Assembly (NCBI GenBank): GCA_036925085.1 | Contig: JAUPFP010000015.1 | Location: 581,001 to 645,000, forward strand | Direction: 5' to 3' | Length of the DNA: 64,000 nt | DNA from: Brachycybe producta | Taxonomy: Eukaryota > Arthropoda > Diplopoda > Playtdesmida > Andrognathidae | Shown here: positions 1 through 64,000 of the stretch, in pieces | How positions within the stretch are numbered: the first letter of the stretch is position 1 | Layout: the number at the start of each line of letters is the position of its first letter | Notes under the pieces: generated by a model | The model's input: the letters and a program-made list of their open reading frames with translations, nothing else | What the model was told of the DNA's origin: nothing | Database searches by the model: none | Position numbers and translations under genes: made by a program

Positions 1-1934
1 AAAAACAAAGTTAGATATTTTTTTTGACAAAAAATTAATTACTGAAATGTTTAGGCCTATAATAAAACATACGCTGACGTGACGTCACACGACAAGGAAC
101 CGGTAGGGGAAAGCAAGTTGGGGGGGGGGGAGGGATTGAAGACCAGCTCTGCAGACAGTGCTGCCACTTAGTGACAGATTTTTGAAACTTAATAAGATCA
201 AAAGTTGTACTTTTTTCTTTCTGTATTTACTTCTTTTGTTAATTGAATTTTAATATATTTTTGAAATGGATAAATGCAGATGTTTTTTTCTAATATTTAA
301 ACAAAACAAATAAATATAAAAAAATTTAGTTATTGTTTTATGACAATACATTAAATTGGCCTACGATTGACGCTACTTATGGTTGCCATAGTAACGCAAG
401 CTGTTCTGTCTATTGTACTCTCCTCCCTCATAAAATCAATTTTTAATCTGAGAAATTTATAGAATAAATCATTTATAAATAAAATTAAAATTAAAATAAA
501 TTTGATATATATTTTAATATGACTAGAAATGTTATTTTAAATCTGAAATTACAAACTGGGTCGTAATTTAATAAGCATAAAAAGGTGGATAGAGGTCATT
601 ATAAAAGAGGGAGAGACAACAGTAAAAAAGATGAGCCCATTCTTAGATACTGCTGCTGCTCAAGTGGGTAACTTAAGACGGCTTTACTACTTAAAAAGAG
701 TCCCCATTCACGCAAGAAAGCCATTGAAGGTGGTGTGAAGAAAATCGGTTTCAAGTTTATTTATGACAAACAATTGGTTTTAGTCAACATTAAAACAAAT
801 CCAAATGACGTTCACCTGTTGCTGTTAAGGTAAGAATAATTAATTTTTTTTTATTAATTTATATATGTTATAATTAAAAAAGGCGGGAATTATTTTGTAT
901 GGGGGTGGTAAGGCGGAGGAATATCTCAAGGTATTAACACAGAAATGAGCAAAGCGCCGTTAGTCACTGTCACTTATCATGTAACATTACGATAATAGAC
1001 GATTACAACTTCGCTAAACTTTCGCTTAATCTTCGTATCTGTAATTTCATCTTCGTTAATCTCCGTATCGCATTCGTATAACGGACCATGCGATTTGTTT
1101 TCTTTTTCTGTTTTCATGCTAATTAAAGCAGAAAATAAAGCTTTTTTTTAAATCTATAAATAGATAAATATTCTGTTTAAAAGAGAAATGATTAATTTTT
1201 AATCTGTTTATACAGTTTTAACGTTTAAATGGGACATGTAACTTAATAAAGATCTGATTTCTGTGAAACCAAAAGTGCAAAAGTCACCTAAAAAAAAGGT
1301 CACTTCTTGAATGCGATTTTAAAGTGTTCCGATTATTTTTTCTTTTACCCCTTCATTCTTATTTTGTTCCGGTTAAATAAACTAGTGTTGATGTTCTTTA
1401 TCGCATTAATAATTACCTAAAATGATTAATTAATCAATTATCGTTGTAATTCGACGCCACTTTTTTTCTGTTTCTCTTTGCAAACTCGAAATTCGGCCGG
1501 TACAAAACCGGAAGTGACATTCTCTTTCCAAGTTCTCAGCTTGTTAATTACCTATTGCGTCACTTCCTCCCTCAACTCGGCTATGTTTCCGCAAACGTCT
1601 GCAGAAAGCCTTACAAAGCAACCTTCTAAAAGTATTAGTTATGTCTATTGCTCTGGTTATGTTGATGTGGCTTACGTTAAGAAAAATTAGTGACATCACG
1701 TGACCTTGAATGAATGACCTTGCCATTACCTACCACAACGACAATGTAGCCCTAACATATGACGTCACTACGTTTCCGTAACTTTAGTAATTTAATAGAA
1801 TAATATCGACATATCCAGAGCATTATGTTTGTAAACGTAAACGCAGCTATCTTTAGCACTTGTTGTAATATCCGTAAACGCAAATAATAAAGACTCATTA
1901 TTATGGCAACAAATAATTATATGCTTTTTGACAG

Positions 1935-2032
1935 AAAAAAAAGACTGGTTAGAGGCTAGATTTAACTTACAACTAAACTGAACACAGAATAACTTTAGGA
2001 GAAGTCTAGCCTCAAACCAGTCTTTTTTTTAT
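1935..2032. repeat. Short hairpin-forming inverted repeat
   Basis: Two arms of about 25 bases (left arm AAAAAAGACTGGTTAGAGGC, right arm its near-perfect reverse complement) flank a loop of roughly 45 bases. It looks like a tiny non-autonomous inverted-repeat element. No target-site duplication was established. Confidence 0.6.
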
Positions 2033-2925
2033 AGCAAAAAGTAAATTCTATTTCGCCTTACTCATTATTAAAAAAAAAGCTATTTTTATAAAATGTTATT
2101 CATGAATTTAGCTATTTTTAAGTTTTTAACAGATGGAAACATTGTTTTATTATATTCTGTTTCAAACTGACGTTTATTTACAAATAAACAAAAGTTTTAT
2201 GAGTTTTATAAACTCAAAATCAGTTTTTAATTTCTTAAACAACATTTAAAAAAATTGGGATTATTTTTAAAATATAAATAAACTAAAATTGATAGAATTG
2301 AATAATAATATAAATAATAAAAATACGTAGACAAAGAAACGTAATTAATAATTCACTTTTAAAGACTTTTTAAGTTTTGAGAAAAACAAAAAAATAGCCC
2401 TTTGATCTTTAATAAGTTGGGATGTTTTATATCCGGAACGGAAACGCAAAACTAAGATAAAAGAAATCTAATGGTGACCACTTTTAATTTAGATCAAAGA
2501 AAATGAAAGAAAAAAATTTCGGTAGTTTTTAACTTGATTTTATTTCATATATAGTTGTTGTTTATGTTAAGTGTGTCCTGGGACGAAGTTCTCTTCTTAA
2601 ATAAAAATTGTGTCATTTTATTCACTTGGTTAGAACAACCAGAAATTGAGAATAAAACTTAAGAAAAAAAAGAGGAGGCTATAATTGTCCCCTTTTTACT
2701 TCAAAATGGTTTCATTGACTCTTTGGGTGGGCTGAGAATTAATTAAGCTGGGTCACGACTGTCTCAGCAGGGTCCCAGGTGATCACCATTACAAAAACAA
2801 GGGCTCCATTATTACGTTTTATGTCAAATATATTCATTCATTCAATGAACCGTCAATGGTAGAAGTAATTTCGCAAAAAGTAATGGACTCTCTTCTCTGT
2901 ATTTGAATTAGTTTTTCAAGTCTTC

Positions 2926-3165
2926 TACCTAGTACACACCTGATAATTTAAATGCATTTAAATAATAAACGTGTTCTACAGAGTCCTGTGAAGGTCAAAC
3001 AAACAATATGAAACTATTGACAAAATATTGATTTAGTATTTCAATTTAAAATATTAATGATAAAAGTCAAATTTTTATTTGGTTCATGTCCTTAACTGGA
3101 TTCCGTATAATTCACCTAAACACATTTAATTTGAACTCATGTGTGTACAAGATATTAGTGTATTT
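2926..3165 (+). repeat. Direct repeat, copy 1 of 2
   Basis: This block recurs in the same orientation at about 3878-4195. Shared landmarks in order are a CACCTGATAATTTAAATGCA segment, a TTCTACAGAG segment, a TTGACAAAATATTGATTTAG-like segment and ACTGGATTCCGTATAATTC. The second copy has extra sequence in the middle. Either an old tandem duplication or two insertions of one interspersed repeat. Confidence 0.7.
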
Positions 3166-3877
3166 GTAAATTGTATTTTTTATTATTTTTTTTCTAATGA
3201 AAATTGCAATTACTTTAATTACTTTTTAGTTGTTAAGTTAAGTTATAATTAAAAAAAAAAATTCAGCTTGGTGATTGTTGTTTTTGAGGTTTTTTATACA
3301 CTTTATCTCTCTGTCTTTTATAATTGAAAAGTAATTAAAATTGTTTTTTGAAAAAAATGGATAATTAATTGATAATAATAATTTCTAAATTTAATTATCA
3401 GGCTCTTGACAAAGCCCACAATTGAGACTGAAGTTATTTATTCCTAAAACCTCACCTCCTCCTTATCTCTCTCCAAAGGTTTAATTAAATTTATTAAAAA
3501 TTTTAATTTAAAATATTTATGAATATAATAATAATAATAATAATATATGTATATACTGTACTGTGTTTGTGTAAATTCTGAACTTTCCTTATGTATTTAA
3601 AGTATTCATTTTGCGGCTCAAGGAGAGAGAAGAGTGTGTTTTTATTTAGAATTCTTTGAAAGTTAACTGTTTAGAAGAAAGTATGGTTTGTGGGGTGGGG
3701 TGGGGGGGGGGTAAACATTTTTGGGTGTATTTTTTTTTCTTTCTGTTTGCAAAACGTTTTCATAATGAAATAGGACAGTTTATTATAAGTAAAGAAAGCA
3801 TAAGTATTTTTGTAAAAAAAATTATTATGCTGTCTTTACTACTTGCTACATAGTGAATTTCTAACAATTATACTTCA

Positions 3878-4195
3878 TCTAATACCTAGTAAAAACACCT
3901 GATAATTTAAATGCATTTAAATAATGTGTTCTACAGAGCCCTCTGTGAAGGGCAAACGAACAATATGTCGTCGAATTCAATTTATTCAGTTAATAATCTG
4001 AAAATATTGAGATTAATACTTAAATATAATTATATAAACTATTGACAAAACATTGATTTAGTATTTCAATTTAAAATATTAATAATAAAGTCAACTTTTA
4101 TTTGGTTCACATGTCCTTAACTGGATTCCGTATAATTCACCTAAACACATTTAATTTGAATTCATTTAACTCATGTGTGTGTGTGTACAAGGTAT
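3878..4195 (+). repeat. Direct repeat, copy 2 of 2
   Basis: This is the longer partner of the block at 2926-3165, in the same order and orientation. It contains an extra segment of about 70 bases after the ACAATATG landmark, so either this copy gained sequence or the other lost it. Confidence 0.7.
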
Positions 4196-4947
4196 AAGGC
4201 ATTGGAGTATTTATAATAATGCTAATTGCTAGTAAATATTAGTAATTAAAAATATTTAAAACCATATCTCCCGCCAAATTTAATAACATGACGATAGAGG
4301 GCGGTGGTAAAGTTAGTATTTTATCATATTACTGTTAGATGGCGTTAGTTGAAGTATAAGTTTTTAGTTTGTAATTTTTAACAAAAGATGGCGCCACGAG
4401 CCATGTCATAATAAAGAAAGATCTTTTTTGCAGCATCTTTTTTATTTTTTTGATAGGATCTTCATATGACAGGATGCTGAATTATTACACATTTAAAAAC
4501 ATAATATGTAGAGGACAAGGTTAAGAGAGAGAGAAAGGAAATGATGAATTTTAATAATTTATAAAGATTTTAATTTTTTCATATAAAGTTTGAAGGCCAA
4601 TGTGTTTGATTTTTAAATACAATTCCAGATGTTCATTTTATAAAGAAAAACCCTTTTGACTACAAAATTTCAAATAAAAAATGACAAGAAACTTTCTGGA
4701 AAACGTTTTTTCTAAAAGTTTTTCACTTAGAAAGAAATTTATATGTAGTTATTTAAAAGTATGAAAATGAAATAATTAGGTTTGCGTTTCATAATTCAGC
4801 ATTTAAGAAGAAGAAATTGAAAGAATTTTAGTTACTAGAAAAGCCATACTAAGCTTACATTTGAGTTGGTAAAATTAGTATAAACACCTCTCAAACTCTA
4901 TGATTATATTTTAATTTTTCGAGTATCTAAAATGTGTTGAATGGGAT

Positions 4948-5156
4948 TTAGAAACTAGAAGGGTAGCGCAATCACTTTAGAACATTTTTCATGTTGATAT
5001 ATTTCAAAATAAGCTTTTTTATGTTAGTTCGAAAATGGACTAAATTTAAGCAGACAACATTTAACAAACTATTTTTTTTCATTTTTGTTTATAAAAAGTT
5101 TATTTTGAAAGATATCAACATGAAAATACCCTTAAGTGACGACCCTTCTAGTTGTT
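4948..5156. mobile_element. Family A palindromic element (MITE-like)
   Basis: The left end reads TTAGAAACTAGAAGGGTAGC and the right half returns as its reverse complement, ending in CCCTTCTAG. Between them the two arms carry ATGTTGATAT / ATATCAACAT and AAAATAAGCTTTTTTAT / ATAAAAAGTTTATTTT. The same plan recurs at least ten times in the window, including inside introns. No open reading frame is present, which fits a non-autonomous element or palindromic repeat. Confidence 0.75.
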
Positions 5157-5209
5157 TTCAGAGTTCGAAAATCAGCTGTTTATAAACCATCTTAATAGGA
5201 TTTTTCCTG

Positions 5210-5425
5210 ATAACATGATTACAGAAAATGTCATAAAATTATGATGGTCACTGCTTGTGTGCTGGTATTTTTATAATTGTCATATTATTCTACATAGCAG
5301 TCATATGGACAATATTTTTCATAATAATAATAATTAATAATTTGCATTTGTGACTGTTACACAAGTTATGAGCTAGATATGACAATTTAGTGTCATATGA
5401 TATTTCTTTCTGTAATGAGGCCTCA
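5210..5425. mobile_element. Inverted-repeat element, ATTACAGAA family, copy 1
   Basis: The ends are ATTACAGAAAATG at the left and TTTCTGTAATGAGG at the right, so they are inverted repeats. The interior shares GTCACTGCTTGTGTG, GCAGTCATAT and GACAATTTA landmarks in the same order with the copy at 8537-8760. This is a short non-coding element family. Confidence 0.65.
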
Positions 5426-5948
5426 ACAGTTTCGAAAAATCTGCTGTAACATCCTAAGTCTATGTAACGTTTGAGGGGTGGGGGGGATTGTTTTCTTGTA
5501 AAACAAAATCTGAAATGAGTCATTTTTTTTTGGTCCAAACTAAGGATTCTAACATGAAAATGATTTCTTTTCAAGTAATAAACTTGAGAAAGGAAAAGGA
5601 GGTTTTTAAGTGAGAGGCAAGAAAAAATGGAACTTTGTAAAAAAATATGTGTCATATTGTTGGTTGACCCTCTTTTTTGTTTTTTTGTCATAAAGTAAAC
5701 CACATACAACATTCCCAAATATTGTCAGTCACTCGAAATAAAACAACAAGAGATTTGTAATCTTTACAATTGAGAAAGCCAAGTGCCACCAAATAAGTCC
5801 AAAAACGTCAATCATAAATATAGCCCACAATTACATTTTGCACAATATATGTAAAATAAATTTTTTAAAAAAAAGATCATTGCAATAAAACTGTAGTTAA
5901 TTTTGCATTTTAAAAGCAACAATAAGATATTGAAAGTTGTATAAACTA

Positions 5949-6118
5949 GATATATTTCAAAATAAACTTTTTATAGATAAAAATTATAAAAAAAAAATAT
6001 CGTCCACTTAAGAGTTGGGTCATTTTAAAACTGCCATAAAAAAGCTTATTTTTTAAAAAAAAATAGCAATATGAAAATAGCCTTAAGTGATTAAGGCCCT
6101 TCTAGTTTCTAAAACACT
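5949..6118. mobile_element. Family A palindromic element, left end truncated
   Basis: The block starts inside the left arm (GATATATTTCAAAATAAACT) and runs to a full right end (CTTAAGTGATTAAGG then CTTCTAGTTTCTAAAACAC). A separate left-end-like fragment (GGAAACTAGAAGAGTA) lies near 6214. Confidence 0.65.
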
Positions 6119-6668
6119 CAAAATTTCTCTTAATTTTGCTCCTGAAAGACAGAATAGTGGGGATTCAATGAGGTATTTCCACTTCAATACCAGCGAAAGA
6201 ACTTTAAAGTATTTTGGAAACTAGAAGAGTAAATTAATGTGGGATTTTAATGTTGATATCTATAAATTTATGGCAATTTCAAATTCTTATTTTTTTTACA
6301 TAAAAATGGGCTAAAAGTGACTGCAGTTCATTTAAATAAATAAGCCAACCAACCAGTAATGTAAAATTTAAAAAAAAAATTGCTTGTAGAATCTGACATT
6401 AAATTTATGTCAGTCTACTAAGAATTGAGACAACATTTACTCAAAAAAAACGAGTTATAATTATAGTTTTTAAATTATAAACAACAACTTTTTAAGTGTC
6501 AACAATGTAATTATATCAAATGACATCAAATATCCATTGAATTTATTAGATTTTCAGTACCAATCAGAGATAGAAATGCACAAAACACCAATAATTCCAT
6601 TTGTATTTTGCATCATTTTTTAATATTCCTAAATGCAACAAGGAAACGTGTATCACTTGTACTACAAC

Positions 6669-6778
6669 TTGAACCCTCTAATCAAGGTTCCAACATAGAA
6701 GAATACCTTGTTTTGATGAGTAAACTTCAAACAGGATTTTTTTTTCTATGTTGGAACCCTGCTTAGAGGGTTGAAGTT
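6669..6778. mobile_element. Family B element (TTGAACCCTCT ends)
   Basis: An inverted repeat: the left end reads ACTTGAACCCTCTAATCAAG with GTTCCAACATAGAA, and the right end reads TTCTATGTTGGAACCCTGC and GAGGGTTGAAGTTG. Similar or partial copies lie near 8272-8350, 8434-8536, 15385-15512, 26511-26535 and 58588-58612. Confidence 0.65.
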
Positions 6779-7271
6779 GTCACTTTTTCTTCTCGATCTT
6801 TTTTTTTTACTAATTACTACTACCAAATGTAACTTAAGTTTCATTTGTCCCAAATATGATTAACATTGATGAAATTTGGATAAACCATCACTTTATATGG
6901 ATGTAAAACTAACTGGATTATAAAATTTAACCTATTTCCAGTTTTTCAGTTCGAAAAATTCTCATTTATTTGCTTTTTTTCTTTAAAACAAAAATTAGAA
7001 TAATAAACAGAAATAAATGTGATTTCATCTTTTTTGAGTAATGTTTTCTCCATAAAATGAGTCACAATATTGAAGTGTCAATATATATTTTTTTACAACC
7101 GGAAAACGAGATTAAAATGGAGGAACATGAAAAGTTAAATTAAACTTGTGTGTTTGATAATTCCTTTATAAACAAATGTAATAAACAAGCTACTTATAAT
7201 TATGTTTTGCAAATATAAAGAACTTTTCCAAGTATTTTAGAAGCATCTTTAAAAAGGAAATTTAAAGTTAT

Positions 7272-7471
7272 GTTAGAAACTAGAATAAATAATCAGATTA
7301 AAAGTTTATTTGAAAAATTGAAAATAAACTTTTTGTGAAAGTTTGAAATAAGACTCAAAGTTTTAATTACATTTTCATCTTCCAATTTGAGCTAGAAAAT
7401 GACACATTTTAAACTTTTTAAATTTTCATATACATGTACATTTTCATATTTGTTATTCTAGTTTCTAACAC
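7272..7471. mobile_element. Family A-related element with TTAGAAACTAGAAT ends
   Basis: The left end is GTTAGAAACTAGAATAA and the right end TTATTCTAGTTTCTAAC, a perfect inverted pair. The interior is diverged from the main family A but still contains AAACTTTTTGTG-type segments. The ends with AGAAT rather than AGAAG suggest a subfamily. Confidence 0.65.
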
Positions 7472-7710
7472 TAGTTTTTTTTTTTCATTAAATTGCTTCT
7501 AAAACGATGTCAATGGTTGAAATTCACTCTTTCAAATGTTTTTTAAAATGTTTTCAAAACAGTTTTAATGTAATGAACAACTTTATGTTTGAATTTAAAA
7601 TTCCCACTTCTAAACAAAAAAAAATAGACACCAATTGGTAGGGGGGGGGGGGGGGGTCGGGTCAATGGGGGCACAAGTTACGACTCAAACTAGTGCATCA
7701 AAATATTAGT

Positions 7711-7875
7711 GGTGGTTCACACCATGTTCTCAATGTAATGTTACGGTCGCTCTCAACTGCACATGTGCATTTCTCAAATGCACCAATAGAAATAGACGTT
7801 ACTTGCAGTATAACTGCATTCTGCACATGCGCAATAGAGAGCAACCTTACATTAACCAACATTGTCTGAACCAGG
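7711..7875. mobile_element. Inverted-repeat element with GGTTCACACCATG ends
   Basis: The left arm GTGGTTCACACCATGTTCTC and its continuation through a TGCACATGTGCA segment matches the reverse complement of the right arm (TGCACATGCGCA to CATTGTCTGAACCAG) at most positions. The interior is short and non-coding. A MITE-like element; no target-site duplication established. Confidence 0.6.
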
Positions 7876-8536
7876 ACTAAAGAGGGTCAACTAAGGAATA
7901 CTAATATAACTTAATAAAGCAACATGAAAATCTCTTCCAAGCTCTTGTTTCATGGTCATCATGTTTGTTTTAATTTTGACATTAAAATTTAAAAAAAAAA
8001 TTGTCCATGTGCCATTAATTTGTTACAGTTGTTGCAATTTTTGTTTTAACCATGTTTTAATTACTTATAATAGTGCCCTTGACTTTGCTGCTAATTTCAT
8101 TTCCTCATCTTTCACCAATTCAACTAAATTGTCACAAGCCTGATTTTAGCTCTACTGTCATCACATTTATAAAAAAATGGATGGGAGAAGCCAAAACATG
8201 TCGGCCCAAGACTACATCCCAAAAAACTTAACCTCAATATGAAGAGGAAAACTTGGCACTTAACTGTAAACTTGAACCCTCTTGAGCAGGGTTTCAAAAT
8301 TGATGACTTTCTCCTCAATAAAATAATGTTCTATTTTGGAATCCCGTTTTAAAAAAAAAAAATGGAAATAATTATTACTTTGCAAGCAGCTCTAAGAGCC
8401 TATGGCAGAGGGATAATTGATCTAAAACTGGCATTAGAAGTTGAACCTTCTGTTGAGGAGAAAAAAGTGAAGGAAGTGATAAACAAAACACTTAAGTGTA
8501 AACTTGGAGCCCTCTGAATAGGGCTATGTTGGAACC

Positions 8537-8760
8537 ATAGAGCCTCATTACAGAATAAGTCATAATATTGTGGCTGTCATATCTTATGATGTCACTGCTT
8601 GTGTGTGCATTATGACTATCACATTATGTTGTGCACTAGCCAATGGCAGTCATATTGGGACAATTTTGTAATTTGATTTTGTGACTCTTACAAGGTTATA
8701 AGCCGGATGTGACAATTTACTGTCATATGACAGGTTTTTTTTTCCATTTCTGTAAGTTGA
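8537..8760. mobile_element. Inverted-repeat element, ATTACAGAA family, copy 2
   Basis: The ends are CCTCATTACAGAATAAG and CCATTTCTGTAAG. The order of interior landmarks (GTCACTGCTTGTGTG, GGCAGTCATAT, GTGACAATTTAC) matches the copy at 5210-5425 in the same orientation. Confidence 0.65.
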
Positions 8761-11700
8761 ACGTTGTGTTCCAGAGGGTTCAGGTGTTAAATTTTCTTCT
8801 TGAATTTGGACAATTAAGATTTTCAAATGATTTTCTGGCTTTGAAACTGTTAAAAAATGTTGCAATAACTCATTTGTTTTTGTCATTCCGTAACCCTTTT
8901 TTTTTAAATCTCCCGCCAACCTGGAGCCACTCTTTAAAAAAAAAAAAGTGAAACTGGTCCCAGTTTTGAAGATTTTGTTTTTGGGGTATAAGGGGGGGGG
9001 GGGGTGGTAGTGGTTGTTGTTGTTGGTGGTGGCGTCAGTGCGACATTTGAGGATTTTTTTTTGTTCCAGTCTTTAAAAACTAAACCCCACACATTTTTTT
9101 TGTGGTTCCTTTCTATGATATCCTCCTCCTGTCTTATGTATTTTTAATTTTTCATTAGTTTGGCAGCTCTGATATAAGATGGGGCGGGTGCAAGTTTTAC
9201 TTTTACAAGAAGGAGAGAGAGAGAGATACATATAATGTGTATATTATATAAATACCTTATGCCACAGTCTTTCAAAGAACATTTAGAACTGAGGATCTGA
9301 CTTTGAAAACTACTAAATTTTAAAAGCTCAAAATTTCCACTTTTTAAGCTTTTCAGAAATTCAATTTTGTAATAATAATTATATCAATAATTTTTTTTTA
9401 ATCAAAAGGATTTTTTTTTGGGCCACAATTTAATGACTTTAAAAGAAGGTAATATCTCAAATGTATGGTAAAACTCTGGATTTTCAATATTTATTTATCT
9501 TTTACAAATTATTGATTGTTTTAAATTATATTGGTTAATTAAGAATTTAAAAAAAGTCAATTTTTATTGGTTTATAATAATGTAAAGCATTTTTAAAAAA
9601 AAAAATGTGATGTACTGTATGTGTGCAAAAAAGTTAACTTTTTTTTAAAATGTAAAATGTATTTTGTTAGAAACTAGAATAATGCTAGGTAAATATATAT
9701 AACTTATAATAAGAGGAAATAGCATGAAGAAATTTCAAATTTAATAGAATATAGAATAATAGTAAATGGATGCAAAAAAGTATTTTTTTTTTTCATGAGA
9801 ATATTTTTGAAAATAAGGTTTTTAATAATTTTTCAAACTTCTATAAAAAATTTTATTTTAAAATATAAGTTTTCATAAAAATACCAATTATATAATTCCT
9901 AAACTAAACTTTGAATTTATTTGCAAAATTAATTACCACTAATAATTAAACAGCTGTTAACTTTTATATTTTCAATTTTTGTTATTTAAATTTGCTATTT
10001 TTGTTAGAAATTGTCCAAATCGATTGCAATAAAAGCAGTGATCAATAGCTAATTTTTATTTTTGTAAGCAATTCAGACTTAATACTATATTTTTCATGTT
10101 AATCAATTTAAATAACAACAATGAATTTATTTAAAGATAAATAATTTATTGAGAATCAAGACATATTTTGAAATGTTTTTTTAAAGAGTGAAAGATCTAA
10201 ATTTCTTTTCAATTGTTTCTATAATTCGATTTAAATTAAACTTGTTATATTCTTATAATTATATAAAAAAAATATCTATAGAAACCAGTTTTATTTGTGA
10301 TTGATTGAGTTCAACCTATTTTTAATTTAAAACACAGAAAAAGAAAAACGTGGGCAACAAAAATGTGATGGTGTTGAAAACAAGGAGTTAATATATGCAA
10401 ATGAGTTGCTGATTTGCATATATATGAACATATATATTGCTTAGTTTTATCTTAAGTAGGGTTCTATAAATACACCTGCCCTTATTTTAACTTATGAAAG
10501 TTGTGTTTATTTATAAATAGGACCAACAACAGTTAAATCCAGTCTAGTGAGCTTTTGAGTTATAATAGTAAGTAGCCTAATTTTTAAACTACAAAAAAAT
10601 ATATATTAGGCCCTAAATATTTGATCTACAAAGTAATTAGTTCTTGCTAAGGGCCATTTCAAGTTTCCATTATGGCCACGTATAACAAGATAAGGCTAGG
10701 TCAGAGAGTATTAGGGTCAACAGAGATGTGTAAGTCCGGGGCAAGATGTCTTATCTACTGGGGTTTTCCGTGTTCTAAATTCAAAAGAGGGTCAAACACA
10801 ACTCGTGGTTCAATTTTTTTTTTAATAAAAAAAATTTAAAGTTAGAAACTCATCAGAAAAAACGTCTATTTAAAGAGACGTGGTTTTTTTTTGTGCATTT
10901 TTGAAAAATTTGACCTACTGCTTTTACCTTTTTTGGTGGGGTTTTTTTACAAATACAAATTTTGGTCTTAGTTTTTTTGTTCTTCTCGAAAATTGGCATA
11001 ATGATATGTAAATGGTATTACATGATGATATTATTATTCAATCTATCCAGTGCTACAATGGCATAGTTTGGCACATCGCAGGGCTGAGTTAAGTTTGAAA
11101 TTGTTTAGAAAAATTACACGTGGTGATTGTCCTAAACCACAGTCCAGTGATATTCATAAAGCACTATACATGGGCAGGGCTGACCACTCTTAAGAAAAAT
11201 TAGGAAAATTATTGCTAAAGAAAGATTCATATTATTGGTCTTTTTTTCCCCCCTAGAGTTATAAGACAATGGAACTCTTTTCTTCCTGAGGAAGAAGTGG
11301 TGAATGGGGATAATTTTGTTTTCTGGGATTGACATTTGTATATTCATTTTGTTTGACAATGCATAATGCTGCATGTGGACTTTTATGTCCCTCTGTCATA
11401 GGCCTATTTGGCTGCTAGCAGAGTACTAATTGTAATTGTTTCCAACAAACACTGTTACAACTAAAGAATGTTGGACTTGCTCTGAAGGAAGATTTTTCTT
11501 CTCAGCATATGTAAACTAATCCCAAAAATTCAAACACTTGGACCCACTTTAAAAATGGGTCCAAGTATTAAAGTGTAAGTGTCCTTGACATTAAGCATAG
11601 TTGCCTAATTTGGCGGCAGTTATTAAAATTTAATTGCCATGTTTACTACTAAAAATGACAACTCAAAAACGCAAAAAAAAGTTTTAAAACTTAACATAAT

Positions 11701-11905
11701 TAGATTAAAAACCATTGAAAAAATATCAATTTCATTTATCACCCAAATACGTTATACATTTACGAATTTTACCTTTTTTTTGTATTTATTTTATTTACAG
11801 TTTGAGAGGGGAAACTTTTTTTTTTTTTTTTTTGCTTTTTTTTTAAACAGAAAAGCAGAAGTTTTTCTTTAAATTAATTTTTCCTGCGTTGTGATATTAA
11901 GAGAG

Positions 11906-14858
11906 ATGAATCTATATATTTTTAGTACTTTTGTACTAATCGCCTTCTTCCAAGGTAATATTTCATAAGATAATTCATTATTTTGAAGGTTGGTGGTAAC
12001 CACAGGTAAAACATCTTTTTTAATAATTTGAAAAAAAAAAAATTAAAATTTGATTTAAATCACGATTTATTAAAACTTAATTAGCAGCACTATAAATAAT
12101 CAAGTGATTTGAATCACATTTTAAAATTGAAGCATTTTTAAAGGTAATTTTTGAGGCTTTTTGTATTTTTTTTGTTTGTTGAAAAGTAAAAGAATTTAAG
12201 TGGGTGGGGGTGGGTACCACCTTTATAACGATATATTTCAAAATGAACTTTTTTTATTATGGAAATTGAAAACGACGTTTTTCGATTTAAAAGAATGTTT
12301 TCTTGTCAAAATCATCCATGAAAATCATTTTTTTTTTTAGACTTGTCATAAAAAGTTCATTTTGAAAGATATAGTGATGAAAAAAATGTTATTACTCAAA
12401 TTTCTCTACTCTATTCAACTTTAAAAAAATGGTAACTTTGAATTTTTCTTTAAAAACATGTCTCAATTGAAATTAACAAAAAAAAAACTTAATTTTCACT
12501 TAAATATTAGACGTTTTACCTGCTGGGATACCGGATATACCAGTATGTCTCAGTATTGTTATCAAAGTATAATTGAATGTCACACGGTATATTGTTTAAT
12601 ATTGTTTAAAATTGAATAGCTTAGAATTTCAGAAACTATAAAAACTACAAATAGTTAAAAGATTAATGTTAACAACATAGCAAAATGTATTTTCACAAAC
12701 AAACAAAATGAAATAAAAATATTACTGAAATTTAAAAAAAAAAACAAGGTTTAAAAAGTCGTTCAGAAAATTACAATTTAAACTAGCAATTATAAATTTC
12801 AATAATTTTTTACAAATTAATTTTAATTTTGTGTACAATTTGATTACGTTCCTAACAATCAACTGAGGTTTTAAATGTATACTTTTTATAATTTCTAATA
12901 TATTTAATTTTAAACAATTTAGGTATACGTCGTCACTTTTTAAAATTTTGTTAATAAATTTGAGTAAATTGTCCTGAGGCATATTGTTAAAAATATATAT
13001 ATATATATGCAAAAATAAACGGGTTTCTAACAATTTGAGACAATATTTCATTCAGGTTGTTTGGCACAAAGATCTCGCCAACAACAATCATCATCATCAT
13101 CAGCAGTGGACTCGGAACCAGTTTTTGGTGGTAAGAATAAAAAAAAATCGTAATTTCCAAGAAAACTTCAAATCACATTTCATTACTAACAGTTGTCATT
13201 ACTAATTAGAAACCAAACCAACAAAATATGTAAAAAAAAAAAGAATGTAAGAAATTGTGAAGTTCTCCTACCTTTTTCTTGTGTTGTTGTTTTTCTTTGC
13301 AAATAAAAAAAAATCATTAGGACGAGGAGGTGGTGGTGGTGGCGATGTCCGATATTCGAACAGTCGAGTTGCATTGTCTCCAAAGAGATCCTCAAGGAAT
13401 CAAGAAAGACCAGTTGGATCTCCGATACCAGGTGTCAGCTACTTAGAAACTCCATCATCCGGAGGAAGAGCAGATGAAAGTTCGAGATCGAGATCCACAA
13501 AGAGACCGATCGTAGCTCCGATTCCCGGTGTCAGTTACTTAGAAACTCAGTCTGGATTATCCGGAGTTCCCAGTGAAGCTCCACTTGATGATAACTGGCT
13601 TCGAGCCGAACAGTCGACGACGACTAAAACCCCTAAGAAAAAGAAGAAGAAGGTTAAGAAAGTGAAGGGAGATGAAGAAGATGATGAAGATGAGTGGAAG
13701 ATGAGATACGGAACGTGGAAACGTCATTATCCGTTCTCTGGCAATAAAGCGCAAGAGTTTGCAGCCACCTCAGAATACAGAACCATACAAGAAGGTTCCT
13801 ATTACGATAAAGCGAACGAAAACACACCGAAAGACAACCACTCGACCGTATTCGACTGGGATTCGACTACAAGGTCTCGTCATCATCGACATCGACATCA
13901 TCGAACGTCGACCACACAACGTCCAACAGCTCCTCCGGTTCCTGCTGCGTATTACTATCCATACGATCGAAATTATCTTCTGTCTCTCGGAAGAGACGAT
14001 CGCAGTTATGCAGCCTTAGAATCTGGATCCGAAAACTATGATCCTTACTCAACGACTACTAGAACACCATGGTGGTATAGTACCACAACGCGGCGACCGA
14101 CAAACCCTTGGCATTACTACACAAGTACGACAACAACTACACAAAGACCCACTGTACCATGGTACTATACCACAAATGCAACAACAACGCAGAGGCCGAC
14201 TGTACCGTGGTGGTACTATACCACGAATGCGACAACAACGCAGAGGCCGACTGTACCGTGGTGGTACTATACCACGAATGCGACAACAACGCAGAGGCCG
14301 ACTGTACCGTGGTGGTACTATACCACGAATGCGACAACAACGCAGAGGCCGACTGTACCGTGGTATTATACCACAACCACGACGACACAAAGGCCGACAG
14401 TTCCCTGGTACTATACCACGACCACGACTCAAAGACCCACTGCGCCATGGTACTATACGACGAGCACCACAACAGCAAAACCAACAACTACAACTCCTTG
14501 GCGTTCTTGGAGGACCAGCACTCGACCTACTTCGGGAAGTATTTCGTACTATCAAAGGGAGCGGCCATCAGCCACAATCAAACATAAAACATCGGAACAA
14601 GTTTCTTATGTCTCTGGAAGTTACTTCCCAGGATCTACGGGACATCGTAAACCGGCAACCGGATTTAATGTTCGGCAACGTAAAGCTCACGATTCCGATC
14701 CCGTAACTTCAGCACCGGTTTCCGAAACATATCCAACAGTTCGCATTCATTATTATCCTAAAAAGGATGGTCGAATACGACAACAGCCAGAGTCTGATGA
14801 TTCTTCCGTTGATGATACGGCACATCCTTTCTCTGCTTTTGTTGGTACGACTTACTAG
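11906..14858 (+). CDS. Secreted Thr/Pro/Tyr/Trp-rich tandem-repeat protein
   Basis: Three exons, 11906-11954, 13056-13130 and 13321-14858, join in phase (GT-AG, both phase 1) to give about 553 residues. Exon 1 and the start of exon 2 encode a signal peptide (MNLYIFSTFVLIAFFQG then CLAQ). Next come a Gly run, two copies of PIPGVSYLET about 40 residues apart, a Lys-rich then Asp/Glu-rich stretch, and a long low-complexity region whose units read like TTTQRPTVPWYYTT. The C-terminal third is Ser/Tyr/Arg-rich without a domain I recognise. Thr-dense repeats suggest O-glycosylation and an extracellular, mucin-, cuticle- or adhesive-like role, which is inference. The Met at 13257 is probably not the start: it lies in the second intron. 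A poly(A) signal AATAAA is at 15020. Confidence 0.8.
14170..14360 (+). repeat. 51-bp tandem repeat inside the coding exon
   Basis: Near-identical 51-base units, each encoding 17 residues around TTTQRPTVPWWYY, are repeated back to back; three are practically identical at DNA level and the flanking units are diverged or shortened. Long alternative frames in this segment are by-products of the repeat, because 51 is a multiple of three. Confidence 0.85.
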
Positions 14859-17506
14859 TTTATAAGCCTTTTTATTCAGTTAGTAATTTCGTATTGCTTG
14901 TCATAATTCTGATAATATATCTTTTTATTTCTAATATATTTTGAAAATTTGTTTTATGAAAAATTTTGTTTTGTCTTTGTATTAAAAACGTATAATTTTA
15001 AATTTGTAATTATATATGCAATAAAAAGAAATTTGGAATATTTCTGCATATTTTTTTAATGTATTTAAATTCATATTAAATATTTCTTTTTATTTTGATG
15101 CAAGTTTGTTATTGTTGATTTTTGTTTTATCTGTTATTTTTTTTATGTAATTTGTTTGAAAAAATTCACGTTTAACCTTCACTTTTAATTAAAAACTTAG
15201 GCGTTTTCTTTTTTAAGGAAAAATAATGAAAACTTTTATTGAATAAATTTTTCTTGTTGAACCAAAAAAAAAAACTGAAAGGTTGTTGTAAAAATCGACT
15301 TTATAGAAAAATAAATTTAAAGTTTATTAGAAACTAGGAGTTAGAAACTTAGAACCAATTTCAATAAGAAAACTTAGCATTTGAACTTCAATTTGAACTC
15401 TCTGAGCAGGGTTCCAACATGCGCTCGTTGAGTAACCCTGTTTTATTAAAGAATGCTTTAAAACGATTTTTCTATGTGGAAGCCTTGTTTAGAGGGTTTA
15501 ATTTGAAGTTCAAGTGCCATTTTTTTCTTCTTGACTTTTAGGCCTGCAAATGGTAAATGAATGAATTAACTTTTACCATTTTGCAATTGAAAAATTATTT
15601 TTATAAAATATACACTGAAAAGTTTGAAATTGTCGATTTTATTTTCCTTATTTTCCACTTTTTAAGTTCTTCAAAAAAATGTCCAAATTAAATAATCTGA
15701 CTTTTTGTAACGTTTAATTTGAAATATATCATCCTAAAAATACTTCCAGGCCTCATTACTCTTCTAGTTTCTAACAACATCCAAATTTATTTTTCAAAGT
15801 TTTAAAAACTAAATTTTCTAAAAGTTTCAATTCTAATTTCTGTAGCAACTTAAGATATAAAAACAAATTAATTACCTTCAATTTCAATTATAATGAAGTT
15901 TAGTGTTTCTAAATAATTTCAGAATTTCCAATTAGCATTTTTGGACCTAATTAAAACAAAAAACATAATTACTTAATGTATAAATTAAATTTTCAATTAA
16001 AATATACTTAAATACTTCCAATTAAGCAATTACTCATGTCAATCTTGTATTAAATGTCATATGATCCTAAATTTGACGGCAATGGACAATTTAGAAATTG
16101 GACCATTCTAAAAGAAACAAATATTAATCGAAAATTTGTAAATTAAAATTTTTAAGCGTGGGTTATTTTTAGGACCCAACCAACTCCTCCTTTTCATTGA
16201 CCTTGTCGCTTGTACTTGAAATTATTAAAAAAAAATATTAAAAATTGTGAGACTGTCCTTCATAAATTTGTTTGACAAGATCAAGGAACAATTTTTTTAA
16301 AAAACTAAGATAAATTATATTATTAAGTCTATATTAGGACTTAATAACAACAAAATTTCATTCAGAATTATTAATCCAAGTTTTAAAGAAAATATGAATT
16401 AAAGTATTTAAAATATTGCAGCAGAATTATTTTTTTTTATCACCTGGTTGTCAGATTTTAAATTATTTCCCATTATGGATTTAGGTGGTCCAAAAATATT
16501 ACCACATCCCGTTGCAAATGATAATTCTCAGATTACCCCTTTTTTTCTTAAGGAAAAAAAGAACTTGTCTAAGTTCCAAAAAATACAACTTCTCAGCAAT
16601 TTTTTTTTGGTTTAAAAATAAATTACCGACTGGTTTAAAAGTCACACACAACGCGTTTGAAAAATTATGAATAATAAATTTATGTACAAAATTGATATTT
16701 ATAACTAAAATGTTTAGAAACTCGTTAATTGTAAATTTATTAGCTGAATTAAATTTAATAGCATAATTATTATTTAACTAAATATATAAAAATTAACTAT
16801 GACTTGTTTATTTTTGGTTGCATGTTTTTTTTTTTAACTTATTTTGTTATGACTTGTTTGTTTTGAGATTATTTTATATTATTTTGTTGTTATGGTTTGG
16901 TTTCTGATATCGTTTTCATTTTTTCATTCATTATTTTATTTCATTTTATCTATGTTTATTATTCAGGAAATGGTTGAATAAATGTAAAATAAAATTGAGC
17001 CTTAAAAAGCATCTCCATATTTTAAAATTAATATTAAAAGTTAAAATATTGGACGTGTAAAAATTCAAAACGTGTTTTTTTTTTATGAAAAATCCATTTA
17101 TCACATTAAAATTAATGAATTTTCAAATCTAAAATATCATGAAAAGTTTTATTTTGAAAGTGATATAGTCATGAAAAAAATGTTATCACTCAAATTTTAT
17201 AGTCAATTTTCAAATATATTTTGAAATTCTTTTAGACGATTTTTCTTTAAAAAAAACAACTATTTAAATTTTATGCATTTTTATGTTCAAGAAAAATCTA
17301 TCTAACAATAACTAAGTTAAATTAATTTGCATTTATCTTTATTTTAGTTAGCTCAATTTGAATTTAGCACTTATTCAGTCTAACCATTTTATTTTTCATA
17401 AATCATAAAATATAAATTAATTTCTAAGTTATTAAAAAAATAATTAAAAGAACTCTGCATTAAAATTTAACCACTTGTTTTTAAATAAAATTATATTTTA
17501 ACTCAG
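14859..17506. other. Intergenic, AT-rich; laminin 5' end expected here
   Basis: The stretch contains the 3' flank of the repeat-protein gene, a family A-related inverted pair (15327-15775) with a family B copy inside it (about 15385-15512), and long AT-rich sequence. The signal-peptide exon of the laminin gene should lie here. I found no hydrophobic ATG exon ending in phase 1 at a GT. Confidence 0.6.
15327..15775. mobile_element. Inverted-repeat element with nested family B copy
   Basis: The outer ends are TTAGAAACTAGGAG at the left and ACTCTTCTAGTTTCTAAC at the right. Inside, about 15385-15512, is a family B palindrome (TTTGAACTCTCTGAGCAGGG to TAGAGGGTTTAATTTGAAG). The simplest reading is an element inserted into another element. 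Confidence 0.5.
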
Positions 17507-20500
17507 GATCAACAACATGTGATCAGGGTAGTTGTTACCCTGCAACGGGTAATTTATTGGTCGGTCGCGAAGACCGACTAACTGCCACTTCGACATGTGG
17601 ACAAAGAAAGCCGGAACGTTTCTGTATTGTGAGCCATCTTCAAGATCGCAAGAAATGTTTCATTTGTGATTCGAGGCATGGAGGACGCCAAAAACAGAGT
17701 CACCGCATTGAAAGTATAGTATCGAAACCGGGGAAGAGGTGAAGATTTCTTAAATTTTGTTATATTCACTTCATAATTATTATTAAATGTTTGTTTCTCT
17801 CTTTTAATTAAAAAGGAAAGAGTTTTGGTGGCAGAGTGAAAACGGTGTCGAAGAAGTCAGCGTTCAGTTGGACTTAGAAGCCGAATTCCACTTTACGCAT
17901 TTAATAATTACCTTCAAAACTTTCCGTCCTGCTTCTCTTTTGATTGAGAGATCTTTCGATTTTGGTCGCACTTGGAAGGTTAAAAATCGTATTTAACGAG
18001 AAACAAAACGACTTTTAAAACCCACATTTTTCCCCCAAAGGTTTATCGTTATTTCGCATACGATTGTGCTGAATCGTTTCCCGGCATTCCGATCGGACAA
18101 CCTCAACGCATCACTGATGTCACGTGCGAGTCTCGTTACTCAGGTGTTGCTCCGTCGACGGAAGGCGAAGTTATCTTCCGAGTGCTCAATCCGTACCTCC
18201 GCATTGAAAATCCGTACAGCGAAGAAGTACAGAACCTTTTGAAGATGACAAATTTGAGAGTTAACTTTACAAAATTGCATACGTTGGGTGATGATCTCGT
18301 CGACAATCGAGAAGAAATCAAAGAAAAGTATTATTACGCTGTATACGATATGGTCGTTAGAGGATCCTGTTCTTGTTACGGCCACGCTAGTCGATGTGTG
18401 GAGTTGCCCGGATCTCCTCAGCGTCCCGATATGGTTCACGGTCGCTGCGAATGTACGCACAACACCAAAGGTCTCAATTGCGAACACTGCGATGATTTTT
18501 ATAACGATCTTCCTTGGAGACCCGCTTTCGGAAGAAGTTCAAATGCCTGTAAACGTAAGAACACAGTTGGATTAAATAAATTAAAAACATATCGTATCCT
18601 GAAAATACAGTAAGTGTTTTCTAAAGCAAAAACCCGGAAGATCAATAAATGGCTATATTAATTATGGCTGTAGGTTCTTTTGAATTCCCAGTTTTTTTCT
18701 TGGCTTTGTAAAAAATATTTTACTGCCAAAAATTACAAAATAAGTTTTTTTTTTCAAATTATATCTGACTTTTGGCTTCACAAATAATAAATGACAGGTT
18801 GCAACTGTCACGAACACTCGACACGATGCCACTTCGATCCCGCTGTATACGAGGCAACGGGTAGAATCAGTGGCGGTGTCTGCGACGATTGCGAACACAA
18901 CACGAGAGGTCAGAAGTGCGAACAGTGTCGACCGTTTTATTATCACGATCCTTCCAGACGTATCGAAGATCCACACGCGTGCCAGCGTAAGAGCAACCAC
19001 AGCATTGGCATCACCTCGCCATTTTGTTTGCAATGCCTCTAAATACTTTGATGTTTTGTGTAGCCTGTGACTGTGATCCTAGAGGTTCATTGGACGAAGG
19101 CATCTGTGAAGCTACCGGTCCAGAAGCTGGACGTTGTCACTGCAAGGAAAATGCTGACGGTCGTCGATGTGACAACTGCAAAAACGGATTTTGGAATTTT
19201 GACGAATCAAATCCAGTTGGATGCCAGCGTATGTGGCTGCGTTATCCCGCAATATATTGAGCAGCTTCTCACCAGATGTTGCGTTATTCGTTATAGCATG
19301 TAGCTGTGATTTGAAGGGAACGGTTGAGAACCAAGGCTGTAATCCTTACACGGGAGAATGTATCTGTAAACGCAACGTGATTGGCCGAGACTGCAACCAA
19401 TGCATGGTGATTTTTAAGCGGGAAAGACATCTCTACATCGTGGGAAACTATTGTAATAATCGTTTTTTTTTTAGTCTGAGTTCTGGGGTTTGAGTGAAGA
19501 CCGCGACGGCTGCCAACAATGCGATTGTGATCCTGGTGGAGCACGTGACAATAACTGTGATGTTATAACTGGACAGTGTCGCTGTAGGCCACATGTAACT
19601 GGACGTCGTTGTGATCATCCGGAACAAGGCTACTTTTCGGGGTTACTGGATTACTTGACGTACGAAGCGGAATTGTCTCGTGGAACTGCAGTAAGCACTG
19701 TGGCCATTTAAAATTGTTCGACAATACTTTATACGCGTACGAAATGAACGTTTCATGTTTCTCTTTACTAGAACTCTCAGGTTGTCGTGCGAGAGCCGTA
19801 CGGAGACCGAGAAACGACATGGACTGGATTAGGATTCATGAGAGTCTACGAAGAATCTCATCTCGAGTTTGATATTGAAAATATTCAAACAGGAATGGAG
19901 TACGATCTGGTCATCCGTTACGAACCCCAGGTTTTACTACAAACCTTTTATTTAAAAAAAATGTTCTATATTAGTGTTTCTTTTTTAGCTTCCCGGGCGT
20001 TGGGACGAAGTGAAAGTGTTCGTGGAACGTCCGGGACCGATCGATAACCGCGGAGTTTGCGTCAATACTACTCCGAAAGACGACGTCAAAACGGTGTCTT
20101 TGCCACCGGGTACTTTAAAAGAAAACTGTGGCAAATAATTCTGTTTCAATTGTAAAATGGTTTGGTATCTGTTTCACAGGAAGCCGCAACGTTGTTGTTC
20201 AGCCACCCGTTTGTTTGGAAGCAAATAAACGTTACAAGATAAGATTGGAATTCCGTCGTTACGATCCCGCCGTTCCGACACCATCTGCTACTTTGTTGAT
20301 CGATTCGGTAACAGATAAAAAAAATTATAGCAAATTCCAATCACTTGATCACTTGAGAGGAGACGTGAGTCTTTAATGTGCAAAATGAAAAGAAGCTTGA
20401 ATGTGTTTTAGAAACTAGAATTGGTAGCTCAATCACTTATGGGTACTTCCACGTTAAAATCTTTCAAAATAAGTTTTTTATGCGAGTTTGAAAATTACCT

Positions 20501-23500
20501 AGCGTTAAACGGGTGGTATTTTTTAATTGTTGTCATTATAAAGTGTATTTTGAAAGATATCCACATGAAAACACCCTTAAGTGATTGAGCTACCTTTATA
20601 ATTTCTAAAACATTTTCTAGTTTCTCTTAATTTTGCTCTTGAAAGTGCAAAAGCTTTTGTGGCTTTAGATCAGTGATTAGGATTAACTATTCTTCTACCA
20701 TTTTATAAAAGCATTATCATTCTAACTGTAGTAAAAATTGTTTAGATTGTACTCTTACCGCGTGTCGATGGGATATCATTTTATCAAGGAAGTCCCGTCA
20801 ACACTTACCGACGTCAAGAGTTTGAAAGATTTCGGTGTGGCCAAGCATACACTTCCGTCGTAAAATCGCCAATTGCCGATGTCTGTAAACAGCATATTTT
20901 CAGTATCAGCTTAATTACTTATGGCGAGGCTTTCGGCAAGTTGGATTCCAAAATAAATTTTTTTTAAAAAAAAAAACCTAGATAAATGTGGTATTTTTTT
21001 CGTTAATTATTACTTAGAATGTTCTTGCGATCCAACTGGATCGGTTAGTTCCATTTGTGATTCGCTCGGTGGCCAATGTCAATGTAAGCCGAATGTTGTC
21101 GGCCGCCGTTGCGATCGTTGTGCTCCAGGAACTTACAGTTTCTCGCCATCCGGTTGCACACGTAAGTATTTCCTGTAAACAAAAACGTTTGTTGACAGGA
21201 TGTAGCACAAAAGTGGTTTCAGTTTTTTTGTTTGAAGATAAACAGAACTTTTTTCAAGAAGAATTGCAGTTTTATGATTATTTCTTTAAATAAACCTTTT
21301 TATGGCAATTTGAAATAATCACATTCTTTGCACTTTTTCTATAAAAAAGTTAAAATATTTTCAAATTGACATGTATAGATTATTTTTTTTAAGATTTTCA
21401 CATTTGAAATGAACACTCACTATTTTTTTTTAAATGATTTTCCATTTTTTCTTAAAAGTTGCCTCTGAAAAAGTTTACGACGTCTTCGTAATTCTTTGTC
21501 TAAATCATTTTAATAAATTTACTAATGAGTGACTTTAAATTCTCATAGCTTGCGACTGCAACAGTGTAGGAGCACTTGACAATTTCTGCAACGTTACAAC
21601 CGGTAGTTGCAACTGCAGACCCAACACATACGGAAGGCAATGTGACGAGTGTCGACCTGGTTATTGGAATTACCCTAACTGTCGTCCTTGCGAGTGTAAC
21701 GGACATGCCGACCGTTGTGACCCACGAACTGGTTACTGTATTGACTGTCGTGATTATTCTGCTGGAGCACATTGTGACGTTTGCGAGAGTGGTTTCTATG
21801 GAGACCCTCGTAGTGGCTACAATATCAACTGTAGACCTTGCCCTTGTCCGGGAGTTCCTGGTGGTGGACACAATTTCGGAGCCACTTGCCTGTTAGACCA
21901 AAGAACTCAGAATGTCATTTGCAACTGCGAAGAGGGATATTCAGGTAATGGCTTCGTTTAGTTCAGGTGTATGTTTAATAGTAATTAACTGTTATTTTTC
22001 CTCAGGTGAAAGATGTGATCGATGTGCTAACAATTTCTACGGAAATCCGCAAGTTCCCGGAGGAATTTGTCAACAGTGTCAATGCAATAATAACATCGAC
22101 CTCACTCGACTTGGAAACTGCGATCCGAACACAGGACAGTGTCAACAGTGTCTGTTTAACACCGAAGGGTTCTTTTGTGAGAGGTGTAAACCTGGACATT
22201 GGGGTGATGCGATCAATCAGAATTGCATAGGTGATAATTTGCCAAATGAAATACAGCTTATGTACCAATGTATTTTTTTTATTGATGTAATATATTTTTT
22301 CTTATAAGAATGCAACTGTGATATTCTTGGAACGGACATCACTCAAAATGGCGGTTATTGCGACTCCCAAACTGGACAGTGCCCGTGTCTGAAAAACGTA
22401 GAAGGAATGAGTTGCGACCGTTGCAAACCAAATCACTGGAAATTAGCCAGTGGAGAAGGTTGTGAGTCGTGCGCCTGCGATCCTCTCGGATCATACGCCG
22501 AGCAATGCAACGAAGTATGTTAAAAGGCGAAATCAAACGTTTGCTTATTTGATGCATTTCGGCTTCGTTTTTTTTTAAAGTTTGATGGTCAGTGTAATTG
22601 CAAACCTGGTTTTGGTGGACGCAAATGTGATCAATGTCAGGCAACATTCTGGGGAGATCCAAGAGTTAAATGCCAACGTAAAAATATCCTAAAGAAATAC
22701 GCACAGAATTAACTTCTAATGTGTTGTCTTGTGTTTTAATGCAGCTTGTGACTGTGATCGCTCTGGATCCGAAAGTCTACAGTGCCATCGAAACAATGGC
22801 ACTTGTATCTGCCGGCAGGGAATCGGAGGAGAAAAATGCAATCGTTGTGCAAGAGGTTACATCGGACAAGCACCGTATTGTACTCCTTGCGGCGAATGTT
22901 TCGACAACTGGGACTATATCATTACTCAGCTTAAAGGTGCTCATGTTTTTTAAAATCCACAATTAGTTTTAATTAACACGCCATTTGCCATTTTCAGGAG
23001 AGACGTTGGTGCTCATAGAACTCGCTGGGAATATAAAAAACAAAGGAGTAACTAGTGTCTACAACAAAGAATTCGAGGAAATGGAGGAGAAACTGAGCCA
23101 AGTTCGCAGGATTCTCGATCAAGCGAACGTTACCACCGCCGATATTGAAGTTCTTCAGAACCTCGTGGACGAATTGAGACAGAACCTGACCAGCAGTGGA
23201 CTTAGATTGGACGAACTCGGCACCGAGATCGACAACACGACTCAGCGTATTTACGATGCCAACCAACAGTTGGCCAGTTTACAGGCAAATGCCGACAAAC
23301 TGCAACGAGACGCAAAGGAACTCGAAAAGAATGCGACAGAGCTGCAAGTAAAGGACATAGAAGGTTAGAGAGATATGCCACAATCAGTTTTCGTGACCAA
23401 TTAATAAATAAATTACTATTACGTGAATTTCAAACAGGGGCGTTAAATATAACGAAAGAAGCATGGGAACGTTCGAGAGCTGCTCAGGTCAAAGTTAACG

Positions 23501-25311
23501 GTGCAGAGGAAACGATCCGAGAATCGGAACGAGAACGGAAAAGAACGGAAGTTCTCATAACTCAAGCCGAAGGAGAATACAATCGGACTTATACTGAAAA
23601 TAAAAAATCTCTGGACGATATCGAAGCCGACATCAATAGATTACAAGATGAGATCCCGGGAATCAATCAAGATGTACTCTTTAGATGAGATTTAAGTGAC
23701 AACCATGTCGTAACTGTTATGATTTGTTATGAGACAGGTTTGCGATGGAAGGGGAGATCCTTGCAGCCCTCTTTGCGGAGGTGCGCTTTGTGACAAATGT
23801 GGAGGTCTAAGTTGTAACGAAGGTGCGGCAACTAAAGCAGAAAACGCATTGAAACTAGCTGAAGACGCAGATCAGATTCTGAAAGATAAAGATGGACAGG
23901 CCTCACAGTTACTACAAGATATATCGAAAGCAAAAAGAGATGCAGACGAGGCAAAGGACGAAGCGCAGAAAGCGTTTGAAAAAGCGGGACTTGCGAGAAA
24001 CCGTTCTGCGAATGTCAAAGAGTCTGTGGAGGACGTCATTGGACGCATTAATGATTTCTTGGAAGGGGAAAAGGCTAAACCTTCAGACATACGATTAAGA
24101 GCGGAAGAAGTATGATTTTTAATGCTTGTAATTTTTGCTTGTAACTTATTTGTTATCATTTTTAAGACATTGGCATTGAATATCAAACTGAGACCTGAAG
24201 AGATCACCGATCTTGCTAATCAAATCAACGACACAATCTCAAAACTAACAAACATCGATGGCATTTTGGCAGAAACTGCCGGTGACTTGGCCAGAACGGA
24301 AAACTTGAAGAAGAGGGCAGATAAGGCCAAGTAATGTTTCAAACCGTCGCCAGTGGCTAAACGTTAATCTAAAACGCCTATTTTGCCCAAATTGTTTTAT
24401 GATAATCTTATTATAGGCAAGACGCAGTGGATGTTTTGGGTACGGCCAAAAAAGTGACCGGAGCCTTAGATGATGCAAAAGAAGCTCAGGACAGAGCTCA
24501 GGAAGCTATCGATAAAGCGAATGGAGATATTGATGCAACTGAAACCGATTTGACTCAAGTAAGATAACCACATTTGTTACGTTTTACTGTTGCTTCTAAA
24601 AAATTAAACGAATATTGAAAAAAAAATTTACTAAACCTGTTTTTTGAAGATCGCAAGCGAAACTGCGGCTGCTCAGGGTGTAGCAAACAAATCTGTAGAT
24701 GACATCGAAGAGCTGAAGGAACGTTTGGCAGGCCTTCGAGAAAAGTTTGTCGAAAATGAATTAGCCGTCGATCAGGCAGGAAAGGCTTCTCGTAATGCGG
24801 ACGATTTGGCAAATAAAGCAAAATCGGTTGGACTATTTTTTTTCTTTCCATACAATAATTCTACAATGAATATGATATCATCGATTTACTAATCAGACTT
24901 TTATATTAAAAAAGGGAGCTAATGATTTAGGTAGAAAATATGATGAAGTGACGAGAAAATTAGACGAAAAGGCGAAGAGTAGTGGAGATGCTAAAGACAG
25001 AGCCGAGAAATTGAGAGAACGAGCAGATGCTTTGGCTCAGAATGCGACTGATAAACTTAACGAACTCAAGGGTAACTTACGAGCAACTTAGAAAAAAAAA
25101 GAGCTTGAAACAAACTTTGTCATTTTTAGCTTTTCAAACTTCTGATTTTTTGTTCTTGTTGTATTTCAAAGATATGGAAAACGAGTTTAATTTACACGAA
25201 ACCAGTCTAAAAAGTTTGAGTGACGAACTGGAAGAACTGGAACGTCGTATGCGAGAATACATGGGAACAATCGAACAACGTGCCAATTACTATCGAGACT
25301 GCACCCCTTAA
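17507..25311 (+). CDS. LanB1: Laminin subunit beta (beta-1 type)
   Basis: A basement-membrane laminin beta chain that trimerises with alpha and gamma chains. Twenty-five exons were joined: 17507-17738, 17816-17978, 18041-18554, 18798-18986, 19064-19228, 19297-19406, 19475-19690, 19772-19930, 19989-20109, 20180-20307, 20746-20935, 21018-21161, 21549-21944, 22006-22230, 22309-22514, 22581-22677, 22745-22936, 22998-23363, 23438-23673, 23738-24109, 24167-24330, 24417-24558, 24650-24826, 24915-25071, 25172-25311. They give 1733 residues and need one base from a missing first exon. Order: laminin N-terminal domain ([28 protein letters not shown]-like STCGQRKPE), five LE modules, a laminin IV type B domain (about 19.7-20.9 kb), eight more LE modules, then a coiled coil interrupted by the Cys-rich beta knob ([15 protein letters not shown] at 23.76 kb). 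It ends YRDCTP, keeping the near-terminal Cys used for chain linkage. The missing signal-peptide exon makes it 5' partial here. Confidence 0.93.
20406..20612. mobile_element. Family A element inside a laminin intron
   Basis: The ends TTTTAGAAACTAGAATTGG and ATAATTTCTAAAAC are inverted, with the typical inner arms (TCTTTCAAAATAAGTTTTTT and AAGTGTATTTTGAAAGATAT). It lies wholly within the intron 20308-20745 of the laminin beta gene, explaining why that intron is longer than its neighbours. Confidence 0.75.
20936..21017 (+). other. GC-AG intron in the laminin beta gene
   Basis: The exon ends GCTTTCG and the intron begins GCAAGT. The next exon, after TACTTAG, continues AATGTTCTTGCG. Phase 1 joining restores the LE module (E-C-S-C-D-P-T-G). 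The nearest GT (GCAA then GTTGG) would give phase 2 and break the frame. GC-AG is the commonest minor variant of the major spliceosome, and GCAAGT matches its consensus. Confidence 0.85.
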
Positions 25312-27283
25312 TGGGCCAAATAGAATAGAAACTACGGGGAAGTTCGGGAGGGTGCACTCTCATGAAAGTAAACCTTTCTTTCTCACCGAAAAATACCCCC
25401 CAATCAAGTGTGCCAACGTCTATAAAGACATCGTTAATTAACCCCGTTGTGTTCATTAATGTTCTTAAATGATTCAGGCTAAAAACTTATATATAAATGT
25501 CATCTTTTTTACATTATAATACATTATATTAATATTTTTTTTTGTTATTGTCATCATTCAATGAAAAAAGAAATCCTGTGTGCCTTAATTAATGCATTTA
25601 TACTGCTAAACTTAATTAATAGCATTTGTTTTATTTTGTCTTCTATTTTCTTTTCTTACTTTCTTCGATCGGTGCTGACCAAAGATTATCATTTGATTTT
25701 TTTTTTCTTCGTTTACTTGATTATAATTTTAAAAAAGTCGGTACTTAATTAAGGTTCTAGTGCAATTTTTAAGCTTCAATATCTTTAAGATCATGCAATT
25801 TGCGCAAATGTAGAAAATTGCTAAATTGCTAATTAGTCTCTGTTCCTATTTATTATTATTATTAATTATTATTTTGTGCCATCAAGATGTGTACACAATT
25901 GCAATAAAACTTGTCTTCCACAGCGAGAGAAAAGAGACAGAAAGGTTATCCCCTCTTAAATTAAATTGTAATAGTCTTTTTCTGATAATTTTTTTGTATG
26001 AAAACTATTGCAAAATTAAAGAATTAACTTAGCTCAAATGCACAGTTGCTTTTATTTTGTTTTCTACTGAAAATGTAGTTGAAATTTCAGTTTTTTGTCT
26101 TTGCTGATCTCGAAATATCGATAACCCCTTCGATATTTAAACTTAGCTTTAAAAACGAACTCCCACAGCTCTTTCGCTGTAATGTGGGGAGGCTAGCTGC
26201 ATATATTTGAAAGAATACCCCAGATTTTTTTTTATAGACATGATATTTTATGATTACAGCTTCGTATGTAGACGATTTCATTTGATATACAATTAGTAAT
26301 TAGATTATTCGAGCAAAGAGTAAAACATCTTTATAACATACTGTAACCAAATTGAAATTTAACAAATAATAAATATTCTATTTTTAAAAGAACAATTGAT
26401 TAGAATATAAAAAAAGCGTGGCATTTTTTCTCTTTTCTTCTTATAATATAATTAATGTTAAACTGAAGCCCAAATTCGTGAAGAAAACTTGACACTTGGT
26501 ATTTCTATTTTGGAACCCTTTTCAGAGAGTTTAATTTAAAATTTAAGTGATGTTTCTTTTTTTAATTTTAATCATATGTGTGAAAATGTCAATTTAAAGT
26601 GTTTTAGAAAGTAGAAGAGTAACTTATTCACGTGAGGACATTTTTTTTTAAAAAAATCATGTTTGCTTACAGTTGAAAATTACAAATTTTTAGGTTTTTT
26701 GGATGGTTACCAAAATGATTCATTTTGCTTTATGGTGTAACATGAAATAATTAAAAAGATCGAAAATAAAGAGAATATGAATTCGTCATAAATATAATTA
26801 TGACGAATATTATAAAATAATAATATTATAAAATATAAATGTCAATTAAATGATTCCGTTCACGCTTCTAGTTTCTATTACACTTTCCATGTTTTTTTCT
26901 GAAATACAGAACAACCTGAGTTTTATTCAATTGTTTCTTTCTGAAATTTTTTCGATTACGATCGCCACTTATTAGCCTCCATGTACGAGCAAGTACAGCA
27001 CTATGGAATTATTACACGCCTTTGGCGCAACAAAAATAACTTCGTAGCCTTAGCTTGGAGGTTAGCAGCTCCTCTAATAGAAATAATAACGATTTTTTTA
27101 TATGCATATTTTGCAATAGCTTTTTAATAAAAACACCTAAAATTGAAATAAGAATTTATTACTAAAGATATAATATAGAAATCTCAACACAAGAAGAGGT
27201 AGTAGAAAGAAGCTATAAAGTGGTATACTAAAACAATGTTTACAAGTTGTTTGTCACCTTTACTTTATCTGATACTTGTGGTC
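25312..27283. other. Intergenic, tail-to-tail between laminin and N5
   Basis: The stretch holds the 3' ends of two convergent genes. Possible poly(A) signals are AATAAA at 25903-25908 for laminin (+) and TTTATT at 27155-27160 (AATAAA on the minus strand) for the N5 gene. A diverged family A pair lies at 26602-26881. I see no further gene. Confidence 0.6.
26602..26881. mobile_element. Family A-like inverted-repeat element, diverged
   Basis: The left end TTTTAGAAAGTAGAAGAGTA and the right end CGCTTCTAGTTTCTATTAC are imperfect inverted repeats. The interior is AT-rich and non-coding. Confidence 0.5.
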
Positions 27284-30200
27284 CTACTGATCGACGGCGA
27301 CCACCTTGATCTCGTAAACGGTATCCTCGCGAAGTTCACTGATTTTGTGGCTTTTAGTGTACGGTACATTTTCTATTGTGGTCCAGTCATCGTCATTCTT
27401 TTGGTCCTTGTACGAAACAGAAAATGAGCCAGCTGACCCTCGCGAATTCCAGCCGACATTTAACTCAACACCTGGCCCTTTGATGAAAAAAGTTCATTGG
27501 AAGAAAATCATAAATTACTGATTTTATGGCCAAATAAAAAAGAAAATGAAATATTGTTTAAATTTTACAGCTTAAAAAAACATTCTTCGTCACTTTTTCT
27601 TGCAGTGAAAAAATGTGGTGACGTTTAGAGTTGATTTACATATTTAAAAATTAATTTGTAGAAAATATGACCTTTAGATGTAAAGTAACAACTGAAGGTC
27701 TCATTCCTAGCAAGAATGTTGGGAACTTGGGATAAAAACTGAGACAAAAATACATCCAAAATTGTATCGAAAATGTAAAATTTAAATATTCTAAACGAAA
27801 ACATTTTTCAAACAAAATACCTGATGTTCACTTAATGTATCTTTGTTTTTTGAATAACAAGTGATTTTAAAAAAATATAAATGAAGTATTTTGATTTTCT
27901 ATAATGTGGTTTTAAAGTGTAAATGCCTCTTGAACTGTCGATTATTCTGTCTTTCAGGTGCAAAATAAAAACAAACTTGAATATGTTTTAGAAACAAGAA
28001 GGGTAGCTCAATTACTTAAGGTTATTTTCATGTTGATATCTTTCAAAATAAACGTTTTATGTGAGTTTAGAAATGACCCAGCTTTAATCAGACAAAATTT
28101 TTTTTGAATTTTTGTTTATAAAAAGTTTATTTGGAAAGATATCAACGTGAAAATACCCTTAAGTGATTGAGTTACACCATTATATTTTCTAAAACACTTT
28201 TTGAGATTCAAGCCTTTCCCGGACATAAAAACACTTCGATTTTTGGACGTTTTTTTGGGGGGGGGGGGGGAGAGTTTCTACCTGATTGAATTTGAAGACA
28301 TTTTAAAACTTTTGAGGACTTCTGGGATCAGTTGAGTCCTCTAGAGGCCTTTTCAGGGAATATGCCCTGTAAATATTTTTTTCTGATTCTGGCCGTTTTT
28401 TTAAAAAAAAAACTTAAAAACCATCAGTTTTAAATTTTGTAGATTTTGTGGTTAAACTCTATATTTCAGATACAGCTTCGGATGCATTTTATTCAAGTGC
28501 GAACAACACCTTGTGTGTCACTTGCACTGACATAATAAGTTACTTAAGAGTGACACTGTGCCGTGCACCAGTATAAATTAGACACGGCATATATCTTTAA
28601 ACCCAAACTTACGAAGGAATCGTGGCGGTGGCTGCGGTGCCGGTTGCACTAAACACAGAAACAACCAAAAATTTAGAACATACAGATTTTAAACGATTCG
28701 GCCATTTACAATTAATACCTGCTATGAAACTAAATATTTCCTGGATGTCGCTTGATACTGAGTGTGGTCCGTCGACTGCGACCACTCTCACCTCGAAAGT
28801 TCCCCGTCGGATGTCCTCGATTTCGATAAAATCTCTTTTTGTCTCATTTTTTGTTCTTTGCCACTCCGTTTCGCCTTTTTTTCTGTACTCTACGTAGAAA
28901 TGGTTTCCCGGATGACCGCTTAGGTTCGGATTCCAATTAACCCTGACACCGGTTTCTCGTCCTTCTGGTGTCGCTTCCAAAGTATACATTGAAAACACTG
29001 GTTTATCTGGAGCTAGATTAAAAATAAACGATTATTAGGTGGTTTACAAGTAAATTTGAAAACAAACACAATTAAGATAAACATTTACATAATAGGAATA
29101 AACTATTCTAGAAGCAACTTTGAGAAAATATTCAAAGTTTATTAAAAACTAGAATAATAGGTGAATAATGTTAACAAATATTTTCATGGCTATATCTTAA
29201 AAAATAAACTTTTTAATGCATTTGTTGCAAAAACCTTATAAATTTCAATTTCAAATTGATATAAAAAGTTTATTTTTAAAGTTATCATCATAAAAGTATA
29301 AAGTTGAATCTGAAAGAAAAAGATTACTTTTACTTTACACAGACAAGAAATGTTGTTACAATCATACTTTGAACAGGCTTCGTCACTGCTTCCACGGTTG
29401 CTGGACCTCCTAGTCCTGCGGCTGTTGAGGCTCTCATTACGATTTTATAACGGGCGCTCGGTTCGAGGCCAACGAGTTTCACGGTCGTCACTTTGAGATC
29501 GCTTATTACTAGTTTTTGTTCGCCCTTCGGTAGATTTGATTCCGAGGAAACTTTATAACGAAAAGAATTCAGAATGTTATATTTAAATGTACTTAGAGGC
29601 AAAAAAAATCTTGTATTTCTTTTTTGATGTTTTTAAAGTTAAATAATTTCAATTCTATTAGTTGATTGTAGAATTCCCTAAACTATGATTAAGATACTAA
29701 CTTCCTGGATGGCGTTGGTGCTCATAAGATATGTGATATCCAGCGAATTTTCCGTTGATTTCCTTCGGCTGAGTCCAATTGAGTTTCAGAGTACTGGATC
29801 CCATCGCTACAACGTTAAACAAAGGGAAAGGTCCGGGAACTAAAAATAACAGAAATATTACAAGATGTTGTCAAACATAAATATTTATATTCTAATAAGT
29901 AAAACTTGCTTCCTTCTGGAGTGATTGTGAGGATTTTACTCGGAGGTCCATTGAAACGACTGTCAACTACTAAAACTCGAACATAGTTTTCAACGGAAGG
30001 TACTAAATTGTTGAGCTCGACACTTGTCACGTTCAAAGGGACGACAATTTCTAGACGATTTTCCCATTCATCATTTTTGCTCCACGTTTGAATCTAGAAT
30101 TTAACAAGAAAAGTTTTATAAGTCAGCTATTGCAAAATTATACAACTGAAAAAATAACAGATCTAGAATAAACACACTGGTTATATAGTAGTACACTTTA

Positions 30201-33200
30201 AAATAAAATTAAAGCGCTTTTAGAAACTAGAAGAGTAACTGAAGAACTAGTTTAGAAAACACGTTTAATTCCTATTTAAGCTGGTGTGCAATTTAAAACA
30301 CGCTTAAATAGGAATTAAAAGCGATTTCGAAACTGGTTCTTCAGTTACTCTTCTAGTGTCTAAAAACGCTTTCATTGTATTTTAAATGAAATTACTTAAA
30401 TGTACATCAAACTCTTGTTTATTTTTTTTTTCAAGCGCAAAGTTAAGAAAAGCGAGAAAGTGTTTTAAAAACTAGAAGGGTCGCTCAAATAACTTGCATT
30501 AAAAAGCTTAATGTATTTTGAAAGATAGCAACACATAAATACCCTTAAGTAATTGAACTACCCTTCTAGTTTCCAAAACACATTCAAGTTTTTTCTTCAT
30601 TTGTTGCATTTGAAAAACAGAATGATCAGACTTCGAGAGGCGTTTACACTTTAAAACCACCTTAAGGACCTACAAAACCGATAACTTCAAAGTACCTTAT
30701 AACCGTCGAAGACACCATAAACACTGGCATCATTAATAGGATCCCATGCGACGATCGCAGTCTTATTATTGATTAACTTTGACATTACGAGGTTCTTCGG
30801 ATTCTTCTCTGGTCCTGTAAAAAAAGCAAAACGAAATAACTTAAAGACCACGTTAACGACCAACCACACGAACACTTTCGCACAAAACAAGACTAACACA
30901 CCTTTTCCGTTAAATACACGAAACGTCTTGGAGTTGACAATAAACGCATAAGCTGGATAACCCACTATAATAATATAATTATATATATTAAAATAAAAAT
31001 ATATACCCTACATATAAAATATACACGAAATTCAACATTCCTCCTTTCGAATGTATAAATGTGATGCAGTCGCCCGGTGGACCATCGTGAAGTTTGTTGT
31101 AGGCCATTACACAAACCCTACTTCTGATGCTGCTTTCATTGAGAGGGACGTGTAACGAATTGACGTTCGGACCGACCGTGTGTACTGCACTGCGAGAAGT
31201 CTTCTCACTAATCAACGATACCACTCGGATCTGAAATTTTTAATACAGCAGTTTTGTCATTTAGCAAAGGGTGATCGTAACTCTTGACACCCTCAAAGCC
31301 TCCTGGTCACACGTGTTCAAAAATATATACACGTATAAAGATATAGGGCCTACTTTTGACATTAGTGAGCTGTTAATGTACGTGCCACTGTGGCCTCACG
31401 AAGCATTCTTCAATGCATATAAACCTTTTTAGATTTTTGGCCGTTTTTTAAAAAAAGTTAAACGAACTTTACTTTTTTTTTTTGCTTTTTTAAAAATATT
31501 TTCAACTTTGTTGAGTTAATAGACTTTTAAACTTTTTGGGGCTTCTGTGGCCTCTTCAGGTTTCTGAGACCTCCTGAGACATTTATCAATGCATTTAAAG
31601 ATTTTTACAATTTTGGCCAATTTTTGAAAAAGGGAATTCGTTTTTTTTTAAGTCGAAAACGACTTTATTGCATGTTGTTTCTAATTTTCAAATTTATTGA
31701 GTTATTTTTATTGTTTAAGCTTTTTGGGACTTCTGTGGCCAGTTGAGGCTTCCTGAGGCAATTTTCAAGGCATTTAAACGTTTTTAGAATTTTGGCCGTT
31801 TTTTGAAGAAAAAAAAACACATCCTAGACTTGACTTTTTTTGTAGCTTTTCAAATTTGATAATTTTATCAACTTTTTATAAATCTTCTTAAAACTTCAGA
31901 GGCGTGGTGAGCTTTCCCTGAGGCTTTTTCGGGGCGGTTTCAAAGATTATCAACCCTATAAATAAAAGAAAACCTTGTAGCCCTGAAAATGACCACGAAT
32001 GCTGTCCAATGGAACTGGATCCCAACTGATTGAAACATTTCCACGATAATTTACCGTACGACTGTGAGAAACCACATTTGTCGGACCCAAAAGTGGTCCT
32101 GAAAAATTAATTAAAAAATTAAAAATTGAAAACAAGAACATTCCAAAGTAGTGATAGGAAGTTCGTACGATCGTCTCCGGAGTAGCCAATAACGGATTCG
32201 GCTGGATGTCTCGAGCGCCCTAAATCATTGTAAGCCTCAACTTTGATATCGTATGGTGTGAAAGCCGGTAGATCGTTTATAACCAGCCTCTCTTGCTGCC
32301 AATCGGTCACTTCCTTCACCTGCCATTCCATTTTGCTATTGGCCGGCTTCCAGAAAACTCGATACAAAAATCCAGGACCTTGATGTTCCCATACATGCAT
32401 TTTAGTCCAAGTTATGACCATGTTGTTTGAAGTGGTTCCGTGACCTTCCACGTTGAAAGGATTCCAGTGAGGAATGTGAGCTTCCTCAGTGCAAATTACT
32501 GACTGTGTGGCAACGCTCGGCAAACTCAATCCGATCTCGTTGTATGCAACCACGCGAAAAGTATAACTGCCCGATGATTCGATAGGAACCTCATGGCTCC
32601 GTTTAGAGGCTGGGATATTATAAACAGCGTTTTCCAACATATCATTTGCAAAACCCGTATTGTAATGAATACTGTACTCCAATATTGAAGCAGTGTTGTT
32701 TCCAGTTGGTTCCCACTGAACGATGGCCGATTCCTCTTTGCATTCCACATTCAAAAGCCGTGGAGCACTCGGTGGTTCTTTAAAAAGAAAGCAAAAAAAT
32801 CATAAGAATTCAAGTGGTTTTAAAGTGTAAACGCCTCGCAAAGTATGATTATTTTGTCTTTCAGTTGCATAATGAAGAGAAACATATGGAAGTGTTTTAG
32901 AAACTAGACGGGCAGCTCAATCTCTTAAGAGTATTTTTCAATTACCAGGACTATAAAAAGTTTATTTTAACAAATAACATGAAAATCAGTATTGGGAAAT
33001 AACTGTCCAAAAGAAATGAATTACTCTAAATTGCTTTTTTTCTGTAATAAGTAATTCAGCACATTCCTTTTAAATGTGATTTGTAATTACTTTCTAATTA
33101 CTTTTCAATTAGTTTTTTGTTTTTGTAAAATGCCTGATGTCGAGTGAATGATAATTTTATTTGGTCACTCAGAGATAAGATTTGCATCCTTCTGGAGTTA

Positions 33201-36200
33201 AATAACATTGCCTGCTCATTGCCAGCCCAATGTCCACCAAAAACCTCATTTATTTAAATGAATGTCTTCCTGTCCTTGAGGCGTTATGACGAGGCAAATT
33301 TTTAAAAAATTTATTGCATGTGAACAGGATGAGCGACAATGGAAATGATGGATGAAATACATTCCCAGTGATGACTACATGACAAGAATGTCTTCAGGTC
33401 CAGTGTGGAATGCACGATTCAAAAGTTAGGCCAATTCAAAGTAGGGTTTGTTGAAGTATTTCTATGGTTCCTCATGACAATGCAACTTCGAAAATTCATT
33501 GCATATGAAATGATAAAAGTTCTATTTTGAAAAGTAATTAAATTACTTTGAGAGTACTATAAGTAATTGTAATTGCTCATTTTGAAATCTCGCAACTGTA
33601 TTTAATTATTTTTACTCATGTAATTAGGTAATTGTAGTTACCGATGTACATACCCTTAAGTGATTGAATTTAACTAACCTTCTATTTTCGAAAACACTTT
33701 CTAGTTTCTCTTAATTTGGCTACACAATGAGAAGAGTTCGAAAATCAGCTCTTCAGAAACCATTTTAAATTTAATTTTTTTTATTTACATACATTTATTT
33801 AAGAGTTAAATAAATATTTTCAAACTAGTGGGGTAACCCGTCATAAATGACGGGAGCATCTAGTTTCTTTTTGTGTGACTGTCCGGTTGTCATGAAGCAA
33901 TTCGCCTTGACCACTTGTGTTTTTATAAGCACCTTAATATTGTTACAGGTATGTGAAGACAGGGAGATCCAGTCGTGTGCCCCGCCCCTTTATGACTGTC
34001 AGACCAAATATCAACCAATTGGAAATTGAAAAGAACGGGGCATGTGACATCAGACGACATAACAAAATAATTAAAAGTTGCTGGCCCTCATAAAAAGGCG
34101 GAGAAAACGACTGTATTTTACTGTCTTTACTTGCCTGTCCTTACTATTGTTTGGATTCTTGGATCGGGAGAGTGCAACATAAAGTTGACCATGAGAAAAA
34201 AGCAGTTCATTTAAATTTCAATCTGATTAAGTTTTTGTCCTAAAACAATTTACCCTAAAGAAACATTTGCCCTAAAGGGAGATATTGCCCTAAAGGGAGA
34301 TATTGCCCTAAAGGGAGATATTGCCCTAAAGGAAGATATTGCCCTAAAGGGACATTTGCCCTAAAGAACCGTTTGCCCTAAAGGGACATTGCCCTAAAGA
34401 GACATTTGCCCTAAAGGGACATTTGCCCTAAAGAGACATTTGCCCTAAAGGGACATTTGCCCTAAAGGGACATTTGCCCTAAAAGGACCTTTGCCCTAAA
34501 GGGACATTGCCCTAAAGGGACATTGCCCTAAAGGGACATTGCCCTAAAAAGACATTTGCCCTAAAAAGACATTTGCCCTAAAGAGACATTTGCCCTAAAG
34601 AGACATTTGCCCTAAAGGGACATTTGCCCTAAAGGGACATTTGCCCTAAAAGGACCTTTGCCCTAAAGGGACATTGCCCTAAAGGGACATTGCCCTAAAG
34701 GGACATTGCCCTAAAGGGACATTGCCCTAAAAAGACATTTGCCCTAAAAAGACATTTGCCCTAAAAGACATTTGCCCTAAAGGAACATTTGCCCTAAAAG
34801 GACATTTGCCCTAAAGGGACATTTGCCCTAAAAAACATTTGCCCTAAAGAGATGTTCCCCTAATGAGTAGTCTAAATATACAGTAATTGGTTTTAGGGCA
34901 TATGTTCCTTGAGGGCAAATAGTTTTAGGGAAAATGGTTTTAGGGCAAGTGGTTTTAGGGCAAATGTTCTATTAGGGTAATTAGTTTTAGGGTGAATGGT
35001 TTTAGAGCAAGTGTTCTTTGAGGGCAAATAGTTTTAGGGCAAATGTTTTTAAGGGCAAGTGGTTTTAGGGCAAGTTGTTTTAGAGCAAATGTTCTATTAG
35101 GGTAAATAGTTTTAGGGTAAATGGTTTTAGGGCAAGTGTTCCTTGAGGGCAAATAGTTTTAGGGCAAATGGTTTTAGGGCAAATGGTTTTAGGGCAAATG
35201 GTTTTAGGGCAAATGGTTTTAGGGCAAGTGGTTTTAGGGCAAATGTTCTATTAGGGTAAATGGTTTTAAGGAAAATGTTCCATTAGGGTTAATTGTTTTT
35301 ATGGCACAATTGCCTGTGATAAACTGTAGTTTAATTTTGCAACTATTATCCCCTCCCCTTTTTATATTTGAAATAGAAAATGTGTTTTTCATTTTCTCTG
35401 ATGTGCGCATGCGCGTCGTTTTTTTTTTCTACTAATTTCATTTCAATTTCAGTCACCCCTCCCACTTTTCCTCCCTCCACGTTTCTCTCTCGCCCCCCCC
35501 CCCCTTCTACACTTTCCATCCAACCTTTTCCCCTCTCCAATTTAATATCATGGGGTTCTTGGATGAGAAGGGTGTAACATATAGTTGACCTTGAGAAAAA
35601 AAAAGCTGTTCATTTCTTCATTTATTTAAATTTATATAAATTCCGATGTGCTTCAATGGTTGTACAGCGTTACTTCAGACAGACAGATAGATAGATAGAT
35701 ACACAGATACACAGACCTGGGATATTATATATATAATTATCGCAAAAAAAAAGTCATACGAAAATGCTCTTATCATAACATAATCACCTGCTATTCTAGT
35801 TTCTAACACATATTGATTTATTATCAACTAGTTAATTTTCATTAAACTATGCAACGTGGCTTTTAACTAATCTTAGACCGGCTTCAGATGGACCACTTTG
35901 TGACGCTACTTTGTAGTGCCACAAATTGTTTGACGCGACTTGCTTTAATTACACGAACCACCATATTGAAAATAATAGCCTGCTGTAAACACGGGCCACT
36001 GGTATGATCTTGATCATCATAGACATTAGACAAACTGGCGGTGGTTGCCACTTGTGGCAGGACTCAACCACTCAACGCCACTGTGTTTCAAAAAAAAATA
36101 CGGTGACTCTTGTGAACAGCCCTATAATATAATCAATGGTTTGTTAAAAATTACCACTTTATGTGGCGCCATAAAGTGGTCATGCGAAGCGGACCTTAGA

Positions 36201-36414
36201 CTTAAGTTTTGCTTGAATATTTTTACAATTTCAATTTAAACAATGATAAAAGGTAAGCGTATTTTTTACGATATTAACCTGTTATGATGGGAGACTTATC
36301 GTCAGATGATCTTATAATAGTCAAAGCACTACAGAGCGCTGAACAGACCAAAACGCCGAACAGAAATTGTGCAGTTGCCGAAGAGCAACGACGAAGACAC
36401 CATTTGGATCCCAT
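27284..36414 (-). CDS. Nrg-like: N5: secreted FN3-only neuroglian-like protein
   Basis: Exons, from the start: 36414-36279, 32777-32169, 32098-31974, 31230-31041, 30964-30902, 30814-30696, 30093-29910, 29839-29702, 29550-29368, 29012-28719, 27477-27284; about 744 residues. Exon 1 encodes a signal peptide (MGSKWCLRRCSSATAQFLF then a hydrophobic core). It joins in phase directly to FN3-1 (EPPSAPRLLNVECKEES), so there is no Ig domain. FN3-1 and -2 contain the neuroglian-type GPGFLYRVFWKP. FN3-3 appears twice (31230-32098 and 29910-30814), followed by FN3-4, FN3-5 (NPNLSGHPGNHFYVEYRKKG) and a last FN3-like domain ending VVAVDQ-stop. The 63-base exon at 30902-30964 is phase 1-1, so it could be skipped; it resembles nothing I know. 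No membrane segment is visible. The long first intron is full of mobile elements. Two donors are non-canonical: GA at 31040 and GC at 29909. Confidence 0.75.
27986..28197. mobile_element. Family A element in the last N5 intron
   Basis: A nearly complete copy: TTTTAGAAACAAGAAGGGTA at the left, TGATATCTTTCAAAATAAAC inside, the matching TTTGGAAAGATATCAACGTG in the right arm, and ATTTTCTAAAACAC at the right end. Confidence 0.75.
29840..29909 (-). other. GC-AG intron, N5, FN3-3/FN3-4 boundary
   Basis: On the minus strand the exon ends CCAGAAGGAA and the intron starts GCAAGT. The acceptor is TTTTTAG before TTCCCGGACC. Phase 1 joining gives a TPEG-I-PGPF linker and keeps both FN3 frames. This is the same position at which N1-N4 have GA. 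Confidence 0.8.
30211..30372. mobile_element. Long-armed hairpin element with family A ends
   Basis: The outer ~37 bases at each side (AAAGCGCTTTTAGAAACTAG and onward to CTGAAGAAC) are inverted repeats with only one or two differences. The inner arms CTTAAATAGGAATTAA / TTAATTCCTATTTAAG also pair. The whole block folds almost end to end and lies in an N5 intron. Confidence 0.75.
30462..30581. mobile_element. Family A element, internally deleted
   Basis: The left end TTTTAAAAACTAGAAGGGTC and the right end ACCCTTCTAGTTTCCAAAAC flank a shortened interior that keeps one copy of TATTTTGAAAGATAGCAAC. It lies in the N5 intron next to the hairpin element. Confidence 0.7.
30965..31040 (-). other. Apparent GA-AG intron in N5 (GAATGT donor)
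   Basis: The exon encoding the second half of the first FN3-3 copy ends AAAGGAG and the intron would begin GAATGT. Using the nearby GT (GTTGAA) gives phase 2, which fits neither the next mini-exon nor the exon after it; both need phase 1. Less certain than the other cases because the downstream mini-exon is unrecognised. Confidence 0.5.
31385..31930. repeat. Degenerate tandem repeat, about 160-190 bp period
   Basis: Three to four successive units share the order CTTCTGTGGCC, CCTGAG, CAATGCATTTAAA, TTTTGGCCGTTTTT then a T-rich tail and AACTTTTTGGG. It lies in the N5 intron between the two halves of the first FN3-3 domain. A related single unit may lie at 28200-28400. Confidence 0.6.
32895..33697. 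mobile_element. Family A element split by another insertion
   Basis: The left part (TTTTAGAAACTAGACGGGCA to ACATGAAAATC) and the right part (ACATACCCTTAAGTGATTGA to TTCGAAAACAC) are the two pieces of one family A element. About 660 bases, roughly 32987-33646, interrupt it. The insert begins CAGTATTGGGAAATAACTG and contains paired AAGTAATT / AATTACTT motifs, resembling non-autonomous hAT elements by memory of that family. Its right boundary is not sharp. Confidence 0.65.
34150..34212 (-). pseudogene. Helitron helicase fragment (motif VI), copy 1
   Basis: The minus strand reads FSHGQLYVALSRSKNP. GQLYVALSR is the conserved motif VI of Pif1-like helicases as found in Helitron Rep/helicase proteins. 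No further helicase motifs were found, so this is a 3' fragment. Confidence 0.75.
34240..35310. repeat. Inverted minisatellite arrays of GCCCTAAA units
   Basis: From about 34250 to 34865 units of 16-18 bases built on TTTGCCCTAAAGGGACA are repeated over thirty times. From about 34890 to 35310 the complementary form (TTTTAGGGCAAATGG and variants) is repeated, so the whole block is a large imperfect palindrome. Sub-patterns repeat in order within each arm, indicating higher-order duplication. Confidence 0.9.
35553..35612 (-). pseudogene. Helitron helicase fragment (motif VI), copy 2
   Basis: The minus strand reads FSQGQLYVTPFSSKNP, a mutated version of copy 1 (VALSRSKNP has become VTPFSSKNP). 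It lies in the same orientation on the other side of the minisatellite array. Confidence 0.65.
35877..36205. mobile_element. Inverted-repeat element with GACCACTTT ends
   Basis: The left end TTAGACCGGCTTCAGATGGA followed by CCACTTTGTGACGC is matched by the right end (GGCGCCATAAAGTGGTCATG then CGAAGCGGACCTTAGAC) in reverse complement. The interior is non-coding. It lies just downstream of the N5 signal-peptide exon, in intron 1. Confidence 0.6.
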
Positions 36415-37266
36415 GTTTTACGAATAATAAACTTCTGAAAAATGATGGTTTAAAAGCTCAATTCAAAAGATGAAAAAATAATAAAGAAAAGTACAAATGA
36501 AGGTTGAAACAATTAATTAATTTGTGATTCCAAATGTCAAAATCAATTACTTGAAGCAATTTATATTTGTGTAATATAATATTACATAAAGAACTTCACC
36601 CCTGACAAACCATATTATGTCCTTGTACTTATTCCCTGTTTACCACGAATTTTACCAATTATTTTATAAAGTGGTAAAATAAATGGGAAATTGTTAACAG
36701 TTAGTAACAGTTAACTTTCAAGGTTAAAATTACTCTGAATTTTGAAAACAACTTCTAAATTTTTGCTTTTATTTTGGAATTATGAAATAATTTTTTTTCT
36801 TCTTCTTAAAAAAACTGCACTAAAAAGTTAATTTTTAAAAAATACCTATGTAAATACATTTAATACGGCCAGCTAGAAAGTGTATTTTATGTTGATATTT
36901 TACAAAATAATTTTTTTATAAATAAAAATTAAAATATTGTTTGTTTAAAGTTGGGTTATATTTTCCAACTCAACATAAAAAGCTTATTTTGAAAGACATC
37001 AGTTGACAGAATAAACAGAAAATAACTCCCAACTTTCATTATAAATATTACAAAAAGTATGTTAAAAATAATGTGTTGATGTAAATTAAATTGTAGAGAA
37101 AGAAAAAGAAATTCACGAGTAAATTTATTAAAATGAAATGATAATTTATTACTGAACAATGAACATTTGTGTAAAGTGGGATTGAAGCAGAATAATATAC
37201 ATAAAACGCGTTTGGCCAAAATTGAAACATAACCCACAGTGTCTCTACCTTGAGCTGCACCGATTA
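36415..37266. other. Intergenic between N4 and N5
   Basis: About 850 bases hold the 5' flank of N5 and the 3' flank of N4. Near 36500 the motif AAGTACAAATGAAGGTTGAA is shared with the flank copies upstream of N1. A diverged family A core lies at about 36890-37010. I see no separate gene. Confidence 0.55.
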
Positions 37267-40200
37267 CTATTTGTGTCGCGGCCACTCCTGTCCACATGTG
37301 GTCTCAAAAGCATTCATCTCTCGTAAACGGTTTTCTCGGATTAGAAGGCTCCCACTGTACGAAAAATTGTCGATTTTCGAATATTTATTTTTCTTCTCCT
37401 TCCTATTAAATTTAACGGGTAAAGAGCCATCCACACCGTCTTTCGTTTAGGTATTTTAGACAACACTTAAATTTAAAATATACATTTTTTAGATTTATCA
37501 CGAGCCTGAAACACAAAAAAAAAATCGGTGCTGCAGTGGTGAGTGTCACATACCTGTTTTTCCCGTTTGTATTTCCAAGACATCGCTCGAATCTTTGTAG
37601 CGACCGTTGACTGCCACCAACATTATCTCGTAAGATCCAGGTAAGAGTTCGGTGACTTCCACCTTGACATCGTTCCAGACGACTTTTGTCATTTGCCAAT
37701 CTGTCTTTCCCTTATGCCTGTACTGAACATAAAAATGGGTTCCAGGATTGCCAGTTACGTTCGGAATCCAAGTGACCCTAATTGAAGTAAGGCCATCCGT
37801 AGACTCTAATCGAGTCCATGTAAATGCCGGTTTATCTGGAGCTATAAAAATGACAAAATGAATTTATGTTTGAAGGTGCTAAACATATACTGGGTGTCGT
37901 ACGTAACGTAAGACCGTTTGCACTTTCCGTCCATACTTCGATCGAATGCGAAGCTCCGAATCCGGCTCCGGTTGAGGCGCTGATTGCGATCATATACAAA
38001 GTATTGGGATCGAGGCCAACCAGTTTAGCTGACGTTGAATTTGAATCACTTATCAGTGGTTGTGGTTTGATCATAGGTTGGGATTTTTCTTCATCAACTA
38101 TTTTAAAATGTCATAAGATAAGTCGTAAGTATAAGAGGTACCGATATCACGAAAATCGATGCTGACCTTTCTCGTAGATTATATGATAGGCCTTGAGGAT
38201 GCCGTTGATATGGTTCGGTTTCGACCAAGTGAGCCACAGTGACGTAGATCCCATTGGATAAGCATTAAATGAAAAAACCGATTCTGGTTCTATTTTTAAT
38301 CACATAAATTAATATAAAAACACTGGTATAAATTGAAAAATCAACTTTCTTCCTTCAGGAGTTGTGATCTTAATGACATCGCTTGGTGGCCCATCGTAAT
38401 GACAGTTAAATACCAAAACACGAACAAAGTTTTCAGAAAAAGGTGTTAAGACGTCAAGTGTTTCATTCGAAACGTTTCCATTTATGACACTTTCTTTGTA
38501 ACTTTCAGAATTATTTTTGTTGTTATAGATTCGGACCTTGAATTTTTTAAAAAAAATATTAATAAATCAAAAACTGGAACAAAAAAAATTAAACTTAAAT
38601 AAAAATCACCTTGTAGCCCTTCAAGTGACCACCAACAGACTCTGGTGGAACTGGATCCCAGGCAATTTCAGCCGTGTTAGAATCAACTACACGAAGCAAT
38701 CTAAGATTTTGTGGACTGAAAAGTGGTTCTGAAAATGAATATAATTTAATCTTTATTATAATCAGAAGTGGTCCTTTGACGCACTGCTCTCTCCGGAGTA
38801 TCCAAACACCTCCTTGGCTTCTACGGCTGCTGGTCCCAAATCATTGTGAGTCTCAACTTTGACGATGTACGGCACAAATGTCGGTTGGTCGCAAATGATC
38901 AATTCGTTCTGCTGCCAATCAACCACATCCTCAATCTGCCATTCCATTTCTATATCGACACGTTTCCAGAACACGCGGTAAAAAAATCCCGGTCCGTTGT
39001 GTTCGTCGGGACTCATTCGACGCCACGTTATGACTACATTGTTTGGAGATGTTCCGTGAACAGTTACATTCTCACCATTGATTGAAGAAATATCGGGTGG
39101 CGTTTGGCAAACGGACGAGTGATTGCTTCGTGCACTACTTCCGATCTTGTTATGTGCGGTGACACCAAACGTAAAATCAGTCCATGGTTTGAGAGGAACC
39201 TCGTAAACGTGTTTCGTGGCTGGAATACAATCATTGACAATTTTCCATTCGTCGGGATTGTAGCTAGTATTGTACTGAATGCTGTAGAATAGGATCGGAG
39301 CATTGCAGTCTTTATTTGCCTGCCACTTTACGACAGCCGTTTTCTTGTTGCATTCTACACTCACAATCAGTGGAGCATTTGGAATGTCTAATAAACAAAA
39401 CATTTAAAGAAATTAGCCACTTTGTTAAGCTACGTGAAATGCGTCGACAACTTTATACTGATACTTTGTACGACGAGAGTGGTTTCCGCAGTCGCATTGT
39501 CCAATCTAGTCCTTGCAACGCAAGCATACACTCCCGAGTCCGATTCTTTTATATTCGAGATAGTCAAAACAGTTTCCGCCCATATGAACATTCGAGGATC
39601 CCCTTCAACATAAATATCTTGGCCGTTCACCTGCCACGCGACAACCAAAGATAAGTTGTCGTTCCACTCAACGCTACAACGGAGCGTGACAGACTTCCCA
39701 ACAGTCACTTGGTGGTAGTTTTCTTCGGCAGTGATTCTTGTCTTTTCTCTAACTTCTAGCTGACCCATAGCACCATCAGATTCCACTTGACCCAGACTAT
39801 TTTTTGCAATACATTTATATCGGCCTGCGTCCGTGAACAATGTTCGTACTATTTGCAAATCTCCATTCGGTTGTAAGACATAGTGACCACCGGTCAGTTC
39901 CTTTCCACTTCGAAGCCACTGGACATGAGGTGGAGGTGTACCGAAGACACGGCAACGAAGTGTCACAGATCCATCTTCGACGGTCTCGTAAAATTCCTCG
40001 GGAGGTTCTGTTATGTTTGGAGCAAGACCTGAAAATGAATCGTTGAAACTTTAGCCACAGCATGTTTCCAGATCAAATTTACATAACATTGTTGCACAAA
40101 GTGTACTAATGTTATTGATGTTAGTGTTAATTACAGATTATTATTAGATTTAGATTTAAATATTAACCTGCATATAATGCAAGGAACAAAGATAACAATT

Positions 40201-40349
40201 TAAAAAAGTGCTAATTTACGTTTAAAACAAACCTCACCTTGTGCACTGCATAAGGAAGAAAAGGCCCCAAAAGTGAAAACACAAAAAAACAGACGACAGA
40301 AAAATGTTCGAAGGCAAAAAACATACGAAAACCTGTTTAAAAAGCTCAT
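37267..40349 (-). CDS. Nrg-like: N4: secreted Ig5-6 plus FN3 neuroglian-like protein
   Basis: Exons: 40349-40238, 40028-39465, 39387-38785, 38728-38610, 38536-38350, 38289-38167, 38097-37903, 37841-37554, 37439-37267; about 787 residues. The signal-peptide exon (MSFLNRFSYVFCLRTFFCRL to LCSAQ) splices straight to the exon carrying both Ig5 and Ig6 (NITEPPEEFYETVEDGSVTL), so Ig1-4 are absent. FN3-1/-2 share one exon with NGPGFFYRVFWKR; FN3-3 and FN3-4 are each split by an intron; FN3-5 has GNPGTHFYVQYRHKGKT. The last domain keeps only its second half: DGVDGSLPVKFNRKEKK and IDNFSYSGSLLI align with DVEGSYNVKYSEKK and INDVPFNKSVTI of N1. An in-frame stop just upstream shows that the first half is gone. 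The FN3-3/-4 intron has a GA donor. No membrane segment is visible; role inferred as a secreted adhesion-type protein. Confidence 0.82.
38290..38349 (-). other. GA-AG intron, N4, FN3-3/FN3-4 boundary
   Basis: The exon ends CCTGAAGGAA and the intron starts GAAAGT. The acceptor AAAATAG precedes AACCAGAATCG. Phase 1 joining gives TPEG-K-PESV; the GT at +5 would shift FN3-4 out of frame. Confidence 0.8.
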
Positions 40350-41422
40350 GTTTTGAAAGGGAACACAGTAAAGAATTTATGGATAAAGAAACCAGAACAC
40401 ACACATAAAGTATAAATTATATAAAATTAATGATGTAATTATCGCGCATTTCAAAAACTGATAACATAATATTATGTTTCCTTGATGAACTTTATACTTA
40501 TAAACGTATTATTACGTAAAAATATAAATGAATACAGACAACACCATAAAACGATGTGGTTTTTTTAAAAATTAAATACATATTTAAAATTAAGGAGACA
40601 CACAGTAGGTTTGACTCCTAGTTTGCAATGTTTGTGTATTAAATAAAATGTTAAAAGATGAGTTTCTAATTTTAGCATTGGAAATTAATTGAAAGTGTCA
40701 CTTTAGACCGTTATGCTATCTACGTAGAATACATTAGGTAAGTGTCTACGGTGTCACAATCGTGACACTCAAAGACTATCGGATCCGTAGTCTTTCTTCA
40801 AGTCACACTATTCTGAGATAATTTTATTTCTTTTTTTTTTGTAAATCTCAAATAATTATGTCACATTAAAGTCGACAGGACTTTTTAATTAATTCTCTAC
40901 CAATGTATTAAATGTTTTTGTACAAAAACATTTTCATATAATGTCAACAACTATATAAGGTTTCAAATGTGTAGTTTTTATGTCTTGCATTAAGTTCCAT
41001 ATAATGTAATTGTCATATATGCCTATATAATTTTAAACATTTTAAATTCTAAAAGTAAGAGTAAAATTATAACTATGTCATTAATTAATTCCTAATTTCA
41101 AAACTTTTCAAAAGCTGCAAAAACTACAAAGAACATGCTAGAAACATTGATTATTAATTAGTAACAATACTACATGTACAAACACTAAAACATAGAAGTG
41201 AAAGTAAATTTAATTGTAAAATGTGTCTGATAATAGTGTTAAATCTCAACAACGTTGTAGGAAAAAAATGTCATTAGAAAATAAAGTTTCAGACTGAAAC
41301 AAAATTGTTTCACTCGAGATAAGTATAACATTTTAAAGCAGAAAATAAACCACTTAAAAAGCTGAATGCTGAAATTTAACCTAAAATATTTAATCTACAT
41401 ATTTTACTTGAATCAATTCACA
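40350..41422. other. Intergenic between N3 and N4
   Basis: AT-rich sequence of about 1.1 kb holding the N4 5' flank and N3 3' flank. I looked for a transmembrane or cytoplasmic exon for N3 on the minus strand and saw none. Confidence 0.5.
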
Positions 41423-44400
41423 TCAATTTAAACACTCACAAGAATAATCGTCAGAATCAAAAACACTTATCTCGTAAACTTTTTTTTTCGAGAGACCCTT
41501 GAGTGTGAAGCTGTGGTCGTTCGGCACGTTACCCGTCTCCTTCCATGCATCCGTTTCTTTTTCTCTATACCTCACGACAAAGGTGCCAACGTTGTCGTGT
41601 TCTGTATTTGAATTCCAAGTGATTCTTAAATCAACATTTCCATCTTTGGATTCAGTAACATTCCAAGAAATCGGTTCTTGTTCATCTAATGAGATACAAA
41701 GTAGAATTTTAACTACAACAAAGAATTAGAGACGAACTAACTATTAGTAACTACAAGCAATTTGTGCTTCGTAGAATCTAAAACAAACATGTCCCAGAAT
41801 CTATTATGAAAGTATAAAAGTGGCGTAGCTAAATTGTTTAAAATTAAATATTTCAGAATTAAATATATGCTACTCATCAAAATGAAGTTGTACAATGTAT
41901 TAAACAAATTAGTAAAGAATTAAAAAGTTATGGAATCTTAAAAACTGAGGCTTTAAATCGTATTTTTTTTTTACAAAAAATGTTTTCCTTCAATCTTTAC
42001 GAATTTATTTCATTTGTTTTCGTTCACTACCAATTTGAGCCTTTTTCATGCAAATGATTTTTGGTGGTCAATTTCGACTGCAAAATGTATTCAGCATGTC
42101 GCTCGTGTAAAAACGTTTAGACAATTTCCATGGCAATACTTTGTCAACGTTAGCCCAACTACCGGTCGTCGCTTTCATTTAGATCTTGCAGTCTAACTCG
42201 AACACTAAAAAGTGGCTCATGTGAAACAGGTCTAAAAGTTTCAATTATTTGGCTTTTTTTATATAGTTTCTGAGTTATTCAATTATAAATATTACACTGT
42301 GCCACACAAGTATATGTTGACAATAGACAGAGGTGTTGGTTTTTGGGAAATATTGTAATGTATAAATAAAATGTATATTGTGTAATACCCGTTTCACGTA
42401 ATTGTATTTCCTCGATGTTACTCGGTACTTCATCTTTTCCGTTTACTGCGACCACCTTCATCTCGTAAGTTACAGGCAAAAGTCCAGTGACAACCACCTT
42501 AACATCGTCGACCACATCACGTGTCCTTTGCCATTCTGTCGTTCCTTTTTGCCTGTACTGAGCGTAAAAGTAGCTTCCAGGATTGCCGGTTAAGTTTGGA
42601 ATCCAAGTAACACTAAGGGCAGTACGTCCATTAGAAAGTTTTAACTGATTCCATGAAAACCTCGGCTTCCCTGGTGCTAACATTAACAAAATAAGCAATT
42701 AAAAAAAGTCTCGATTCTAGTTGTCAAGATTCATCTAGACAAATAATACGCTTAATGGAGTGTCTTGTCGAAACGTTGATGTTGTACGGAGCTCCTAGTC
42801 CGGCTGCCGTTGCAGCTTTAATTGTGATCCTGTATTTGGTATTAGAATCGAGGGCAACGAGTTTTGCTGAATTTACATTGGGATTGCTTATCGGAGGCTG
42901 TAGTTCAGTCATCGCATTATCATCGTTGTTCGTACCTTCGACTGATGAAAAAGTTTCGTAAGACGAGTTATTGTTATAACATTTACTAATATATCACAAC
43001 TGATACAAACTTTTCTTGTAAAATATACGATAGCCATTGATGCTGCCGTTGATTTCAGACGGTTTCGACCAATAGAGCCACAAACATGAGGAGCCCATCG
43101 GAACAGCTTTTAATGAAGAAACCGGTCCGATCTCTACTTGGAATAAACCAGAATTAAAAAAAAAATGAATGTCATATTAACTTAAAAATTAACTTTCTTC
43201 CTTCAGGAGTTGTGATTCTGATGGCGTCGCTAAGTGGCCCATCATGAGCATCGTTAAACACTCGAACTCGAACACAGTTACAAGAGAACGGTGTCAGAAT
43301 GTCGACAATGGCTCTAGAAACATTGCCTGTAACGACTTTTTCTCTAAGATGTTCCTGACCTTCCCTTGTGTTATAAGCTTGAATCTTTTTTTAACGAAAC
43401 AATTTAAAAGCATAAATAGAATAAAAATACTAGTGATAAAATGTAAACAATCACTTTGTAACCCTTCAAGTGACCACGAACGGAGTCTGGTGGAACTGGA
43501 TCCCAGGCAATTTCAGCCGTGTTCGAATCGATTACACGAATTAATGTCAGGTTTAGTGGACCTAACAGTGGTACTGCAAATAAAGAAATAACCATCTTAC
43601 GAGCTTATATGTCATTATATGAGTAGAAATGCCCGCAGACGTACTGTACTCTCCGGCATATCCGATAACCTCGACAACTGCAACGTTTGCTGGTCCTTTC
43701 TCGTTATGAGCCTCCACTTTGATATTATATGGCACATTTATCAATTGATCTTCTAAAACTAATTCATTCTTCTTCCAATCTAAAACATCCCGAGTTTGCC
43801 AATCCATTTCGACATCGGCTCGCTTCCAGAACACACGATAAAAAAATTGAGGTCCGTTGTGTTCTTCGAGACTCATTTTCTGCCACGTTATGACAAAATT
43901 GCTCGAAGTCGTTCCCATACTTTTTACTACAGTGGGATTACTATAGGGCACATCGGGTGTCGTTTCACAAACAGACGAGGGATTACTTCGTGCACTTTTT
44001 CCAATCTTATTATGTGCAAAGACACTTAAGGAACAGTTAGAATATGGTTTGAGAGACACCTCGAATTTATTTGTTGTGACAGGAATGTGTTCGTAGGCAG
44101 TTTCCCATACATCGGGATTGTAGCTGGTATTATACTGTATGCTGTAAAATACAATCGGAGCACGGTTGTCTCCAGCTGGTTCCCATGTTACGATAGCTGA
44201 TTTCTCTTTGCATTCCACACTACGAAGCCGTGGAGCATTTGGAACACCTAAGAAGAGTAATTAAAACAATTATCCGAAACAAAACCCAATTATATTTCGT
44301 TAAATTCAAATGAATAATCAGTTTAACCTTGTACGATAAGAATGGTTTCAGCTGTCACAGTGTCCAATCTAGTTCTTGCGATACAGGTGTATGCTCCAGA

Positions 44401-47343
44401 GTCTGATTCGGTAGTTTCGTGGATGGTTAAAGTACCTTCGCTCCATGAAGATTTTAACTGATCATTATCAAAATCTATAGCCTGGCCATTGAACTGCCAC
44501 TCGATATCCAAAGTTAAGTTTATATCCGATACAGCATGACAATCGAAACTGACAGATAATCCGGCAACAACTTCATGGTATTCTAGCATCGAAATCGTAG
44601 TTTTGTTTCTAACTCGGAGATGACCAAGCTCATCATCAGATTCCATTAGTCCGAATTTGTTTTGAGCTATGCATTGATATCGCCCTGTATCGGTGTACGA
44701 TGTCTGCGTTATGCGCAAATCGCCACTCGATTCCACGACATAGCGACCACCCGTCAGTTTCCTTCCACTTCTAAACCACTTGACTTCGGGATAAGGAGCG
44801 CCGACGACACGGCAACGAAGTGTGATCGAAGCACCATAGACAGTCTCGTACCAAGGTTCTGGAGGTTCCGTTATTTCAGGAGCAAGAGCTGAAAACCAAT
44901 CATTTTGACTCTTAACTTTTGTTATTGTTGTGCAATTTTTAAATTTTTTAAGAATTATGACCGCTATAAACATTCAGCTGAACAGAAAATTTGAAAGATA
45001 ATAAAACCAATTAAAACAACTGGCGAACTTACAAAGGACATTGAGGTAAAAGTCTTTAAAGGCATAACCGAGAGGGTTGGAGGCGTTACATTGATAGACA
45101 GAAGTGTCCGACTTCTTGAGATTCTCGATGGTCATTACGGTTGAAGTAATGAGTTTCCTTCGAGGATTCGAAGCTGCAACTATAAAGTAACTCTTCATTA
45201 CAGTGCATGCACTTTTAATTAATGCTAAAATGCTTACGGCTTAAATCGACACCGTTGATGAACCATTTCACAGATGGTTCCGGTAATCCGGCCGCACCAC
45301 ACTCGAAGCGAACACTTTCCTCTTCGGCGGCATGCGTGTTGTTAGGAGCAGTGATCCAATAAGGAACGGCTATAGTATAAAAGCAGTCTTTATGGTGGTT
45401 ATAATCGACTTGTGTACTCTGAAATTAATCTTCTCATTGACGAATACTGGAATCATTGTAACCATACAGTGCCAGTGGTTCCCAAACTATTTTTGCGCAT
45501 GACACAATACTTTTTGCCTGGATAAATGCAGTATCCCTAGTAAAATTCAAGAGATTCCCTTGTGATTTCCTTTGGAAACCACTGTCACATAGATCTACAT
45601 ACAGTACACATGAATCAACACTCAGCAAATGGACACACCACGTAAACGATAAGTGCACAAGAGAATCGCAGCAGCATTGCCATACACACGACTCGTGTAA
45701 TTTATACAAAGAGATGTGAAGACATTGTGCGTTCATAAAGCAATGATTACCGAATACATAAATAGTCGTGTGGAGCTTGAAACACTGAATGTTTCAAATC
45801 TGCTTTTGTGGCATTCGTATATTCCTATTATTCATGGTCTATTTAAAAACTTTCTGTGGGAAATAAGCAAAGGCCAGTATTCCATCAACACGACTTGTCA
45901 AATGTATGCAAACTGCATTGAAGCCGTTTTTACAGAAGATTAATATAATAATAAATGTGTTATGTCCTTACATAGGACAGTGACAGAAGTGGAGCATGAC
46001 TGAGTATATCCAACTCCATTACTGGCAGTACAATTGTATATTCCGGCGTCTTCAAAGTCTACATTATTGAGCCTAAAAGTCTTTCCGTAGTTTCTAACAA
46101 TAAAACGACTAGAGTCCACGACAGCGTTTATCTTCATCCATTGTATTTTGGGCAAAGGCCTACCAAAAAAAAAAGACATAAACACAGTTGAAGTTATGAT
46201 TACAATATAAACCAAAAATAAACAGTTTCTTACTTACGTTCCACCAAAAATACAATAAATATCCAATGGTTCTCCTCTTCGTACTACGACATTTGGACGC
46301 GAACAATACTGTTTTTTAGGAGCAACCCTGTTCTGAACAACAGACACTTGAAAAGAAAACAACAATTGTTAATGTTTCATAACACAAAACAAATAATTTA
46401 ATGCACATCCTGCTTGAAGAACAGTCATCTTAATCTTATTTCCCAATATGTATTTTTTTATGAAATAATTCGAGGCACTGCAAGCGTAATGCGCGTCCAA
46501 ATAACTGTCCGTCACAGTCACGTTCGAGAAATGGAGCGCTCCTTCAGGATCGACCGTTATACGAGAGTTGTTGATACTCTTGAGGACACCGCCGAACGTT
46601 TGAATGACCCAGAAGATCTGTGGCTTCGGAAATCCGGTCGGAGGACTGCAAGGTAAAGTGAGAGGTTCACCTTCCTTCACAACGATCTCCTGCGGTGGTT
46701 CGTTGGGGAAAGAACCGAGATCTAACGATAAAAGATCTTAGATAACATATTTAAAGTAACGTGAGTCGAGAGTAAAATGTATTCACCAGATCTCCTGACA
46801 AAAACGGCGTTCGACATCGACGTTCCGTATTCGTTGGTAGCCTCACAGTGATAGTAACCCTCGTCTTCTGGTCTCGGCTGCGTCACGACCAACGTTCCTC
46901 GTCCGGGCTGTTGCGATATCCTGTTATCGTAAGCTTGGAAATCGTATGGACGACCATTTTTAAACCATTTGTATCTATGAAGAAAACAAAAGCATGTTTG
47001 AGTGCCGAGTACCATTGCAAAGTTATTACGAACTTAGGTTCCGGATGTCCTGTTGCCTCGCAATCAAGCACGAACGGTTTCTCTATTTCATCTTGCCCAA
47101 TCGGCACTTGAAACATGCGCCCTTCTGACGGCATTTGCTTGACCATCGTAGGTGGTGATTGTACTGAAAATTACAAATTACAAATATTATGATTCAACGA
47201 TCTATACAAATAAATAATAAAAACAACTCACTCTGTGCACGGCATAACGTCAAAAAGGTTCCAAATGTCAAAACGCAAAACAAGAAACGACAGAAAGTCG
47301 TTTGAAAGCAACAAACAGATGGGAACTTCCTCAAGAGTCCCAT
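41423..47343 (-). CDS. Nrg-like: N3: secreted six-Ig neuroglian-like protein
   Basis: Exons: 47343-47232, 47163-47034, 46974-46787, 46721-46407, 46346-46238, 46159-45972, 45369-45238, 45179-45033, 44888-44328, 44247-43645, 43573-43455, 43384-43198, 43133-43011, 42941-42750, 42676-42389, 41685-41423; about 1218 residues. Signal peptide MGLLRKFPSVCCFQ to LTLCRAQ. Ig1 has YKWFKNGRPYDF and YYHCEATNEYG; Ig2 has SINNSRITVDPEGALHFSNV, matching neuroglian closely; Ig3 and Ig4 are each split over two exons; Ig5-6 share one exon with CVVGAPYPEVKW-like sequence and CIARTRLDTVTAE. FN3-1 to FN3-5 follow, with HNGPQFFYRVFWKR in FN3-2. The sixth FN3-like domain ends DSDDYSCECLN-stop. A good GT donor (GTGAGT) overlaps that end, so an alternative 3' exon is possible, though none was seen. 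No transmembrane segment. GA donor at 43197. Confidence 0.87.
43134..43197 (-). other. GA-AG intron, N3, FN3-3/FN3-4 boundary
   Basis: The exon ends CCTGAAGGAA and the intron starts GAAAGT. The acceptor CAAGTAG precedes AGATCGGACC. Only phase 1 joining keeps FN3-4 in frame (TPEG-K-IGPV). Confidence 0.78.
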
Positions 47344-48782
47344 GTTTCGAAAAGGGAAGAACAAGGAGAAGGATTTGTAGATTACAAACAGACTCAAAAT
47401 GATCTCAAAGAAATGTAGACACGCAGCTGAAAACTAAAGACACAGACAGAAAGATTAAAATAGCTCAAAGTGTAATGATGTTGAAACTGCGTATAGTGTT
47501 TTATCATCAATCTTACATCAACTACATACAAAGTACAAAACAACTATTTCGTCGCAATGTTTTAATTTCATATATTTCAATAAAACAAAGTGCGCGTAAC
47601 TAGCCGCAAGATTTGTTGCAAAAAATGAGTTGATTTTTAATGCAATTTTTTACAAAAAAAAAAGCGAAGATGAGCATTTTCTGTATACCAGTGTGCAAAA
47701 GAAAAACACTGCCAAGTGTTGAAATTTATCTTGGTTGCAACAGTATTATCACATTAATTATTGCAATTTATTCAATGACACATAGCAATCAATCTTGCTG
47801 TAAATAACGCCAATGTAATCGCAGCTTTAAACTCAGGCGTACATGAGCCATTTTTGTAGCGTCCACTTTATTATCGTTTAATGTGGTTGAGGCGCATCGT
47901 GACCACTTGCACCAGCTTTTCACATAGCAACCTCCAACATTTCCCTTTTCATCTCATAAAATAAATCATCATAATTACATCCAATCACATCTTTTCACTC
48001 AAATTTTTATAGCATAGTTAAGAAAATAGAACATGTTGCATGCAACCGTTTCGTGGCCGCCACAATTTTGTGCATACTTAAAATAAATATATTGCACATG
48101 TTCAGTTTTAAGTTTTACATTTGGGTTACCACACAAGTAGCTAGTATGTAGCAATAATTAGAGTACCATGCAAAACACTAACAATTATAGCATATAAACA
48201 ATAATCGAACTCTTTTCTTAAGAGTGGCAACATTGAAGCACTATATATTTTATAATTAATAAAATATATAGTGCTTCAATGGCGCCACTAAATGGTTTCA
48301 GTCAAACAGTTGACTATTTCATTTGTCCGTTCAGAACCAAAGCCAGCAATTATTTTTAAAAAAAGACAAAAATAAATGAAAGTTGATTTTAATACTTGAT
48401 GTACTTTAAATTCATCTAATATTATATTAACATACTTAGTTAATATTAAAAGTTTATCAAGTGTCCTTGTAAGTAAATCAAATTTATTCAGTAAAACACT
48501 GTAGTTCTAGAAATAAATGCCAGTTTTGAAAATAGTTAATATGGAAGTGATAGATAATTTTTTTATTCAAGATACATATTTACATAAATTGATTTAGAAA
48601 GTAAATACAACAATGCCAAGAAACACCCATTTATGAACAAAGACACTTTTTTTACAGGTAATTAGAATTAATAAGACCACAATTCAAATGTGGCATAAAT
48701 TCTAAATAAAATAACCAGGTAAAGACATACAAATTTCTTTCTCTTATTTTTATAACATTTACACGACACGTATCAGTGTCAC
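47344..48782. other. Intergenic between N2 and N3
   Basis: About 1.4 kb without a supportable gene. It contains a perfect small palindrome at 48226-48290 and the N3 5' flank. Confidence 0.6.
48226..48290. repeat. Compact perfect inverted repeat
   Basis: The arms ACATTGAAGCACTATATATT and its complement (AATATATAGTGCTTCAATG) face each other over a loop of about 12 bases; the outer edges GTGGCAAC and GGCGCCAC also partly pair. It could be a minimal MITE. Confidence 0.7.
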
Positions 48783-51700
48783 TCAATCAATCTTATCCTC
48801 ATCCGCCTCTAAAAAAACATTGATCTCGTAATCGATTCCTTTCGAAAGACCCTCGATCGTGAAGCGCTCGTTGTACGGCACGAAGTCCATCTTCTGCCAT
48901 TCACCCTTACTTTTCTCCCTATACTTTACAATAAATGATTCACTGAAATAGGGTATCGTAGCTAACTTCCAAGTGATCTTTAAATCTAGTTTTCCATCTT
49001 TGGTTTCCACGTGAGTCGAAGAAATCGGTTCGGCTGAAGCTAATTAAATTTTCATAAAAAAAATGTATAAATATTTACTTAAAAAACTCATTCGCAGTTC
49101 ACCTTGTATTTCCAAGACATCGCCGGTTTCTTCGTTGAGTCCGTTTACTATTACCACCATCATCTTGTAAATTCCAGGCAAAAATCCGGTAAATATGAAG
49201 TTATCTTCATTAATGAAGGCTACTTCTGTCTTTTGCCATTCTGTCACCTCATCTTGTCTGTACTTAACATAAAATTTCCTGCCAAAATAACCGTAAAAGT
49301 GAGGAATCCATGTGACCTTAGCTGAAGTATGATCATCGCTAGGGTCCACTAAAAACCATGAAAATGACGGCTTATCTAGAATAAAATAAATAATTGTATA
49401 AAAAATATCAATTCTAAGGTGCCAAAAATCCATCATCAACATGATCATGCATACAGCTCAAAGTCTCATTTCTAGTCAACACATCGATAAACGATGGCGA
49501 TCCGAGTCCGGCTCCAGTTGAAGCTTGAATTGTGATCCTGTACTTGGTGTTAGGAGCAAGGCCACCGAGATTTGTTGTTATTACGTCAAGATTACATATC
49601 AGTGGTTTCGATGGACTCAAATATGGGCCTGCGACTAAAAGTAATGCATTCGTTTCAGTTTAAATTTCAAGTGTTGAAACACTTCTTGCATAAAAAAGCT
49701 TGAAAGCAACGATGTACGACAACTAATACCAACTTTTCTGATAAAATAACTGATAAAATAATAGGTGACCGTTCGTTTGCTCTGGTCTCAACCAAGTGAG
49801 ACACACCATGGTAGATCCAATCGAAACAGTATCAAGCGAAGAAACCGGTCCTGGCTCTATTTGTAATGTCAACTGGAATTAAAACTTAAAATCGATTATA
49901 AAATCAATAGATTAACTTTCTTCCTTCGGGAGTTATGATTGCGATGGCGTCGCTCCGTGGCCCGTCGTAAGGATTTGTAAACACTCGAACTCGAACATAG
50001 TTATGAAAAAACGGTGTCAGAATGTCAATCACTGCACTGGAAACATTTCCTTTAACGACTTTTTCTTTAGCAATTTCATTATCTTCTTCGGAGTTATAGA
50101 TTTGAATCTCGAGTTTAAAAAAAGAGCAATTTATTCAAGCTACGGATTCGAAAAATTGACGTAAATGATAATCACCTTAAAACCCTGAAAATGACCCCTA
50201 ATGGAGTCCAGTGGAACTGAATCCCAGGCAATGACAGCCGTTTTAGAGTCAAATACACGAAGCAGTCTGAGATTCCTTACGATCACTTGTGGTTCTGAAA
50301 ATAATATTTTTTTTCACGGATACAGTTTCATCTAAAACATGCGGCCGAGGACCTACTGTGCTCTCCGGCATATAAGATGACCTCTTCGGCTTCATCTGCC
50401 GCTTTTCCTAGTTCATTATGAGACTCGACTTTTACAACATACGGCACATTAAGCGGCTGATCACTTAGAGTCAAACTGTTCCTCTGAACAACATCTTGAA
50501 TCTGCCAATTATCAACTCCGGCGTCGGCTTGCTTCCAGAACACACGATAAAAAAATCCAGGACCATTTTGTTCTTCAAGACTCATAGGCTTCCAGAATAT
50601 GGCAAAATTACTAAAAATTTTTGCCGTACTTAATACGTTGACTGGATTACTGTAGGGCACATCAGGTGACGTTTGGCAAATTGACGAGAAATTGCTTCGT
50701 ACACTGCTTCCAACCTTATTGTAAGCAGTGACACCAAATGTATAGTTGGTCCACGATTTAAGAAGAGAAATCTCATATATAAGTTTCGTGGCCATAATAC
50801 GGTCATCGACAGTTTGCCACACATCGGGATTGTAACTGGTATTATACTGAATTCTATAAAATTGAATCGAAGCATGGTTGTCTGCTCGTGGTTGCCACTC
50901 TATGACGGCTGATTTATTTTTGCATACGACACTCACAATCTGTGGAGCATCCGGAATGTCTAAAAAGAAAAAATCAAAGTAATTTGCCATGCTGTTAAAG
51001 TGAATTGCATCGACAACTGCAAACCTTGTACGATAAGAGTGGCTCGAGCTGTCACATTGTCCAATCTAGTCTTAGCGACACAAGTGTAAACACCCGAATC
51101 CGATTTTGTCGTATTGAAAATGGTTAAAGTGTTGTCCGCACCTAATGACAGTCGTCGATCACCCTCGAAATCTATAGTCTCACCATTGATCTGCCATTCG
51201 ATCATCAAATTTAGGTTGGCATCCGAAAACGCGCTACAGCGAAAACTGGCCGACTTTCCAGCAACAACTTCATAATCTTCTGGTACGTCAATGATGATCG
51301 TGCTTTCTCTAACCACGAGATGACCGAGAGAATCTTCGGATTCCACTCTTCCCAGTTTGTTTTCAGCTGTGCATTTATACCGTCCTGCATTTGTGAACAA
51401 TGTCTGTGCTATGTGCAAATCGCCACTATATTTTATGATGTAGCGAACATCGGTCAGTTCTTTTCCGTTTCTAAGCCACTTGATTTCAGACTGAGGCGCG
51501 CTTATGACATGACACCGTAATGTGATCGGAGAACCTTCGACAACCTCGTAAAATGCCTCCGGAGGTTCCATTATTTCTGGAAAGAGTACTGAAAATCCAA
51601 TAATTTCAAATTTTATTTACTTATTTATTTAACTATGTTGCTCTCAAAATTTGAAATTGCCAAAAAATTACAGAGAATGTGGAGGTAAAAATCTTTGAAG

Positions 51701-53472
51701 GCATAACCGAGAGCATTGGAGGCGTTACACTGATAGACGGCGGTGTCCGTTGTCGTCAAAGCCTCGATGATCATCACGGTTGCATTGATAAGTTTTCTTC
51801 GAGGATTTGCAGCTGCAACTGTAAAATACGTTGTTATTACGAAGAATGTGAAGAATTAACACTAAAAACACTTACGGCTCAAATCGACACCGTTGACGAA
51901 CCACTTGACAGTTGGTTCAGGTACTCCGAATGCAACACACTCGAAGCGAGCACTTTCACCTTCGGCTGCGTACGTAGGATCTGGAGAAGTTATCCAATAA
52001 GGAACGGCTATATACAGAAAGTGATTATAAGAATAAGGAGTGCTTTTTTTAACAGTACACTGAGAAGCACTTGGATTACATATTTACTGGTATCGTACAT
52101 TGAACAGTAATGGAAGTGGCGCACGACAGAGCATTTCCAATTCCGTTACTGGCAGTACATTCATACATTCCGGCGTCTCCGAAGTCAATGTTACGAAGCC
52201 TCAACGTCTTTCCGTAATTTTCAAGACTATAACGACTGGAATACAACCGTTCATTCTTTTTCTTCCATCGTATTTCAGGCAAAGGCCTAGAAAAATAGAC
52301 ACATTTAAAAAGAATTTCATTTTAATTAAACTCAATCCTTTTTGTCATCCCATAAAATAATATTATTCTTACTTTCCACCAAAAATACAATGAATATCTT
52401 GATGTGCTCCTCTTCGTGCCACAATATTCTGTGGCGAACAATACTGTTTTAGAGGAGCAATGCCCCAACCTTTACCAAAAAAAAAAGAAACAAATGTCAA
52501 CACCATCCCAGTACACTATTAAAACCCATAATTACGTTCAGACGGAATAACCGTCAGTTTAATCTTATTTCCAGTTTTGTATTCATTTATAAATACGATG
52601 GAGGCACAACAGGTATAGTAAGCGTCAACGGAACTGTCTCTCATCGACACGCTCGAGATCCGGAGTGCGCCTTCGGGATCGACAGTTGTACGAGAATTGT
52701 TGATGCTCTTGAGGACACCACTTGACGTTTGAATCATCCAGAAGATATCTGGCTTCGGAAAACCGATCGGAATATTGCAAGAAAGAGTCACTGATTCCCC
52801 TTCCTCGACCACGATCTCTTGCGGTTTAACTTCAGGAAAGGATCCGAGTTCTAAAACGACAAGACACATCGACATATATATAAGCGCGCCTAAAACGAAA
52901 GCGAATCATTTTACCAGATCTCCTGACAAAACATGCGTTCGACACGGACGTTCCGAATTTGTTAGTAGCCTCGCAGTGATAGTAACCTTCGTCTTCAGAT
53001 CTCGGTTGTGTCACGACCAACGATCCTCGGCTAGGTTGCTGTACTATCCTGTTACCTTGCTCATGGAAGTCGTATTGTTTCCCATTTTTGAACCACTTGT
53101 AACTATAATGAGAGAATAATTAAAGCATGGTGCGGTGTCGGTTGCGATTCCGACGTTAATACGAACGTAGGTGCCGGAGATCCGGATGCTTCACACTCTA
53201 GAACGAACGGTTTTATTGTGTCGGTGTGATCTGTGGCCACTTGAAACCAGAGGTCTTCCGGTGGCAGTTGCCTGAATATCGTAGGCGGCGATTCAACTGT
53301 TAAAAAGAGACATATGTCAAAAAATTGCGGACGTCCCCAAAGTTATTTATTTAAAAAAATACTAACATTGTGCACCGCATAATGTATAAAAGGTTTCGAA
53401 AGTCAGAAAATAAAACAGGAGGTGAAAAGAAAATGTTCGAAGAACAGATGAAAATCTCAATAAGATTCCCAT
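48783..53472 (-). CDS. Nrg-like: N2: secreted six-Ig neuroglian-like protein
   Basis: Exons: 53472-53367, 53296-53167, 53102-52915, 52850-52536, 52469-52373, 52286-52099, 52007-51876, 51818-51672, 51588-51025, 50959-50357, 50294-50176, 50107-49921, 49856-49734, 49634-49455, 49375-49103, 49039-48783; about 1202 residues. Signal peptide MGILLRFSSVLRTF to YTLCGAQ. Ig1 (YKWFKNGKQYDF, YYHCEATNKFG), Ig2 (SINNSRTTVDPEGALRISSV), Ig3 (IHCIFGGK then WKKKNERLY), Ig4 (CVAFGVPEPTVKWFVNG, YQCNASNALGYAFKDFY) and Ig5-6 (CVAKTRLDNVTARATLIVQG) are all present. FN3-1 to -5 follow with NGPGFFYRVFWKQ, and a sixth FN3-like domain ends LEADEDKID-stop. Exon layout is identical to N3. No transmembrane segment, FIGQY motif or GPI-type tail. 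GA donor at 49920. By family knowledge neuroglian/L1 proteins mediate homophilic neural and epithelial adhesion; a secreted paralogue as modulator is inference. Confidence 0.88.
49857..49920 (-). other. GA-AG intron, N2, FN3-3/FN3-4 boundary
   Basis: The exon ends CCCGAAGGAA and the intron starts GAAAGT. The acceptor CAAATAG precedes AGCCAGGACC. Phase 1 joining gives TPEG-K-PGPV. The GT inside GAAAGT would be phase 2 and out of frame. Confidence 0.8.
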
Positions 53473-55389
53473 GCTTTGTACAAAGATAAAAAGAAAATGT
53501 TGCTACTTAAGATGGTTAGTAAACAGCTGATTTTGTAACTCATTGATTATTACATGTATATATTTTAGAAGAGGAAAATTAAGAGAAAAACTAGAAAATG
53601 TTTTAGAAACTAGAAGGGTAAGCTGGGTAGCGTAATCACTTCAGGGCATTTTTATGCTGATATCCAGGGACGTTTTAGGGGCGTGCGAGGTGTACAAAGA
53701 AAACACACAATAATGGTTTAAAAAATAAAACATAAAATTAAAATTTTGTCAATTAGGTAGAGTTAAAAAAATTGAGTAAAATAAAAACGTACCTGATATT
53801 TTTTGTAAAATCATCATTGAATTTTGGTACAAAAATGCTAAGAGACGTCACTAACCATTTTGCATTGGGCGCCACAGCGCCTGAAATAACTGTTAATATC
53901 TTTCAATGTAAACTTTTTATAAAAGAGTTTATTTTCAAACATATATAAAAAGCTTATTTTAAAAGAGATCAACATGAAAATACCTCTTAAGTGACAGAGC
54001 TGCCCTTCTAGTTTCTAAAACACATTTAAGTTTTTCATTTTGCATCTGAAAAACAGAATAATCAAATTCAAGAGGCCCAGTTTATACTTTAAAGCTACCT
54101 TAAAAAAGACAACCGAAATGGCCTCTTAGCGGAGAAACTGAAAATAATCAAAGAGAAATAAATAAAACAAGAGTCGAAATAATATTCATAAATCAAAATA
54201 AAGCAGAAATGAAATTTGACACTCACATTTTCAAAGTGTCTAATTTATGTAGATGATATAAAATACACTTTATACTTGGAAGATTGGTCATCCAATATAC
54301 AGTATGTCTGCAGATCTAACCTAACATCCCAGATTATTATTGATTTATATTGTTTAAAATTTAATACCACAAAAACTATAAGAGCTACACGTTTGAAACA
54401 CCAATTGTTAGATAATTAACGAATTTAAAAAAACCAAGGTTTTTTTGTATTTATGGGGCAAACTTTCCTAAGAAGAGCTTAAATCAGGTGAAATCTTTTT
54501 AATTTTTGTACCGTTCTAGTTTGCAACACAATTTCTCTTTAATGTTGCTTCTAAAATGCCAAATAACCAGAGTTTGAAAATCAGCTGTTCATAAAATATT
54601 TTAAAAACATATAAAAATGTTGTTATACAAAAAATGCAATAAAGTCTTGAAAAAAATGAAAAAAGTGGTTGAATGTAAAAGAAATAACCCCAGAAATATA
54701 AATTCGAATTTAAACCTCCACTTTTTAAAGTGGTTACAAAATTGTTTCACTTTTTATACAACTAAATTTTGATAAGTTGCTAACAATCTACGAAGTTTTA
54801 AACATGTAGCATTTAGAATTTCGTAGATCTTTAATTTTGAACAAGTTAGCAATATCACACTTTATGCTTTGGTAATATACTTAAGAGACATACTGTATTT
54901 TCCAAACAGCTGAAAGTGTCCTTGTGCGTAGAATTGCTGTTTATCATTGTTATTTTGCCTATTAGGAATGAAATTAACTACATTATACAAAATTAAATTT
55001 CCTTCGAGGCTGTACTTTTTTTTTCTTTTTTGAAATACAACTGTGAATATGTCTATATAACACACAAGAAACATAAACTTTTTTATAGAAGCAACTTAAA
55101 AAAATATTCAAAGTTTGTTAGAAACTAGAATAGTAAAAAAAAGATTGTATTTTAATGGTGATATAACTAAATTTTTATAGCAGTTTGAAATTGCATGAAA
55201 ACATGAAAAAACAGTGTCCGAAATTTTCATCGTACAAAACAAAACAACAAGAAAGTATTATTTAAATGAAGTTGAAATTTATTAGAAAGATACATCAAAT
55301 TGAAGCAAAAAATAAAACAAAAAACAATTCAAACAGCTTTAAAATAGCTTTTCTTATAACATTTATTTCGACACCGATAAATATCCGTA
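53473..55389. other. Intergenic between N1 and N2
   Basis: About 1.9 kb without a supportable gene. It holds a family A element with an insertion (53601-54023) and an isolated TTAGAAACTAGAATAG end near 55130. A TTTATT at 55362-55367 (AATAAA on the minus strand) may be the N1 poly(A) signal. Confidence 0.55.
53601..54023. mobile_element. Family A element with an internal insertion
   Basis: The left piece (TTTTAGAAACTAGAAGGGTA to ATGCTGATATC) and the right piece (TTAATATCTTTCAATGTAAA to CCTTCTAGTTTCTAAAACAC) belong to one element. They are separated by about 230 bases (roughly 53665-53892) starting CAGGGACGTTTTAGGGGCG and ending GGGCGCCACAGCGCC-TGA. The insert resembles GGGCGCC-rich elements such as the one at 61957 in composition only. 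Confidence 0.6.
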
Positions 55390-58300
55390 TCAGTGCCAGT
55401 CATTCGGATTCCAGTTTATTTGAGTAACGTCTAACAAGTATTCGGTTTCTCTTGAGAGACCCTTGATCGTAACACTTTTGTTGAATGGCACGTCATTAAT
55501 AGTCTTCCATAACCTCTTCTTCTCACTGTACTTGACATTATAAGAGCCTTCCACATCATGCTTTGTATGCGAGTTCCAACTGATCCTTAGATCAACGTTT
55601 CCATTGTTGGATTCTACACGAGTCCAAGGAGAAGTCGGTTCGAGTTTGTCTAAATAGATCACAAAAGTACAATTGTAACAACAACTAAAAGTTCCTTACA
55701 TAATGGTTTTTACGGCCTTTCGTAAGATATACGATCATAATAATAAAAATGAGTACTGTTAAATACCAGCTCGCCTCTGCTACCTGTTTCGATCGTGTTT
55801 ATTTCCACTACGTCACTCGACTCCTCGTATTCTCCGTCAACTGCGACCACCTTCATCTCGTAAATCCCAGATACGAGCCCCTCGATTACGTCGTTATCAT
55901 CGTTCAACACGTCGTCTGCCTTTTGCCACTGTGTTTTTCCCTTTAGCCGGTACTGAACATAGAAGTGGCTTCCAGGATTCGTGTCTAAGTTCGGAATCCA
56001 AGTGACCACTATGGTAGTTCCAGAATTTTCCATCCGCTTCCACGAAAATGATGGCTTTCTCGGAGCTATACAGTGATTAATAAAATAAATAACCGAAATT
56101 GAAACTCTTGTACCGATATGCCGCACAATATGTCGACCATCGTACGTTTCGGAGTGTCACTCGCTGTTCTGTCTTCGACGAAGTACGGAGTTCCAAGTCC
56201 TGCTCCCGTTACGGCTCGAATTGCGATCCTATATCTGGTGTTAGGTTGTAGGCCATCCAGTTTTGCCGAAGTTGATTCTGGATTATTTATCGGCGACTTT
56301 CGCTCAACCATCTCATTTAATCTGGTATTTTCGACTGTTCAAAATATATTACCAGACACTCATTACTCATTTATGAAATGCATCAAAACTGATGTTCAAA
56401 CCTTTTTGATAGAATATGCGATAACCCATGAGGTTGCCATTGATTTCATTCGGTTTCGACCAAGTGAGCCACAGTGCCTTAGATCCCATCTGATAAGCTT
56501 GGAACGAAGCAACTGTTCCAGGTACTGTTTGTAGTAATCAAGTTCAATTAATCAAATGAAGTTATTTTTATTCAAGTTCAAAAATTAACTTTCTTCCTTC
56601 AGGTGTCGTGATAATGATGATGTTGCTCGGAGGTCCCTCGTAATTACTGTTAACTACTCGAACTCGAACAAAGTTGTCGGTGTAAGGTGTCAAAATTCCT
56701 AGCGAATACTCCGATACGGTTCCTTTAACGACACTTTCTTTAATATTTTTCAGACCTTCTTTTTTACTATATGTTTCCATCTTAAAAAAATTACAGAAAT
56801 AAAAGTCAATGTATAAATGTAAGTAAGTGAGTGAGTAAGTCAATGTAAATAAGAATTTCACTTTGTAACCCTTGAAGTAACCACGAACAGACTCTGGTGG
56901 AACTGGATCCCACGTAATTATAGCCGTGTTATGATCCACCACGCTAACCAATCTAAGATTCTGTGGACTTAAAAGTGGTTCTGTAAATAAAAATGACAAT
57001 ATTAATCAATACGATTCATATCTTAAAGGTTGTGTAATTTAAACAAGGTTTTTTTTATAAATATATAAAAATATTATAAAATCGGCTGTATTTTATGAAA
57101 ATATTGATTCATGTAAACAGATTTTTGTCTGTTTATGTTTAAATACTACAAACAATTTTAAAATATTCAATTTCATTTTCATTGGTAAGCGAAATTTTTT
57201 TAATTGAATATTTTATTATAATTGAGACAATTATTATTATAATAAATAATTTAAAAATAATCAATTAATTTTTCATTTTGTAAACATATTTTTATAAAAG
57301 AATAACATTTTTATAAAATTACAGCCGATTCTGTCAAAAGTTACGTTGAAGATTAATTGAAAGTCACAATTTATGACAGTATCAATGGGCCTCAGTTGAT
57401 CTTTGGCTTAAAGTTAATTAAGATCATATTAAGCTTGTATATATATATAATTTAAATCAAATAAACCTGAATTTTTTTTTAAATCATCGATTTTTTTTTT
57501 ACATCAATTGTAAAGGAGTTTCATACAATAAAAGAGAACCGTCAACATACTGTCCTCTCCTGAGTGACCGGTGACAACTTCAGCTGCAACGTTCGCTTGT
57601 CCTAGCTTATTGTGAGCCTCCACTTTTATATCATACTGCACATAAGTCGGTTGGTCCTCTACGATTAATTCGGTCTCACGATTATCGAGAACATCTTTGA
57701 CTTGCCACTCCGTTTCATTGCCAGCCCTCTTCCAATGCACTCGATAGAACAGACCAGGTCCGTTGTCTTCTTCTTCAAGCATTCGCTGCCACGATATGTG
57801 CAATTTGTCCGCATACGTTTCTCGACTTCGAACTTGAGTCGGATTACTGTACGGCACATCGGGTGGTGTTCGGCAAAGGGTGAAGTTAACACTTCGTTCA
57901 CTAGTTCCAACTTTATTGTATGCCGTGATGCCAAAAGTGTAGCCGATTGCAGGTTTGAGAGAAACCTCGTATGTCAGGTCTGGTGTCGGAATAACTTCAG
58001 CTTCAACAGTTCTCCAGTCGTAGTAACCCAAGCTAATATTGTACTCGATGCGGTACGATCGGATTGGATTGCCAGCCAGGATGGTTCCGTTTGGCTGCCA
58101 CTTTAGTACTGCTGACCGCTTATCAATGTTGCAAGTCACACTTGTAAAAATTGGTGGCTTTGGAACATCTACAGTAAATAATAATAAATAACATGATTTT
58201 TTTTTACACAAATCCGATTTTTAAAATATGAGGTTTCAAAATAAAAAGCTTGGTGGCAGTGTTTGAAAATGTTTTAGAAACTAGAAGAGTCAAGAAACAA

Positions 58301-60825
58301 ACTGACTAGATTTTCAGATTAATATCTTTAACGAGAAGCTTTTATGACCTTTTGAATGTGGCCGAATATCTTGGCTTTTCTTTCAATAAAAAGAAAGATT
58401 TTCCCTTTACTTTTTTATTTTTTATTGTAATTTAAATTTATTTTTAAAATTATAAAAAAAAGCTGGCATAATTAATTTCTAGATCCTAAAAACGCAACCA
58501 AACAAACTAAGTACCAAGTGAACCGTCTGATCAATATTCTAACACAAAAAAAAATGTTTAATGAATAATTGAACGCTGTTTTTCTAGGTTGAAACCCTGC
58601 TCTTGAGGGTTCAAATGTTCAAGCTGAAGTATTATGTTTTCTTTTAAAATTTGTAAACTTAAGCCCTGATATAAAATGACTGTAAACTTTTTTGTAAACT
58701 ATACACAAATAAATAATTAATTAATTTAAATTTAATAACTAATTATAATAAATTTAAAATGATATAATTATCATTTTTAAGTATGTCACAAGAAGCATGT
58801 TTTAAAAGATATCCCCAGGAAAACATTTTTATAAATATTAACCTACTATTCTAGTTTATAACAAACTTCGATTTTTCTCAAAATGGTTGAAAGCAAACTT
58901 TTGTTTAGATTAATTCAAAATTTCTTAGAAAGTAGAATATTAGGTGAATATTTTTATGATGTGTTTTAAAACAATCTTTTCAAAATTACTTTTCATTAAT
59001 TCTTGATGCAAAAATCGAGTAGAATTTCATCATTTTCAAATTGCAATAAAAAGTATATTTTTGAAGATAATACCGTGAAAATAATTTTAGCATATGCGCC
59101 TGGTATTCTAGTTTCTAGTAAATCTCGAAAGTTTTGCTTAAAATCTGCTTCTAAAAAAGTTTACATAAAATTTTATACATCCTAGAAATTTCTGTCAAGC
59201 CACAATTTAAGTTTATTGAACGTTAAAGCGAACCATGAACGGTGAGAGTGGCTTGAGCCGTCACATTGTCCATTCTAGTCTTTGCAATACATTTGTACAC
59301 TCCAGAGTCCGCGTCTGTCGTCCAAAAGACGGCTAACGATCTATCCACCTTCATAAATGTTTTCCCACTGTCACTCCTGGTATCAATCTTCGCTCCATTG
59401 AAATACCACTCGACAACCGTAGTTAAGTTATCATCCGAAGCAACTTCACAGAGAAAAACAGCATTGTCCCCGGCAGTCACTTCGATGTCTTCTGGAGGCG
59501 TTGTAATCCTCGTCTTTTCTCGAACCACGAGATGACCATCTGAATTTCCAGAAACATATTCCCCAATTAGATTTGCCACGATACAAGTATATTGCCCCTC
59601 ATCAGTGTCCAAAACATTCGAAATGTGCAAATCTCCATTCGGCTCAACTGTGAAGCGTTTTCCTTCCAATTTGGAACCATCACGAGTCCACTTTACGTAT
59701 GCACTCGGAAACGCAACGAAACGGCAGCGAAGCGTGACGGCAGTTCCTTGCATGACCTCGTACAATTCTTTGGGAGGTTCGGTTATGATTGGAATGATAT
59801 CTGAAAATGAATTAAGTGAATATCATAAAAAGCATCATAACAATAAATATAACGAAACCTACAAAGAACATTGAGATAAAAATTCCTGAGTATAAGGCCA
59901 GCACTACTGGAGGCACGGCACTGATAAACAGCTGTATCGGTAAAGTCCAGATCCTTGATGGTCAGCACGGTCGGACTGACAAGCTTCCTTCGAGGATTGG
60001 CAGCAGCAACTGTAAAATATATTATAATTTTCAAGACATCCACTAAGTTTGAAATTAATAAAATGATGCTTACGGCTCAACTTGACACCGTTGACGAGCC
60101 ATTCGACGGATGGTTGCGGATCACCCGAAGCAACACACTCGAAGCGGACATCTTCATATCGGTCGACGTTTGTGTCGTTCGGAACAGTGATCCAACGAGG
60201 AGCACCTAACAAAATCTAATGTGAAACGCAGGTTGTCTACATTTGAGACAAAGAAAACGAAAACTAACCAAATTTCTTAACAGAAGCAGAATTGGACACC
60301 GAAGTACCATACTTATTGGTGGCCTCACAGTGGTAAACTCCCTCATCTCGAGGTGTAGGATGAGACACAACCAGAGTACCCTTATACCGATTCCGCAATG
60401 TCCATCGAGGTTTTGACTCATAGTCGAATTGCTGGCCGTTCTTGAACCACTTATAACTGTACATGCAAATTACTGACAAAGTCAAACTCTAAACAATTGA
60501 GTCAATGTACTTACGTCGGGTGTGGATTTCCAGTGGCCTCACATTCTAATACTAATGTTTCAGTACCCTCCTCCTTGCCTTCTTTGGTGGCCACCTGAAA
60601 TCGAATGCCTTCAGATGGTGGTTCTTTGAAAAACGAAGGTGGTGATTGAACTTAAAGATAAAATAAATCAAGGTCTTTAATTTAGAGCTGTTACTGTTAT
60701 AATATAATGTGAAACTCACTTTCGTCACGACTTAACTCTGCCAAAGTTCCATAGATTAAAATGCCAAAAAGAACGATTCGGAAAGTATGGCACCTCCCAA
60801 GACTTAACCATGTTTCAAATCCCAT
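55390..60825 (-). CDS. Nrg-like: N1: secreted four-Ig neuroglian-like protein
   Basis: Exons: 60825-60720, 60650-60515, 60456-60269, 60205-60074, 60009-59863, 59800-59234, 58168-57551, 56980-56862, 56780-56594, 56524-56402, 56334-56146, 56065-55784, 55649-55390; about 1017 residues. Signal peptide MGFETWLSLGRCHTFRIVLF to YGTLAELS. Ig1 (YKWFKNGQQFDY, YHCEATNKYGTSVSN) is followed directly by the Ig4-type module (CVASGDPQPSVEWLVNG, VYQCRASSSAG); Ig2 and Ig3 exons found in N2 and N3 are absent. Ig5-6 share an exon (CIAKTRMDNVTAQATLTVHG). FN3-1/-2 carry NGPGLFYRVHWKR; FN3-3 to -5 follow with NPGSHFYVQYRLKGKTQW; the sixth FN3-like domain (VDLRISWNSHTK, IKGLSRETEYLL) ends NWNPNDWH-stop. No membrane or GPI-type tail. 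GA donor at 56593. This is the most upstream gene of the array. Confidence 0.87.
56525..56593 (-). other. GA-AG intron, N1, FN3-3/FN3-4 boundary
   Basis: The exon ends CCTGAAGGAA and the intron starts GAAAGT. The acceptor ACAAACAG precedes TACCTGGAAC. Phase 1 joining gives TPEG-I-PGTV and continues into WLTWSKPNEINGN. Confidence 0.8.
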
Positions 60826-61945
60826 GTTTTACGGTCTCTGTGAGTTAACGAGATCTGTCGTAAACCTACATGAAGAAAATTTAAAGTATAAATGTAGATT
60901 ATAAAACCATTAATTTGTGATGTCTCCATACAAATTATATTATTATACTTTCAAACATAGCATATCGTCTGCACTTTATCTCTATGAAATTGAATACAGT
61001 ATAACAAATATTATTCAAAAACACTTTAATTTGAGTTTGACCCAGACATAAGTTTTTGTACTTTACACATTGGCATTTGTTTTTTTTGTATTTAAGACAG
61101 GACACAAGTGGACATTTAAATTGCAATGCAACTCGTTGTGCGTCAACTAGTGAACACAACTCTTAGCGAGATATGTCACTTAAGAGTGTTGCACACTAGT
61201 TGATGCACTTAATCACAGTGTAAACTAGGTAGTGATTCAAGCACAACATAATTTTGCCAGAGTTTCATTAATTAAAATGCTGAAAAGAACGGTTCAGTTC
61301 TCATGTTTTATGATTGCTATGACTTAAAAAGATTTGTTGTCAACCAATATGAAGAAAAATTAAAAAGCACAAATGAAGGTTGAAACCATCAATTTTTGAA
61401 GTGTCCTTACAAATTAATGAATTTTATCACCATAAACTTGAATTTTACATAAACATTATTCAAAAACACTCTTAATTTGTCTTTGATCCGAATATAAGTT
61501 GTACTTTGCACCTATAGGTCCTAGACCTGATTTTTTTGTTTTTAAGACAGGATTCATTAGACACAACATGTATGGATTAAAATACATCAACCAGTTGAAC
61601 TGCAATTCAAACTCCATTGAACACACATCTGTTTATGCAATTTGAACTGCAGCGCAACTCAAGGCCAATTAATCAAAGAACGGTCCTGGTGTTTGAAATT
61701 TTTTTAGGTATGCATTAGGACCCCTACAAATTGGAGATCCTAGGCCTAAAAATTATATTTATGACGATAATATTATGCTTCGTACACTTTATCGCCATGA
61801 AATCGAATATTATATAAATTTTAATCAAAACTCCTTTAATTTGTTTTGGAACCACACAGATATATAATTAATTTAAAGTTGTACTCTTCACCTAGGCCTT
61901 TGTTTATGGCTTTTGCGACGGGACACAAGTGGCCACATCCAAGCG
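60826..61945. repeat. Tandemly repeated 5' flank of N1 with decayed exon
   Basis: Three diverged copies of one segment lie at about 60890-61150, 61240-61560 and 61770-61940. Landmarks are an ACTTTATC-ATGAAAT start, ATTATTCAAAAACACT, TTTAATTTG, and AAGACAGGACACAAGTGG. The middle copy also contains, at about 61256-61325, a degenerate version of the N1 signal-peptide exon (AATGCTGAAAAGAACGGTTC compared with AATGCCAAAAAGAACGATTC). No intact exon remains there. Confidence 0.65.
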
Positions 61946-61956
61946 GCGCCTTTAAC

Positions 61957-62212
61957 CAGTGCCGGCCTTAGCCTCCTTGGCGCCCTGAGGCAGATTTTTT
62001 CAGGGCGCGCCCCATTCAAAATGAAAAAATGCTGTTTCATGATATTATCTCGTTCTCGAGTTGTTCTGTTTACAATGTGAAAAGATGTTTCGACCCAATA
62101 AACATAATATAAAAAAATTTAAGAGGGGCGCCCCAAAACTCGCACCGCACCCCAACCCTGCTCAGCGCCTTCGTGCGGTGCAAGACCGCGCCACTCCCTA
62201 AGGCCGGCACTA
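61957..62212. mobile_element. Non-autonomous hAT-type element with 8-bp TSD
   Basis: The terminal inverted repeats are CAGTGCCGGCCTTAG and CTAAGGCCGGCACTA. The element is flanked by the direct repeat CCTTTAAC (61949-61956 and 62213-62220). An 8-bp duplication and CAG-like ends are the hallmarks of the hAT superfamily. The interior is non-coding and GGGCGCC-rich. Confidence 0.85.
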
Positions 62213-62357
62213 CCTTTAACATATATAAAAGTAACGTAAAATACAGTAGACATAATTACAACAAAGATTGCATTAATTTATTATACCCATTGATAAAAAA
62301 GGCCCTACGCAAAGGTCTAAGTTGCATATATATTTGCATTTTAGCATTTGGATGATA

Positions 62358-62757
62358 CGGAGCCCTGTTGAGGACATTGAAATAAATAAATTTGACTCGG
62401 ACTCTTTCAAAATCTCGAGATCTCGACTTACTGTCTCGAGATCTCGACTTACTGTCTCGAGATCTCGACTTACTGTCTCGAGATCTCGACTTACTGTCTC
62501 GAGATCTCGACTTACTGTCTCGAGATCTCGACTTACTGTCTCGAGATCTCGACTTATATTCTAGACTTACGCTTCAAATCACTGTATACATCTGCAGAAG
62601 TTAAGTACCTAACCTAACAGTACTTAACTTCTGCAGATGTATAAAGTGATTTGAAGCGTAAGTCTAGTATATAAGTCGAGATCTCGAGATAGTAAGTCGA
62701 GATTTTGAAAGAGTCCGAGTCAAATTTATTTATTTCAATGTCCTCAACAGGGCTCCG
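62358..62757. mobile_element. TA-flanked palindromic element with repeat expansion
   Basis: The ends CGGAGCCCTGTTGAGGACAT and its reverse complement (ATGTCCTCAACAGGGCTCCG) are flanked by TA on both sides, as expected for Tc1/mariner-type insertion. The arms extend through the whole element to a central ACCTAACCTAAC loop near 62610. The left arm contains seven tandem 21-base units (TCTCGAGATCTCGACTTACTG); the right arm has about one. Long frames across this part are repeat by-products. Confidence 0.85.
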
Positions 62758-63506
62758 TAAAGTTTAAACATCAATGTCAAATTGAAAATCAACTAACAAC
62801 TAAAAACAGGCATCATTTCCATGGTAGCAATTAATTCGATTTTGATATCCGAAGTGTAAAGTTACCACAACTGAAAGCATCTTTGTGGTTCCTAAAAAAG
62901 AAAATTAAATAAAACAACAACTAGCAAGTTTCATTTTTATTATGAACTGTGTAATTCCTTTTATTTGAAGCTGGGTTTTTTCTTCTTATGTGACATTTTT
63001 TTTTGTTCAGAGCTAAACTATTGACATTCTTAGGAGTAATATTTAACTTGCAATTAGGTATCAAGAATTTGTCTATCAATACAAAGCAGAATAACTTTTT
63101 TTTTTGTTTGTTTTGTAAATACTTCTCCATTTTTAACTCCACTCCACAAATACCCCTTCAAAAAATTACATTCAACTTTTGTCACCAAATCGACAAAAAG
63201 AAATGCACAAATTCGTTTCATAATATAGAAAGCCACACAAATTCGTATTGTTTTTTTTTTCTTCTTCTCAGCTTCCAAATTAGTTGGAAACAAATCATGA
63301 TTTTCACCAACAAAAAAACAAACAAGTTCTTACAGAAAGTGTCTCGACTTACAAAAACATTTATGAAGCCAACAATTCACAATTCAAAAAACTGGCAAAA
63401 TATAAAACTAAAAAAAGCTGCCAGTGTTAAACAAAGTTTTGCATCAGTCAGTCGAAATAAAAGTAAAAAATTAATTAAAAAAAATAAGTCAACTTTAATT
63501 GTGAAA

Positions 63507-63733
63507 TAAGGCCGGCCCTGCACATAACATTTAAATGCACAAGTGTTCCGTTCTATGCCGCGCCGTTCGTGTCAAAAGACTCCAGAAATAAAGATATCCT
63601 TATACGAATTAAGTGACAAATCATAAATTGAATTAGTGATAATTTACCACTTATTCGGAGTATTTTTGACATGTACAGCGCGGTATAGAACGGAAGACTT
63701 GTGCAGTTAAACGTTACGTATGTGGCCGGCCTA
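63507..63733. mobile_element. Inverted-repeat element with GGCCGGCC ends
   Basis: The left arm (AAGGCCGGCCCTGCACATAA, then GCACAAGTGTTCCGTTCTAT) matches the reverse complement of the right arm (ATAGAACGGAAGACTTGTGC to TGTGGCCGGCCT) over about 60 bases with a few differences. The interior of about 90 bases is non-coding. Confidence 0.75.
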
Positions 63734-64000
63734 AGTTTTTTTTTTCTTTTCATTTTTCTCTCATAGAATTTTCTTTTCAATTTTTTTATGCACAACCAAA
63801 ACAAAAATACAAGCTACTCTAAAGGCCTGATTCAAACCACAGAATTTAATGTAAGTTAAAGTAAGAATTGCTGTCTGCTGAACATGTGTATTGTTTAAAA
63901 TGCACAAAGAAGAAGAATAGCATTTATTGCTCTCTGGTCACTAACGTGACTAGCCGACAAGCGACTCAGAATACATGTCAATACAATAATACATCATACA

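What the first reader, a model, noticed from the sequence alone, without database searches (positions are those of the whole stretch)
27284..60825. Tandem array of five neuroglian-like genes that all lack a membrane anchor
Seen: five complete minus-strand reading frames, each with its own signal-peptide exon, neuroglian-type FN3 domains and a stop right after a sixth FN3-like domain. None has a hydrophobic C-terminal segment or a FIGQY-type ankyrin-binding tail. Known: canonical neuroglian/L1 proteins have six Ig, five FN3, one membrane span and a cytoplasmic tail. Inference: a lineage-specific family of secreted relatives that could act as soluble ligands or decoys for membrane neuroglian, or work at the basement membrane. 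This is the best candidate for an undescribed system in the window.
Basis: partly seen in the sequence, partly recalled or inferred. Interest (0 to 1): 0.9.

Follow-up and report, generated by a model that had tools for sequence, protein, structure and literature searches.

The report
Five membrane-free neuroglian copies, millipede
In a millipede genome the gene for a nerve-cell adhesion protein sits at the head of a row of five altered copies that have lost the part anchoring them in the cell membrane, and similar anchorless copies seem to have arisen separately in other arthropods.

Summary
The array is real. Minus strand 60825..27284 holds five neuroglian (L1CAM-type) genes, N1-N5, with open spliced frames and no membrane span or FIGQY tail. 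Corrections: only N2 and N3 keep all six Ig; N1 lacks Ig2-3, N4 lacks Ig1-4, N5 has no Ig. The sixth FN3 is a copy of FN3-5 cut before its last strand, and N4 shows none. COX1 says millipede. Frames are under constraint, yet N1-N4 evolve about 4-7 times faster than N0. The wider result: the millipede Chamberlinius, an unnamed near relative and ticks also have span-less neuroglian paralogues. The tree puts each with its own lineage's canonical gene, with different C-termini, so anchor loss looks repeated (apparently three times in millipedes, once in ticks). Best reading: secreted L1 paralogues. N2/N3 could still bind by their Ig1-4 module; N1, N4 and N5 probably use other domains. Ligand/decoy and hemolin-like immune roles are both open. 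No transcript of this species was available.

The parts
55390..60825 (-). N1: signal exon, Ig1, Ig4, Ig5-6, FN3 1-5, truncated FN6 (55649-55390); 13 exons, 1017 aa; Ig2-Ig3 exons absent (a 63-bp intron in their place)
48783..53472 (-). N2: signal exon, Ig1-6, FN3 1-5, truncated FN6 (49033-48783); 16 exons, 1202 aa
41423..47343 (-). N3: signal exon, Ig1-6, FN3 1-5, truncated FN6 (41685-41423); 16 exons, 1216 aa
   Evidence: whole protein not scanned with Pfam; FN6 was
37546..40349 (-). N4: signal exon joined to Ig5-6 (Ig1-4 absent), FN3 1-5, in-frame stop 7 codons after the last modelled FN3-5 residue; no readable FN6; 719 aa plus short tail, exact end uncertain
27284..36414 (-). N5: signal exon, no Ig, FN3 1-2, FN3-3 in two copies, FN3-4, FN3-5, very short FN6 (27477-27284); 10 exons, 723 aa; first junction and two donors uncertain
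46407..46974 (-). Tract of N3 (Ig1b exon, intron, Ig2 exon) 92-96% identical to N0, against 61-87% in the other exons compared: recent gene conversion
56588..56593 (-). GA 5' splice site (GAAAGT) of the FN3-3/FN3-4 intron in N1; homologous sites begin at 49920 (N2), 43197 (N3) and 38349 (N4); a second in-phase GA lies 3 nt upstream

Best explanation
N1-N5 are secreted paralogues of neuroglian. They arose by tandem duplication of the anchored gene N0 in a millipede. In their ancestor a copy of the FN3-5 exon carrying an early stop most likely took the place of the span and cytoplasmic exons. Shown by sequence: the row of six genes, absence of the anchor, FN6 closest to FN3-5, one clade with N0, constraint on the frames, faster evolution of N1-N4 than of N0, and a conversion tract between N3 and N0. 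Inferred: transcription, secretion and function. N2 and N3 keep the Ig1-4 module used for binding in L1 proteins (recalled; hemolin and neurofascin structures match it) and most likely act as diffusible partners or competitors of membrane neuroglian. N1, N4 and N5 lack two or all four of those domains, so they more likely act through FN3 or Ig5-6 contacts.
For: Anchored N0: Bravo_FIGEY E 1.3e-22 in the spliced model; the genome search with that family gave 2 exon hits, both N0 and both under the cut-off. No span exon in N1-N5, with N0 as a working positive control. FN6's best match outside FN6 is N0's FN3-5 (E 1.5e-8); 9 of 10 hits lie in the N0-N5 row. N1-N4 plus N0 form a clade at 100/100; N1-N5 as a clade 89/80 in the FN3-only tree. 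dN/dS 0.23-0.47 in 15 of 15 pairs; for FN3-4 to FN6, 0.36-0.63 in 6 of 6 pairs, bootstrap upper bound under 1 in all six. N1-N4 carry 4.2-7.3 times more unique changes than N0 (N5 not tested). In N2 and N3 the Ig part stays closer to N0 than the FN3 part: 69 vs 47.5% and 74 vs 57%.
Against: No transcript of this species was seen. N1-N4 need an unusual GA 5' splice site. dS is near saturation, so dN/dS is rough; for FN6 alone 1 of 6 pairs has an upper bound below 1 and 1 of 6 was not computable. AATAAA downstream does not help: within 400 nt of the stop it is absent in N0 and N3 and present in N1, N2, N4, N5. Signal peptides were judged by hydropathy only; those of N1 and N2 are weak. Part of N3's Ig similarity to N0 is gene conversion. 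A whole-genome search with N2 for further copies did not complete.
Confidence: 0.74

Rival explanations
1. Hemolin-like humoral factors: the copies left the nervous system and work in hemolymph, in recognition of microbes or wounds; fast evolution and loss of domains follow from that.
For: Hemolin, a secreted four-Ig moth immune protein, matches Ig1-4 of N2 in the PDB (1bih, E 3.9e-34) and is described as close to neural adhesion molecules and bacteria-inducible (PMC9163686, passages). Span-less copies carry 3.0-7.3 times more unique changes than the canonical gene compared, in 8 of 8 tests in millipedes and ticks. The centipede expanded another IgSF gene, Dscam, by gene duplication (PMC4244043, passages).
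Against: No expression or induction data. N4 and N5 lack the Ig1-4 part that hemolin consists of. Acceleration alone does not show immunity.
Confidence: 0.3
2. Decaying duplicates: N4 and N5, and perhaps N1, are on the way to pseudogenes; only N2 and N3 matter.
For: Missing Ig domains in N1, N4 and N5, no readable FN6 in N4, GA or GC donors at the FN3-3 end, a 3.5-kb N5 intron with satellite repeats.
Against: 0 internal stops in 5 of 5 frames, where a neutral copy of the 1273-codon N0 frame gathers on average 15-43 at 0.1-0.5 changes per site. The 9 pairs with N4 or N5 have dN/dS 0.24-0.47. The losses are whole exons and keep the phase.
Confidence: 0.2
3. The GA sites are not spliced: N1-N4 transcripts read into the intron and end after FN3-3, giving shorter secreted proteins.
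For: No in-phase GT donor in 4 of 4 genes; the frame stops soon inside the intron.
Against: The exons downstream stay open and constrained: the 6 FN3-4/5 pairs among N1-N4 have dN/dS 0.39-0.63 with bootstrap upper bounds 0.54-0.91. GA-AG introns are common in a copepod and a tunicate (PMC7072748, passages). The rest of the donor (AAGT) is kept.
Confidence: 0.12

Closest known systems
Neuroglian / L1CAM family (N0; Drosophila neuroglian FN3 1-2, PDB 1cfb)
   Same: Domain and exon order, intron phases, phylogeny
   Different: No membrane span, no ankyrin-binding tail, extra truncated FN6 in four genes, Ig losses in N1, N4, N5
Hemolin (moths, PDB 1bih)
   Same: Secreted relative of neural IgCAMs with an Ig1-4 module (PMC9163686 passages)
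   Different: Hemolin has four Ig and no FN3; immune induction is unknown here; separate origin is assumed, not tested
Soluble L1-deltaTM isoform of L1CAM
   Same: Span-less, released L1 with signalling activity (PMC6398979, abstract and outline)
   Different: Made by exon skipping of one gene; here the loss is fixed in separate genes
Span-less neuroglian-like proteins of Chamberlinius (P0257), ticks (P0243, P0247) and an unnamed near relative (P0005)
   Same: Several Ig plus FN3s, no span, no Bravo domain
   Different: Not known to be tandem arrays; different C-termini (short tails; in ticks two extra FN3s); separate origins on the tree
Expanded Dscam families of a centipede and of chelicerates
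   Same: Expansion of an Ig/FN3 adhesion gene by whole-gene duplication (PMC4244043 passages; PMC4835542 abstract start only)
   Different: Another gene family; described in those passages as membrane receptors

Membership tests
L1CAM/neuroglian, canonical membrane form | six Ig followed by five FN3 | tested here: inconclusive
   Met in N2 and, by exon homology, N3, plus FN6; not met in N1, N4, N5
L1CAM/neuroglian, canonical membrane form | single membrane span | tested here: not met
   N0 as positive control rings in both
L1CAM/neuroglian, canonical membrane form | Bravo/FIGQY cytoplasmic tail | tested here: not met
   both hits in the genome are N0; no relic in 144 kb; no Bravo_FIGEY match in N1, N2, N4, N5
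L1CAM/neuroglian by descent | phylogenetic position with neuroglian | tested here: met
   N1-N4 sister to N0, 100/100; N5 joins them at 89/80 in the FN3-only tree
Hemolin | four Ig domains and no FN3 | tested here: not met
   fn3 matches in N1, N2, N4, N5 and homologous exons in N3
Hemolin | bacteria-inducible hemolymph protein | not testable with these tools
   no expression data for this species
Contactin (GPI-anchored IgCAM) | GPI signal: hydrophobic C-terminus | tested here: not met
   Polar C-terminal ends in 5 of 5; outside the signal region no 19-residue stretch above KD 1.6. Hydropathy only, no GPI predictor was run

The most novel reading that the evidence does not exclude
Arthropods have repeatedly turned neuroglian into a diffusible protein: apparently three times in millipedes and once in ticks, each time with a different new C-terminus and with several-fold faster evolution. 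Together with hemolin this would be an unrecognised class of humoral recognition molecules drawn from L1CAM.
Probability: 0.3. Interest if true: 0.8.

Novelty: new variant of a known kind. Interest (0 to 1): 0.6.

Why it matters
L1-type proteins are textbook membrane adhesion molecules; soluble forms are known mainly from cleavage or splicing. Here the soluble form is fixed in separate, constrained genes next to the anchored one, and it seems to have arisen more than once. That gives natural replicates for asking what a diffusible L1 is for (guidance, decoy or immunity), and it points to a simple route to losing an anchor: copy the last FN3 exon with an early stop.

Tried and rejected
Single giant gene, or splicing of all units to a shared span: rejected, because each unit has its own start exon and stop and the only span exon seen lies 5' of all five. 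Assembly or haplotype artefact: rejected; paralogues differ by 20-40% in most exons and lie on one 4.8-Mb contig. A hidden span exon: none found. One old soluble paralogue shared by millipedes: rejected by AU tests (p 7e-9; p 0.0015; p 0.009 on FN3 domains only). Gene conversion could mimic this result. The span-less row is nearer to the canonical row of its own lineage than to foreign span-less rows in 19 of 19 windows for P0257, 16 of 19 for P0005, 19 of 20 for N3, 15 of 20 for N2, 14 of 17 for N1 and 9 of 11 for N4, so patchy conversion stays possible for some. P0001 and P0005 come from unnamed contigs and are not known to be from one species. Polyadenylation signals: uninformative. RGD: absent from all six proteins. 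The scorpion row (P0266) is named 'isoform X2' and may be a splice form or partial model, so I do not count it. P0005 could be a retained-intron transcript; its DNA was not held. Other rows without a Bravo domain, many of them perhaps partial, were looked at for hydropathy only (25 proteins) and left out of the trees. FN6 relic in N4: not shown. Whole-genome search with N2 and a U1 snRNA search: not completed.

Full report
What is there. The window is C15:581001-645000 of a 295-Mb animal genome. I spliced six head-to-tail minus-strand genes by open frames, splice signals and phase. Five, N1-N5, lie in the window at the stated ends. The sixth, N0, starts 12.6 kb beyond the window's end and is a normal neuroglian: signal exon, six Ig, five FN3, span and a tail ending in FIGLY...SALATFV (Pfam Bravo_FIGEY E 1.3e-22). 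A genome search for that tail gave 2 exon hits, both in N0 and both under the curated cut-off, as expected for a domain split by introns. The row runs tail-to-tail with a laminin beta gene on the plus strand (LAMININ_IV_B, E 9.8e-18).

Which animal. The mitochondrial COX1 is nearest to millipedes: Abacion 92%, Antrokoreana 91%, Narceus 90% (Abacion is Diplopoda, the other names are recalled as millipedes).

Anatomy of the five. N2 and N3 keep six Ig and five FN3. N1 has lost Ig2-3, N4 Ig1-4, N5 all Ig while doubling FN3-3. Pfam agrees where it was run: six I-set stretches in N2, two in N4, none in N5, four in N1. All 150 tblastn hits of N0 and N2 in 144 kb overlap modelled exons, so no further copy lies nearby. 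FN6 is read in N1, N2, N3 and N5. Pfam fn3 reaches its cut-off for FN6 in N1 and N3 and stays just under it in N2 and N5. The AlphaFold model of N3's FN6 (mean pLDDT 76.5, four sequences) has six strands and no seventh; its best PDB matches are FN3 folds, 8 of them at E under 0.001. Aligned with FN3-5 of three genes, all four FN6 end right behind strand F. FN6's nearest relative outside FN6 is N0's FN3-5. The likely event is therefore a copy of the FN3-5 exon with an early stop, placed where the span exon was.

No anchor. The span-exon scan finds N0's exon and none in N1-N5. None has a hydrophobic C-terminus. The only span exon seen lies 5' of N1-N5, so cis-splicing cannot supply it.

Are they alive? 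There are no stops in five frames, while 0 of 300 simulated neutral copies stayed stop-free at each of four distances. dN/dS is 0.23-0.47 for all 15 pairs, with the caution that dS is high. N1-N4 share a GA 5' splice site where N0 has GT and N5 GC; it is one of 77 modelled introns per homologous position in those genes, and the only place where the GT-only pass failed in N1-N4. Without it the downstream exons would be dead, but they are constrained. GA-AG introns are documented in Eurytemora and Oikopleura (PMC7072748, passages). For FN6 alone selection cannot be shown (1 of 6 pairs bounded below 1). N3 carries a recent conversion tract from N0: Ig1b 96%, intron 95%, Ig2 92%.

Relatives. The first protein search gave 349 proteins, 120 listed. 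The best was P0001 (canonical); P0005 in fifth place has no span (1112 aa on a 3812-nt contig, hence most likely cDNA). A second search gave 287, 120 listed. It added Chamberlinius hualienensis (a millipede) with a canonical protein (P0246) and a span-less one (P0257) on contigs of different length, and ticks whose span-less forms end in two extra FN3s. In a 20-row tree each span-less protein joins the canonical gene of its own lineage, with 5 changes of state, one of them the uncertain scorpion row. A single millipede clade of span-less genes is rejected (p 7e-9). Sliding identities agree best for Chamberlinius, less cleanly for others. In relative-rate tests 8 of 8 span-less rows carry more unique changes, 3.0 to 7.3 times; the two tick rows had to be compared with canonical genes of other tick species.

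How it may work. In N2 and N3 the Ig part is better kept than the FN3 part. N2 matches the Ig1-4 structures of neurofascin (3p3y) and hemolin (1bih); homophilic binding by that module is recalled. So N2 and N3 could meet membrane neuroglian in solution; N1, N4 and N5 cannot use the whole module. A hemolin-like role is the main rival. Function is inference throughout.

In print? Searches with neuroglian + tandem duplication (4 papers), millipede + genome + neuroglian (0), at least four of L1CAM, tandem, secreted, paralog, neuroglian (20, all listed) and at least three of neuroglian, soluble, arthropod, gene duplication (15 of 597 listed) showed no such array by title and abstract start. The library lacks most subscription papers.

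Noticed in passing
window 56593, 49920, 43197, 38349 (-): GA 5' splice site shared by four paralogues (GGAA|GAAAGT) where the parent gene has GTAAGT and N5 has GCAAGT; suggests GA-AG splicing in a millipede. A U1 snRNA check never got an answer.
   Followed up: partly
window 34248-35299: About 1 kb of 17-bp and 15-bp satellite units (ATTTGCCCTAAAGGGAC, TGGTTTTAGGGCAAA) inside the first intron of N5.
   Followed up: no
window 62413-62556: 6.9 units of a 21-bp repeat, 100% matching (TCTCGAGATCTCGACTTACTG), between N0 and N1.
   Followed up: no
window about 17984-25500 (+): Laminin beta gene (laminin IV type B and laminin EGF matches at 19772-21961; outer limits guessed from open frames), tail-to-tail with N5.
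   Followed up: partly
window 13251-14858 (+): 535-residue open frame with repeated TTTTQRPTVPWYY-like motifs, not identified.
   Followed up: no
G000 contigs C21, C45, C37, C18, C11, C13: Dense FN3 exon clusters, some with equal-scoring copies (C37, C18, C11), that look like other expanded FN3/IgSF arrays.
   Followed up: no
G000:C1:12697416-12698753, C17:4027703-4029047: Nuclear-looking copies of mitochondrial COX1, one nearly full length.
   Followed up: no
P0243, P0247 (ticks): Tick neuroglian-like proteins without a membrane span that carry what looks like a second FN3 1-2 pair at the C-terminus; apparently another way of losing the anchor.
   Followed up: partly
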